Assembly (NCBI GenBank): GCA_963920765.1
Contig: OY987243.1
Span: 26,035,419-26,099,418 of the forward strand
Reading direction: 5' to 3'
DNA length: 64,000 nt
Source of the DNA: Ulota crispa
Taxonomy: Eukaryota; Streptophyta; Bryopsida; Orthotrichales; Orthotrichaceae
A program made the position numbers and the translations under genes. A model generated the notes under the pieces. The model was not told the DNA's origin and did not search any database. It saw only the letters and a program-made list of their open reading frames with translations. Below are positions 1 to 64,000 of this stretch, piece by piece (positions within the stretch are counted from its first letter, which is position 1; every line of letters begins with the position of its first letter).

Positions 1-145
1 ACTTTGAGTGAAGTTCCACCTTATTTGGCACCAAAATATTCAAATAGTGTTGCCATTTAAACAAAATGCAAGAACCAAGAATTGAGACTTGAGATGTAGT
101 ACAAAGCATTAATTTCCAACTTTAGGCTTTAAAGCACTACCTGTT

Positions 146-263
146 AATTTGGGGAAAAATGTGATTTTGGGATTTTTGGATTTTATGTCTTTGAAAGGGT
201 ATTTATTGATACTATTTCAATGACATAAAATTCAAAAGTCCCAAAATGCATTTTTTCCAAATT
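146..263. repeat. Small foldback MITE-like element
   Basis: The two halves of this 118-bp stretch are imperfect inverted copies. The left arm begins AATTTGGGGAAAAATG and passes through TTTTGGGATTTTTGGATTT; the right arm reads back as AATTTGGAAAAAATGCATTTTGGGAC. Arms are roughly 45 bp with a short centre. Similar GTCCCAAAATG/TTTTTCCC wording recurs at the right end of the element at 9916-10151, so the two may be related. No coding potential and no clear target duplication were seen. Confidence 0.55.
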
Positions 264-654
264 GATGAATATTGTGTTATTTACATCAATTATATACTCA
301 TATTTGAATAGAACATAATGCGTGGGGCATAATCCAAAGTGTTTCTCATACAATTGAGATCCTCAAATTTCTATGCTTCTTACAAAAAAGTTGTTGAAAC
401 ATCATTTCTAATTTTGTTGTTTGCAAGCACACTTTTAAGCACAATTATGTGACTCTCTTGTTGTTTTTGTGTTTCTCCAAGTCTAATGCAGTATGGAAAT
501 TTGCCCATACAAACTTGTTTATTATCATTGTCATTGTGCAAATATTAGCACATCCTAATATTAAGAAAAGTCACATCTTCTTCACATTATTCTTGATTGT
601 CAAAGAATGAGGACTTGGCACTCTCTCCTTGAATTGCAAAGGCCACATTCTTTG
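264..654. other. Non-coding spacer, nothing recognised
   Basis: AT-rich sequence with only chance open frames. I see no gene, RNA or repeat structure beyond low-complexity bias. Confidence 0.5.
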
Positions 655-940
655 AAGATTCGAAGATTGAGAAGTTTTTACTTCACCTCCAAAAGAGAAG
701 AATGGTCATGAAGAAGTTCTCACACACAAAGTTTTTACCAATATGTGTCTCCTATCATCTCATTCTTCTTGCTTTCACCCTCCTTGCAATTGGAGCAACT
801 TGCTTTCATACTACATCACCATTTTCAAAGTAGAATCATTCTCCACTCTCCACCCCCACAAAAAAAGAGTCACACCTTCTTCCATATAAAAATGCTTTCA
901 TTGGTTCCTATTTTATCTCCACAACTTATTATGTTAGGTT
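655..940 (+). repeat. Dispersed repeat, copy 1 (partner at about 49150-49470)
   Basis: This block shares its order of short stretches with 49150-49470: GAAGATTGAGAAGTTTTT, then AGAGAAGAAT, CATGAAGAAGTT, TTTTTACCAAT and a later TCCACAACT segment. Both lie in the same orientation. The flanking GGAGAAGATGTGACTACCCC at about 2318-2341 has its match immediately after the second copy at about 49495-49515, so this locus carries roughly 1.37 kb of extra DNA (about 940-2300) that the other lacks. The open frame at 745-948 has no recognisable product. Confidence 0.55.
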
Positions 941-1881
941 TAAACTAGTGACTGAACAAAATACAAAAAGTGGCACCATGATGTCCCATCTTTCATCCTC
1001 CAAAGCACTTTCACGTCATCCAGAAGTGTTGGAGAAGAATGTTGCAACAAAGTAGTAGTATTCATCTACCAGACAAGTTTGGAGCCACCTTAATAACAAG
1101 CCTCAAAACTTGACAATCTTATCTACTAACAAGGCTTTATTGGTTGGTAACTTGGCAAATTCAAGTACTGTACAAACTCTAATTGTGAACATTTCAATGA
1201 ACAAAACTAATATTCAAATAATGACATTTGAGATAATTTTGTTAGGTTGCTAGTCTGAACCTAGCATCAAGCCTAGTTTAGATCTAAAGTGGACGTCCTA
1301 GTGGACTAAACAAATTGTCCATTGTTTTGTCTGCCTTCATTTGGTGGGAAATTGCCTTGTTGTCATTGATTATGTCCATCCGGTGGAAGGTTTCAATGTA
1401 GGGATTGGACATATGGTGGAGATAAGGTGGAAAAGACCAAAATAGCAAAAGAGGGAGTGTTTTGTTCACTTGACAAGATTTGGAGGCACCTTGAGAGGTG
1501 ACCCCAAATCTTGTCCACTACATGTGACTTCTTCAATTCTGGTGGGAATGGGTGATGACACGGCATTAACATCTAGTGGCCTTCTGTACCATTGTGAAAA
1601 CTCCATTGGACAAAACTTGCCAATGGGATGTTCCTAAATTGTGTCCACTTCCGAACCGGAATTGAGCTTGAGGCCCGGTTTAGACCAAGACGTTTGGAGC
1701 CACCGGACAAAAGTGCTTGTCCAGTGCTTCATCCGGTGGAGTTTGGAGGGGAAATTGCAATATCATCATGGATTTGTCTGTCTAGTGAATGCTTTCACAT
1801 TGGGCACCAAATGTTTAGTGGAGAAGTACTTTTATTCCTTCTATTTTTAGTTGACATAATTTTGTCTTTACCACTACAATG
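941..1881. other. Spacer within the extra DNA of dispersed repeat copy 1
   Basis: No gene recognised. The part 1470-1650 is a diverged direct copy of 2037-2235: both contain GGTGACCCCAAAT(C/T)TTG, a GGTGATG(A/G)ACA segment and a final GACAAAAC block. The two copies flank the perfect palindrome at 1882-1991. The short open frames here are not supported as genes. Confidence 0.45.
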
Positions 1882-2235
1882 AAACCATGGTTGAATCTAC
1901 AAAAAGTTGACAAAGATTGTGACCTAATCTACAGTATACTGTAGATTAGGTCACAATCTTTGTCAACTTTTTGTAGATTCAACCATGGTTTACTTGTAGA
2001 TCACGTGGAATGAGAGAGAGAGAGAGGCTTTTGTCTGGTGGCCAAGATTTGGGGTTATCTTAGGAGGTGACCCCAAATTTTGGCCGCTACAAGTGAGTTC
2101 CACTCTAAATGTGACGGGAAAAGGTGATGGACATGATGTTTCCATCTACCAGCCCTCCGCTTCACTGTGAAAGTTTTAGTGGACAAAACCCTCCCACCAG
2201 CCAATAAGATGCTTTAAATCTTGACCACTTCCAAG
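1470..2235 (+). repeat. Diverged direct duplication flanking the palindrome
   Basis: Two direct copies, 1470-1650 and 2037-2235, about 565 bp apart. Shared words include AAGATTTGG, GGTGACCCCAAAT, CACTGTGAAA/CATTGTGAAA and ACCACTTCC/TCCACTTCC. They are clearly diverged, so older than the palindrome between them. No coding content was found. Confidence 0.5.
1882..1991. repeat. Perfect 110-bp palindrome
   Basis: The 55 bases 1882-1936 are exactly the reverse complement of 1937-1991, with no spacer; the centre is ACAGTA/TACTGT and the ends are AAACCATGG/CCATGGTTT. Outside the perfect part the flanks still match imperfectly (CTACAATG on the left, CTACAAGT read from the right), giving a CACTACAA-like outer end. 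This fits a CACTA-type foldback MITE, but no 3-bp target duplication is convincing. Such a sequence could give a near-perfect hairpin RNA if transcribed. Zero mismatches suggest a recent origin or recent arm conversion. Confidence 0.9.
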
Positions 2236-2339
2236 TATGAACATGATCATTCTTGAGCTTAAAAGTTTCATTCTTGGAGAAGATATGGCCACCCTTACAT
2301 TCTTCATAGAAGTTTCATTCTTGGAGAAGATGTGACTAC

Positions 2340-2680
2340 CCCACTACTGTTCTGTCAACCTAGGGTTTGCACGAGCGAGGGCAGAGATTGGAGTACGCTA
2401 CACTACAACACTGGCTGTTGCTTGTTGCTTGTAGCGCTGGAGCCTGGAAACAAGCCGAGATGCGGACGGCGTGGGACCATGGAATTGAGAATTGCGGCTG
2501 CTCTGACGACGACGACGTTATCGTTGACGCCTTCAACGAGAAGCGTCCTTTGCGCGTCCTCGAGCATCCTGAAGCATCCTCGAGCATCCTGAAGCATCCT
2601 CGAGTATCCTGAAGCATCCTCGAGCATCCTGAAGCATCCTCGAGCATCTCGCAATTTCGAGGGAGCACGCTCAGGTAGGC
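2340..2680. other. GC-richer block, possible remnant exon
   Basis: Base composition rises sharply here relative to its surroundings, with several CpG-containing words (GCGGACGGCG, GACGACGACG). On the plus strand one frame from 2367 runs through an acidic stretch (four Asp in a row), and CACGCTCAG followed by GTAGGC at about 2667-2680 resembles a splice donor. On the minus strand a 102-codon frame also stays open, mostly because of the 20-bp minisatellite. No family is recognised. It could be an exon or 5' UTR of a lost gene, or just a GC-rich insertion. Confidence 0.2.
2561..2648 (+). repeat. 20-bp minisatellite, about 4.4 copies
   Basis: The unit CGAGCATCCTGAAGCATCCT repeats four full times plus a partial copy, with one substitution (CGAGTATCCT) in the third unit. 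The unit itself consists of two related decamers, so the array also has a 10-bp sub-period. Twenty is not a multiple of three, so a translated array would cycle through three frames every 60 bp. Confidence 0.95.
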
Positions 2681-2757
2681 CTACTTAGCTCCGGCAACTC
2701 ACTCACTCTACATCAGTGTGCGGAGAGATTTTGAGCTTCTTTGGCAAAAACAACCTA

Positions 2758-3184
2758 AGGTATAAGCACCCAAATGCGACATTTACCTTCAATGTGGTAA
2801 TTGGGAGGGTCTTTTGAGAATCTCATGGCATGGGCTTGTTAGGAAGTGGGTACAGATGTAAGGGAAATTGTTTTTGGGATTTTTTGAGATCATATGAATA
2901 AATTATGAATTGTTGAAGACAACTCCCTAGACTTACCTATTGTAGACACTAGACCCTCAAAAAAGCAAGAGCATGTCATGATAACAAAAAGACCATGTCA
3001 TGGTAACAAAAAGACCATGTCACACCTAATCACAAACTGCCACCTACACAATTTTACTCTCTTGTGTTAACTTGCGTGTCTAATTTGGGTGCATGCGTGT
3101 CTTGTTTGGGTGTAGGAATATCTACTTTAGGTTTGATTTTATATGTTACTAAATGACTAGTGTTGCATTTGGGTGCTCCTACCT
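2758..3184. mobile_element. MITE of the TA/AGGT family
   Basis: The left end reads TA|AGGTATAAGCACCC and the right end, read inwards, TA|AGGTAGGAGCACCC; both continue into AAATGC(G/A)ACA. This gives terminal inverted repeats of about 25 bp flanked by the dinucleotide TA on both sides (2756-2757 and 3185-3186). The TA duplication suggests Tc1/mariner-type mobilisation. No coding capacity in 427 bp. Related ends occur at 5499-5647, 38295-38690 and 54447-54820. Confidence 0.7.
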
Positions 3185-3186
3185 TA

Positions 3187-3672
3187 CATTTCTTATTTTC
3201 ATCCAATTTTTTCAATGGATGCTTTGGCTATTCCCTTTATACATACACTACAATTAGAAATTTTTCAAAAATTTAGTCAATTTTTGACATGTTAATTTAG
3301 ATTTCAATTGTTTTTTACACGTTTCATTTGGCTCACTTTCTTTTGTTTTTTGGCTCTCCGTGTACGCTACTCTACAATCTACAACTTGTAGCCAACTAGC
3401 CATGCAAGAAAAGAATAAAGGCAATGTTCAAGTATGGTAGACAAACCCATTCCCTAGCGTTTAAGGATTAGGGTACCACAAAGTCTTGGAAAATTCAAGA
3501 AAACTAGTAGGGTTAGCCTTTCAACAAGCTACCATGGAATGTCACTTTTGCGGAAAAAACATTGTAGAATATTTTATATCAAAGAGCAAAGTTAGAGCTC
3601 ATAGGGTCCCTAAAAGCAACTCTAGACTAACCTTGAAACTATTTGGATGTGTTCTTGTAATGGCACTTGATG
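3187..3672. other. Spacer, nothing recognised
   Basis: No gene or structured repeat seen. The open frame at 3486-3704 runs into the satellite array and has no recognisable domain, although it contains one CxxC pair (CHFC). Confidence 0.4.
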
Positions 3673-3962
3673 GTCCCAATCCCAACCCTCCCAAACCAAC
3701 TTAGCAACTGATATGTGACAAAATTTGCTTGTCCCAATCCCAACCCTCCCAAAGTAGCTTAACAATAGACATGTGGTAGAATTTGCTTGTCCCAATCCCA
3801 ACCCTCCAAAAACAATTTAACAATTGACATGTGGCAAAATTTGCTTGTCCCAATCCCAACCCTCCCAAAGTAGCTTAACAATAGACATGTGGTAGAATTT
3901 GCTTGTCCCAATCCCAACCCTCCAAAAACAACTTAACAATTGACATGTGGCAAAATTTACAT
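3673..3962 (+). repeat. 58-bp satellite array, five copies with dimer structure
   Basis: Units begin at 3673, 3731, 3789, 3847 and 3905, exactly 58 bp apart, each starting GTCCCAATCCCAACCCTCC. Units two and four share CAAAGTAGCTTAACAATAGA and GTGGTAGAA; units three and five share AAAAACAA(T/C)TTAACAATTGA and GTGGCAAAA. The array therefore spread as a 116-bp AB dimer. The final unit breaks off into TTACATGTGC. Confidence 0.95.
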
Positions 3963-4435
3963 GTGCAAGCAACATTCACTACTCCACTTTGGTTCACTAC
4001 TCCACTTTGGGTTCATTATGAAAACCCTAAAATCTAGGGTGCGAAATTGAGTGCCGCTAGGAAATGGGTATGTGTACCTTAGAAGTTTTCACTCCACTTG
4101 CTGCTAAGATCAGGCACTTCCTACTCTCTACCTGATTGCACCGAATATATCCATATATTTCTAGGGTAATGTAGACTGTAGTATATATTCTTTGTAAAAC
4201 CTGATCGGTTTTTGAGTCGGTAATTAAAATTCCAACCGGTTTTTATTGTTTTTGCAATTTCAACCGGTGACAATAAATACCGGTTCTTCCTGTACATATG
4301 CACGGAGCTACTTGCTGCAGCGCTGAAGAAATATGCAAAAGCACTGCCTTCGTGAAGAACAGAGCCACTTTCGCATCTCGTCTCGCATCCCGTCTCTCCT
4401 GTCCCGTTTTCGTGGATTTTGCAGTGTTTGTTTTT
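3963..4435. other. Spacer ending in duplicated host sequence
   Basis: Contains a short direct duplication (CACTACTCCACTTTGG twice at about 3977-4010). The last part, CGTCTCTCCTGTCCCGTTTTCGTGGATTTTGCAGTG-like sequence at 4390-4427, is a diverged copy of 4911-4945 on the other side of the hAT-like MITE. The minus-strand frames at 4121-4477 have no recognisable product. Confidence 0.4.
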
Positions 4436-4865
4436 GGGAGCAACTAGGTGAACACCTCCCAATTCCTGCGTGGACACCCCATAGTCAAATTTATTAAACT
4501 TGAGATTAAACTTTTGAGATTAAACTTGGGATTATTATTATGCTGAAATATGAAATAAAATCAAAGCAATATTTTAGCGTGCATCTGCGTCTACAATTGT
4601 TTCAAACATACAACAAAATTGCCTCATTTATGACATAATTAGGAGCTAAACTAGTTGCTCACTTCATTTACTGATTTGACTTTTGACCATGTCACAAATG
4701 AGGTAGATTTGTTGTATGTTTGTAATGCTTATGTATGCTAAAATATCTTTTGATTTTATTTCATATTTCAACCTAATAATAATCTCAAATTTAATAGATT
4801 TGGCTATGGGGTGTCCACGTAGCAATTGGGAGTGTCCGATTGGGGGTGTCCACCTAGTCGCTCCC
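4436..4865. mobile_element. hAT-like foldback MITE with 8-bp TSD
   Basis: The left end is GGGAGCAACTAGGTGAACACC; read inwards, the right end is GGGAGCGACTAGGTGGACACC. Inverted similarity continues inward for most of each half, including CTATGGGGTGTCCACG against the left CGTGGACACCCCATAG, and TAATAATAATC-type blocks. The identical octamer TTGTTTTT flanks both sides (4428-4435 and 4866-4873), the target-duplication length of hAT elements. No transposase is encoded, so it must have been moved in trans. Confidence 0.8.
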
Positions 4866-4873
4866 TTGTTTTT

Positions 4874-5496
4874 TTTATGATGTGCAGCTGCAAGGCGAGT
4901 TCCTTTCACGTCTCCCGATCCATTTTCGTGAATTTTGCAGTGTTTGTTTTTTTCTGTGCAACTGCAGCAGGGCGAGTTGAGTTCCTTTCAGAAGCGCTTC
5001 TAGAGTTGCTACCGGGAGAATCAAGTTGCTGAGGGGTGTTTTCTGAGGTAGGATTTATTCTCGTGACGCGCCGCGCGCGTGCGTGTGCAACTTTCCACTC
5101 AACGTTACTGTACAATACCGACTAGGGTTACAGACTAGGGGCAGCACGCTTTGAAACACCTGGTTAAATGGAATTTCACGGGGAGAATGACGTGAACCTT
5201 CATGGCGAGGCAGTTTTCCTGCAGCCCTGAAACTTTCTAGATCTGTACTTGCATTAATTCTTAAAGGTGTTGCCTACCAAAAGTGTTGTCCGTATTTGTA
5301 CAAGAACCATTTAGTAATTAAAGAAATGACTATATGACAAATGTTAAAAATTTCCCAAAAAATCCTAATTGACAAGTAGTATGTCTATGACTTGGTTTGA
5401 AACTTACAATTCCAATGGGGTTCATGTGCTATCCGAATACCCCATCCGTATACAACTTGGGAGTTTGTATACAAAACAACAACATCCTTTAGGGAT
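4874..5496. other. Host spacer with local duplicated units
   Basis: The words TGCAGCTGCAAGGCGAGTTCC and TGCAACTGCAGCAGGGCGAG (about 4884 and 4958), each followed by TCCTTTCA, mark a diverged tandem duplication of about 75-80 bp. The block TTTTCGTGAATTTTGCAGTG also matches the left flank of the hAT-like MITE. No gene is recognised. Confidence 0.4.
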
Positions 5497-5498
5497 TA

Positions 5499-5647
5499 AG
5501 GTAGACACACCCATACCCGACCCTTTAAGAGGGCCTCCCCAGTTCCGACCATATGTACCCACAGTGGACATTTCATATCTGAAATGTACATCCTAGATAC
5601 ATTGATGGTTGGCCAAGGGGAGGGGTCGGATTTGGGTGTGTCTACCT
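5499..5647. mobile_element. MITE of the TA/AGGT family
   Basis: Left end TA|AGGTAGACACACCCATACCC and right end (read inwards) TA|AGGTAGACACACCCAAATCC: the first 15 bases of the inverted repeats are identical, and CGACCC follows in both. TA flanks both ends (5497-5498, 5648-5649). At 149 bp it is the shortest member in the window and has no coding capacity. Confidence 0.75.
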
Positions 5648-5911
5648 TACAACAAATTGCACAGGTACACCTGGCTATGGAGTGGGGTCATGAGTGAATA
5701 GTGCTCGCGAGGGGCCGTGAAAGGACATGGAGAAAGCTGAAATTTGACGGATATGCAGCTCAATCTAAAGGCCTTGTGACCTGCACAAGGACGTGTTGAG
5801 TGGTGTTGGGGACTTGAATAGCAGAAGCCGTTAAGGGTTGAACGCAAAGGGCTGTTCTAATGTGCTGCAAGAGATGTTCTTACAGTATGAGCATCATCAA
5901 TCGAAGAGAGG

Positions 5912-6622
5912 GAATGGGGCTGTAACTGCATTTCTCTTGGTGGGGCCAATTGTGGAGGAGAATGAGGAACTTTTAGGGTTCCTAGACAACCACAAATCCA
6001 GGGATCGGAGAGAAATTCCAACTTCTCTGGCTAAAATCTGGCACTTCCCAATTTCAACTAGATTTTTAATAGCATGGATTGGTTATTTCCTATGAAATTT
6101 CTAAAAATATACTATAATATTCTATAATTAAACTTTTGAAAAAATTGGGCATGTTATTTATCTGGTAGTTTCAATTTCAACTAATTTTTTTGCAATTTGA
6201 ATTAGCTGACAATACACTAACAGCCGATTTTCCCCCATCATTGTCCACGACAATGCATAACCAAGAGATGTCCCCTCAAAATGATCTCTTGGGATAGCAA
6301 ATTTGATCGTTTCCTAGTGCCCTAGGATTTCCGCTGCGTTTGTTGCTAGAATGACACATTGCATGTAATAGCTTGCAACTTCTCGGCCCACTGTATTAGT
6401 TGCTGGAATGACATATTGCATGCAATATAGCTTGCAACTTCTTGTCAATTACTCGCAAGTGTTTTCTCTGATGCCTAACTCTACAATAGGAGTTGCATCA
6501 GGATTGAGAGGATCTATCCAATGAAATGTCATGTGAAAATTGCAACAAATTTATAGAGTTAGGGAGTGACGCATGACCGACCGATTCCTTGTCCCAATCC
6601 CGGTGTATGCATTGATGATGCC
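5912..6622 (+). repeat. Dispersed repeat with internal insertion (partner 48545-48945)
   Basis: The order of words matches 48545-48945: GGGAATG(G/A)G(G/A)CTGTAAC, TTGGTGGGGCCA, GAGAATGAGG, TTTAGGGTTCC, ACCAAGAGATG, TAGCTTGCAACTTCT, and the end GATGATGC. Relative to the partner this copy carries roughly 230 extra bases at about 6002-6232. That insert resembles 15775-15850 and 43830-43890 (GGAGAGAAT, AATTCCAAC, TTTTCAACCA-like words), so it is probably itself a mobile fragment. Confidence 0.6.
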
Positions 6623-6965
6623 CTAAAGGATTTTCCGTTACTTCTGGCATTGATGGCTTTTTTGCGGTCGTCGTTGGTTGGACCGAATGCTTGATTAGCG
6701 AAACTCCGAATGGCAGCGCACTTGTAGTTTCTGCAGCGAATTGCCACAGGAAAAATGTAATCACCTAAATTATGCCGAGTTACTGTAATTCTCATGATTT
6801 GGCACTTTGTGAAATCAGAGCATCTTCGGCGGTACGTGAAACTGTCCATGAAGGCCCATCCCTATTGGAGTGGGACAAATTACACTTCCTTGACGCAGGT
6901 CTACCAACATGATTTTAAAATGGGTCTCTCAAACATGTGGGGAGGCATTGATAAATCACCTTTTT
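6623..6965. other. Spacer, nothing recognised
   Basis: Overlapping frames on both strands (6498-6849 minus, 6794-7078 plus) have no recognisable motif. No repeat structure noted. Confidence 0.4.
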
Positions 6966-6969
6966 TTAA

Positions 6970-7208
6970 CCCCGGAGCGCCCAGCACAAGTTCATTGAAA
7001 TCCAAAATTTTTGAAACTAATACCAATCAAACTATCACTCAAAAGAGATTCACAAAAATTGATCGTATGGATTGGTAGTGAACATAGGTCCAAAGCTCCA
7101 AGGAAAAAGACAGGTCTTTTCACCGTACCATTGAAAAGATTATAACGGTCAAACATGGAAATTTTCAAAACCGAGAGGCCATATTTTGGCCCCTTGGGCG
7201 CTCAGGGG
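6970..7208. mobile_element. TTAA-flanked (piggyBac-like) MITE
   Basis: The ends are TTAA|CCCCGGAGCGCCCAGC on the left and, read inwards, TTAA|CCCCTGAGCGCCCAAGG on the right. TTAA target sites lie at 6966-6969 and 7209-7212. A second copy lies at about 46057-46295 and shares GATTCACAAAA, GTACCATTGAAAA, TTATAACG(G/A)TCAAACA and CCGAGAGGCCATATTTTGG. The 239-bp body has no coding capacity. Confidence 0.8.
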
Positions 7209-7736
7209 TTAAATGATGCATTTCCTCATTTCAAGCAACCAATGAGTAGATTCTACATTATCTCAAAAAGTAGTAGTAATCATGTGAACCTTCAAGGTGG
7301 TGCAGTTTTTAAACTTTCTTGTACTTTTAGTTTTTGTTTATGTTTTATTATTCATGTTCATTCCTTTGGCGCTCCTAGCCAATGAGAATGAGATTTTTGG
7401 TGAATCATTTGAATCAATGTTCATGGTGGACAGATTAGTTGTTGGACTTGTCAATGAAAAAGGAGCATGAGTTTTTGGAATACAAATGGGAGGCAAAAAA
7501 AATGAGCTCCAATGTTGCATCTCTCCTTGCAAATCCCAAGAACTAGTTTTCTTACTGTCACAATTGTCAAATTTAGAGTTATTGCATGGACAGTATTGAC
7601 CATTTTTTACTATTTTAGACACCCCTTCACTTTGATGAACAATGCTCAACAACTACAATAAGAACATATGGCACTTTTTTTTGGTGCAAGTTAGAACATC
7701 TTCAATGTTGCCTTGCAAGCATTTGATGTACTTTAA

Positions 7737-7820
7737 CCCTTAAATGCCAAAAGGGACAAAAATCATCTCTTGCAAATACACAGGCCCAGTGTATTGCGGT
7801 GATACCCCGGCGCTTAAGGG
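7737..7820. mobile_element. Very short TTAA-type element, probably relic
   Basis: Left: TTAA|CCCTTAAATGCCAAAAGGG with TTAA at 7733-7736. Right: GGCGCTTAAGGG followed by TTGA, one base from TTAA. If real, this is an 84-bp internally deleted member of the TTAA family. Confidence 0.45.
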
Positions 7821-7827
7821 TTGAGCA

Positions 7828-7990
7828 TGGATGATAAGTGCTTGAGGCCCCTCAAAACATTTTGATGGCACTCTATCTTGATGTGTCAAGCAATGGCCTT
7901 TCAAAATACTATTCATTCTAAATTTGGTGAGCTTCATCCTATATACCCCTTGGTGAATGGTCAAATGACTATTTATGAGACACGTTTGAA
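7828..7990 (+). repeat. Dispersed repeat (partner 44376-44535)
   Basis: Both loci share GGATGATAAGTGCTT, GTGTCAAGCAATGG, TTCAAAATA, GTGAGCTT, ATCCTATAT and CCCCTTGGTGAATG in the same order and orientation. A short frame is open in both (7878 onward and 44374 onward) with similar predicted peptides, but silent and replacement changes look equally common, so I read it as a repeated non-coding fragment or an old transposon coding remnant. Confidence 0.55.
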
Positions 7991-9915
7991 ACGCAAAGGT
8001 GGAGAACAAAATTTTTTAGGGCTTTTCAAAAATAAACGTTATCTCTTGAAGTGTCATGTTTGAAATGCAACAATGGGGATTCTCTTAGTACATCTCTTGC
8101 ACCATTTCAACAATCACAAAAAACACAAGCTTTGGAAAACAACGGGTTTGCAGAATTCTACTTTTGGCGCCTTCAAATTCAAAAATTTATTCTAGTGGAG
8201 GTGCTCTCACATCAGAAAATGTCTAATTACTTCTGTTGGATTACATAAATGTGGAATTCCGTTCTAGGATTTTTGATAGCCTACTCAATCCAAGCATGCC
8301 TCCCTTCCTATTGAAAGCACTTGCTCGGTTAATTTATGGAGTAAAGATGATGCGATTATTGAATTTTAGAACTATGAAACTTTTATGTCCTATTAATAAG
8401 AAAAGTATGTCATTTGCTCAACCAATTTTTTATTTTTTATTTTATTATTCATTTATCACTTTCATTAAAAAAAATGGAGATTATGTTGCTGAAATTACAG
8501 TGATTGATTGATTTGATCCCAATTGCAAACACACACCATGCACCACCTTCTCTCTTGGCATGAGCACAGTCACAAGCTGTACTGTACCTGTGCATACTCA
8601 AACGTCCTTAGATGACTTCTCTCAAAGCAAAGCCTCCTCTCATGCAATCCAAAGCCAACAATTCTAAACTCTATAAGTATTAAACTCCACATTTGCATAG
8701 GTCGATCTTGAATGCTAATTTGAGTTGCTTTTACTATCATAACAGAGCAATATCCAATTCAGCCTTTGCGAATTGGGTTAAAATCAAATATTTTGATGAA
8801 AATCAACTCCATGTTTTGTAACTCTTGCATGAAATCTTCCTCATAGATAGTCTAGACAAGTGACGAAACACAATACTTAGAGAAAAAAATCTATACTTTC
8901 TTTCTTTTATAACCAAATTGTCGTTGACTCCATCATTTCCAATATTTTACTCAAATCTCAAATTAGTCTACTTGTCTTGTACAAACCCCAAATTCGCTAA
9001 TTCTCAAGCAAGTTAGCTTTGGATCACATAGGCACTGTCTTGTGGATTTTAAATAATCAATATTTATGTGAACATCAGATTTTGGCACCCTGGAACTGAA
9101 GCTGGAGCTGGGGCTGCACATAATTCTCACACAATTGCTGAAAACAAGGGCACCCTCTATCAATCCGTTACACATCCACGGAATTTGTATTGTTGGGGGT
9201 AGGGCCCTTGGTTGTGAATTAAACGTTCACCCAATGCAATCGCTATACTCATCAAGAAGATCGTGCTTATGTTATCTTGTATTTCTCTTGATTGGTACTC
9301 TTCCAACATTTTTGCAAGGTTTATAAGGGTGCTTGGTATGTGCAAGATTCTCTCATGGTGACGACAATAACCGTGCTCTCTTGCGTTTTATTTTGCAATG
9401 TGTTAGTCAAAAAGCAATGCTTGCTTCCTTGGTTAGTACACTTTGCATCCTTACTCAAGCTTTGGGACACATAATCAACATTGTTGTCTTTATGGGGCTT
9501 CTTTAGGAGTGGTGTAGGGTTGCATATGTTCTCTTGTGCAATCATGAGCCAACAATATGGGGTCAAAGTTGGAATTTATGTAATAAGATGGAAAAACAAG
9601 TTTCAAAAGTACGTTTGAAACTTAGGATGACCAATATATTGTTGCATATTCCATGTTTTGGGTTTTATACAAATTAAAGGGATGGCTAGATCTTGAGAAT
9701 TTTTTTTGGTTTTTGAATTGCTTTTGTTGAGTGTCTCCCCCTATTATTAAAAAAATGAACTTGTATGTAGTTAAAATAGAGGCATCAAAATTCTCATTTA
9801 ATTTCAATTCTAGATTTGACAAGTCTTCAACTCAAGAGTTTTATCCTCAAGCAAAAGTTCCAACTCTAACGCTTACTATTAGGCTAGTTGGCAACTTCCT
9901 ACAATAAACATCATA
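7991..9915. other. About 1.9 kb of spacer, nothing recognised
   Basis: AT-rich sequence with scattered short frames on both strands (for example 8236-8511 plus, 9321-9566 minus). None has a family signature, and codon use does not stand out. No inverted or tandem structure was noticed. Confidence 0.5.
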
Positions 9916-10151
9916 TTAGGTAAATTGGGAAAAAAAGAGGTATCATCTTGTACTCCACCTTAATCTTACATACAATAAATGTATGCATAGCTATAGCTCA
10001 AAGTTAAAATATTTGAAGTTCTTGTAGGCAATCAGTGAGACTTCAATATTATACAAGAAATTGCATCTTTTTTTTTGTAATATGATGAATTTTACATAAT
10101 GACAAAAATAGTGAAAGTCCCAAAATGTACTCTTTTTCCCAATTTACCTAA
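9916..10151. mobile_element. Foldback MITE with TTAGGTAAATTGGGA ends
   Basis: Left end TTAGGTAAATTGGGAAAAAA and right end, read inwards, TTAGGTAAATTGGGAAAAAG: about 24 bp of near-perfect inverted repeat followed by AGAG and TAC-rich sequence. Inside the right arm GTCCCAAAATG resembles the small foldback at 146-263. The target duplication is unclear. No coding capacity in 236 bp. Confidence 0.65.
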
Positions 10152-10754
10152 CATGGTGTTAATAGTGCTTTAGACCACAACAAAGGAGTGCATTTGTTAC
10201 TTCTAGCCCAACACAGTCAAGGATTTGTGCAAGGCTATACACTACACCAATAATGATAATTATTGTTGACAACACTTATTAATAACTATAACACTAAATG
10301 AAAAATACTATAGATAATGTTGTCAATACTAAATTTCAACATAAATACCATTTATCAATTAAATTCTACCAAACATTCTAAATTAATTCCACGATAATCA
10401 AACTTGCACTAACACAATATACAACATCAACACTAGTTGTCAAGATGAACATTAATTGTTAATTAAATGAAAATTAGAGAGAGATAATTAAATGTAAAGA
10501 TAAGCAATACTATGAGTACCATAACACTAAATAGCATTATTAGTGTAATTGTCCAAGTGTTAGAGATGCAAAAAGTAGCATTCAACATAGGTAAAAAATA
10601 GCGTCCTATATGACCGCATGTTTTATGACTGGGTGTCCTAAATGACTATAGAACGACTATGATGTGACTAAAAAATGATTGACATTGAATAAGTTGTTCT
10701 TTAGTCATTCTTTTGAACGGTTCATCTGAAACTCTTCACAAAATTGTATTCTCC

Positions 10755-11395
10755 TAAATTCGTAAGTATAGTCGGGTATAGTAATCTTACAAATTTTTTC
10801 GCAGTAAAATTTCAGCCAATAGTTCAGCAACTTTAAGAAGCCATATCTTCCTTAAAAATTGTTCAATTTTGAAATTGCAAATTGCATTGGAATCACACAA
10901 AAGAGTACTACATGATTTGATAAAAAAAAACTGAAATTTTACAAATGATAAAAAAAAGTTTGGCTACTTCCTATATTGTGTCTACCATCTAGTACTTCCA
11001 CCTCTTGCAGAAATCACTGCTTAAATTGATTGGGCATACTTGTAATAAGAGTTTTTAGTTGCTCCATGGATACCTCATCCCATACTCTTTGAATCATGTG
11101 TATCATTTCTTGCTTGTTCTTTGGCCGTTGGTGGTGGCGTAGCTCAATCAAATTCAAGCAGTGATTTTGGCAAGAGGTGTAAGTACACTATATAGGAAGT
11201 AGCCCAATTTTTTTATCATTTATAAAATTTCAGGTTTTTTAAATCAAATCATGTAGTACCCTTCAGTAGTATTCCAAAACAATTTTTGGTTTCAAAAACG
11301 GACAATTTTTGAGGAAGTTATGGCCTTCGGAAGGTCCTAAAGTTGGCTGAAGTTTTATTGCAAAAAAATTCGTAAGTTTACGGTACCCAACATCC
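10755..11395. repeat. Foldback derived from the 3' end of a Tc1-like element
   Basis: The arms (about 10770-11030 and 11140-11390) are imperfect inverted copies. Matching words include TTACAAATTTTTTCGCAGTAA with TTACGAATTTTTTTGCAATAA, GTACTACATGATTTGAT on both, GGCTACTTCCTATAT with GGGCTACTTCCTATAT, and CTTGC(A/C)(G/A)AAATCACTGCTT. The centre encodes the tail of a Tc1-like transposase (separate entry). Confidence 0.65.
11014..11160 (-). pseudogene. Tc1-like transposase, C-terminal fragment
   Basis: A minus-strand frame of about 48 codons resembles the C-terminal part of Tc1/mariner transposases. LNLIEL at its start corresponds to the LNPIE box carrying the last catalytic acidic residue. It is followed by a basic stretch with MIQRVWDEVS and then LKTLITSMPNQFKQ before TGA, matching the usual W-x-x-(I/V)...LI-SMP-R tail. 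The N-terminal helix-turn-helix and the first two catalytic Asp are absent. It sits between the inverted arms at 10755-11395, so it is a deletion derivative. It differs from the transposase at 25.7-26.7 kb. Confidence 0.65.
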
Positions 11396-12959
11396 ATAAG
11401 CAGATGAGGTTGTTGTTGTGTCTGACATCTTTTAGCTAGGGTTGTGGTTTAGTTGTATGTCCAAAACATGAGTTTATAGTACTACTAAGGTGTAACTAAT
11501 GAACTACTAAAGAGTTACAACTTTCATTCCACCTCATTTTCATTCAAAAACACCTCTTTCACGGTTTTCTCTCAAAATTTTGGGACTGTCCGGTAGCATT
11601 ATTTTTAGCTCCTTTTTTTTCTTGAGGCTATGTGAACGCAGTCCACTATAGGAGTCATTTTTTAGTTGTTTAGCACATTCTATGGCACTACTAATCTACT
11701 ACTAGAATATGATTTTTCTAATTAAATTAGTTTAGGGTAGGTAGGCTATTTAAGTAGTTAGGGGAATAAGTTGTTTAGGGATTGGATTCCCTAGGTACCT
11801 GTTCTATACCTACTACTATGCAATTAACCTATGACTAATAAATGACTTTCATGTGATTTTAGTGTGCAACTAATTGAAGACTAATGAATGACTTCTACAT
11901 GGTTTTGCCTCTTGAACTGAGTTAATATTGTTCCTTCTATCGTATTAATTTTTTGATTAGGATTTGATCTTATTTCATTGGTCATGGGTGAGGAGCAAAG
12001 AATGTTCTAGGATTTAGGATTTAGGGTTTAGGGTTTAGGGGTTTAGGGTTTAATGGGAGTTAAAGAAAAGTGGTCATAGACAATATTTCACAACATTAGT
12101 TAAATGACTACATAATGACTATAAGACAACTATAAAAGAACCCAATTATAATCATGCAATTGTTGTCACTTAGTAGTTCATGGGCTTTTTTTCTTCTACT
12201 ATTATTATTAGAATATAACTTGAGTAAATTAATTTGGGATTTATAGTTCATGTATTGTGGCTTTCAAAACATGAAAGGTCTTGCTCTACCTACTCCAATT
12301 CCAACCAACTATTTGAAAGGGGTGTAGTTTGGTTAGCTCATTAAATTTTACGTTTAGGAGTTTAGTCGTATTTTAGTTTTACAGGAGTTGTAGTTAGGTC
12401 ACTATAATCTTCTCCAAGCATGTGATAGTCATATGTTAGTTGTATTTAAGTCATACGTTCAATACATTATTTTTATTATTGTTGTTGTTATTATTATTAC
12501 TATTATTATTGTTATTACGATTGCTATGATAATAACTAACAATTTAAAAGCTACAATTAAAGCTCTTTGAAAGCTTAAAAATAACATTTCATATATATGT
12601 ATACATTTTTATCACAATATTTATTGTTTTTTAAAGATAGAAGTCAAACAAAATTTAAAAAGAAATAATTTGTTTTAGAAAAGAAAATTTAATAAGTTCA
12701 AATATTAGAAGTTAGAACTTTAAAATTTGCAAAAAAGTTTGTTTTTAATGCTTTACAATTTAGATTTTAGCATGTAAATAGTCCATTCTGATGCAAATAT
12801 ATGATTTAAACACATTGTTGATGTTAAATTTGCCAAAAAAACTTATCTAAGTTTTAATAGCAATTACATCTAAAATTGAGTTGTAGTTTTAAAGTAAATT
12901 TGGACCCTTCATTGAGATTAGGGTTGATAGTTTGTAAGGTGAAGATGCGGCCACCACCT
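11396..12959. other. TGACTA-rich repetitive spacer with telomere-like tract and ATT microsatellite
   Basis: No gene. Words such as AACTACTAA, GACTAATGAATGAC and ATGACTATAAGACAACTA recur in degenerate form. An ATT/GTT-rich microsatellite occupies about 12471-12525. Confidence 0.5.
12008..12053 (+). repeat. Interstitial TTTAGGG telomere-type tract
   Basis: Four to six units of GGTTTAG-type heptamers in a row, with early GGATTTA variants and one extra G, followed by TTTAATGGG. TTTAGGG is the Arabidopsis-type telomere repeat of most plants and many green algae. Isolated AACCCTAA words also occur at about 14834, 24481 and 28753. This may mark old end repair or a telo-box-bearing transposon; it is not a telomere here. 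Confidence 0.85.
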
Positions 12960-13275
12960 TTGAGTTTAGGGTTTAGCTCCGTGGACTTTGATTTGTTGGC
13001 TCCATGCTCTTTAGAGAGTTTGTTGACTATGTGCACTTGTCAATGTTTGTTGGCTCCGCGCTCTTCTTAGGTTTGCTTGCTTCGCGCTCTTCAATCTGAG
13101 GTTTGCTTGCTCCTCTCTTCTCTTAGATTTTCTTGCTCCGCGCTTTTCTCAAGTTTGTTTGCTTTGCTCACTTATCAAAGTTTGTTGACTCCGTGCACTT
13201 CTTTGGTTTTGTTGGCTCTATGTTCTTTGCATGTTTATTTGCTTTGTGCACTTGTCAAGGTTTGTTGACTTTGCA
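12960..13275 (+). repeat. Degenerate minisatellite, GTTTG(T/C)TGGCTCCG type
   Basis: About nine diverged units of roughly 30-40 bp, each with a TTTGTTGGCTCCG(T/C)GC or TTTGCTTGCTCCGCGC core followed by a (C/A)TCTTC or ACTTGTCAA tail. The array keeps a few short frames open by chance (12876-13070, 13077-13268), giving Leu/Ser/Cys-rich peptides that I do not regard as genes. Confidence 0.75.
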
Positions 13276-14094
13276 CACTACTACATTGTAACTCATTTTT
13301 AGGTTGTACTTTCATTGTTTATATGAAATTGCATGCTTGTGCAAATGTTGTTGATTGGGTTTAGAAAGCAATTTGTGGGATAGTGAGTGCTAAATAAATA
13401 GTGGATACACTTTGAGGTTTTGAAAGCCTTGAACTGTATATCTAAATTTTGCATGGAATCTGCACCTGCATAGCAACTGTGAATTGATTGGATCGTGATT
13501 GCATTGGCAATTGCTCCTTGACTACATTACAACTGAATTGTGATTGTATTGTGACTGTAATGGGACTTCATAGGGAATGTATAATGATTGTAACGTGACT
13601 ATAATGTAACTTTAGTTTGATTGTGTGATTAGACTACATTGTGACGCTGTTATGACTAAATGGTGTCTGCATTTGTGACTAGTTTGTGACTAGCTTGTGA
13701 CTAGTTTGTGACTGGGAGGATGCAAGCTAAGGGTGACTATTATGTAAGTCACAAGGATAAAAATGAAGGGTTTTTTTAGCAAATGGATCTAGTTTCATTG
13801 AAAAATGAAGTCTTTAAGAGAGAAAGGACTCATATTTAGAAAGTAGGCTTGTTGATGATTCAATTTCCACCAAATTAAAGTAAAAATCTCTAATGTGATA
13901 AGAGAAAAGAACTTCTTGAACATAGCTCCTAAAATTGTCATAGTGCATTTTTCTTGCTAAAAAGGACTCTTGAATTGATATGTAGACTCATAATATGGGC
14001 ACAATCTTTTGGCATCATTATTGGAAGATTGGGATGATTACATTTTGGAATAAATTTTTAATGAATGTAATTTTTATTTTGGAGAAAAGGACTT
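13276..14094. other. TGAC-rich repetitive spacer
   Basis: Non-coding. At 13678-13715 an 11- to 12-bp unit (GTGACTAGTTT/GCTT) is repeated in tandem and recurs at about 14529-14560. Words such as ATTGTGACTGTAATGGGACT are typical of this zone. Confidence 0.5.
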
Positions 14095-14450
14095 TTATGT
14101 ACTCCTGAATGACTACAATTTTGGCCCTTTTTGGGGATTGATTTCTCTAAGTTAAATCATTTTTTTTAGTTTTTATCTTTACTTAAGTGTCTTAGAATGG
14201 CATAAACTAGGGTAGTCAACCTTTGGAATTTGAAACTCTCATTGAGAAGAGGGAGAATTCTCATTGGAAACACAATGTGCTCTTGAATGACTGCAATTTT
14301 TGGCCTTTTTTGGGGGATTGATTTCTCCAAGTTAAATCATTTTTTTTAGTGTTTTTATTTTTGTAAGTGTCTTAGAAGGGCATAAACTAGGGTGGACAAC
14401 CTTTGGAATTTGGAACTCTCATTGAGAAAAAAGAGAATTCTCATTGGGAA
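14095..14450 (+). repeat. Tandem duplication of about 177 bp
   Basis: Two direct copies, about 14095-14272 and 14273-14450, share TCCTGAATGACT/TCTTGAATGACT, GATTGATTTCTC, AAGTTAAATCATTTTTTTTA, AAGTGTCTTAGAA, GGCATAAACTAGGGT, CAACCTTTGGAATTTG and CTCATTGAGAA. Identity is high, with small indels, so the duplication is younger than the surrounding degenerate repeats. Confidence 0.85.
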
Positions 14451-15860
14451 CACAAAAAGACTCCATTTTGTATTAAAAAAAAGACATTTTTTGCCACAAA
14501 TGGGAACCCTTAGCTTGCATCTCCCTAATTAGTTTGTGGCTGGTTTGTGACTAGTTTGTGACTAAATTTTGTATGCTTCTGTGAATGGTTGGTGAGTGTA
14601 TTGTGCTTGAGGAGTTACTACATTGTAAACTCCAAACCTCGTGTGACTATATGACGACTGTGTCGTCATTTCAAGTTTGCTTCAACTCCACTCTATAGTG
14701 ACTAGGCTGAGACTGCTTTATAATAATTAAACCGCCAACATTGGAACTAAAAATGACGACTATGTGGTGACTAATATAGAACTACTTGCTACCATTACAA
14801 GTAAACTTTACTATTCCTACACAACATGCAGTTACCCTAAACCCTAAACGCCCAAAACCAAACAGTATTCAACTTAAAAACAACTAAATATGACTAAGTG
14901 GAATGTGTAAACGACTATGAACTTACTATTTCCTAAATCCAAATAGTGTAATATAACTAGAAAACAACTAACCGAGCACTACAAAATGAATGTACAAGCT
15001 CATTGGAGCACCGTGGCACCTTTATTCAAATCTAACAAACAACTAATACATGACTAATGAAAACTATGTGGTCACTTATTTGTTACTAATGCATGATTAA
15101 TGAAAACTATATGGTCACTTATCCGTTATTGATACATGACTAAATGAGAACTGTGTTGTCACTTATCCATTACTAAATGTGGATATATGCTTTGATAACA
15201 AATGTGGATTTTATAAAGCAATTATTGAGATCAAGATACATTACACATGATAGTTTGATTCTGTTAGTAGAAACGTAATAGCACCCTTGGGAATTGAGAA
15301 AATTTAAATGCCTACAGGAAAAAAGGGGCAATTGGGTTCAAGAAAGAGATAACATTTCTTTCTCCCCAATAAGACAAAGTTCACAAGACTTACTGTAATG
15401 TCCTAAATGATTGAATGACAAAAACTTCTAAACAACTCAAGAATGACTAAATTGTGACCAAATGAAATCAATCATGATATAATCATTCAACAATAAATAA
15501 CTTACTTCTTAGTCATTTTTAGCAATCATATAAGACACTATTTTTTACCTGTGTAAGCCAAGTTGCAAAGAAAATAATGGTTACCCACTAGTGCCAACAC
15601 AAAATTTGTCTCCCCTAACCCACTAAAGCAATATTGTTGCCAACTTGCAAAACAGTTCACTCAAGGGTGCCCTAATCCACCATTTTTGACTTATTTTGTG
15701 ATGTATACATCATTGGAAATCCTAGCCTCAGATCAAGCTTCAGACACTAAACATAAAATTAACTCTGCCCGGCGTTTGGAGAGAATTTTTAATTTCACTG
15801 GTTAAAATTCGGCATTTCTCATTTTCAACCAGTTTTTCACAAGCATAGACCAAATTTTCT
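14451..15860. other. TGACTA-rich spacer, then unrelated flank
   Basis: To about 15553 this continues the TGACTA-type repeats, for example ACTAATACATGACTAATGAAAACTATGTGGTCACTTAT-like sentences repeated two to three times at 15045-15175. From 15554 the character changes. The piece 15775-15850 is related to the inserts at about 6010-6085 and 43830-43890. No gene. Confidence 0.45.
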
Positions 15861-16264
15861 TGGGGAAATCACAAATAGGGGCATGAAAATGTAAAATATT
15901 ATAAATAGGGGCGCAATTTCAGAATAATTACAAATAGGGGCACAATTTCAAAAAAGTGTAAATTTTTCTAATGTTTTTTTGGATTTGGACATTGGTTGAT
16001 TTAGACACATCACATTGAATGTTAGCTAATTTCTAAAAAAATTAAAGGACTCTCCAAATCAAGCCTAAATCAAGAAACTTAGTAAAGTAGATGGCAATTT
16101 TTGGAAACTTTTAAATTTTTTGGAAGTTAGCTAACATTTAATGTAATGCATCTAATTCAACCAATGTCCAAACCAAAATTTTCTTACAAAAAATCACATT
16201 TAAAAAAAAATTGTGCCCCTATTTGTAATATTTTACGTTTTCATGGCCTATTTGTAATTTCCCC
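15861..16264. mobile_element. Foldback MITE with GGGGAAAT ends
   Basis: Left end TGGGGAAATCACAAATAGGG; right end read inwards TGGGGAAATTACAAATAGG. Arms continue through GTAAAATATTA(T/C)AAATAGGGGC and, further in, GACATTGG and TTAGCTAA blocks. ATTTTCT flanks both sides (ending at 15860; from 16265), giving a 7-bp and possibly 8-bp hAT-like duplication. A sub-repeat ATTACAAATAGGGGC occurs three times in the left arm. No coding capacity in 404 bp. Confidence 0.7.
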
Positions 16265-16958
16265 AATTTTCTTTATATTAATGCTAGATTATGCTATGAT
16301 TTGAAAGTTTCGGCCAATATTTTAGCTTATGGTTATAATTTTCAACTTGATCTTGCAACTACAACACACTAACAATACATTAAAGATCTCTTTACACTAG
16401 TGACCAAGAGCCATGACAAAGTCAATTTAAATCATGTGATTTGAGGAGAAAAGTTAGTCCAAAATCATTTTGCACTAGTTGAAAAAAATGGAAATGACCA
16501 TGGGCAAAGATGGATGAGAAAGAGCCATGAAATCCTACATGTCATAAAATGAATAAGACTTCACGATTGCCTAGATTTTATGTTGAGACAACCTCAAGAG
16601 CCTTTTTGACGAGATTTTTAGGGTGGCCAAGTCATCCCAAAAATCATTGTTAATTTATTTACGTTGTATAGTGCATAACACTTATAACCAACAACTTTTG
16701 GCCAAACAGGAAATACTAAAGCACAACATATATCTTCATTAGCTCAAAAGTAACTCCATCACCAAGCGGGACAAACCCTAAACTTTATCTTGGTGGACTC
16801 AAATTTTTGGATAACTTTTTTTGACAAAGCCTTAGGCTAACCACTTGAATTGGGAGTTGTTGGTTATTAGTGTCATGCACCGTACTTTAAAAAAATGACT
16901 ACTTGGATTGGCTTGGTTGCTAATTCCATTTATCTTTGAATGAACATCTACTACTTTT
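16265..16958. other. Spacer, nothing recognised
   Basis: No gene, RNA or clear repeat noted. The minus-strand frame at 16832-17092 overlaps the TTAA element end and has no family signature. Confidence 0.45.
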
Positions 16959-16962
16959 TTAA

Positions 16963-17250
16963 CCCCTAATGGACCACTTGTCCCTATGGGGGACAAATGG
17001 GATTTTGGGCATGTGCTTATGGCTAAAATACTTTGTGTAATTTTTTGAAATTTTTTATGGAAGATGGGAAATTCAACAATCTTTGTGGTCATCTAATTTT
17101 TTTCCTCATTCCAACATTTATTGAAAAAGTTAAAAATGAATTTATGAGAATTTTAGTTTGGCGGGCAGCCCAAAAACTTCTTTAAAAATTGTGTTTTTTT
17201 TAAATAAAAATTTGAGGTTAGTTCTTTAGACTTACGTGTATGTGGGAAAT
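16963..17250 (+). mobile_element. TTAA-type element, left part only
   Basis: TTAA (16959-16962) is followed by CCCCTAATGGACCACTTGTC. The next 280 bases match 53758 onward nearly base for base (GGGGGACAAATGGGATTTTGG, TTTATGGAAGATGGGAAATT, GCAGCCCAAAAACTT, GGTTAGTTCTTTAGACTTACG). Similarity stops at about 17250, and no matching right end is seen before the CACTA-like MITE at 17284. Confidence 0.6.
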
Positions 17251-17283
17251 TGTTGTTTGAAGCCGCAAATGTTAGCATCCAAA

Positions 17284-17415
17284 TACTAGTAGAAAACTGT
17301 GTTGAAGTCAACATAAACTACATAATGTTTTCATACTTCTAACGCAAATTTCTGCATTAGAAGCATGAGAACATCATGTAGTTTATGTTGACTTCAACAC
17401 AGTTTTCTACTAGTG
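17284..17415. mobile_element. CACTA-like MITE, CACTAGTAGAAA family
   Basis: Left end TACTAGTAGAAAACTGTGTT and right end read inwards CACTAGTAGAAAACTGTGTT; the arms remain highly similar for about 50 bp (GAAGTCAACATAAACTACAT), so it folds into a long hairpin. AAA flanks both sides (17281-17283 and 17416-17418), the 3-bp duplication of CACTA elements. Other copies: 17755-17937, 30788-30962 and 52993-53208. Confidence 0.8.
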
Positions 17416-17754
17416 AAAATAGTATGACCTTCAACAATTTGTGAGTATTTGCAAGCTTGTCTAATCTTTTTACTCACAAAATTTGAGGTGAAATAGGAGC
17501 CTCCAAATTTTCATAGAAATCAACAAACAATTACTTACCAAAACTTGAGATTTTGTATTAACTAGCTTTTCACCAAGTAAACATAATGTCATGTTCAAAG
17601 GTACAACCTTAGTCACAGTGTGTAAATCAAATAGAAAAATTTGAGCATCATAGTTTATTTATTTTACAAGTTTGGGCATATCACAAGTCACATTAAAAAA
17701 ATTGTAGATCGAATTTTTGTTACTTAAGGGGGTTCTTTTTACCATAGAAGATGT

Positions 17755-17937
17755 GCATAGTAGAAAATTGCTTTGGAAGTTGAAACCAACTAGATTATGT
17801 AGGGTAGTTCCTATTAAGTTCCTTGTTTCCAACGCAAAATTTTGCATTGTTCAGCAAGATTTTGCATTGGAAACAAGGAACTCAACAGGAACTACCCTAC
17901 ATAATTTAGTGGGTTCCAATGCAATTTCCTACTAGTG
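17755..17937. mobile_element. CACTA-like MITE, CACTAGTAGAAA family
   Basis: The right end, read inwards, is CACTAGTAGGAAATTGCATT; the left end is degraded (CATAGTAGAAAATTGCTTTG). Inner arms pair well: GTAGGGTAGTTCCT(A/G)TT(A/G)AGTTCC and TTGTTTCCAACGCAAAATTTTGCA with its complement. The target duplication cannot be read because of left-end decay. Confidence 0.7.
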
Positions 17938-19540
17938 TATGGATGTTTCCTACATATCCATGCAATCAAATCTCAAAAGTTCACCACCGTTATTTTTCAA
18001 TCAATTATCATGTAAAACCATGAATTTAATGCAAAGTAATTCACCAAAAATATGGTTTTGGTTTTGAGGAATTGAAATATGGAATGCTTGATTGAAATTG
18101 CACTCAACAATCAAATTTCTATGATTCAAATCAACAAAATACCAATTATATCCCATATTGGCAAAATTCATTGAATGGCAAAATGCGGTGTTTGAGGACT
18201 TGTTGGAGGACACTTTACAATCATCATTCTAAATGATTTTGTATGTTGTTCTACATCAACTTGAAAAACACGCAGTTCAAAAAATTATTAAAGAAAGTTT
18301 TTTGATTGATTCAAATTTTTGGCTCTATATTATAAGTCACTCTAGAATGTAGTTATCAAGACTTCTAATGGGATAGCTATTGTCTATGCTAAAAAAAATT
18401 AGCATGAGGCTGTTAATCATGGCTCAATGTTCAAAATGACTTCAGCAACCATAGTCATAGATTCTTCACTTAAAACTATTGCATTATACTTGGTAGTAAA
18501 ATTTTATTGTATCCTAGTTCTTGGTTGTTGTTAATGTTTGATACCAAAACAAGCTTCACCAAGATTTTATGGAAGAATATTATCAAGCATATCACAATAG
18601 TTAAGCCATACGCATTTCAATAAATGGCATTTTATACTACATGTCAATCTACTTTATTGGGACAATAGCACAATATTATAACAATCTATGAATTACCACA
18701 TCCAACTATGGCATGGTTTTTCTATGAGCAATTGTGATCACATACATGACATATATACTTGCCAATATCCATTAGTAAAGGGGATATCAATCCAAGTTAT
18801 GTAAAAGTTGATGTCACAAACGTGACATGTGTGTGGGTCAATATCTATTAGTAAAACAAATATCAATCCAAGTAAAATAAAATAAAGTAAAAACATGATA
18901 AAGTCGTCTAGACCTAGTGTAAATAGATGGAAAAAGAGCTATGTTCCTTATTCTCATTAGCACCAATTGTAACTTACTTATAATTCTAATCTTATTCTTG
19001 TTTGAGGCACCCATACCTCAATTTGGTCTTGATTTTCATAAGATTTGGAGGAATCCCCTCAACTCTATCTTGCCTTGTCTTCAAAGGTTTGTTTGGATTT
19101 CAGATGTCTTCTCCAACATGGCAACAACTTGACAAACTTGCCGTCACAGACAAACAAGAGACCCTCTGTCTCTTTAGCAAAGTCAATTTTAAGGTTGACT
19201 TTTAAATAAAGCACTTTCTGTTTCCAATCTTGACATATTAATGTTTCATTTTATTGAAGTATCTCAATTCAATATACACTTATTAGATTCAACTCTTTGG
19301 GTCATATTTAAAGTAGATTTTCAAATTATCTTAGCTATTAAATAGGGCCTTATTAGATAAGAATGTCACTCATACTTGACATTTGTCATGTGCGACATCA
19401 GACGTTAGATAGACAATACGACGACCAAACCCCAAAACCTGTCTGACAAGACAACATTGGCACTCCAGAACACTCAATAAGTTAAATACTAAACCTAAAT
19501 TCCACTACTTCAACAAATCCCTCAATTAATCTCAATTTGC
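17938..19540. other. About 1.6 kb of spacer, nothing recognised
   Basis: AT-rich. A short direct repeat, CAATATC(C/T)ATTAGTAAA with ATATCAATCCAAGT, occurs at about 18764 and 18839. The frames at 18941-19205 have no recognisable domain. Confidence 0.45.
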
Positions 19541-22500
19541 TATTTTTGCATATGAGAGAATCAGAGGTTACAATTTGGACAATGAGGATGTTGCCGCTGC
19601 AGCAATAGGTGTAAGCTTGAAATAGCTAAAGAGCTTCATCCTTGAAGCCGGAAAAAGAGATGGATGCTAGTTGAGGAGTGAAAGGATATATCAAGCTGCA
19701 ATTTGACATTTTTTGGATACAATCTCTTGCTCAAAGCTCTATTTTTTCTATTTTTTTTCCTATATACATGTAGTGTACATTTTATGTTTGTAGAAATCTA
19801 GCTAAATTTAGCTAGTTTAGAGAACATTGGTTCAACATATAGGTTGTTGGAGAAGAAGACATGATTCATTGCCTTCATCTTTATAGAGCATTACTTCTCC
19901 ATGTCATGCTGCATCATAAATTTTTTCCACTAAATTTGCAGCCTCTTTTTTGACAATAACCTCCTGTGCAATGCACTTTAGTACCTTCTTTGGCTTGAAA
20001 AACACTACTATGTTGCAAGCTCTATCCAATTTTGACCTCACTAGTGTTTTGCTTTCAAGTAAATTTTGGCGTCATTGTATTCTAGCTATTCACAAGAACG
20101 TCCTATCACCACTTACAAGAAGAGAAGAACGTCACAAAGATGCCCACTATCATGATATAAATGAGGAGGTTTGACAAATCCTTTGATCCAAAGTGCTTTT
20201 CAGCCAGTGAATTGGAACTCTCTATCAATAAGGAACTTCACCAAACTAAGGTGTATTTGACATATTGGGTGGACTTAGAGAGTTTTTTGGTGGAGCAAGA
20301 AGAGGCAAAGAGCAAGTTGGCCGCACTTCAAATAAAACATGTTAGTGACAACTTGCAGTCCTTTGACAACATTGCATGCCTTGTTGATGAGAACAAGAAG
20401 TTGGAGTGGTCTCTATTGTATTGGTTGAAGATCACAAAACCTCTTTCCACTTGGCCGGCAGTATTGTGGACGCACACGACTAAAGAGCTTGATGACCTCT
20501 TGCTTTAGTGGGCAAATGAGCAACATGCATGACAATGCACATTCAAATGGGAATGTCTACACATTGTCCGGGCACTCAAACTCTTAGTGCACCGGCCACT
20601 TGGAAGGGGAATGCTAAATTGTGAGCACGGATTCATGAGCCGCGAGCCGTGAGCATAATTTTTTTGTCAAAATTTAAATTTCATTTATAAATGTGTACAT
20701 AGAACCTTACAATTGCACATTATAAACATTCATCTCTTGAAAAATTGTTGTTTTTTAAGCTTTTCCATTAATTTTGAGCTCAAAATTGATTACCGCTCAC
20801 AAAATCTTGGCTCACTGCTCATAGGCTCACCGTTCTACGCTCACAAAATAGCTTACCTCATAACAAGCTAATTTAACAATGCAAGACAGATTTGGTAGGG
20901 CTTTTGGATTATGTGCCGGGTCAGCAAAAAGCAATTGCCACTAAGATTCTTACCTTTCTCCAGCGTGTAGCACATAGATTAGTGCTAGACATGCAGCATA
21001 CAAGTCAATGCTCTAAGCTAGCTAATTTTTGGCATTTTGGTCCCCAAATGATTTGGCAAGGGTTATGTGCTTGAAGGTAGAAACCTTGGTACCTTTTTGG
21101 CATTCATGTCTGCTTTTACCCTTTTATGTATGTGCCATACTTTTTTTGTCTATCTTGTTGCATATGGTCCTCATTGTTTTGCATGGTTGAGGGAAAATTG
21201 TACAAATTTGTTGTGCCATTAGTGTTTTGCGTGTGTAACTTGAATAGTCATTGCTAGGTTCACGATGCAAACATTCCAAGACAAGCTCATCCTCCATGAG
21301 GATATTGACTTTAGAAGGGTCTTTGTAGGAGAGAGGACCCCAATCTAGTCCTTCTTGCCATTGGAAGTTGGTCTAAAATCCTTTATAAAGGAAATGTTGG
21401 ACCTCTGTAGGGCATAGCTGTGCACAATTCATTTCCTAGGAACTGATATAGCCTGCAAATACATTTAGATGGTGCCAAAGGATTATAGCTCTCATGCCAC
21501 AAACCTTGTTGATGATCCAATAGGCAAGGTGTTAACGCCGGACGCACTACAGGATAAGAATTCTCTAGCTGCTTTAGTTGCTTTCTTTAGCAGGCTTTAG
21601 CATTTTGCACACACAACATTGTTTTGAGCCTGCGATTTTCTAGCGGCACTAATTTTGAGCATAAGTGTTGCAAGAAGGATCTTTGGAACTTCCAATTTTG
21701 CATCTTACCAAATGTAACTCCAATTGGTAATGGACCGAATTTTAAGCGTAAATCTTGTTTTTTAATGGAGGTTTTACCAAGAGTGAAAGACACAAATAAT
21801 TGCGGGTGCATCAAAGAGGCCAGAAGCATATGCAACACAAAAATACACTACAAGTCATGTGGCAAGGTAACCTCCTTTTTGACAAAAAGAAAAGCATTAT
21901 ATTGGACCCACAACCTCTTCTTCTGCAAGCTCAAGCCAACAAAAGGGGGCTTGCAATCGTGCCATTTGAAAGCAAAGGAGAGTACCTCTAGGCCTTGACT
22001 ATATTTTAGCACAAGTTAATCCACAAGACAGATATCTTGCAAGCTTTGCTTCCAACATCAAGGCAAATGTCCTACTTGGAGAGGAAGAAGACGTTGGAGA
22101 TGGTTGTTCCTCTTACACTCCAAGATCAGTAGTTGGAAGATTTGTGTTTGCATTAAAAGAGGTCAGCAAATTATGCTGGAGTGCCAACCAGTGATATATC
22201 AAATTTAATACTTCTTTTGTACATTTTGTAGTTGTACAAATCTTTTGCTGCACTGAGATGCCATTGCAAGATTGCTTTGAGCATTCATTGCACGTGGTTA
22301 CATGTATTTATTTATTTGCAACAATGCTCAACAAATGATTACAGTTGATTCAACAATGTGTTCTTGATATGCCATGGTACTATTAATTTGGCATGTTTGA
22401 ATGGCTAACTACTTGCATTTTTTTAGAGACTACAATCAGACCTAGACTGCATAGTAGAAAGCACAAGTGCAAATCAACAATTTTTACTACTATGTATGCA

Positions 22501-23310
22501 TGGCAAGGTGCATGGTGGGCAATATTGTTCTTTCATGTTTCCAAGAGACATTAACTCACTCTTCAAATCTAATAGCTGGGTAAGTTGCGCACTATTTGAT
22601 TAGTTTTGGCACTTGTCTCTTGTGCAATATCCCTTAGAGCACTATGTTTTGTGCAATCCATTTTTTTTACATGCATGAATAAACATTTGGTAGAGCGCAA
22701 GCAGGGCTTTGCCACGCTGCATTGATATCTCCAAACAATTGAAGCTAGATTCTAGAACAAATTCCTTATTAATCCTATCATCAAAGATGGGCATTGGGAT
22801 ATAGCAATAATGACAAAAAATTCCAAATTCTTTCACTTTAGTTATTTACATTGTCCTCATATGCACAACGTGCCTCAATTCTATAGTGTCCTTGAGAAAG
22901 TTTGAGCTACTATGTCAGCGCACAACATGAGGATAAAAGATGACAATATGCAATAGACTTGCAAAATTGAAGCATTTCCAAAGTCCCATGGCAGACCAAC
23001 AACTGGGAGTGTAAATTCTTTGCCATGAAGTATGTCCTTTGTTGCATACAAGCCCTTTGGAAAGAAGATGTTGATATGGCACATGTGAATGCATTGTTTT
23101 GCTTATTAAATTCTTGTGATTTTGTAGTGACATTTTATTTTATTCTAATATTTTATCCTACTATGTAGTTGAGTGACTAGATCTCTATAGAAGACAAAAT
23201 CACAATAAGGAATTTTGTGAAAGACATTTTGCGCAAAGTCCTTGATGACGCTAATCATATAGATCCGGATTGGTATGTAGTTGTAAGTCCGGTCAAGGAG
23301 AGGTGTTGAG
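19541..23310 (+). pseudogene. Decayed multi-exon coding region, family not recognised
   Basis: Several plus-strand blocks read like protein although no long frame survives. About 19546-19610 gives ERIRGYNLDNEDVAAAAI and ends at a GTGTAAG donor-like site. 20161-20508 gives 115 residues rich in Lys/Glu with coiled-coil character. About 21838-21990 contains GNLLFDKKKSIILDPQPLLL and later GLAIVPFESKGEYL, then shifts frame into DYILAQVNPQDRYLASF and LLGEEEDVGDGCSSYTPRSV (to about 22160). A block ending at 22579 (KVHGGQYCSFMFPRDINSLF) meets a perfect GTAAGT donor. Further blocks are CKFFAMKYVLCCIQALWKED (about 23010-23105) and RNFVKDILRKVLDDA (about 23190-23305). I do not recognise the family. It could be a dead host gene or a transposon-borne gene; the in-frame stops and frameshift argue against function. 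Confidence 0.4.
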
Positions 23311-25487
23311 GTGCAGAACATGATGACAAAGATTGAAACTGTTCAATTGTTGTTGTTATTGGACTTTTTTACCAGAGCAAAGTCAATGAAGAACACAATG
23401 CTCACTCCATCTTCTAGCAAAACCAAAAGACATTGTTGATAGGGACGTAGATCTATAATGCACAACTCGGCAAAATTACTTGTCAAAGAATTTAGTAGGT
23501 CAACTCAACCTAAGCCTTCATGAATGTGTCTTGCATTTTTGACAATGAATTATAATGTATCATTGGAGGAACCTAAGGTTGAGCTACATGGTACTTCCTT
23601 AAGGAAGTGAAGTCCATAGCTCTATTTTTGTATTACTAGGTGTATAGTACATTTTTTGTTAATTAATAGCTTGATGTTTTTGTGCTCCATGCAAGTGAAA
23701 TCATTGCTTTAATGTACTTGCTACTAAATGTATGATATTCTTTTTGTTATTATGGCTTTTTGCATTTGCACGTTGAGAGCAAGCATAAAACATCTCCACT
23801 TGAATGCAAGTGTTTTATATTTTGAACTTCATGACATTGTTGTGGAGGGATTGCAAAGTAGTTTGCGTTGTACTTATTCTTTATGATTTTCACTTCAGGT
23901 GTGTGGTTCAAGATTTATGTTCTATGTTTTGCAATTCTTTTTGTTGGGAGCTAGGAGAGATGTTCAAAATCATTAGAGCTTGACAAAATTATATAACTAC
24001 AATGGATACAAACACAATGCTTGAAGGTTGCAGAGTAGACTACACTAGAAATGAAGTTTTTGGATTTGTGCTTCATTGTGCTTGTTTTTCAAATTTTTAA
24101 GAAAACTAGGAAACATAGAAATAATAGGTGTTGCTATCAACAAAATAAAGTCTTGAACACCCTAGAATTAAAGTCAAATACTGAACCCCTAAAACAATGA
24201 ACATGGTTCTTTTGGTAATATAGCGTCTTTTAGCAACATAGTATGAATGGATTTCTTTGCTCAAATGGGTTATTCTTTTTCTTTCTTTGAACTTTCTCAT
24301 AACATGATTTGAGAACTAGATTTAAAGCCCAAAAAAATTTACAACTTTTCACTATATGGTTCAAAAGTCAATGCATGATATGTAGTTTTTGTATATGTCA
24401 AACAACTAAATAACTTCTTTGTAGATTAAATTTTGATTTCTAATTTTTTGAAAATTGGTTCTTCAAATTTATTTATACATCCTAAACCCTAAATTATTCA
24501 ATTTAGAAAAATGAAGTGATAGTTGTGAGAAATTTTAAACTGCAGGTAGATTTGCAACCTAGTCAAATGTAGTGAAATACTTGTCTTTTGTATTTAAAAT
24601 TGTCTAAAACATCTTGTATAGATGTAAGAAATCCCAATTGAGCATCTTAGCAAATGAAGTTGGACTTCTCAACCCCAATGTTCATTTCTTTTTGAATTAT
24701 TAAAGAAAATCTTCAAAAAATGGTGAAAATATATAAAAGAGTCCAATGCTCCCATAATTTAGCATGGAAGTGCTTCCCACATTAAAAAACGCGTGAAAAA
24801 AGTTTTAGAAAGTTCACCTCTATGTTCAAAAGTTGTGGCCGTTTCTTCAAGTGTGCCTAATGTGACTGTTCCCTTCTAGGCATTAGTTACATTAGGCACA
24901 ATTGCACAAATTTGGTGAAATACTTGTCTTTTGTGTTTGAATTTTTTTTTTCAACCTTTCCATGGATGCAAAAAACCTAAACAAGCATCTTAACATCTGA
25001 AAATCAATATGCTAATGTCAACTTTTATTTTGAGGAGGTGGCTCATTATCTTAAATAACCCTAATGTGAGTAATGCTTCTCCTATGCATTAGTCACAGTA
25101 AACACAATTGCGCAAATCTACCAAGTAAAACACTTTCAAAAGTTTTTGGTTTTTATTATCTTTTTTTTATGTCCAAATATATTGTTAAGGTATAGAAAGT
25201 AGGACTATGGTTGTTTCCAATAGTTGGTGAAGTAGCCTAAAGTGTAAAAAGATACTTTGTTGATTATTATTATTTTTTAATTACTTTTAAGTTTTCTCAA
25301 CATCATTGACCTTTGAGTTATTAATTGAATTTTTATTAGTGTTTGTCTTTTTTTTGTAGTGTGTGCAGGATAAAAGAAATAGTATTCCAAAGTAAAAGAT
25401 TTTAAAAATAACACTTCTATGTATGTTGTTTATTTTTGTAACAACTTTTACATTTGTATCATTTTTTGCATGTTATAATTATGTATA
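23311..25487. other. Spacer with degenerate repeats and an eroded TTAA relic
   Basis: No gene. About 24180-24500 resembles the start of the TTAA element at 37274 (ACCCCTAAAACAATGAAC; TGGTTCAAAAGTCAATGCATGATATGTAG), but the TTAA site has decayed to CTGA. About 24540-25180 holds three diverged versions of a paragraph with GGTGAAATACTTGTCTTTTG and CATTAGT(T/C)ACA(T/G)TA(G/A)(G/A)CACAATTG. Confidence 0.4.
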
Positions 25488-26742
25488 CAGTGCCTTCCCA
25501 AAATGTTCAAACCGTGGCATACTTATCAAACATTCAATAATATATAAAAAAACAAATGCACAAACTTACAAATTTCAAATTTATTGAAGAAATACATGAA
25601 ATACTTTACATATGTATGAATAGAAACTTTAGAAATAGAGCTTCAAGATTAGTGATAAAGAAATCCAAAATGTACCTACCATTTGAACATTTTTGGAACT
25701 CCATGAAGTGAATCACTCAATATTTTGTCCACCTTCCTTTTGCTTCTATGACGGAAGAAATTTGGCGTAGCATGCTCTCTACAAGCCTCCTACAATCATT
25801 TGCACTGATAGAATAGATAATTTCATGTACTGAATTCCATAATTCAATCATTTTGCTTAGTGGCCAATTATATTGATTTAATGCCCGTTTGAGAATTGCC
25901 CACAAATGTTCTATTGGATTCAAGTCAGGCAATTGAGATGGCCAAGGCAAGGGAGTAAACTGTTGTTGAGAAAACCATTCCATAAGCAATTTAGTCGTAT
26001 GTACACGAGCATTGTCTTGCTAAAAAATAAGAGAAGAAGGGTTCAAATGAAACTTGGAAATTGTTTGATGCACGTTCTGCTCCAACGTCTCTCGGTATTG
26101 ATGTTGGTTTATGCGGCCTTCAACTTTGCACACCACTCCCGGTCCATGAATGGACATACTTCCCCAAATCATGATCCCTCCGCCACCATGTTTTATTGTT
26201 TGAGAAACAGTTCAAGATGGCGGTTGTTCTAAATCACGCATCCAACACCAAGACATTCCATCTAAACAAAAACGGTTAATCTTGGACTCATCAGAGAAGA
26301 TAACTTGACTCCAATCATCTGTAGTCCAATGTTGGTGTACTCTAGCAAATTCTAAACGATCCCTAATATTTTTCCTAGAAAGTTGAAGTTTCTTCTTTTT
26401 CACTTGTGCATTCAAACCATGTCTACAAAGAGAATGCCTTACTGTATTAGCAGTAGCACTCACTTGTACTCCAAAGTCTTTCTGTAACTGTTTAGAAGCA
26501 TCTACTGCAGTACCCAACTTTCCTCTAGTAACTTCTAATACACATGATCTCTCCATAGCTCTGGTCATCACACGTGGTCTACCTTTACATCCAAGCTTTG
26601 CATCTAGAACATGTGCACGTTGAATGTTATGAATGCTACCAAAACTCACCTACAAAAGCCTAGAAATTTCTCTCAATCCACATCCTCTCTGCAACATAGA
26701 AATGACATTCTCCCTTTTCTCAACCAACAATGCTCTGGGCAA
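25488..26742 (-). mobile_element. Tc1-like (DD34E) DNA transposon, inactive
   Basis: The distal end, beyond the transposase stop, reads TA|CAGTGCCTTCCCAAAATGTT, close to the CAGTGCCTT-type ends of Tc1 elements, with TA at 25486-25487. An inverted relic of it (TTTGAACATTTTTGGAAC) lies inside at about 25683-25702. The opposite terminal repeat was not found between 26742 and 27390, so that end is lost or too diverged, and the start given is only the edge of the coding region. See the transposase entry for the catalytic spacing. Confidence 0.75.
25717..26742 (-). pseudogene. Tc1-family DD34E transposase pseudogene
   Basis: Cut-and-paste transposase of the Tc1/mariner superfamily. The frame runs 342 codons without any indel, the usual length for Tc1 transposases. 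It shows an N-terminal helix-turn-helix region (GCGLREISRLL next to a stop), a second GRPR-type DNA-binding box (GCKGRPRVMTR), the first catalytic Asp in VIFSDESKI, the second in QDNARVH, and the Glu in LPDLNPIEHLW exactly 34 residues after it. Defects: the expected initiator position reads TTG (26742-26740), and there are three internal stops at 26652-26650 (TAG), 26214-26212 (TGA) and 26022-26020 (TAG). The TGA lies where family members usually have an Arg and the last TAG where they have Gln, as single C-to-T changes would give. No frameshift means recent decay. Confidence 0.9.
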
Positions 26743-27390
26743 TGTGTTTAGCTATAAAAATTGAAGTAGAAGAATCACAAACAATCTTAACAAAGCCCAA
26801 GTACAACTTGCAAGCTCACAAAAACACACAAAGACAAAAACAAAACAATGACGGAGTATAGAAGTGATGAATAGGCTATCCCTTCTCCTTGTTATGGGAT
26901 TTTGAAAGTGTTCAAAGTGACATTTGGCTTTTGACCAACCACATGGAGACTCCCATGGTAAGATTGCAATTTTAGAGTGATGTGTATGGTCCTTTCTAGT
27001 AGTTGTATGTGAAAGCAAGTGGAGATTAGTGTAACTGATGAGTCTTGGGTTAGGCTTTGCAGGGTGCCTTAAACTGCTCTAGCCTCTAAGGAGCGCTTCC
27101 TCTCTCTGCAAATTGTAAGGCCTGGCTATCTTGATTTAGTTTGTTGTCTTCAGAAGCGCTAGAGTTGCAGTCATGATCACACTCCATTTGGATTGCAAAT
27201 GCTTAATAATACATGAACCACCTGCATCCTCCAAAATACATTGAAACATACCTCAATACCTAAAATCATATAGAGTAGAAAAAGCAATGTACAAAGTCTT
27301 TTGCATCCAACAACCCTCAATTCTAGGAGCAAAACCTCTGCCATTTTCAAAGAAGTGCTCTCAGATGAATATAGATTGCCCAACAAATCA
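26743..27390. other. Spacer, nothing recognised
   Basis: Searched by eye for the second Tc1 terminal repeat without success. Minus-strand frames at 26752-27018 and 27177-27386 have no recognisable family. The last 40 bases lead into the TTAA element. Confidence 0.4.
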
Positions 27391-27394
27391 TTAA

Positions 27395-28273
27395 CCCCTA
27401 AATGCCCAAGGGTGTTTTTTTTGTTTTTGGAAGGCAGTTTTGAAGTTTTTGAATTGTCATTGTAAGATCATTACTAAACATCAAAACAAAATTGTAACCA
27501 TTGAACCTTGAACATCAAGGTTTCTAGATGGCACTACCCAAAAAGAATCCAAAATGGCCGCACAGATTTTAAGACATTTGTGATTGAATGATGATGAGTA
27601 TGGAATTTTTTGTTTTGTTTTTAACTGCCCAAAACTTCTAATACAAATTGGCAACTTTTGGATACAAAATTGGGAGACAACCACTTAGGATGCTTTAGTG
27701 TTTCTTGTTGCTACTTCAAAACCAATAGCCCCTCTTCCAAATCCATGACCACAATTTCACAAATGAGCCTGCAACGCAACTGTCAAAATGCAACCGTCTA
27801 ATACAAAAAAAATTTCAACTTCTATTATTGACCAAAAATCATTATGAACAAAAGAAAATGCAACAACGATAGGATTCTAATTTCCATAACAAAAACATTC
27901 CAAGTGAAATTAGTCCAAAGGCACTTTTAGATTCTGTTAGATGACAAAATTTTAGTAAAAAGGCCCTTATTGCCCAAAGGAGTGCCCAAGGGAAATCTTC
28001 ACCTTTTGCTTAGCTTGATGCCCGTCTTTTCAATGTGGCAAGTTCTCACAACACTATTTAAGACAGAAAATGTATGCTTGTAGTTAACCTTCCACCAAAA
28101 ACAAATGGAATAAGATGTGGAGGAAGTTGAATTTGAACGATGAAGCTAATTTCAATGCGCAACTTTTCTATAAAAAAAAACCTCGAAACAATAAAATTTG
28201 TAACTTCAACAAGGTTTCAAAGTTTCATGAACTTTTTTGGACACTAGAATCTAGTGCCTTGGGCATTTAGGGG
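27395..28273. mobile_element. TTAA-flanked (piggyBac-like) element, 879 bp
   Basis: Left end TTAA|CCCCTAAATGCCCAAGGG; right end read inwards TTAA|CCCCTAAATGCCCAAGG, identical over 17 bases. TTAA sites at 27391-27394 and 28274-28277. This is the cleanest member of the family. The interior has only short frames with no DDE/D transposase motif, so it is non-autonomous. Confidence 0.85.
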
Positions 28274-28277
28274 TTAA

Positions 28278-29642
28278 GGAACCCTAAGCTATTGTCATTG
28301 AAAACTATTGCATACAATAAATACTATGTACTAAACTGCACAAAACGAGACAAGAGAGTATGCATTTGCAGACAAAAAAAAAGCAAAACAAACCCATGTA
28401 ACATCTTACGTCCTGTGAACACAAAAGGATAATTGCTAACACCTTAAAGCAACCAATAGTGGGTGAGAGGCAAAGCAAGTGCACAATGAGAAAGATTATA
28501 GCAATATGAAAGATAACCACTAGGAAACCTTAAAAGAACCATTGAAAGACGTAGCATACAATGAAGACACAAAACTTGAAGACAAAAATTGCATAAGTTG
28601 TAGCACAGCAAAATCCACGTCCTCTAAGTTGAAAATCTAAAATGGTAAAGGAAGCAATAGTGGTGAGCTTTTTTGAGAAGCAAAGCAATTGCATGTGCAA
28701 TATACATTGCAAAAACAAGACGATGAGTAGTGTTGCACCTATAAATTGCCACCCTAAACCCTAAAAACATAGTAAATTGGATTCAATTGTCTTGCACATG
28801 CAATTCAAGGTGAATTTGAATGTCAATGCAATACAAAAAGGCCTTTGCAGCGGTTGTTTGTTTGAGCTTGTGGAAATACGCTAAACCCTAAATTTGGTCT
28901 ATGAGATGCTGCAACCTTTAAAAGATACCGTTACCCATTCCATCTCAATCCAAGGAAGTCTTTTTGTGCACTTTCCCCTAAATCAACACAATACCTTACA
29001 CCCATTTGTGTTGCTTTGTGTTTGTTGCGTATTGAGCAATACACATTATATCCAAGGAAGTAAAGTGGGCTCTAATTGTCTTGGAGTTTTAAGCAAAAGC
29101 ATTTGCTATTGATAAGTTATAATTCCACTATGTCTTTGAAGAGGTTTCAAGTATATGTCATTTTGTAATGGGTTTATAGACTACTAAGCCATGATCATAC
29201 CATGTTGCAAGGAGCACCCATAAATTAGAAATTAAGAGTGAACACATTTAGAAAAATTATTGTTTTTACAAAATATTGATAAAATATTCTAATGAATTAG
29301 ACAAATCAAAATCAATAATCACATCTATCAACTAAAGGCACAGCTTTTTGTAAACGCCGCAATGATACATTTGTTCTTCTTCATAAGTGCTACATTTTTG
29401 TATGTTTGTTTTCTATAATTACAACTCTATTCACTTTGTACATTGTATTATTGGAGTTGATGCAGTATTCATATATTAAATCATCATGTTTTAGAAGTTG
29501 TAAATACGTTGTTGGACAATTTTCTCCATCTTTCAACAATTTGCAAAACATTTGATATAAGTTTGGGCCACTATATATGGTGCTATTGAAAGAGTAATTA
29601 CTGCGGTTTGATGGAAGTCCATAATACATGGTTTCAAATCCC
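28278..29642. other. About 1.4 kb of spacer, nothing recognised
   Basis: AT-rich sequence; short frames on both strands (28305-28718 minus, 28894-29112 plus) without family signatures. One ACCCTAAACCCTAAA telo-box-like word at about 28751. Confidence 0.45.
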
Positions 29643-29646
29643 TTAA

Positions 29647-30287
29647 CCCCTCAAGGCCCAAGGGGACCAAACTATCCCTCCTTGTTTATAATTTGGGATG
29701 CCTATATTTTCTTCATGATTAATTACAATGATTTTTTTTAAAGTTTGTGTTGAAGTCTTGTTTTAGTATCAAAAGTCTAATTTTGAAAATGACTAATTAT
29801 GATTTTCTATTAAAGATTTTGTGCAAGGATGTTCATAGCAAATCTTCACTTTCTAGTGTTGAGAGCTCTTGGAAATGAGCCTAAAGTACACTAGAACTTG
29901 GAGAAACAATCACATTAGAAACTTCATTTAAAAAGTTATAGAGTAGATTTTATGAAGCCGTAAATTGATTAGGGTTACACATGTTGTACTTTACATACTC
30001 ATATTTTTTTGGTATCCCCAATTTTAAATTTGAGATATGAAAAGAGGATTGAAAGACTTCAAATCACTTTCATAGTTTTAATACCCTCTTGATCAAATGT
30101 TATAATCTTTCAATCCATTACTGATATTGTTGTGTATTCTTTTCCTATGTGATGTCTAACCGTATCTAGTTTGAATTTATACAATTACAAAAAAAAATTA
30201 CATGATGTAAGTTATCAAATTGTTAACATTTTGTTCATTGAAGAACAGATTTTGAGATACTCAAGAAAGTGCATGGGCCTTGAGGGA
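29647..30287. mobile_element. TTAA-flanked (piggyBac-like) element, 641 bp
   Basis: Left TTAA|CCCCTCAAGGCCCAAGGGG; right read inwards TTAA|TCCCTCAAGGCCCATG. TTAA at 29643-29646 and 30288-30291. The TIR word CTCAAGG is a subfamily variant of CTAAATG. No coding content. Confidence 0.8.
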
Positions 30288-30291
30288 TTAA

Positions 30292-30787
30292 AGACCGCTA
30301 AACCCAATGCCCTTGCACTATAGTAGTATAAAAATGTGTAAAGAAAATTTCAATAACTTTGATCTCACATATTGCAAGAAATGAGCGTTTAAAGTGTGGA
30401 AGACAATCTTTTTTGCACCATCCACGACTAGATTATTTGACTTCAAATACTAATAATGTACAGTTTTTGCACTTCAAAGTTTTGAGGTTCAACTCTATTT
30501 TGGTGGAAATCTAAGTTCAAAATCTACAAGAAAAACCCCAAAATGAAAGATAATATATTTTCATTTTTAAACAAATGTTTAGGCAAATAAGCTATTAAAG
30601 CACCTAAACCCATTTTTCTTGAATACCTATGAAACCAACCACCAATTCTAAAAACGTCTATATTACAGTTTACCTATTACAATGATATTTAAATTACAAG
30701 AACTAGATTCTTTTATGCAATAACTTCTTTCCAAGTGCGCCTTTACAACATAAACCTAACACGCTTGCCTTAATCCACATCACACTT
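30292..30787. other. Spacer, nothing recognised
   Basis: No gene, RNA or repeat structure noted between the TTAA element and the next MITE. Confidence 0.45.
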
Positions 30788-30962
30788 CACTAGAAGAAAA
30801 TTGCGTTAGAATTCCCCAAAAATGTAAGGTAGTTTATGTTGAGTTCCATGTTTTTAACACAAAATTTTGAGTTGTTCAACAAAATTATGCATTGGAAACA
30901 CGGTACTTGACATAAACTACCTTACATTTTTTAGTGCATTCTAACATGGTTTTCTACTAGTG
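30788..30962. mobile_element. CACTA-like MITE, CACTAGTAGAAA family
   Basis: Left end CACTAGAAGAAAATTGCGTT; right end read inwards CACTAGTAGAAAACCATGTT. Inner arms pair (AATGTAAGGTAGTTTATGT with ACATAAACTACCTTACATT). CTT flanks both sides (30785-30787 and 30963-30965), a 3-bp target duplication. The centre (TTTTGAGTTGTTCAACAAAA) is itself palindromic. Confidence 0.85.
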
Positions 30963-31237
30963 CTTCATCATGCTTTTTGCATAATACACTTGCTTATTTG
31001 CCTTGCATTGAGCCCGTTGATGGCAACTAGTTGTCCAACCTTGGTCTCCATTGCGGTGCAAGACTATCAAGGGTTGACTTTGTTGGGCATGCCAAAACAT
31101 TTTGTCTTTTGATGGGGGCCAGGGGAAGAAGCTAGGTTTGGGCTCCATCCAAAGTGGGTCAATCCTGTGATAGGGTCGCAGGCAGGCCCATGCCCTAGCC
31201 CATGCACCACATAGGCTGAGCCCACTTTGGATAGCAC
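30963..31237. other. Short spacer, nothing recognised
   Basis: Slightly GC-richer than average, with minus-strand frames at 30957-31261 that lack any recognised domain. Confidence 0.4.
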
Positions 31238-31240
31238 AAT

Positions 31241-31529
31241 CAGTACAAGAAAAAGGGTCATTATTGACTAAGGATTTTGACTACAAAAAAAATTAAGACA
31301 ATTAGACTTTCATGACTAGTATTTATGACCACATATAGTCATAAATAATTTAATTTATGATTGAACAATTTCATGTAGTCATAAATAATTTAATTTATGA
31401 TTACACGTAGTCATAAATTAAATTATTTATGACTACATGTGGTCATAAATACTAGTCACAAAAGCCTAGTTGTTTTAGTATTTTGGTAGTCAAAATCCTT
31501 AGTAAAAAATGGCCCTTTTTCTTGTAGTG
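31241..31529. mobile_element. CACTA-type MITE with TSD AAT
   Basis: Left end CAGTACAAGAAAAAGGGTCA; right end read inwards CACTACAAGAAAAAGGGCCA. CACTACAAGAAA is the classical plant CACTA/En-Spm terminus. AAT flanks both sides (31238-31240 and 31530-31532). The interior holds inverted TAGTCATAAAT/ATTTATGACTA units, so the element folds into a branched hairpin. No coding capacity. Confidence 0.9.
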
Positions 31530-31532
31530 AAT

Positions 31533-33559
31533 TTAAGGTCTTGCATATTTAAAGGGATCACTAAACCTTATACAAGCTACATTTTCTCTTGGGATTAGCA
31601 AGTTGTCATAGTGAATGATAGCTTATTGCTTTTGAAAATTCCTTGACTTGTTATTAGTTGGAAGTATGCCTAGTAAGTTGTACTCTTGGGGATACAAGTG
31701 GCCATCCCCTCTTAAATGGGCAAATTTCAATTGAAGGGCACTGGACAATTCAAGGATGGCAGAAGATACTCTTACCCTACACCTGTTTGGAGCTCTGAAA
31801 AGGATATTTCACCATACACAGTTTTCACCCAAGTTGTTACACCTAATCCCGGCAAAGCAACTTGAAACCAACAACCAAAATGAAGTAGGTGGATTTTTCT
31901 TGTCTCATGTGTGCTTCCGGATTGTTGATTCCGAATTCAAGAAGCAACTTTCACGTAAGGAACTAGGATTCATAAGGCACTAGGATTCGATAATAAGCAT
32001 AGAATACTTGAAAAGAATCACGGAACAGGCACTACCCGGTCACCCGGTAACTCCACGCAACTTTAGAACGGCATTACGAAAGTTCAATACGACTATCGTC
32101 GAAATTTCATTCACCAGTGAGAGAAAGCAGAGTGGCATACACCATTCCTTCATGCAGCCTTTACACCTGTGACAAGGCCGTGGGAAGGGCAGTATGAAAA
32201 GGGGCAAATTTTCCAAGGCTAGTTATAGTGGACGGTTTACAATAACCTGGAATTTGCAGCTGCCCTAATCGCCAGTACTACTACAGAGAATCAAATCAAA
32301 CTTGTTGGAAAAACAAAACACAGCCAGCCAGCACTGCAGCAGACAAGATAGAAAAAGTCACGTATAGCTGCTGCATGACGAATCACGTAGGAATCAAAAT
32401 GATGGAAACGTGCTACTACCCCACTTTACAAAGTGGCTCTGGAAAAATATCAACAACAAGCAGGAAAGACGGGCACGAGTTTCCAAAGTCAAGTTGAATA
32501 GACTGCCAGGTGAGGCAGAGAGCGCAAGGAAAAGAGAAACAAGATAAAACGTAGGCCTCAGAAATTCAACCATGACCTAAAAACATTCTCACAAAGTGTA
32601 AGAATGTGCGCGCTTTTGACGGGAAGTAAAATAACAATAATGGTACATCTGTTGTCATAACAGAAAATTGACCTCAAATATGAGAGGAAACTCATTCTCG
32701 TACAGCTCGCTCACAACTAAATAATTTTGGGAAGTTTGTTTTTGGCAAGCTCTGAACAAGATCGTACTGTATAAGAGCCCTTATCACAATTTGATACTCA
32801 CAATGTAAAAAGAATAAATTTCTTAGCAAAATCTTATAACCTCCAGCAAAATTTGCACCGAACTCCAGTGTGATCACACCAGAAAATGAATGTTGTGTAG
32901 CATCAGCCTCCGTGTTTCCGTAAATCCTGCGATGGAGAAACAGTAAAGATTAGTTTGAATTACCGCACGGGTGCAAGGAGAATCGACTGTAAGCTTATCC
33001 AAACTAGAATGCTTAAGAGATCTTATCAGTGTTACGGTCCTCATCCTTGTCAAAGTAGTATCAAAAGATCTTGTAGAATAGACGTACTCACGAAACCTAC
33101 ATCCAATATCTAGAATTTTGTGAGCGAGTTCTTAGGCATCAAATTCTCACCATATAGGGCACGCCAATTCAATATCGACCAGGCGTGTTTTATCCGGCAA
33201 AAGTAGATTTCGGTCTTGGATCATGAAGATGAGGAGCGAAGAGCTTGATGTCCACACAATAAGAATGATGGGTACTCTCCCCCGAGTGATCGAAACTTGA
33301 ATATCCGTTCGATGTCCTGATAAAATTGTCCTCCTCTCGCCCTCTGAATGTAGCCTTACAATCGAGTTCCTATTGTACTATGTCAGCCATCTCAGGTGCA
33401 GAAGGTTGGTTTCTTGGGCACTTTTACCTCAGCGAGAACAAATGTGTCGTGAAAGAAATCTAAATTTGGGTTGCAACCTCCATACGCTGGATTAGTCCGT
33501 AGGACATGCCCGCAAAATAACGGCAGTCTCAAAGAATGGTCTATCTAATTCATCCTCGT
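31533..33559. other. Region downstream of the GT34 gene, including its likely 3' UTR
   Basis: Base composition is more even than in the TE-rich zones, which suits gene-proximal DNA. The GT34 3' UTR must begin at 33559 and run leftwards; I cannot place its end. A minus-strand acceptor-like word (CATCGCAG, about 32927-32934) hints that an intron may lie in the UTR. The frames at 31756-31983 plus and 32692-32877 minus have no recognisable product. Confidence 0.4.
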
Positions 33560-35407
33560 TTACAATGAAGGCGCCAGAAGCACTTTCCTTGACTTCAAAA
33601 TTTCCTTCCGCGAGTTAACTCTGTCAACTGAATCTACTTGGTGTCTCCAGGAACGTGTTTCTCGCAAAACATTTCTCATCCACTTTGACTTGTCATTTAA
33701 GCCAGCTAGGTGAACCATGAAGTCTCCTCTTGCATAAACACCTGCAGTCGTTACCACATGCACTAAATGATAAGAAAAATGTTTCGAAGAGGAGAATTCC
33801 TAAACAGGAAGTGCAAGAATCCGGATCTAAACTGTACATTGTTCCCTATCCAAGTGAAACAAAATGAGTTCAAGAATATTAGCGCAAAGAATGTACCTTG
33901 CCAGACAGCCTTCGTGACAGTAATCAGGCGATGACAACTCCTCCACGAAGGTCTCCACAAATTAGAATTGAAGAGGCATTGCATTTCGGGAACTCGTACA
34001 TGACGCTTAAATTCATCCTTGTCCATAACGTTAATCATATGCTTCAGGGCCGTATTGTCTCCACTTTTTGATTGACCAAAGGGCTGAATGAAGTCAGTTT
34101 GAGCCCACCAACGGTCGAGGAATTGTCGACTCCAGTCCGAGTTCCGGAAAAAGAACATGCCTGCACCACACTCTAAAAGGTTAAACTTGAAACAGAATGC
34201 CTACAAGTGACAACACCGGTTCTTTTAGGCACCCTTGTACAAAGGAACAAAGAGACGGACACCAAAGTACAGGGTAAATGCACATATGGAAATACCTGCA
34301 TTGACTCCAGTAACGTCTTCCGTGACAATAAAGTCTGGCATCTCATCGGGTTTGGCATCACCGGTCACAGAGAAAACGATATCCTCCTGAACCAGATACA
34401 AAAAGGCAAAAAATCAATAGATGTTTCAAACGATATACCAAAGTGCACAAGGATCATCATCACATAGAGGCAATAAAAGGGAGTTGTGCGCAATTAAGAG
34501 TAGCCAGTTGAAAACATTGCTTACCAGCTTAATATTCGGGTTTGTCACAGCAGAGTCCTGAAACGTATCAAACAGAGAGTACAAGCAGTATGTTAGTCCG
34601 GTTTCGTGTATCATCGGCAGTGTACAACCATGTGCTCCAATATTGAACGAATACACATGACAGCATTCAAACAAATGCCCGTAGGTTCTTAAGTTGGCAC
34701 TAGCGGGACATGGCAGCAGAGAAACGTCAAAAGAAGATCAATTGGAAGTAACATGACGTCATTAACCTGCGTGTGCAAATACGTACCGCATCATTCCAAA
34801 ACACCCAGTCATACTTAGAGATCTGCTCCTTGACGGCCAGAATCTTGCTCCAGCTAGGAGGTCGGTTAGGGTCCAATAAATAACTGGCATCGATGAAGTC
34901 ATATCCATGCTTTTCCACATATGCCTTCTTGTTAGGAGCAACCATTTCCATCACTCCCTCGAAGGATCTACCAGGAATAGTCGAAGATCCGTCGGAACAA
35001 GTCACCATGGCGAACTTCAGCTGTTGAAAGTGAGCAGGTGCGCTTCCCCTTCCAGATGAGCATTGTCGTCCTAAATCGTTGGCCTGTCTAAGAAAGGCCG
35101 ATGACCCATAGAATCCTAGAGCAGTTACGGCCAAAGAAACGAACACGAACACTATCAAGACTCGAGAAAACGCTTGCACGGTCGACATGTAGAACCGAAA
35201 GCCGACCTCTTTCTTAAACGATTCCCGTGAACGCAAACGTGCGGCGTATTCCGAATACATGCCTTTGAATCTCCTCTGTGGAGATGCACCTGAAACTTCG
35301 GCCATTGCAATATGCACACTATCCCCTTGCATACTTAGTCGACTCCTCTTCTTCTCACCGAACCAAGATCCTTCTCGACAAAAAAATGAGCCTCCTAAGA
35401 GATGCAA
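33560..35407 (-). CDS. Family GT34 glycosyltransferase (GMA12/MNN10 type), five exons
   Basis: A type II Golgi-type glycosyltransferase that would transfer a sugar from a nucleotide-sugar donor onto a glycan; GT34 includes alpha-galactosyl- and xyloglucan xylosyltransferases. Exons (minus strand): 35407-34787, 34557-34525, 34386-34296, 34160-33897, 33741-33560; all introns are GT-AG and phases agree, giving 396 residues. Features: basic cytosolic N-terminus, one membrane segment at about residues 83-103 (RVLIVFVFVSLAVTALGFY), stem, then catalytic domain with AMVTCSDGSS, a DAD metal-binding motif (206-208) in WNDADSAVTNPNIKL, GMFFFRNSDWS, SGDNTALKHMI, and the C-terminal GDFMVHLAG. Intron 1 falls exactly inside DAD. 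Starts at 35332 and 35305 are alternatives; none is decided by sequence. The DAD/TNP form resembles GMA12/MNN10-type enzymes more than land-plant XXTs. The acceptor is unknown. Confidence 0.85.
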
Positions 35408-36371
35408 GAACGGCTTTCCCAGACGAAGCGCTCAACGCTCGCAGTAGCACTCTGAAATCAATAAACCGCTTCAAAAGCTCCTTCTAAGAAGAGGATAAAA
35501 AGAAGAAAAACGAAAAATAAATGTATATATCTCCGTCAAGACTTTGCCTCCGTCAATCGTTTCAAATAGCTTCCAAAATACATAAAAAAGGCTCCAAAAT
35601 CTCAACCACTTGCGTACACAAAATTCCGCTGAACGCTAACATCTGCCGCGTTGTAACCGCCACATTGTCTACTCTGACAGAGTGCACAACAAACCAACGG
35701 CTCCTCACTCGCCTTATCAACAAAACATAGACGCGCGTCTGTCTTCACCACCGCCGCCCTAGGCGCCAACACTCAAACTCCCAAGGTCCACACATCAAAG
35801 CGCAACAAAACCTAACGGGATCTTAACTCTCACAGACACACTCTCTTTCTCCAGGAACAGAGCAACATCAAATAGGCCTCCGATCGAAGATATAATAATA
35901 ATAATAAACAAAAAGGCGTCAACCACGCGGGGATACACCAAAGACCAAAGATCGCCACGCCATACAGTGACGAAAAAGCAACGCGTGGACCAAACCGGAC
36001 TCCTCCCCCGATCAACCGACTCTAGGAGTAATAGTACTACTACTTCCCTCGTGTTTCCACCATCAACCTACCGACTTCGCCGAGGAGTCTGAAACTGGCT
36101 GAAACTTCGACAAAAAACAAGTGCGAGGCGTGCCTTTCACAGATCTCTCTTGGAAACTCTAAGCTTAAAGCGATCTGCCCTGGCAACGCAGGGTTTTGCT
36201 TTGCTTTTTGCCGAGGCGAGGGCGAGGGCGATGGCGATGGCGTTGGAGCAGGGGAAGCAATCAGGCCCTCTGCTCTGCTGCCCTGTGGAGGCTACCGAGC
36301 GAGCTCTACGCCTGGTCTAACGGCTCCCCCGGGCCCCCCTCTCCCTCTGCGCGTCCTGCCCCAGCGTCGTC
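35408..36371 (-). promoter_or_regulatory. Upstream region of the GT34 gene, becoming GC-rich
   Basis: The stretch just upstream of the GT34 start is presumably its 5' UTR and promoter. A CpG-rich block begins at about 36190 with GGCGAGGGCGAGGGCGATGG-type triplet repeats, unlike the AT-rich surroundings, and could be a promoter-associated CpG-dense region. I cannot place a TATA box or start site with confidence. Plus-strand frames at 35259-35487 and 35521-35730 overlap this zone and lack family signatures. Confidence 0.3.
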
Positions 36372-36661
36372 TTCTTCGGGTCTTCGTTCGCCGCGTCGTC
36401 TATGACCGCGGACGGAAACTCGAGGGCGTTCGCCGCATCATCTAAGACCGTGGACGGAACGCGAGGTCGGTCTTCGGGTCTTCAGGTCTTTGTCGCCGCG
36501 TCATCTAAAACCGTGGACGGGGACGCGAGGGCGCCCTTCTGGTTTTCGCTTCGTTCGCTGTGTCATCTAAGACCGTGGACGGAAAGCGAGGGCGGTCTTC
36601 GGGAATTTGTTCGCTAAGACCGCGAACGGGGACGGGGACGGGGACGTGAGGGCGGTCGTAG
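36372..36661 (+). repeat. GC-rich irregular tandem repeat, five copies
   Basis: Five copies of a unit built from TTCGCCGCGTCATCTAAGAC, then CGTGGACGGAA(A)CGCGAGGGCG and GTCTTCGGG, starting near 36387, 36429, 36491, 36554 and 36610; unit length varies (42-63 bp). The last copy has a GGGGAC triplication. GC content and CpG density are far above the rest of the window. It lies about 1 kb upstream of the GT34 start. The frames across it (36196-36837, both strands) are low-complexity and probably not genes. Confidence 0.8.
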
Positions 36662-37269
36662 GCTCCTGCCGTTGGTAGGTGGTCTTCATGGTCGCTCCCC
36701 ACCGTTCCGGAGAGCGCGTGTCGGGGTCGGGAGTTCGGGACTCGGGACTTGGGAACCGGGTAACCTTTAATTCCACTTGCTCGATTTTTTTTGGCAGTTA
36801 TAGTTGCCATTTTTAGCCGTGTGAATAAAAGCGACATCCGTTTACTCCCGTTGAATTCCGTTTACTCCCGTTCGATTCCGTTCAGCGTTTGCTTCCGCTT
36901 ATGGATGAAAACATCGGTTATCATTCCAAAATCATGCGTTTCTGTCCAAAATATCATGGTATCATCCCATGTCGTTAAAAGTACTCTAGAATTTTGTCTA
37001 TTCGAAAGCGATAGTTCTTGCAGGATTATCCTTTCAAGGAAAAGCAATGTACACTTCTTTTTTTGTATTATTTTTTATTGGAAAGGGATCTTGGTAATGG
37101 ATGATCTTGGTTGGAGGTCTGAATTGAAAAGTCTTAGTTGAAATCTTATATTGAGATCTTACTTGAGACCTTAGCTTTGTCTTGGTTCAAGGTCTTGGCC
37201 AAGGTCTTAGTTCAAGCATTTATGGTTGAGGATATTGGTGATCTTTGTTTGAGGATGTTAGAAGGTTTT
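36662..37269. other. Spacer with short repeated phrases
   Basis: Contains TCCGTTTACTCCCGTT in tandem (about 36837-36870) and, at 37095-37260, degenerate repeats of TTGAGATCTTA/GGTCTTGG(C)(C)AAGGTCTTAG. No gene; the frame 36791-37141 has no recognised family. Confidence 0.4.
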
Positions 37270-37273
37270 TTAA

Positions 37274-38196
37274 TCCCTAAAGCACTAAACATCCTTTTTT
37301 TGGCAACATAGCAATTTTGGGTAGCTCACTATTAATGGGGTTTTCATTTTTTTTTTTAGAATTTTCACACATGATGTGCCCAAGGAGTAGCTTTAAGGCC
37401 CAACAATTTTTATAGCTTTTGACTTCATGGTTCAAAAGTTATTGCATGATATGTAGATTTCTTTGCTCGGCAGGTAGCCAAAAACTTCTTTAAAAATCAC
37501 ATTTTTTGAAATTTTTTTTGAAATTGGTTCTTTAGATTTATATATACTTGGAAAGTTTTGAATCATTCCATTTTGGTCAATGAGATGAAAGTTATGAGGA
37601 GATTTTGTTTGCAGGCAGTTATGGATTCTCTACTCTAAAATAAGCTTTGAAGTCCATTGATTTACTCAATTTTCAATATTTTAGAAAAAAACAAAACCCA
37701 AGAATGTAGGTTGTTTATCACAACATTACAACCATTCGGATTGGAATTTTTCATTTCCATAATTAAGTTCTTAACAATTTAGTGGTTTGAATCATTCTCT
37801 TCTTCTTTTTACTTACAATTTTTTCCATGTGTTTTACAATTCCAAATGATTCGAATTTTTTCAAATATGTACCCAACTTGCTTTGGAGAACAAATCCAAA
37901 AAATCACAACCATTTTGGAGTTTTTTTCATACAAATATGACCTTGTGAAGTGGAGCTGCTCGGATTTTTGCAGAGACAAAAAATGGCTTTTTGTCAATTC
38001 AAACTCAAACATCTAACAGTATACATGGTGAAAACTCTTGAATTTTTTTTCACATCTTTTGATACTAGTGTAGTACAATATCTTACAACTACATCTCCAT
38101 ATGTAAAAAAGGTTTTTTTCTAAAATTTGGTAATTGTACTAGAAATGGCAATTTTGGAGCAGTTTTGGTGAAATATTGAGCTTAGTGCTTTAGGGG
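37274..38196. mobile_element. TTAA-flanked (piggyBac-like) element, 923 bp
   Basis: Left TTAA|TCCCTAAAGCACTAAAC; right read inwards TTAA|CCCCTAAAGCACTAAGC. TTAA at 37270-37273 and 38197-38200. Its interior (ACTCTAAAATAAGC, TGTTTATCACAACATTA, CTTAACAATTTAGTG) recurs in inverted order inside the element at 41240-43092, so the two share ancestry. No transposase motif. Confidence 0.8.
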
Positions 38197-38294
38197 TTAA
38201 CCAAGGATTTGAAACAAGGATCACATGTATGTATCTTAAATGGTTTAAATCTTTCAATGAATGGCGGCTTGCATGGATGTTTTATCTATATGTA

Positions 38295-38690
38295 AGGTGG
38301 GCGCACCCATAAGCATGGAAATTAGGCTTTTGGAGTAGGTAAAACAATTGACTAACTTTGAAAAAAATATTGTAAGTTAAAAAGTGGAAACCAAAAATAT
38401 TGGCATCAATTTCAAGGTTCCAATTGCAAGCATTTGTTCACAAAGATTTCTCAAAGTCCAAAATCACTAAAATTGTAGGAACCATGTGTAACAGATGCTA
38501 AAAATAAGGCTTGTTGGTTCTTAAATAGTGAGATGGGTACTCAAAACCGTCATACAAGTCACCCACAACCATCACTTTGTCACCCATAACTATCACTTAA
38601 TTACCCATAACCATTTGATTTATATTTGTTAGTTCATGACAATGTCAGGTAACACCCATGGGGGCATGACGAGGATGGGTGCGCTTACCT
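38295..38690 (+). mobile_element. MITE of the TA/AGGT family, 396 bp
   Basis: Left TA|AGGTGGGCGCACCCAT; right read inwards TA|AGGTAAGCGCACCCAT. TA flanks at 38293-38294 and 38691-38692. It is an inverted copy of 54447-54820: both contain TGCTAAAAA(T/C)AAG, GTACTCAAAA, TGTAGGAACCATGTGTAA, CACCCATAACTATCACTT and ATTGCAAGCATTTGTTCACAA in opposite orientation. Confidence 0.8.
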
Positions 38691-38767
38691 TATAAACAAA
38701 GGCGATCAAATTTTGTCTCAAGTGATATTCCTTACTTGACAGTTTTGTAACCAAGGACAACAATTAT

Positions 38768-38915
38768 GTAACCAAATTATGAGGATAAGAGTGCATGGGA
38801 TTCCGTAATTGAATTATGAAAATGGAAGGATTTGGGGTTCCATAACCAAATTATAGGGATGGAAGGGCATGAGGTTCAGTAACCAACTGATGGAGATGAG
38901 GTCATGGGCATGGGG
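38768..38915 (+). repeat. 37-bp tandem repeat, four copies
   Basis: Units begin at 38768, 38805, 38842 and 38879, exactly 37 bp apart, each starting (G/A)TAAC(C)AA-like and continuing ATTATGAGGAT..G...GCATG GG(A)TTC. Copies are 70-85 percent alike by eye. It runs into a (G)GGCATGGGGGCATGAG purine-rich stretch to about 38945. Confidence 0.75.
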
Positions 38916-38945
38916 GCATGAGATGGGGGCACGGGCATGAGTGGT

Positions 38946-40413
38946 ACATGTATGGGGTAGTGCCAGGTATGGGGGGAGTCACGGAGAGGTTCATTTTTTT
39001 AAACTCATGCATCACCCGTCGATGCGACAGGTATATAGGACTTGTATGAATATAGTTATACTCAAATTAACTTTTTGGAGGAGGGTGAGCTTAGTCCTTC
39101 TTTGGGTAGTAATCTTAAATCAAATTTTTAGAGCTCCTTTCTCTAAATGTATGCTCCAATAACTAGACATTTTGCAACAAAAAACAATTATGGCTTATTG
39201 AATGTTCCTTCTACAGTCAAACGAAGTTTGGAAATTCATTCATTTGTTGACCATTCTGGTCTTTGTCTTTGACAAAAATTAAATTTTCCTTAGACACTCA
39301 AATTTGAATTCTATTTTCACTGTTTTTAAACCATTTTTGTTTTGCCATAAAAAAAAAAATCTAACGTACAGAGTCATCTTAAAATAGTATAGTCATAAGT
39401 TAAAACATAAAATATATGCTATTAAAATTTTCAATTTTCTAAATATAGCATAACATCAATATCTTTAAAAGTCGCTGATAGGGATATTTCGGATGTAAAG
39501 AACAAAACGATTGCTTTAAACTTTTGTTTTTTCATTTTTCACTGCTCTATTCACCTTGAGTAATAAATTCAAACTACGCAGCTATAATTATTTACACAGT
39601 TGACGATTTATTATCATATGAAATATAAAAAATTGAGTATTTACATCTTTCACAGAAAAACCTATTTGGAATTTTTGAATTAAAAAATCCTTATGGTTTC
39701 TGAGTAGGGAGGTCCGTGTAGAACTGTAGATTGTAAAATTAGTGTCACAAAGGAAAAAAGAAAAAGTATAACAAACACTACATACTAGTAATGCTCATAC
39801 TAAATGCATAGTACTTTCCTTGAATGAGCAGAATCCACTATGCATATTAAATATAGTGTTTAAAAAAACTTGGGCTAAAAGTTTAACGTTTCTTCCCAAG
39901 TTCAAAGTCTTGGTTTATTCAAAATGCCTACATGATACCATATTTTTGTAGCTTTTGGTATTAAGAACATGAAGTATCATTCTGAGTGATGGATTTTGCA
40001 ATATTAAAAAATCTATTTAGAAACAAGTTTGAATTCCTTTGTTAGCTTTAGTTTTTTCATAGCCATTTAAAATGTTAAAGTTTGCATCTTTGCATTTTAA
40101 GCAATAGGGTTGAAAGAAAATTTAAAAAAAGGCCGTTTGCACAATATTCTTACTTCAGACTCCACAAGTTCTAGCTCAACAACCCTTTTCAACTTTGTTG
40201 AGTTGTAAAGGGCAAAAAGAATCAATAGTAAAAATATGTAACTATATTTTAAATCTGTCTTATACTAAGGCTTGACTCCTACGCTGAGTCACTGTTTTTA
40301 CAACATGCAATATTTGAGCTAAATATTGCTTTTTTAATGTCAAAATTTCCAAACTGTATTTTCATTTAGGCAATTCTAAGTAAATGGAACTTTGACAAAT
40401 AGTGAAGCTACAA
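38946..40413. other. About 1.5 kb of spacer, nothing recognised
   Basis: AT-rich, with homopolymer runs. The frame at 38941-39162 has no recognised family. No structured repeat noticed. Confidence 0.45.
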
Positions 40414-40830
40414 TGCAAGACATCATAAACCAACAAATATCTAGTCACAAAATGTCAAATAATGGTCAACTTTGAGTGCTATCAACATCTTTTTAGCAAA
40501 TGATGATTCCAACATGTTTTTGTAGTTTTTTTCCCTTAGCCTTGTTTATAGCTACAAAGAGTTTCAACTTATTAAGGGGCTTATAATTACAAGGAGTTTC
40601 ATTTATTGAAGGAAGTTACATCATAAAAAAACAAAGACTTTGCAACCATATGACTATTTATAACACCCCTCAACTAAGTTGAAACTCTTCATAACTATAA
40701 GCAAGGCTTAGGAAAAAAGTTCCAAAAACAAATTGGAATCATCATTTACCAAAAATATGTTGATAACACCCAAAGTTGACCATTATTTGACATTTTGTGG
40801 CGAGATGTTTGTTGGTTTATGGTGTCTTGC
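40414..40830. mobile_element. Foldback MITE with GCAAGACA ends
   Basis: Left arm GCAAGACATCATAAACCAAC; right arm read inwards GCAAGACACCATAAACCAAC. Inverted similarity spans most of both arms (CACAAAATGTCAAATAATGG, AACATGTTTTTG against AAAAACAAATTGG, AGTTTCAACTTA with TAAGTTGAAACT), leaving a centre of about 80 bp. No target duplication identified; no coding capacity. Confidence 0.7.
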
Positions 40831-41010
40831 TCTATATAAGCTACTATTTCCTTAAGTACCACTATCCTCAACTTTTGATTTGTGAGTCAATATCAATCAA
40901 ATTGTGATGTTTAGTGGAACCTGGGGCATGGTGCATAATGTGGAACCCCTCCTCAAAAGGCAAGTCACATAATGTCCCAAAGTTCTATTTTGATACAAGA
41001 TTCCAACTTT

Positions 41011-41181
41011 CACTACAAGAAAAACAATCCATTGTGACATGTCCAAATTGACTAAAATGTCCAAATTTATCCAAATTGATATAAATTTGACAAAAATATG
41101 TCCAAATTGACATAAAAGTGTCTGAATCAACGTGACCTAATTGACATAAAATGTCCAAATTGACATTGTTTCCTTGTAGTG
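41011..41181. mobile_element. CACTA-type MITE with TSD TTT
   Basis: Left CACTACAAGAAAAACAATCC; right read inwards CACTACAAGGAAACAATGTC. TTT flanks both sides (41008-41010 and 41182-41184). The body is made of six to seven imperfect TGTCCAAATTGAC(A/T)(T/A)AA units, in keeping with CACTA subterminal repeats compacted into 171 bp. Confidence 0.85.
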
Positions 41182-41239
41182 TTTGTTGGGTTACAAAAGG
41201 CAAATAAGCCAGTGTTGAAAAATAAGCCTCTATATTTAA

Positions 41240-43092
41240 CCCTTAAAGGCCCAAAGGGTGTTTTCACCAGAAATTGCCAAAATTTGTGTTTTTTCAATAT
41301 GTTGATGTGAACTTCAATTTGAAAACTATTTTTGAAACTTCAATTGTATAATATTGTAGTAAAATATTTTGTACTGAGTGAAAAAAATAGCCCATTTGAC
41401 CACACAAATTGAAAGATTATAGCATTTGAATTTAAAAACAAGTTTTTTTTTGTCCTTGCCCAAATGGGTCAGCAGACTTTGAGCCTATTTGGAGTCGAAT
41501 TTTTGGTTGGCATGATTTAGAGATTTTTTTTCCACTAATATCTAAATCTTGTAAGGTACACTCATGAAAGGTTTCAAGAGCAAGTCATGAATCTAGCTTA
41601 CTATAAATTGTCTTGCACTGTAAGGAGGTTAACTCCTATAGGACCAGGCCCTTTTCTCTGTGGAAAACATTGAAAATTGCCACTTTTGGGGGATGAAAGG
41701 AATGGTTTTTTTTTTTTTTTTTTTTTTTTTTTGAAATCTAACCGTAAGATCTTGCTCTAGACATTATGAGGTACTTGGGGAAAAAATGAGCTTATTCCAA
41801 ATGAAAAGGAGTGAGATATTTATATGTGAAGTGAAGATTTTTTTTTCTTTTTTGTACTGCCCAAAAACTTCAGAAGCCGTTGACCACTCCTTTATCAAAA
41901 AATTTGCTCTACGCAAAGTTGAGGTTTTTCTCTCTCATGTAGAAGACCAAGTTACGTATGTGTGGAGGAATTTTCAAATCAATTGGAACTATACAACACA
42001 TGGGAACAAATAGTAAGTAATAAGTAGAGAATGAGTCAAATCACTAAATTGTTAAGAATTTAATTATTAAAAGGAAAAATGCAAATCCCAACAGTTATAA
42101 TGTTGTGATAAACAATCTACATCCTTTGGTTTTTTTTTCCAAAATAATGAAAATTGAGTAAAATAAGGACTTCAAGCTTATTTTAGAGTAGAGAATCTAG
42201 AACTGCCCGCAAACAAAAACTCCTCATAACTTTCATCTCATCTATCAGAATCAAATGATTCAAATTTCCCCACATCTATATAAGTCTAAAGAACCTATTT
42301 CAGATTTTTATTTGAAAAATTCAAAATTTTTAAAGAAGTTTTTGGTTGCCCAAGGAGCAGCATTTTCCAGATTTTCATGCATAACTTCTTCAATAAATGT
42401 TGAAATGAAGAAAAAATTACATTCCCACATAGATCTTTGAATTTTTCACCTTCAATAAAAGTTTCAAAAAATCATGCAAAGTAGTTTAGCCATAGGTACA
42501 TGCCCAAAATCCCATTTGTCCCCTGAACGGATAATGGTCCTTTAGAATTGGCAATACATTAGTCATTCTTTTATGGTTTCTTGTGCACTGAGGACATCTT
42601 TTATTTGAAATTTGAATGGCAAAAAGTTAGAGACAAACATTTGGAATGCTTGAAAAATTATTGAAGAGCTTTGGTTTTATACATTGAAAGATAATAGGCC
42701 CTAAAGTTGGAAGAAAACATTTTTTCTTGAAATTGCCCAATCATAGTTAACAACTATTGACTCCCTTTAGAATGTGATGTGAGACCTCAATTTATTTTTG
42801 ATAGTTGTACACCATGTCTTTTTAGTTATATACTTGCCAAATTTCAAAAGTTGATGAGAGTTTAGCATAAGATTCTCTAAAGATGCCCAAACTGCCCAAG
42901 CTGCCCAAATTCTTTTGGGCAGCATAACTTTTGAACCAGGCATCAAATTGGGGAAAATATTACATTTTCACTTAGGGGATACATATTCACACTTTGTGTA
43001 ACAATTTTGAGAACATCCAATAAAAACTAACTCCATATGACCCTTCCCGAGTTCTCAAGTGGCTGTTAAACATACACTTGGGCCTTTAGGGG
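41240..43092. mobile_element. Large TTAA-flanked (piggyBac-like) composite, 1.85 kb
   Basis: Outer ends: TTAA|CCCTTAAAGGCCCAAAGGG left and TTAA|CCCCTAAAGGCCCAAG right read inwards; TTAA at 41236-41239 and 43093-43096. Inside, about 42340-42545 is a reverse-orientation copy of the 16963/53758 type (CCATAGGTACATGCCCAAAA, CATTTGTCCCC), and about 41985-42240 matches the element at 37274 inverted. It is therefore nested or built from two or more copies. A T-run of more than 20 bases lies at about 41706-41732. Confidence 0.65.
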
Positions 43093-43096
43093 TTAA

Positions 43097-44375
43097 AGCA
43101 AAAAAGTTGATGGGACTTGACCTCAAAGTTATATTTTAATGTTTTGTACTCAACACAACTCTTGATGAATGTTCACTCTCTTTGGTGAGATTTTTTTTAG
43201 GGAAATAGTTTAACATGTCCCTAACAAGGTGTATGTGGAGCTTTGCATCTAACACTTATTGAACTTCTCAAAAATTCTGCCTTGTAAGCATTATTAGGTG
43301 AATCTCAAACATGGAACATGAAGCATAGTATGAATTGTCAAGCTCTTATTTTTAGATTTTTACCAATTAGATTTTAAAGATTTCATTAGAACTTGGAAAG
43401 TGATATATTTTGGAAACACCTTTTTACAAATGATATTTTTGTTATACTAGTGTATCCTTGTACCCGCCGTTCCAGCGGAGGGCCATCACGGGAGGGGTCC
43501 TTGGAAAAAAATTAACATGACCTTCATCATAATCACCTTCTTCAAGATTCTTCTCCTTTCCGTTACAATGAGCTTACTTGTACTATGCCTACCTACACGC
43601 TTCTCCTCTTTAAGCAACCACCCCCTATTCCCATGTATACCCCATCCCCAAAGACAACCATAACTGCCACATAAACATTGAAATAAGAATAACTGCCACA
43701 TAGTCATCACTTAATCTTCTTGGAGCAACACCCAACTATCCAACTAATGAAACCAAGCCTATTATTAGTATAGATGGATTGCAAAGTTCAGTGACCTAAT
43801 GTTTAGAGAGCTTTGAAAAGCTTTTTGAATTCCAACAACCACAATCCAACATTTCCTATTTTCAACCAATTTTTCACAGGCATGCACCAAATAGTACGTG
43901 TATTCATACTACGGTACACTATAATTAATCTTTTTGGACAATCACAAACCACGGTAGTTTCAAGTTTTAGCTTAATAATTTGCCCATTTGAGTTGGTTAT
44001 TTTGCCATTTGAACCACTTGACTTTGTATATAGAGCCAGGTACCCCAAGCTTTGGGTGGGTAGTGGGTACTTGAAAACAAGGGGAAACTAAGGGCCAATT
44101 TCCATGAGCAATTATGATCAGCCACAATGATTGGCATTTTCCAACTTTGGGAAACTAATACCCCCAAATTTTTTTGCTTTTTGTTAAAAACTTGTCAAAA
44201 CTATAGTTCTGGTTTCCAATTTCACAATTTTCTAGTAGACTTCTATGCAAAGCTTTGTAACTCATTTGTCATTTCTTGGTTTATTATATTATATTTTATT
44301 TTTGATTTTTTGTGGAAGTTGACCCTAACAACATCTCTAGTATTGAGCGCCAAGGGTTTGACACACTTCATACTT
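43097..44375. other. Spacer with one dispersed fragment
   Basis: The piece at about 43830-43890 (TTTTTGAATTCCAACAACC, TTTTCAACCAATTTTTCACA) is related to 15775-15850 and to the insert at about 6010-6085. Otherwise nothing recognised. Frames at 43486-44091 on both strands have no family signature. Confidence 0.45.
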
Positions 44376-44535
44376 GGATGATAAGTGCTTCAAGTCCCTC
44401 AAAATACTTTCATGGCACTTAATCCTAGCGTGTCAAGCAATGGTCCTTCAAAATAATATTCATCATAAGTTGAGTGAGCTTTATCCTATATTCCCCTTGG
44501 TGAATGCTCAACTGACTATTTTTAAGACAATTTTA
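44376..44535 (+). repeat. Dispersed repeat (partner 7828-7990)
   Basis: Same orientation and word order as the partner. After the shared part, this copy's frame stays open to 44694, reading ITLKKLDENAKLLSKQTPSL near its end. Related words recur at about 44990-45080 (AAAAATAGGGTGAAATTGGAC, CAAGTTTGCCAAAT) and 45885-45960, which suggests an old tandem or transposon-coding origin. No family recognised. Confidence 0.45.
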
Positions 44536-45142
44536 ATGAACAACATGGTTATTTTTGTTAACAAATATTTGCCTAAAGCTTACTTCAATTTGACATTGGC
44601 TACTATCACACTAAAAAAATTGGATGAAAATGCCAAACTTCTCTCCAAGCAAACACCAAGTTTGCCAAATCTAGATGAAAGTGACTATTGTTAATAAATT
44701 TCATAGATGAACGTACACACATTGTTGATTCAATCTAAATTTATCCAATTCTTCCTCATTTGCTTGCATTTTTGGGTGCATGTTGCTCAACTATGACCAA
44801 AACAAGAAAAGAACCCTAGTGAGCAAGGGTTGGGGACAAGAATTTTAAGTGCTCTTCAAAAATAGATGTAATTTCTTGACACACCAAATTTAGCAAGTAT
44901 GGCTAGAGATCTAAGCGTTGGGGGCACAACAACTTGGGTTTAGAGAAAATCATTTTGGCAAAAATTTGCCTAAATCTTATCTCAAATTTTAATTGGCAAC
45001 CATAACACAAGAAAAATAGGGTGAAATTGGACAAAATTGCAAGATCCCTCCTCAAATAAGCACCAAGTTTGCCAAATTTTGGATGAAAGATGCTAAAATT
45101 AGTACATTTTATGGATGGATGGGCATATGTGGTTAATTATAT
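44536..45142. other. Spacer of diverged duplicated paragraphs
   Basis: Paragraphs containing GCCTAAA(G/T)CTTA, (G/A)AAAAATGG(A/G)TGAAAT, CCAAG(C/T)(A/T)AACACCAAGTTTGCC and ATTTTATGGATG(G/T)A(T/C)G occur here two to three times and again at about 45830-46000. I cannot tell what they derive from. Confidence 0.4.
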
Positions 45143-45460
45143 GGAAAATTTTATGGATACCCCTAAAGTTTGTCATATTTGATAGATACCCATGGTTTTT
45201 TAGAAATTGCACAAATACCCTTGGACCATAATTTTCAAGCATTTGTTCTATTGTGCATGCCACTTCTTTCTCCCTTGTGTGCACATTGGTTCTTTTCTAT
45301 TCTATTGCACTCCTTGTTTTAACATTGGTCATGATGGAAGTAGTGTGCATAACAACACAAACGCCTCAAAATCATGATCCAAGGGTATTTGTGCAATTTT
45401 GAAAAACCAAGAATATCTATACAAAGATGGCAAACTTCTAGGGTATCCATAAAACTTTCC
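45143..45460. mobile_element. Foldback MITE with GGAAA(A/G)TTTTATGGATACCC ends
   Basis: Left GGAAAATTTTATGGATACCC; right read inwards GGAAAGTTTTATGGATACCC. Inner arms also pair (AAGTTTG(T/C)CAT, TTGCACAAATACCCTTGG with CCAAGGGTATTTGTGCAA). It abuts the next MITE with no spacer, so one inserted at or near the other's end. Confidence 0.75.
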
Positions 45461-45461
45461 C

Positions 45462-45551
45462 TTCATTACAAGGGATTTGGACCCCCAAAGGGTCTGTGAG
45501 TTTTTTGTTCCCGATGTTGGGAACCAGCCCCTATTGGTCGTTAGAAAAATT

Positions 45552-45588
<37 letters not shown>

Positions 45589-45771
45589 GAAAAAAGTAAG
45601 AATTTTTTTAATTTTTTTTTCAAAAATTAATTTCAAAAAAAATACAAGCTAACGTGGTTGATGTAATGACAACCTAGCCTGCAGCACACTACCCATGTAG
45701 AAGGTGTTCCCAAAGCTCCCATGGATTTGGGGGAAGGGGCCTCTTTGGGGGTCCAAATCCCTTGTAATGAA
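45462..45771. mobile_element. MITE with TTCATTACAAGGGATTTGG ends
   Basis: Left TTCATTACAAGGGATTTGGA and right read inwards TTCATTACAAGGGATTTGGA are identical for 20 bases and continue with CCCCCAAAG. The target duplication cannot be separated from the adjoining element. The interior has an A-run of about 28 bases at about 45553-45583 flanked by inverted AATTTTTTT/AAAAATTAA, perhaps partly a later insertion. Confidence 0.75.
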
Positions 45772-46056
45772 TTCTATCCATTTTTCCCTTACCTGTTTGC
45801 ACTATGGACAAGGTTTCTTTTTTGGCAAATTTTTTTGCTTATTTCTTACCTCAAATAATTATCACTAGCTAGCGCAACACTAAAACATATGATGGAAAAA
45901 TGGATGAAATAGCCAAATCCCTCCCCAAGCCAATACCTAATTTGGCTAACTTTGGGTGAACTTTACTGTTATTAGTATATTTTATGGATGTACGTGCACA
46001 TATTGACAATTCTGCCCAACTTTGTCCATTTTTTCCTTACCTACTTGCATTGGTAA

Positions 46057-46295
46057 TTCTTGAGCGCCTAGCACAAGTTCACTCAAATCTAGACCCTTTG
46101 GAACTCATTCCAATCAAACTATTACCTAAAAGAGATTCACAAAATTGACTGTGCCGATTGGTAGTGAACATAGGCCCGGAGCTCCAAAGAAAAGGACACA
46201 TCCTTTCACCGTACCATTGAAAAAATTATAACGATCAAACAAGGAAAATTTTCAAAACCGAGAGGCCATATTTTGGCCCCTTGGGCACTCACGGG
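46057..46295. mobile_element. TTAA-type MITE, second copy of the 6970 subfamily
   Basis: The body matches 6970-7208 along its whole length (GAGCGCC(T/C)AGCACAAGTTCA, GTACCATTGAAAA(A/G)ATTATAACG, CCGAGAGGCCATATTTTGG). The right end CCCGTGAGTGCCCAAGG (read inwards) abuts TTAA at 46296-46299; the left TTAA has decayed (GTAATTCTTGAGCGCC). That same TTAA is the left target site of the next element, so two members sit back to back. Confidence 0.75.
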
Positions 46296-46299
46296 TTAA

Positions 46300-47206
46300 C
46301 CCTTTAGAGACCATCAAACCATATTTTGGTTTGGGAGAGTAGTTTTTGGCCTATACAATAAAATCGTTCAACAATTTGGAAAATGGTCTTGAAGAATGCT
46401 TGTGATCAAAATAATTTTGCATCCAATCCAAGAAACAACAATGGAATCAGATATGTGAGTTGATAAATAATGGTGTTTATACATCATGGCCTCGAAATAC
46501 ATATCCATATTTGGTCAAAGATGGATCAAAGCAACAATAGAATACATCAAACATCCAAGAAGAATGCCACATTTCAATTGTGCAATCTTTAAAAAATTCA
46601 AATTGCTTAAGGAATATGCTTGTATTGTTTCTCTATATGGTAGTAGTACAATTGTAGCATTTGAGAATCCATTGAAATGATACTATCATTTTATTTATAA
46701 AAAAAGTCATCCTACATTTAAGGCCAATTCTTGATTGGTTTCATTGATTTGATTTTCTTTAACAATTATCAAATTTCATGTAGAATTGTTTTAGGGTAAC
46801 AAAGAAAGTGGGATTCTTGACCCTTTTTGTCCACTTAGTTACACCTTGTGATTGCTATTTTTGTCTATTTTGTGTGAAACTAGTCTTGTTGGAAAGGTGG
46901 GAAACCCTGCTTTTTAGAAATGTAGGGCTCTTCTCAACCAAAGCTTGCTTGAAGCGTTAACATTCAAAACCACACAAGCATGAAAAATTAAAGAGTTTCC
47001 ATATATCGCTCACTCAATCATTATAATATTTCACCTCCAACGGTAGATCTAGTTGAAATTTTGATACATTATAACAAACAAGGTGTTCTTCACATTTTTA
47101 CAGCTGGATTATCCAAATTGGGTCCATATTTGATTCAAATGCACATTTAATTTTATTGCCCCAGTTTCTAGTGGATTTTGGGAAAATGTGTGTGGTCTTT
47201 AAAGGG
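46300..47206. mobile_element. TTAA-flanked (piggyBac-like) element, 907 bp
   Basis: Left TTAA|CCCTTTAGAGACCATC; right read inwards TTAA|CCCTTTAAAGACCACAC. TTAA at 46296-46299 (shared with the preceding element) and 47207-47210. The 46486-46680 frame inside has no transposase signature. Confidence 0.8.
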
Positions 47207-47210
47207 TTAA

Positions 47211-48544
47211 GTGCGGGTCGCTCTACCCTTGTAAAATGGAAAAAAATCTACCAGCAAAAGTACAAAAAATGAACCCTTCCTGGAATCCGGAGGAGGAGAT
47301 GAGCAACGCTGATGCGCGAGCCAGGAAGGCGCGGAGATGGAACAGCAGCGAGGACGACGGTCGACGGGGACGCCGCAGCAGCAGCCAATTCTCATGAAAA
47401 TTTGGGAAAGGTGGCCCCCCCTTGTAAGTTTAGCATTTGGGTAATCCTGTAGTATGGCTCATATGCCAATTTTGAAAAGAAGGGGAAAGTATTAATAACT
47501 AATCATTTGATTATTCTTCGTCGAATCAATTTTCATTCTTTGGGGGGAGGTGGCGTCTACAACGACGAATGGGTTCGATGAAACGGTGGTGAAATTGTAT
47601 CGCCGTTGTTTGTTTGATCTTGGCGTACATTCTTTTTTTTAAAATTTGGTCTAAGCGGTAAGAGGCTAATAAACCGTCCAGGCTCTAAAACCGCCCACCT
47701 TCTCAAAGGTATTTTGTTTATACATGTTATTTTTCATAGATTTAACAATATACAAGCAGTGTACATTTGAAGAGGTGGGTGGTTTTAGATCCTTGTGTCA
47801 TTTCAACTTCAAAATTTCATAACTAATTCCACAAAGTTTCAAAAAATATGAAACAGCATGGGCTAAATGCCAATTCCTCTTATCTTCCAAGGATAATTTA
47901 CAAAAAAGTATTTCAAAAAGTTTCACCTCTCCATAATTCAATTTCAGCCCTTAGATGCTTGGTTTACAAGCCTCCTCCTTTAGATAACTATGGTAAGAGG
48001 TTAGGGCATCTTCAATTTAGACTCAACATCAGGGCTCGACAATGGCATTAAGTGAGCTTTGTTGCATAGCCTTGACCAACACAAGCAGCAAACCGGTTCA
48101 TCTGACCCAATGCACACAAGTTGTAAGAACTGTAAACTTTATTTCTATTAAACTTGTGTTAGGCTTTTATGACAAAATCTTTATTTCCAACTTGCAAAGT
48201 AGTAATCATTTCTCTGACAACAGTATATAAAGTAATCTGAAGGACTCTTGAAGATTGCTAAAACTTCCAGAGGTGGGTTAGGTTTTGATGTCTCCTTTAA
48301 GACAAGATCTCATTTCTAGGGTGCATTGGACTAGGTTTGCAATTCTCAAGCTAGGGCCCACCATGACAGTGTTGTTACAAAGTCGATAAACTTGCTAGAT
48401 TGAAAATGTTGTAAGCTCATTCAAATCCTTGAGTCCTCAATTGCCCAATTGCTCCAAGTTTTCAAATCCCCCAAGTCCCAAATCCTCCAAATCCCAAGTC
48501 CCCAAATGGTTCCCACTAAAAGCATCATCAACCCAAGATAGGGA
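47211..48544. other. Spacer with one GC-rich patch
   Basis: About 47270-47395 is GC-rich (GGAGGAGGAGATGAGC, GAGGACGACGGTCGACGGGG), and a minus-strand frame there (47207-47395) gives an Arg/Cys-rich peptide of no known family. The remainder is AT-rich; about 48435-48525 has a CCCAA(G/A)T(C/T)C-type pyrimidine-rich run that recurs at 48955-49030. No gene recognised. Confidence 0.4.
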
Positions 48545-48945
48545 ATGAGACTGTAACATCATTTCTATTGGTGGGGCCAGTTGTGTGTGAGAATGAGGTA
48601 CCTTTAGGGTTCCAACGCAACCACAACAATGTACAACCAAGAGATGGTCTTGTCAAAACAACATCCTTGGACAACAAATTTGCATGGTTTCCAATGCCCT
48701 GGGACTTCCATTGCATTTACTGCCAAAATGAGATGTTGCGCGTAGTAGCTTGCAACTTCTATGCAACAACTTGCAAGTGCTCCCAAGTGACTCTCTCATG
48801 TGCATGGATATGCAGCTAGAGTTGCGACAAAAGCGGAAGAATATATCCAATGAACAAGATTGCAAAATCAAGAGACAGGGAGCAATGCAAAAGCGGCCAG
48901 TTCTCAGTCCCAAACTAGGTGTATGATTTGATGATGCTCTAAGCC
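48545..48945 (+). repeat. Dispersed repeat, uninterrupted copy (partner 5912-6622)
   Basis: Matches the partner without its internal insert of about 230 bp: AACCACAAC(A/-)ATG follows TTTAGGGTTCC directly. Ends GTGTATGATTTGATGATGC against GTGTATGCATTGATGATGC. The frames on both strands here are not supported as genes. Confidence 0.6.
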
Positions 48946-49149
48946 CCATTGTCTACAATTCTCCCATTCTTCCACTCTCCCAATCCCCCAAGTTCCTAAT
49001 TTTTCCAAGTTCCCAATGCTCCCAAGTTCCATGAAGTAATCAAACTCAAGGTTTAAAGCTTCACCCTAGGGGTAGTCACTCCACCTCATTCTCAATTCAT
49101 AAAAAATGGGGATGTGGCAATCTCTTCTTGGTTTGTGGAGGCCCCATTT

Positions 49150-49515
49150 TATGAAGATTGAGAAGTTTTTTTCTGCACCTCTAGAGGAGAAGAATCCAAG
49201 CCCAAAAAGGCATTTAACAAAGGAGAAGAATAGGCATGAAGAAGTTTTTGTACATGAAATTTTTACCAATGCATGCCTCTTTTTCATCTTATTCTCACTC
49301 TTCTTGTAGTTGGAAACCTTGATTAAATACATGAATGCAACTTGATTTCTTATTACATCACTATTTTTTAGGTAAATTCATTTCCATTCTTAATTGCTCA
49401 CAAAAGGAGAGTCACACCTTTTCCATGGAGACAAGCTTCCATTCGCTTCTATTTCAAATCCACAACTATTCATTCTTCATAAAAATTTCATTATTGGAGA
49501 AGGTGTGACTACCCC
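49150..49515 (+). repeat. Dispersed repeat, copy 2 (partner 655-940 plus 2300-2341)
   Basis: Same-orientation copy of the block near the left end of the window, without the extra 1.37 kb. Here the CCACAACTATTCATTCTTCATA segment runs straight into AAATTTCATTATTGGAGAAGG and GTGTGACTACCCC. In the other copy these are separated by the region carrying the palindrome. Confidence 0.55.
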
Positions 49516-50223
49516 TACTATGTCTAAAGCAATTGAGGGTTTTAAGCCTCAACAATTTCTTTGTAAAATCTAATATTCGTTCTTGATTTTCTTGAACCCA
49601 TGTTGCCTTAAAAATTTTAAGGTTTCTTACAGTAGGTATAAGGTTGGTTTCTTGTCTTCTTGTTTCCTTCATTCTTAATTTGAATGACCATTGCTTTGCA
49701 CCTCACAATGTGCAAAATGCTTTTTGGTTCTCTCCACGTGGTTCTCTCATGAGACAAAACAATTTTTCACGATGATAACTCCAATTTGTCTTGAAAAAAT
49801 GGTTGGTTTTGCAAGAAATCAAAGAGTTTGAGTTTCTTTATTTCCTAAGATCTTTGAAATTGCCTAACGTTTGGGAATAGTGGCAGTCGGTATATTGTGA
49901 ATTGGTGAAAATTGCAAAAAATAACATAATTGAAATTTGAAACTATATGATAAAAATTAATTTTTATTTTCCAAAACATCTATCAATGGTATAAAACTAT
50001 AAATAGAGGACTATCCAAGGTTTTATGTGTAAAACTGGTTGAACATGAAAAATGAAGGATGCTTGCTAGTGAAACTTAATTAGCTCATCACCAAACAATG
50101 GTTACTAGTTCCCATTCATTTGGTAAATACATGCATGGAGCACATGCTAGAAATTTTCGGTGTTAAAGAAAGTAGGAATTTGCTTCCAAAATTGGATTTT
50201 TCAAAATTTAAGCAAAAATTGCG
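49516..50223. other. Spacer, nothing recognised
   Basis: AT-rich, no gene or structured repeat noticed. The minus frame 49466-49672 has no recognised family. Confidence 0.45.
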
Positions 50224-50227
50224 TTAA

Positions 50228-51174
50228 CCCCTTAAAGACCAGCTGTCCCCTTGGGGGATAATTGGGGTTTTGAGCATGTACTTACAACTAAACCACTTTG
50301 TGGGACTTTTTGAAACTTTTATAGAAGATGGGGAATTCAAAGACTTGTGTGGGCATCTCATGTTTTCTTCATTCTAACATTTATTGAAGAAGTTACGCAT
50401 GAGTTTTTTTTTAAACAAGGGAGGGTGGGGAGCCCAAAACTTCTTTAAAGTTGCATTTATTTGAAATAAAAATATGAAACTAGTTCTTTAGATTTACATA
50501 TGTGTGGGAAGATTTTACTCATTCAATTTTGATTGATGAGATGAAAGTTATGAGAAGTTTTAGGTTGCTGGTAAGTATGGAGCTCCCAAACCTCATTCCT
50601 TTTACACCTTGTAAAATTTGGTGCTTTACTTTTTTGAGTTCTTTGTATATTTATTTTTTGACTTTCTTTTCCAAGTTGTAGTAAACCAAGATTCCTTGGT
50701 TTTCACCATTTGGATCGAAGTAATTTAGATTTCTCAATTTTACATAAATTCTCCAATTTTGCCTAGTGTCTATGCAAATTTTATGGCCTTATGGCAAATG
50801 CAAGATTTTACAAAGTATGATTCACACCTCCAATTCATTTGAAAATTTCCCACACTTACCTAACTTAGTCTTCTACATGGAAAAATAAACCTTGACTTTG
50901 TATAGAACAATTCTTTTGATATAGGAGTGGTCAAAGGCGTCTAAAAGTATGGACAATAAGGATTTTTTTTTTTTTCACTTCAAAAGTCAATATCTTAGTC
51001 CTCTACATCTAAAATGAGCTGATTTTTTTCCCAAAAGTACCTCCCATAGTATAGGGCAAAATCTTATGAATGGATTTTCAAGAAAAACTTTTTTTCCTAA
51101 CTTTCTATTCATTCCCCCAAAAGTGGCAATTTTTAGGGACTTTCACAAAAAGAAAAGGGCTTGGGCCTATAGGA
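50228..51174. mobile_element. TTAA-flanked (piggyBac-like) element, 947 bp
   Basis: Left TTAA|CCCCTTAAAGACCAGC; right read inwards TTAA|TCCTATAGGCCCAAGC. TTAA at 50224-50227 and 51175-51178. The interior from the left matches 16963 and 53758 (TTCTTTAGATTTACATATGTGTGGGAA, GATGAGATGAAAGTTATGAGA). The right TIR is more diverged than in other members, but the TTAA pair is intact. Confidence 0.7.
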
Positions 51175-51178
51175 TTAA

Positions 51179-51642
51179 ATCCTCCAGCATTTTTCGGACT
51201 ATATTCTTTGTCATTTAAAACTAAACATAGTGGTGAAATGGAATTGAGTTGGTACATGTAGAGTTGAGATGTCGGTATGGTGTTAAAGCCCCCTTAAAGC
51301 TCGTTTTACAGTAGCACTTTTGGCCGTTTTTGAACCTAAAATCATCTCAATCCTCAGTAGGCTTTTAATTGGTTGGAAGTTAAAAATAGCACCTTGGGTT
51401 TTTCATTACGAGTCAAGGCTAAAATTTTACTTTTGGGATTTTGATATTTGAATGCGCAAAGTTTTTATGGCCACAACTTCAAGAATTAGGTCCACTATGA
51501 ACTGAAAAGCCACCTATAGCTTTGGAGACATTGTTACTTTTCATCAAAAATCATAACACTCTGGATAACCATGTACTGTGATGTATGACATTTCCTGAGC
51601 TAATCAACGATGTAGAACGGAATTGAGATCTTAGTGGCTCTA
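51179..51642. other. Spacer between two TTAA elements, nothing recognised
   Basis: No gene or repeat structure noticed. The spacing is short, so elements of this family are packed closely here. Confidence 0.4.
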
Positions 51643-51646
51643 TTAA

Positions 51647-52409
51647 CCCGTAAAGGACCAAAGATCCCAATATGACCAAAGGGGGTGCTTGGAGGTCTGA
51701 AAGTATATAAAAGAGGTATTTTTAGCTCAAATTTTGGTCTGCCACTCAAGTTTAATTGGAGTTGTTAGTTCAAGAAAAGTTTTTGATTGGCTTGTTGTTC
51801 GTTGAAGCGCCTCCTTTGCTCTAGATTCTACATGGAATATGGAAAATATTTTATTTTTTTAACAATTAGGAGAAGAATGTCTTTGGGCAAACGAAGGGAG
51901 CGGCTTAGAGAGCGGATGGGATGGGTGCTCTCATGTCTCATATTGTACAAGGGAGAAGTTTGGTGATGTGTCACTTTTTTTTTTCTTGATTTGGGCAAGG
52001 TTTTTATAGCTCTAAAGTAAGGAGCTAGTGGAATCTAGCTACTTTGAGTGACCATATCTTTTGGAGTTCTTTTCCATTTGTGAAGTTTTTTTTCCATCAA
52101 GTATAGCAAGACACAATCTCATGGGATTAGCCATTAGGTAAATCTAATTTTTGAGAAAATATTACATAAAGTTCAAAATCCATATTATGAACTATTGCCC
52201 AAATTGGAAAACATGAGATTCTCAACGGTGGGGATTTTACAAATTTACTTGGATTATCAAATTGGTTTAAAACATTTAGTTTGTAGTTGGGTATAGAATG
52301 AACGGTTTGAATTGTGTGATTACTTGTTCAACTTTCCAAAAACTTGGGGAATGTGTTGAAAGTTTCATGTTAGAGGTATGCTAAATTTTCTTAGCAAGAC
52401 GCATAGGGG
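51647..52409. mobile_element. TTAA-flanked (piggyBac-like) element, 763 bp
   Basis: Left TTAA|CCCGTAAAGGACCAAAG; right read inwards TTAA|CCCCTATGCGTC. TTAA at 51643-51646 and 52410-52413. The terminal match is shorter than in the cleanest copies, so this is an older member. No coding motif. Confidence 0.6.
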
Positions 52410-52413
52410 TTAA

Positions 52414-52992
52414 TGGGTTTCAAAAGTCTCTAGGATTCTTAGCGAATTCAAATTTTTTGAACCCAAATTTCTAAGTCCTTTTTGTTGCAAATTTTTTCAT
52501 TTCTCGAAGTTATTCCAAAACTAGTTTCTTATTTATTTCCTCAATTTCTCACACAAGAGAGCTAATGCTTCCGCTTTTGTGCACCTTGTGATAAGCAAAA
52601 ACTTTTAGTCTTTCCATGAGTAAACATGACTATGCATGACCAAAACTTTTTATCATTTGAGAAAACTATCAATTTTGTGAGAAATTTCCTTGAGAAATTT
52701 TTGTTTTTTCTAAGAATTTTGAGACCCCTTGTTGGTGTCCTTTTATACATATATTTTTTTGTTGATCCTTTTATATAATCTACCTTGTAGTGAAAGCGTC
52801 AAGGATGGAATTAGCCAGCTTTTATCCATGAGGTTTAGACATTAAACTATTCTCAACAAACGTTTCATTCACGTTGATCTTTTAAATTGGAGTTAACCTT
52901 CTTCTTCTCTTTTTTCCAATATTCTCAAGACTTGGAGTATGGCTCCAATATTCCAACCTCAAAATCATTACACATGAAAAAAACATCTAGGT
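52414..52992. other. Spacer, nothing recognised
   Basis: AT-rich, no gene recognised; minus frame 52562-52750 has no family signature. Confidence 0.45.
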
Positions 52993-53208
52993 CACTAGTA
53001 GAAAATGCGTTGGAATCCACTAAACCATGCAAGGTCATTTGTGTTAAGTTCCTAATTCTTAACGTAAAATCCTTCAAAATAACGCAAAATTCTATAAAAT
53101 TTCAACGCAGACATTCATTTCAACACAAAAATCTGCGTTGGAAACTAGAAACTCAAATCAAACTACTATACATGGTTTAATGGGTTCCAACATAATTTTT
53201 TTCTAGTG
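52993..53208. mobile_element. CACTA-like MITE, CACTAGTAGAAA family
   Basis: Left CACTAGTAGAAAATGCGTTGG; right read inwards CACTAGAAAAAAATTATGTT. Subterminal GGAATCCACTAAACCATG pairs with CATGGTTTAATGGGTTCC. At 216 bp it is the longest copy, with an internal AACGCA(A/G)A-type duplication. The flanks are GGT and GTT, an imperfect 3-bp duplication. Confidence 0.75.
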
Positions 53209-53753
53209 GTTGCACACTTGTTACAATAAAGTGCTTGAGATCATTCTTGAGGGTAAATAGGCTAAATTCTTTTATATTCCAAGAGCCTCAAGTTCAATAA
53301 CCTCGACTCCTGCCTGGTGTACATTCGCCCTTAGAGATATTGGTTCTTAGAAATTTTGACAGCAGTATGAAATTGGCTGGTTTGGTAGCTTAGGTGGCTT
53401 GTCCTTTTGATTCTTTGTCTGCACTGAAGGTCCCTTCATTAGTTTTAAACTCATATATAAAACAAAAACAAATGAGAAAACAGCAGTACACCTGACAGCC
53501 CTTGTGTGCAATTCTGACACCCACTGTTCAATCATGGTGGAAGGCCTGCAGGACTTGCCATGAACAAAGCTTACACCTTAAATTACGAACGGGTATCACT
53601 ATCAGACAGCCCCACAATCGCGGGTATCAGTCCGGGTATACAACAGAGATTTTCCTGTGTAGCATTACCAGACACATGGGTAATTTCGGGTATCTGAGTG
53701 AACGTTTCGCATGTGAACAACGGCTGATTTGCAATTTAGGGGAGCTTGCCTTC
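53209..53753. other. Spacer, nothing recognised
   Basis: About 53520-53750 is somewhat less AT-biased, and the frame 53502-53843 runs through it, but it shows no family signature and enters the TTAA element. No repeat noted. Confidence 0.4.
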
Positions 53754-53757
53754 TTAA

Positions 53758-54215
53758 CCCGTAAGGGACCACTTGTCACTACGGGGGACAAATGGGATTT
53801 TGGGAATGTGTTTATGGCTAAACTACTTTGTGTAATTTTTTGAAATTTTTATGGAAGATGGGAAATTCAAAGATCTTTGTAGTCATCTAATTTATTCCTC
53901 ATTCCGACATTTATTGAAAAAGTTAAAAATGAATTTATGAGAATTTTAGTTCAATGGGCAGCCCAAAAACTTTTTTAAAAATTGCGTTTTTTTATAATAA
54001 AATTTTGAGGTTAGTTCTTTAGACTTACGTATATGTGGGAAGCTTTGAATCATTCAATTCTAATTGATGAGATGAAAATTATGAGAATTTTTAGTTTGTG
54101 GGTAAGTGTGGAAAATCTCAAAACTATGCCTACACTCAAAATAAAACTTCTCATATCTTTTATCTCATCAATTAGAATTGAATGACTCAAAGCTTATGCA
54201 CATAGTGGTGACTAG
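53758..54215 (+). mobile_element. TTAA-type element, left part, with internal hairpin
   Basis: TTAA (53754-53757) then CCCGTAAGGGACCACTTGTC, followed by the same body as 16963 onward. At about 54042-54205 it contains an inverted repeat of about 65-bp arms (GCTTTGAATCATTCAATTCT with its complement AGAATTGAATGACTCAAAGC). No right terminus with TTAA is seen before the TA/AGGT MITE at 54447. Confidence 0.6.
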
Positions 54216-54444
54216 CATTATTGGTGAAAGTTACTACAAAAAAGGTCTTCCAATTCATAAAATTTGATTTTTGCCACAAGTCTAGCACTACATATAATTC
54301 ATATGAAGCTTTTGTGAAACAAGGGGTATACTAACCACTTGCAACTTGTAAGATGTTTGCCACACCATTGCATATGGTGTTCCACCCAATCAAAGCTCTT
54401 CAAGCACTTGTATGACATCAAGCTTGCATTGCCATTACTCCAAT
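54216..54444. other. Short spacer
   Basis: Nothing recognised between the truncated TTAA element and the following MITE. Confidence 0.4.
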
Positions 54445-54446
54445 TA

Positions 54447-54820
54447 AGGTAGCCGCACCCATGGGCGTGACGTTTCCATGGGTGTCACTGACAAAGCCAA
54501 GGTGGTTATGGGTACTTAAGTGATAGTTATGGGTGACAAAGTGATGGTTGTGGGTGACTTGTATGACAATTTTGAGTACCCATCTTACTATTTAAGAACC
54601 AACAAGTCTTGTTTTTAGCATCTCTTACACATGGTTCCTACAATTTCAGTGATTTTGGACTTTGAAATCTTTGTGAACAAATGCTTGCAATTGGAACCTT
54701 GAAATTGATGCCAATATTTTTGGTTTCCATTTCCTAACTTACAGTATTTTTTTAAAAAGTTAGTCAATAGTTTTACCTACTCCAAAACCCTTATTTCCAC
54801 GCTTATGGGTGTACCTACCT
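54447..54820 (-). mobile_element. MITE of the TA/AGGT family, 374 bp
   Basis: Left TA|AGGTAGCCGCACCCAT; right read inwards TA|AGGTAGGTACACCCAT. TA at 54445-54446 and 54821-54822. Its body is the inverse of 38295-38690 with strong similarity along the whole length, so both derive from one active family. Confidence 0.8.
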
Positions 54821-54822
54821 TA

Positions 54823-55259
54823 CATGAACCACTTGAATGCCTCAGTAGTTGTAGTTTACAACAATACAAAAATTTAGATCTACTACCTAAAAGTGGCTTG
54901 CAAAAATGTGTGAGGATGCTTTTGGTCCTTTGCAACGTTCAAGGCTTAACCCTTGAACATGCAATTGGTCCATATGATTGCCTTGCTACAATTGTTTTAC
55001 AATGTTTTATAGTGGTGTGGCATATGCCCACACAATACAATATTGTTGTCCCTAAAAGCTGCAAAAGTCAATAGTGCATGCTGCCCTCTCAAAACTTGCA
55101 AGAAGGGTAGCATGTGACCCAACACCATGCTTGTGAATCTTCTCATAAACTGGAATTTTTTAAATATGGAGCATTGAATAAGGCTATTTTTGGCACTACA
55201 TGATAGAGCATATCTCTATGACCATTTCAGAAAGAGATTGGATGAAAAAGACTTTTTTC
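54823..55259. other. Spacer left of the retrotransposon
   Basis: TTAA|CCCTTGAACATGC at 54946 resembles a TTAA-family end, and CTTAGGCATTTAGAGG|TTAA at about 60738-60757 could be its partner, with the copia element inserted between. This is weak. The frame 54805-55074 has no recognised family. Confidence 0.35.
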
Positions 55260-55264
55260 CCTTC

Positions 55265-55566
55265 TATTATAGGTAATCTATTTCTATCAATCAATTACTC
55301 AGACAAAATAGCAATAAGACAAAGATACTTTATTAACTAATTCAAACAATACAGATGAATCGCGCTATGTATTCTCTAGTGTTCCTCAGAGCTTTACAGA
55401 GTCTCACACTCTCTCTCTCTCCTACTTGCAGACACTCTTCACTCACAACCAAACGAATACCAAACTACTCTAACGCTACTGGACTAGTAGTCTACTAACT
55501 GAGCAGTGGATGAGAACTGTGAGTCCAATGTGGATGAATGTTACGGATGAATATCATCCAATAATA
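55265..55566 (-). repeat. 3' LTR of the copia element
   Basis: 302 bp, TATTATAGGTAATCTATTTC at the plus-strand left edge and ATCATCCAATAATA at the right. Read on the element's own strand it starts TATTATTGGATG and ends ACCTATAATA. It differs from the other LTR by about 16 substitutions and one CT dinucleotide in a (CT)n run. Confidence 0.95.
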
Positions 55567-55746
55567 CTCCCACTCACTTCATACACATTCTACAGAGAAT
55601 CCTTATCATCATTCTGCCTTATTGTCTTTCTCCCACTGATTCTCTTGGAATGCACAAACGCCCATGAGTTTCCGAAATTTTTGAAAAGAGTCTCTAGGTA
55701 GTGCCTTTGTAAAAATGTCGGCAATCTGATCAGATGTGTGAATATA

Positions 55747-57659
55747 CTAGAAGTTTAACAAGTTGTCCTCATAATATGTTTGTATGGCGTAGTACTTCAT
55801 GTCAACATGCTTGGTGCGTTTATGATACTCAGGATTCTTCACAAGAGCAATTGCTGCTTGGTTATCACTAAATATTGTCAACGAAAGTTCTTGAGTGCAG
55901 TCCAAACTTCGTAGAAGTCTGCATAGCCATATCGTTTCCTTTGTGGATTCTGCCGTGGCCACAAGCTCTGCAATGGTTGTTGAGTCTGCGAAGCACCCTT
56001 GCTTGTGGCTTCCCCATGCTATCGTTGTAGAGCCTAGGGTGTAAACAAATCCTATCATGCTCTTACAGTCATCTAAATCACCGCCAAAATCTGCATCTGT
56101 ATACCCAATAAGTCGAGGGGAATAGCCTGACTTTGATAGTAAAGTCCGTAGTGCTTTGTTCTCTTGAGGTAACGCATGACACGTTTGACTGCTGTCCAGT
56201 GGCTCTGACAAGGTCTTTCTTGGAATAAGGAAATTTTGTTCACGGCATATCCAATATCTGGACGTGTGATGATGGTTGTATACATAAGACAAGCTACTCC
56301 CTGTCTATACGGTACCTCCACTTCAGGATCTTTTGGGTTATTGTTCTTCCAAATTTTGGAATGAGTATCGGCTGGGGTTGAGACTTTGTGAGCATCTTGA
56401 AGGCCAAAACGTTGTAAAACATCCTGTATGTATTGTTCTTGGTGCACAAAAATGGAACCTGTACATGGACAGCACTGAATTTGAAAACCTATGAAGTAGT
56501 CCATTGTGCCACGAATAACTTGAAATGCACTTTCCAAATATCGTAAGATGCTTTCTACATAAGCTGGGTTTGTAGAGGCTATGATGCCATCATTGACATA
56601 AATCCCAAGAATCATGTGTAAGATCCCGTGGTTTGAGTATATGTAGCAATCAGCTTCGCTAGTGATGAGTCTGAACTGTTTCAAGAAAGTAGACATTCTC
56701 AAATTCCATTGTCTGGCAGATTGTCTTAACCCATAAATGCTTTTCTTGAGCCGACAGTAATACTTTGGTTTCTCCTGATCCTCGTAACCTAGAGGTTGGG
56801 TCATGTATATTTCTTCTTCCAAGTCACCATTAAGGAATGCCGTGCTAATATCAAACTGTTGCAGGTGCATATTCTTGGCTGCACCAATCGCAAATATAGC
56901 CCGTATAGAATTGTAGCGTATTACTGGTGAATAAGTCTCAAAAAAATCAACACCATGCTTTTGTGTGAAACCTTTGGCAACCAGTCTCGCTTTATACTTT
57001 TCAATCTCTCCATCATGTCTGTATTTGATATTATAAACCCATTTATTTCTAACTAGTTTCTTGTCTGAGGGTTTTTGAACGAGCTCCCAGGTTTGGTTTT
57101 CAATGAGGGATGCATACTCACAATCCATGGCTGCTTGCCAAGAGGAGGAATCAATTGAGGAGATTGCCTCGTGATAAGTTTGGGGTTCCTGTAAAGCCTC
57201 TCTTATCAATGCTATCAAGGCGTTTGAATAGCGAATGGAATCTTGTTGCATTGGGTCGAGATGAAATAAGTCTGATGGTTCTGCTTCTTCCGGTAATTCA
57301 GGAAAATTGGAATAGCCCGGAAGGCGAGGCGTGCTATTCAACAACTCTTGGATGGATCTAAACCTTCTGTTATAAGGTTCTTCATCTGCATCATCAAGTC
57401 CCATTGTTTGCAAGTTTGCCGAGTTGTCTCCTAGCAATGGATCTCCCATTGCTTGTGATGAAACTTCTTGAGGATTGTTGATATTTGAGATTGCTTGCAC
57501 ATGTGCAGAGATATTGTTTGAGGATGGGGGTTGCAGGTTGCTCCCACTGCTAGTCGAGCCTCCAACCACGTCGTGTGAAATTTCATTAATTTCATCGAAC
57601 CTTCGTGGACGCATTATAGGATTGGTGATATTACTCACATGTGGTAATGGATCAATCAA
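55747..57659 (-). pseudogene. Copia reverse transcriptase and RNase H
   Basis: RT begins around ETYSPVIRYNSIRAIFA and carries the first catalytic Asp in FDISTAFLNGDLEEEIYM and the IYGLRQSARQWN box; the YVDD box reads YVNDG, so one catalytic Asp is replaced by Asn. Tyr-rich MRYLKRTKHYGLYY leads into RNase H. A single frameshift at about 56125-56140 separates RT from RNase H, which continues in another frame with GYTDADFGGD, an AELVATAES box, SDNQAAIALVKNPEYH and TKHVDMKYY. RT joins the integrase frame upstream in the same phase, interrupted only by a TGA at 57707-57705. The frameshift and active-site change make the product inactive. Confidence 0.92.
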
Positions 57660-57704
57660 GATATTGATATATTCCCCAAGGCCTGGATCTAATGGAAAAC
57701 TTGG

Positions 57705-59161
57705 TCAGTATTTTCTAGATTTCTTGTCAATCACGTAATCTGCACTTTCGATGATCTTGTCGCTGAGAGGTTCCCAGAATTGATATGCCTTGCTGGTGGA
57801 GGAATATCCCATGAAGTACGTTTTGATATTCTTAAGATCTAATTTTGTCCTTAATTGTTTGTTGATAAAAATCCGGGCCAGAGATCCAAAAACTCTGTAA
57901 TGTTGAACTCTAGGCTTTTCTTCAAACCATTTTTCATAAGGAGTCACATTGTCGAGTTGGTGATTAATGGTCCTGTTGAGGATATATACTGATGTACTCA
58001 CTGCTTCAGCCCATAGTTTCTTTGGTAGATCTTTAGAGCAGAAAAGGCTTCGCGCCATTTCCATCACGGTCCTGTTATCTTGTTCTATATAACCATTTTG
58101 CTGCAGTGTGTATGCTGTGCTATATTGGCGAGAAATACTCATTTCTTGAAGGTACTTATTGAAAGCCTTGTTTGAAAACTTTGAGCCGTGATCAGTTTGA
58201 ATGGCAAGGACATCGTGGCCAATTTCCTTTGTCATTGTTTTTACTACATGCTTAAAAAAAGAGAATGCCTCTAATTTTTGCGAGGCAAAATGGACAAACC
58301 GGTAAGCCATAGCATTATCTTTGTAGAGAATGTAATAAGTGGATCCTTTCACAGATGGATTTTTGGATTGTTTACCTGAAGTATCTCCACGAATCAGCTG
58401 TCTTGGTGTAGTCAATCGTTGTTTGTCTGGATCGTGCTTGTATGTTGATTTATGTTGCTTTCCAAGCATACAACCCTCGTAGACATGTTGAAGTTGGATT
58501 TGCTTCTCAAATTTGAAATCATGAAGACTTTTGTGAGAGCTCATCCTCTGGATAGTGTCGATGTGGACATGGCCCATTCGTTTGTGCCAGAGGATTAGGT
58601 CATCCCGATCTTTCATATAGTTTGCCGCTAAGGCTAAACCAGTGGTTGAGTCTGGCTTGGTATGGTTTAAACAACACGCTTCCTCTTCACAAATCGATGC
58701 AATGTGAGCTGTATCTGAAATGAGAGGTGTCAGTGTCTTATTTGGAAGGATCACCATGACTGATAATTGGTATAGTTTCTGTATGCGAGTGCCTTCAAGT
58801 ACTTTTTTACCGAGCATTGTAATGAAATTTCATCACCCAGAGAAGTCACAAATGATAAGTTCCTCTCAGAAACTAGACCTACGGAGAAGAGATTTTGTCT
58901 CAACTTAGGAACAAATAAGACATTACGCATAAGTCCCTTATAATGCTGGCCATCCACAAGACACTTAATTTGTATGTCACCTTTTCCATGTACCCAGAGC
59001 TTAGTATCATCGGCTATCTGAACGGTATGTACACCTTTAGGAATCGATTGAAAAGTTGAAAACCACTCCAATTTGTCCGTCATATGCTCACTTGCTCCAC
59101 TATCAGCGAACCAGGTATCGACGTAGGTATCTGTGACAAAAGCATAGCTCGATGAAGTCAA
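57705..59161 (-). pseudogene. Copia protease and integrase
   Basis: The aspartic protease centre is FADSGASEHMTDK near 59110. A frameshift between about 58817 and 58751 moves into the integrase frame. That frame has the N-terminal zinc region LWHKRMGHVH followed by YEGCMLGKQHK, where the first Cys of the usual C-x2-C pair is Tyr. The core shows ILYKDNAMAYRFVHF, then QTDHGSKF with the second catalytic Asp, and NGYIEQDNRTVMEMARSLF with the Glu. KKLWAEAVSTSVYILNR and the downstream YFMGYSSTSKAYQFW box are typical of copia integrases. The frame stops at TGA 57707-57705 before the RT segment. Confidence 0.9.
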
Positions 59162-60084
59162 TGTTACTTTGAAAGCAAAATCCTCGTCTGAAGAAGAGTG
59201 AGAGTCTCCATCAGAACTGCTGGAAATTTGTAAGCTCTCAACGAGATTGGCCTCGCTGAGTCCTCCATCGACCTTACGTGGTTCCTTCCCGTGTGGCCGC
59301 TTCTTCTTCGGTCTTGGACAATCGGCTGACTAGTGTCCTAAATCGTGGCAGTTATAGCATTTGGTACAAGCTTTCAAATCTCTGATGTAACTTATATCCT
59401 TCTTATGCTGCTCTTTCTTCATGAGAAGATATATCTAGGAACTGGATGTTGATCATGTGAAAAACACTTGGTCAGCTTCGGTATCACCACCTCCTTGTCG
59501 ATGAAACAAGCTCTCATGGCGAAGTAATCATTCCTCTAATGTATCCACGTTCTGATCTGCCTTAGGAACATTCGACCATGCAGCAATTATGTTGTTATAA
59601 CTGGGAGGCAGGCTGTAGATTATCTTTTTATCAGGAACTATATGGCCTAAGTCTGCCAAAATCATTGCCATCTCAGTGATCTTTTGAATATGCGTTGATA
59701 TGTCATCGCTACTCTCCATTTTGTAATCGAAATTTTTTCCCTGAAGAGTAAACACGTTCTCAAGTGATGTAGAGAGCAGGGTTTATGCCACATTGAAGCT
59801 GCTGTAGAACAGCTAGTAAGCTTTCCTAAAATTCTTTGTGAAATCGATTTGCTGATAAACATACGTGCATTCGCGTTCTTTTCGTTCTAAGTTTCCATCA
59901 GAATCATCTCTTCAGGAGTAATATCCGTAGGATCATCTAGAATTGGACGTTTCTCAGAACCAAATACAACTCTCAAGACCTTTTTAGCTTCAAATACAAT
60001 CTCCATGTGGTATTTCCACACGGAAAATTGCGTGCCATCAAACATTTTTACCGGAACTTTGTCGTTCTTATCCATGATGTACAA
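59162..60084 (-). pseudogene. Copia gag with CCHC zinc knuckle
   Basis: Gag begins at 60084 with KMFDGTQFSVWKYHMEIVF, the typical copia gag start, and stops after 65 codons; it then continues in another frame (about 59755-59528: IHSLPPSYNN-like region, SLPPSYNNIIAAWSNV). Further on is the nucleocapsid knuckle CYNCHDLGH-stop-SADCP, a C-x2-C-x4-H-x4-C motif in which the codon after His is TAG (59332-59330), where Trp would fit. It then reads in phase through a Lys-rich and Ser/Asp-rich linker into the protease. Several stops show the polyprotein cannot be made. Confidence 0.85.
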
Positions 60085-60397
60085 AAAACAAGAAAATCAA
60101 GAAAATCAAGAAAGCTCTTCAAGAAGAGAAAAAAAAGTCGTAAAAATTCTCAACTACTGTTACCGGATCTATTCTTACAAGACACGACTAAGTACAAAAA
60201 AGCGATTGAAAGCAATCTAAGGAACTCAATTAAGAAAAACAAATAGTTCAAGAAATCTCATGTTTAAGACTCTGTTCACTGTTTCTCCAAGTGAAAGGGC
60301 TGTATTCCTATTCCAATCAAAACAAGTTCGCAATAATCCAAAGAAGAGACAAAAATTTAAGAGATATGGTGCAATCTAGCGCTTAAGACCCATAACC

Positions 60398-60697
60398 TAT
60401 TATAGGTAATCTACTTCTATCAATCAATTACTCAGACAAAATAGCAATAAGACAAAGACACTTTATTAACTAATTCAAACAATACAGATGAATTGCGCGA
60501 CATATTCTCTAGTGTTCCTCAGAGCTTTACAGAGTCTCGCACTCTCTCTCTCCTACTCGCAGACACTCTTCAATCACAACCAAATGAATACCAAACTACT
60601 CTAACGCTACTGGACTAGTCGTCTACTAACTGAGCCGTGGATGAGAACTATGAATCCAATGTGGATGAATGTTATGGATGAATATCATCCAACAATA
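60398..60697 (-). repeat. 5' LTR of the copia element
   Basis: 300 bp, the promoter-bearing LTR of this minus-strand element. Immediately inside it, read on the minus strand, is GGTTATGGGTCTTAAGCGC, the position of the primer-binding site; I cannot name the tRNA with confidence. Confidence 0.95.
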
Positions 60698-60702
60698 CCT
60701 TC

Positions 60703-61367
60703 AAGGTATTATTTTGGGCAATGAGGGGACATTCTTTATCCTCTTAGGCATTTAGAGGTTAATCTCTTCTAGAGTTCCTATTTAATGGTTGTCAACCTTC
60801 ATAGCTTCTTGCTCCATTACTCCAAAACATTAATAGTTTGGAATGTATTTTAATTTGTTGGTCTCGGTTTGTAACTCAATGTTACACTTCTGATGTAATA
60901 TATGCTACATAAAGAACGAAGTATAGAGGTTCTCTTCATTTTTCCTTCAAAACATTTCTTGACTATCTTCCAGCCACTCCTTGCTTGATTTGTTATGTTG
61001 TACATTTAAATTTTGCATATTGTAGGATTGATTTTTTGAAAGGAAAACATACTCAAGTGTCTCAGCTGTAGCAAAGATGATAGTGTCACTCAATTAACCT
61101 TAGCATGCACAATCTAACCGTAGCTTCAAACCCCTTTCTACAGACTTCATGCAATTTGGCCGGACCTTTGATTAAATATCTAGCAAAAGCTCCTTAGCAA
61201 CTAGACTAATCCTCATTGCTATACTGAATTGCAATTAGGCTAGTCCTCATTTGTTCTTCCACTAATCCCATTAATGACAACAACTTGACAAGCAAAGGTA
61301 TTCAACTAGCTCCATTTCTAGGCCTCCAATTCTTTTATACATGTTAAAAACTAAAAGAACTAAAAAC
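60703..61367. other. Spacer right of the retrotransposon
   Basis: Begins with a possible TTAA-family right end (CTTAGGCATTTAGAGGTTAA, ending about 60757); otherwise AT-rich with no gene recognised. Confidence 0.4.
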
Positions 61368-61369
61368 TA

Positions 61370-61950
61370 CTCCCCCTGTCCCAATATAAAGCTCCAGAAA
61401 ACTTTTCCATGAGGGATTAACTATATTTCTAGTCATTATGCTAGTGACAAATGCAATTTAGAATCAATATACCACCTACCAAATATCTACAAAATTTCAA
61501 GTTTTTATGTTGTTGTTTAGACACCCAAATTCCATGCAAAAAGTTCCTTATTTGTGCATGGTTTGAGAAGGCTACTGGCTCCTCATTATTTTAGTCTTTG
61601 TACTTATGACACATGCATTCTAGAATCAATATACCATCTATCAAATGTGTGCAAAATCTCCAACTTCGATGTTGCCGTTCGGGCACCCAAATTCCATGCA
61701 AAAAGTACCATATTTGTACATGTTGCTATCTCCTCATTATTGATGATTTAAAGATTAATAGCAACAATGGTACCTCACATGGGCAAGGCCAAGCTTGTTA
61801 GGAGAGAAATGCTCTTTAATTGCTTAACTTGCCCCCATGAGACCATTGGACATGATAAAGCTTTCTCAACAATTGAAATTAGCAAAAAGGAGCTTTTTAG
61901 TGGGACAAGAACTATGCGTAATTTGGAGCTTTATATTGGGACAGAGGGAG
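61370..61950. mobile_element. Stowaway-like MITE with TA target site
   Basis: Left TA|CTCCCCCTGTCCCAATATAA; right read inwards TA|CTCCCTCTGTCCCAATATAA, then AGCTCC in both. CTCCCTCYGTCCCA with a TA duplication is the hallmark of Stowaway (Tc1/mariner-derived) MITEs of plants. At 581 bp it is long for the class because the interior holds a direct duplication of about 160 bp (61432-61590 and 61592-61745). Confidence 0.9.
61432..61745 (+). repeat. Direct duplication inside the Stowaway-like MITE
   Basis: Two copies share (T/G)CTAGTGACAAATGCA/CTTATGACACATGCA, AGAATCAATATACCA(C/T)CTA, CAAA(T/G)TGT/ATCT, CACCCAAATTCCATGCAAAA, AAGT(T/A)CC(T/A)TATTTGT and CTCCTCATTATT. The similarity is about 80 percent by eye. 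Confidence 0.75.
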
Positions 61951-61952
61951 TA

Positions 61953-62534
61953 ATAAACATAGGACAGCATGAAGGGAGTGCTCGAACCCTTTAAAAAGCT
62001 TATTCTGTACATTCAGGAGTCAAAATTCTTTTGAAGTTAGATTATTGGTGATTGTTCACCCAAAATTGATCTACCTTGTCAATTAAAATTTCAGGATTAC
62101 GCAGGAATCTCTAGCCACTGATCAAAAACATTTTAAAGTACCATAGTATGTTGCAGAAATAACATTCTACAAAATAATTGTAGAAGGATAACTGGTATTA
62201 GTAAGTGCTTCCATGGAAGTAATTTGAAGAAACATCATATCTAAATATGTTTGCACAAGATTCTAAACTACGAATACCACTTGACGGGAGCCATTATTAC
62301 CAATTTCTAGTATTACTTCATGAAGAGAAATGGATAGATCAGCTCAATTCAAATTGAAATTTCTACTAACGCCTAAAGCAGAATCGACTAAACTTTCTGT
62401 GAGTCAAAAAAGGTATGCCGTAAAAACATATGCTTATACGGGTTACCCAGGCTAAATATTCATATTTCCTCAGATAAAATGACGACTGGAGGGTAAATGC
62501 AAACATATTTGTACCTCTGTACAGAAAGATCCTA
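61953..62534. other. Downstream region of the HOP gene
   Basis: Presumed 3' UTR and intergenic DNA of the minus-strand HOP gene. No terminator or polyadenylation site can be placed firmly. The minus frame at 62366-62560 is a shadow that overlaps the last coding exon in another frame. Confidence 0.4.
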
Positions 62535-64000
62535 CTACCGAACTTGCACAATGCCAGCATTGACCAATTTTTGGATTTTACCCATAACCATAGGATTCTT
62601 CATGTGCTCCTGTGCAGCATTGGGGTTCTCTTGAAAATCTGTCAGTACCTGCAATTCGGTGGAGTCACGTCAGGACAACGTTACGCTTGTAAACATAGCA
62701 AATAACCATAGGTACTCCTGACCTATAGATTGCAGCCTTATCGAAACAATGAGTACGGGGCAGTGATCCCAATTGATATTCTTAATTCGCTACATAGCTA
62801 AAGACAGTGCTAAGCGAGATTAATTTTTTAAAGTTTAACTGTGAGATTCACGCTATTTGTAGCTACAAAAAATACTTAGAAGATAATTAGCTGAATTTAG
62901 TACAAACTTGAACACTAGTACAGGGAACCCATTGAGGTTAGTATTCAAATCTGTGCACACCGAAGGTACTGGAGTAGGATTACGTACCTGTCTCATGACT
63001 GGATCGGACAATATCCCTTGGATTTCCGGGTCTTGCATTGACCTCGCCTGCAAATGAGAGAACACAGAAGCAAACTTAGATCGACAAGTTTGAAATGATA
63101 ATCTAAACCATGTATAAGAACAATCCCGATACAAAACTTCAAGATTAGCACAAATCATAACCAAACTATGCAACTCACCTGCTTCTCTTTCAAGTCATCA
63201 GCACTAATATCACCTCTGTTCATCTTGTTTATTTGATCCACACATCTGCACCGAAAGAAGAACAGCGAAAAATAGTTAGAACAGTAATACGGGGCATATC
63301 AGGATAGGGAGATGGGGAAAGTTTAAAGTCAAGTCATGGTCAGAACAGACAGCGCAATGCAACAAAAAGCAGCCTCACAGAAAATGAAATTACTGCGTAC
63401 AACACTAGTACGGACTTCCACTACAGCAAAGCCTTCGTAAACGCCAGAAAGAACTCTGAAGCCAGAAACCAGCAACACTAGAAGAAACATACCTGCGAAC
63501 TCCATCCATCAACTCCTGGTTGCCTTCATTGTGCTTCAATCCAAGCTGATATAGTCAACCAATGGACAGTAAGGATGAAGATACTCAAAATTATAAAATG
63601 TACTACAAAGTATTTCTATGTATGCGCTCAAACATGACCAAAAATGAAATGAAGCATACAACCCCATACTCGATCAATATGGAGTTGTCAGTTATATATG
63701 GAGTGTATCTAGACTTCGTGCTGGTCCAGATACACTCCATATATAACTGACAACTCCATATTGATCGAATCTGGGGTTATATCCTCTATTACTGCAAGGT
63801 TGTTTTGAAGTTAACCACAGAAAGCCTCCAACAACGAACATTGGCACATAACCCCCAAGCCTAAAAACTTACTTACTCCTGACTCAAGATCAGCAGTACC
63901 TGGTAGGTTTCCAGAGCTTTGTCATATTCCTTCATGAAAAATTGGATGGCTCCCTTTCGTGAATATCCTTTCACAAATTTCGGATCCAGGTCTATGCATT
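62535..64000 (-). CDS. HOP: Hsp70-Hsp90 organising protein (HOP/STI1), C-terminal exons
   Basis: HOP is a cytosolic co-chaperone whose TPR domains hold Hsp70 and Hsp90 together for client transfer. Five exons are visible (minus strand): 64000-63900 (partial), 63545-63493, 63245-63179, 63047-62988 and 62648-62535; introns are GT-AG and phases fit. The first gives the end of the last TPR domain (DPKFVKGYSRKGAIQFF, then EYDKALETYQ); next NQELMDGVRR; then CVDQINKMNRGDISADDL; then ARSMQDPEIQGILSDPVMRQ; and the last exon ends ENPNAAQEHMKNPMVMGKIQ plus KLVNAGIVQVR and TAG. The last two exons form the STI1/DP2 domain. About 150-160 C-terminal residues are present; the start, TPR1 and TPR2A lie beyond the window edge. 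Confidence 0.93.
63660..63778. repeat. Long hairpin (foldback) inside a HOP intron
   Basis: Left arm AACCCCATACTCGATCAATA continuing through GGAGTTGTCAGTTATATATGG to TATCTAGA; right arm is its near-perfect reverse complement, ending ATTGATCGAATCTGGGGTT. Arms are about 53 bp with two to four mismatches and a loop of about 11 bp (CTTCGTGCTGG). It lies in the intron between exons 63900 and 63545, so it is transcribed with HOP and would form a hairpin in the pre-mRNA. Likely a foldback MITE. Confidence 0.85.

Follow-up and report, generated by a model that had tools for sequence, protein, structure and literature searches.

Elements in the window

The window, by which we mean the whole 64,000-nt stretch of DNA that was analysed, contains a GT34 gene and a Copia element, both of which fit the "plant-type" genome proposed in an earlier note on this sequence. 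A radial-spoke gene is also present in the genome; it suggests flagellated cells and therefore a plant other than a flowering plant, and the host is likely to be a land plant rather than a streptophyte alga. Scanning the window for Rfam families and tRNAs gave no matches. The following elements were delimited:

6970..7208: 239-bp TTAA-flanked element, ends CCCCGGAGCGCCCAG / CCCCTGAGCGCCCAA, relatives at loci L013 and L017
16963..17249: truncated MITE, single TTAA end remaining
27395..28273: 879-bp TTAA-flanked MITE, ends CCCCTAAATGCCCAAG, end match 14/14
29647..30287: 641-bp TTAA-flanked element, end match 13/14
37274..38196: 923-bp TTAA-flanked MITE, ends YCCCTAAAGCACTA, end match 13/14
41240..43092: outer MITE, about 940 bp minus its insert, ends CCCYTAAAGGCCCA, interrupted by the inner MITE
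41633..42545: inner MITE of the CCCCTAAAGGACCA family, inserted at the TTAA at 41629-41632
46059..46295: eroded element related to the 239-bp one, adjoining 46300 (supported by the merged similarity span 46059-47206 and by the end lying at 46281-46299)
46300..47206: 907-bp TTAA-flanked MITE, ends CCCTTTARAGACCA
50228..51174: 947-bp TTAA-flanked MITE, ends diverged
51647..52409: 763-bp TTAA-flanked element, ends starting with CCC, weak end match of 7/14 (by-eye count)
53758..54204: truncated MITE, single TTAA end remaining

Eight of these had been delimited in the earlier note, and TTAA was indeed located on both sides of each (8/8 coordinate pairs), outside ends which start with CCC or TCC. 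Matching inverted ends had been claimed for all of them; six (6970, 27395, 29647, 37274, 41240 and 46300) pair at 13/14 or better, while the ends of 50228-51174 and 51647-52409 are poorly matched. The possibility that these two are false elements with unpaired ends was rejected, both being repeats bounded at those places. When pairs of TTAA-flanked YCC ends were scanned at a pairing threshold of at least 9/14 identity, 100 first-order Markov simulations gave a mean of 0.14 such pairs and a maximum of 2.

Relatives were found elsewhere in the genome for seven of the eight elements. The exception is 29647-30287, which had no relative among the TTAA elements compared and is supported through its end match. 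The element at 37274 is 79.6% similar to L067, a member of its family, across 452 bp, that at 46300 has 90.2% identity over 907 bp to L080:2503-3409, and that at 50228 has 81.9% similarity over 923 bp to a TTAA-bounded element of L023; the element at 27395 has 1,960 first-look candidates genome-wide. Among the five eroded copies suggested previously, those at 16963, 53758 and 46057 have relatives in the set of TTAA elements compared and that at 24180 has them in part (24262-24549), but 7737 has none there.

The interval 41240-43092 is TTAA-flanked as described, but it is not a single 1,853-bp element: two are present, the inner within the outer. The inner element occupies 41629-42545 (approximately 917 bp) and has lost its right end, GGGTTAA. 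Uninterrupted relatives of the outer element occur at L010 and L016, each with one TTAA at the insertion site. The family of the inner element, with 10,458 first-look candidates, has both boundaries within 2 bases in 29 of 39 other scored copies.

Together the eight elements sum to 7,152 bp or 11.2% of the window, in line with the estimate of more than 10 percent; 10.8% of the window is similar to TTAA elements from outside it, the bases not being identical throughout to the 11.2% set. They do not form the single MITE family that had been described, but several families with a common end motif. No autonomous copy is present, as the earlier note had said: a tblastn search with 12 domain translations (E<=0.01) revealed no piece of a piggyBac transposase in the window.

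Boundaries and end motifs across the genome

Copies whose boundaries do not coincide with TTAA had been named as a finding that would speak against a piggyBac origin. Most copies that were recovered independently of the ends are in fact bounded by TTAA. Among 29 copies of one MITE family recovered via interior similarity, strict TTAA lies at the left in 23, at the right in 23 and on both sides in 21; the remaining 8 lack it on one or both sides, and the boundary script misplaces a few ends. In the aligned flanks, strong conservation is confined to the four TTAA columns. The family of 27395-28273, searched with a query extended by 100 bp into either flank, was scored at 38 other places, of which 30 start at TTAA (within 2 bases), 31 end there and 24 do both, a count which excludes five rows (two split-copy halves, two places at 72-74% identity and one short piece). 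For the family of 51647-52409, searched with a query extended likewise, the corresponding values at 39 other places with 88-92% identity are 32, 29 and 22.

The empty-site check suggested in the earlier note was run, and some insertions do have uninterrupted paralogous sites, including L010 and L016 with their single TTAA. A comparison of L079 with L068 revealed another such site, TTAA, and the L055 insertion has TTAA in the host copy and TCAA in most of the comparators listed. The joined flanks of 6970-7208 align element-free to L016 (73.7%) and L080 (69.3%), where the site tetramers differ from TTAA. Joined flanks of L024, L013, L002 and L070, among others, aligned to MITE-internal repeats and were excluded from the empty sites.

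A 19-base end motif was located at 6,102 + 6,102 places on the two strands, totals that may reflect the counting method since the strand counts are exactly equal and the listed part is mostly of one strand; the reversed-pattern controls gave 0 + 0. The 18-base motif of the 46300-type end has 963 + 988 = 1,951 exact places, again with 0 + 0 in the reversed controls. Its first 100 places listed include 25 neighbouring pairs less than 5 kb apart. Of these pairs 23 converge like element ends, 18 of them with a span of 885-919 bp.

piggyBac transposases and their ends

The search for a DDD piggyBac-type transposase, also proposed in the earlier note, gave 120 matches to PF13843 (best E 1.3e-73) from the 116 scored of 528 first-look candidates. 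Stop codons are present in 110 of the 120; the matches free of them include C8:19570986-19572215 and C1:1180709-1181995. None of 14 control genomes was positive in the PF13843 and radial-spoke searches, a result of little weight since the composition of the panel is not given. The L044 transposase, the only one compared with PDB structures, matched piggyBat of Myotis (E 4.3e-24) and piggyBac of Trichoplusia ni (E 8.4e-21) with the aspartate triad aligned. The DDD catalytic core of these two proteins (PDB 6x67, 9c0f) is also found here, and they are distant from the transposase compared (best phmmer E 4e-24).

Twelve transposase domains were sampled, with a median of 38% shared residues. The three catalytic aspartates of the DDE_Tnp_1_7 core are retained in 10, 7 and 11 of them, respectively, and all three in 7/12. 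A C-terminal cysteine motif, representing the cysteine-rich domain, was recognized in 9/12 loci, the exceptions being L046, L047 and L050.

Transposase-bearing elements with the same kind of ends as the MITEs were found in two families, C3 at both ends and C4 at the 3' end. The C3 element, approximately 5.0 kb in length, has TTAA adjoining CCCYTCATYGCC at both boundaries in three copies. At the left boundary it matches the C10 and C8 copies, and also a 75% C11 copy, up to TTAA and CCCCTCATCGCC; at the right boundary the agreement extends up to TTAA and CCCTTCATTGCC. The 3' boundary of C4 is common to three other copies and carries the 46300-type end. Its domain match is free of stops, but the third aspartate is replaced by N and the frame is broken shortly after, so that it is not a working copy.

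Downstream of the 12 transposases, a TTAA-adjacent CCCY or CCCTA end was located in 8/12, all of them facing outward, at distances from the domain of approximately 1.4-2.5 kb; the other four showed no downstream end of this kind. L090 has an inward CCCAA end and L085 an end beside TAAA, both outside the CCCY/CCCTA motif. No end like that of the main MITE (up to 5 mismatches) occurs within 1.5 kb of the 12 best domains, and pairing of TTAA ends inside these 12 loci gave nothing. BLAST of transposase against MITE loci revealed only short L042 matches and one 276-bp L047/L023 match outside the MITE.

L041 (C7:11814800-11817842) carries a downstream end equal to that of the main MITE. Over roughly its last 57 bp the similarity to MITE ends is about 79-90%, and L041/L086 show an exact main-MITE match at the 3' end, the 3' side being the only side of L041 read. 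Beyond the downstream TTAA lies the interior of a 27395-type MITE. The last 813 bp of L041 are a repeat in their own right (L092, 72.6% similar), and its 3' end could therefore be that of an adjacent non-autonomous element. The expectation of a transposase with the same terminal repeats was borne out in part, in the CCCYT ends of some elements, but no transposase element with both ends like CCCCTAAAGGCCCAA, and no working mobiliser with main MITE ends, was found among the elements read. Nor did these include an autonomous relative with a transposase of another superfamily, which had been named as a contrary outcome.

Origin of the MITEs

We are confident that the elements are non-autonomous piggyBac MITEs, mostly of 240-950 bp, which were cut and pasted into TTAA by DDD transposases of the piggyBac superfamily encoded elsewhere in the genome. 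TTAA targets and CCC ends are characteristic of both piggyBac (Trichoplusia ni) and piggyBat (Myotis). The piggyBac reading of the earlier note is supported by the TTAA boundaries, the paralogous empty sites and the PF13843 transposases, some of them within elements that have CCCYT ends next to TTAA. The transposases described here, or extinct relatives, would recognise the CCCYT ends and mobilise the MITEs in trans; insertion into TTAA sites would proceed by cut-and-paste, and excision may be seamless, by way of hairpin ends as in the piggyBac superfamily. The burst is probably mostly over, since 29 copies of one family have a median divergence of 5.7% from the column majority and stops interrupt most of the transposase matches.

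Duplication of TTAA also occurs in Kolobok and Sola3 and is not exclusive to piggyBac. The MITEs could then stem from one of these superfamilies, with the piggyBac transposases as unrelated co-residents, and no element read combines both main MITE ends with a transposase. We regard this as improbable: the motif also occurs in piggyBac transposase elements of this genome, in one family on both sides, one transposase downstream end is identical to a MITE end, and a second family has the 46300-type end. In addition, the terminal repeats of 14-16 bp starting CCCYT (weakly matched in the 51647 family) fit the piggyBac hallmark of 12-19 bp repeats with CC[C/T]T, as quoted in PMC2872659.

The apparent target-site duplication is TTAA, as in the piggyBac superfamily, but a TA duplication within TTAA would look identical by sequence, and Tc1/mariner elements (Stowaway-like) with ends ACCCC...GGGGT and a preference for T-TA-A would leave this same pattern. 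The window does contain a Tc1-like transposase relic (25717-26649); around it, the sole relic examined, there are no TA-flanked inverted ends (at least 14/20). In 28 flanks the conservation of the outer T and A is about equal to that of the inner TA, and such ends enclose piggyBac transposases; this origin is very improbable. That the matches arose by chance or composition is scarcely credible. CCCTAAA is the plant telomere repeat, and a pattern of two CCC blocks gave 12 matches in the reversed control against 55; the 19- and 18-base motifs gave none in theirs, however, homologous copies stop at TTAA, and the Markov control yielded 0.14 pairs on average, which together refute this explanation.

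Wuneng and Microuli are rice elements. PMC2872659 names both as MITEs with TTAA duplication, a feature that the MITEs here have in common with them. According to the same paper, the coral piggyBac-like AmiPB and its CMITEs are alike in TTAA duplication and in ends of the CCCTT type (reverse complement of the AmiPB2 right end, CCCTTTATGGACC; left end of another AmiPB, CCCTTAGAGACCTA; here CCCTTTARNGACC), and in both systems the ends are common with a transposase element while little of the interior is. The coral CMITEs are approximately 100 bp (PMC2872659), whereas the MITEs here measure 240-950 bp and their end motifs occur at thousands of places in a genome of plant type. As for plants, a PiggyBac label appears in a MITE review (PMC10004981), and piggyBac is listed for "fungi, plants" in PMC8086355. 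In Ceratopteris, the label covers 1,230 copies and 122,417 bp (PMC6890710), a tiny share, whereas about 11% of our window resembles such elements. In the open-licence literature, as far as its texts were available, we found no report of abundant piggyBac in a non-seed plant.

The piggyBac superfamily is already known, above all from animals; its abundance and setting here are unusual. We lean slightly towards the view that a flowerless land plant has long been colonised by many piggyBac lineages, driving one of the largest plant piggyBac MITE expansions known, which would amount to about 10% of the genome should the window be representative. If true, piggyBac would be a major, not a marginal, transposon superfamily in early-diverging land plants; the 120 transposase matches and thousands of MITE ends suggest that it can fill a large share of a plant genome. 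This prompts the question whether piggyBac has long been resident or has arrived repeatedly by horizontal transfer, and the plant-native transposases are candidates for piggyBac-type tools.

Target sites and boundaries of the window elements

The window occupies C2:26035419-26099418 of the 274.8-Mb genome (157 contigs). The eight elements listed in the earlier note all have TTAA abutting ends that start CCC or TCC. In six of them the ends pair over 13-14 of 14 bases, while simulated windows gave 0.14 pairs each. The match is weak in the other two; of these, 50228-51174 has 81.9% similarity over 923 bp with a TTAA-bounded element elsewhere in the genome, and 51647-52409, even when queried together with its flanks (100 bp left and right), has both limits within 2 bases of TTAA in 22 of 39 other genome places. 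The interval 41240-43092 keeps its TTAA/CCC-type ends, but is a nested pair rather than a single 1,853-bp element. The inner element (41629-42545) belongs to its own family, with both boundaries there in 29 of 39 other scored copies; this copy no longer has a right end and retains an intact TTAA on the left alone. The outer element belongs to another family, two relatives of which (loci L010 and L016) lack the insert and read through a single TTAA at the insertion site. The note's coverage of over 10 percent was borne out (10.8% by similarity to sampled TTAA elements).

Most of the 29 copies retrieved by interior similarity end at TTAA (strictly, left 23/29, right 23/29, both 21/29), and their aligned flanks carry 1.3-1.8 bits in the four TTAA columns versus at most 0.45 in the remaining columns. 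For the 27395 family, in a count omitting five rows, the start lies within 2 bases of TTAA in 30 of 38 other places, the end in 31 and both in 24. Uninterrupted sites, a check proposed earlier, were found not only for the outer 41240-43092 host, with its one TTAA, but also for the 6970 element, where relatives of the site without the insert carry other tetramers at that point. At locus L055 a 932-bp element sits inside another MITE at TTAA where most comparator copies listed have TCAA, as expected if TTAA is needed for insertion.

The window also contains GT34 glycosyltransferase pieces and the following features:

25717-26649, minus strand, Tc1-like transposase relic (DDE_3 and HTH_Tnp_Tc3_2 pieces)
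55747-59329, minus strand, Copia retrotransposon with broken frames (RVT_2, gag pre-integrase, SH3 and weak integrase matches)
10771-11391, 40415-40830, 31240-31530, 15879-16248, 45143-45460 and 45462-45771, long foldbacks

No paired TA-flanked ends were found around the Tc1-like relic, and no TTAA-CCC ends at the six foldbacks, which are other foldback or MITE types.

Transposases and the ends of their elements

The transposase search that the earlier note had called for, using PF13843, scored 116 of 528 first-look candidates and gave 120 genome matches (best E 1.3e-73), 110 of them with stop codons. The domain at L044 matches piggyBat (E 4.3e-24) and Trichoplusia ni piggyBac (E 8.4e-21), and three of its aspartates align with the catalytic D268, D346 and D447 of Trichoplusia ni piggyBac, as numbered by counting through the alignment. 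Among twelve sampled loci these positions are D in 10, 7 and 11, respectively, all three being present in 7, and a C-terminal cysteine motif occurs in 9; residue identity among the domains is 30-81% (median 38%). Stop-free matches, in two pieces each, at C1:1180709-1181995 and C8:19570986-19572215 are candidate intact or domesticated genes.

A search 1.5 kb around each of the 12 best domains found no MITE-like end; extended reading revealed longer elements. Agreement of the transposase copy on C3 with those on C10 and C8 stops at TTAA|CCCTTCATTGCC on the 3' side and TTAA|CCCCTCATCGCC on the 5' side, which bound an element of about 5.0 kb enclosing the transposase. Its terminal 36-52 bp occur alone at C6:414474-414525, C1:14302947-14302982 and C2:21259101-21259140, possibly as short derivatives. 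An element on C4, with a stop-free domain match, has the terminus TTAA|CCCTTTAGCGACCA, a boundary common to three other copies and similar in type to the end of the 46300 MITE in the window; the C4 element carries N at the third aspartate, and its frame breaks shortly after.

Downstream (1.5 kb at three loci, about 2.7 kb at nine), a TTAA-adjacent CCCY or CCCTA end was found for 8 of the 12 domains, L039 and L048 being one family, and all eight face outward; the other four had no such end in that stretch. Outside this motif, L090 has an inward CCCAA end and L085 an end adjoining TAAA. For a further match, at C1:3376081-3377187, an outward-facing CCCTTTAAGGACCA end lies 2.5 kb downstream. The end of L041 is exactly CCCCTAAAGGCCCAA, its last ~57 bp being about 79-90% like MITE ends; a 27395-type MITE interior lies just past its TTAA, so this end is an insertion boundary. 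Since the last 813 bp also occur as a repeat (L092), it may be that of a neighbouring non-autonomous element. At six loci (L015, L020, L028, L031, L052 and L061) the two MITE ends differ: one has a short hairpin directly internal to its terminal repeat (e.g. GTCCCCTCGGGGGAC), the other a different conserved subterminal stretch, possibly a left/right recognition asymmetry.

Abundance, origin and host

With up to one mismatch allowed, TTAACCCCTAAAGGCCCAA occurs at 6,102 forward and 6,102 reverse places genome-wide, odd identical totals that may stem from the tool's counting; exact matches to TTAACCCTTTARNGACCA number 963 and 988; the reversed-pattern control gave 0 places for each. The first 100 TTAACCCTTTARNGACCA places listed include 25 neighbour pairs within 5 kb (4.3 expected under uniform spread), 23 converging, one tandem and one diverging; 18 of the converging pairs span 885-919 bp. 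Loose first-look counts for four queries were 10,458, 3,076, 1,960 and 765. On C1, CCCTTTARNGACCA ends converge 2.25-3.5 kb apart at 9809838-9813345, 4291808-4294059 and 6916814-6919118, possibly longer, transposase-bearing members.

Duplication of TA inside TTAA, rather than of TTAA itself, may also be compatible with the sequence alone; association with the transposase, whose elements and the MITEs have a common end type, decides for piggyBac. The window elements are thus very probably piggyBac MITEs mobilised by the genome's piggyBac-superfamily transposases, our confidence being slightly lowered because the stop-free C4 copy is without the full triad. Mobilisation would have been in trans, by these transposases or extinct relatives, with seamless excision. 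Activity is probably mostly past, since 29 copies of one family differ by a median 5.7% from the column majority (9.7% pairwise).

A radial-spoke head gene lies in several pieces on C7, presumably indicating flagellated cells, so that the host is no flowering plant; bryophyte, lycophyte, fern and streptophyte alga are all candidates.

Published passages describe 1,230 piggyBac-labelled copies (122 kb) in Ceratopteris (PMC6890710), mention piggyBac among MITE superfamilies of angiosperms (PMC10004981), assign it to 'fungi, plants' (PMC8086355) and speak of 'occasional occurrences in plant genomes'. The superfamily, and piggyBac labels in plants, are already known; given that the searches of open-licence literature yielded no report of a piggyBac-MITE-rich non-seed plant genome, what is new is the unexpected host and the unusual abundance.
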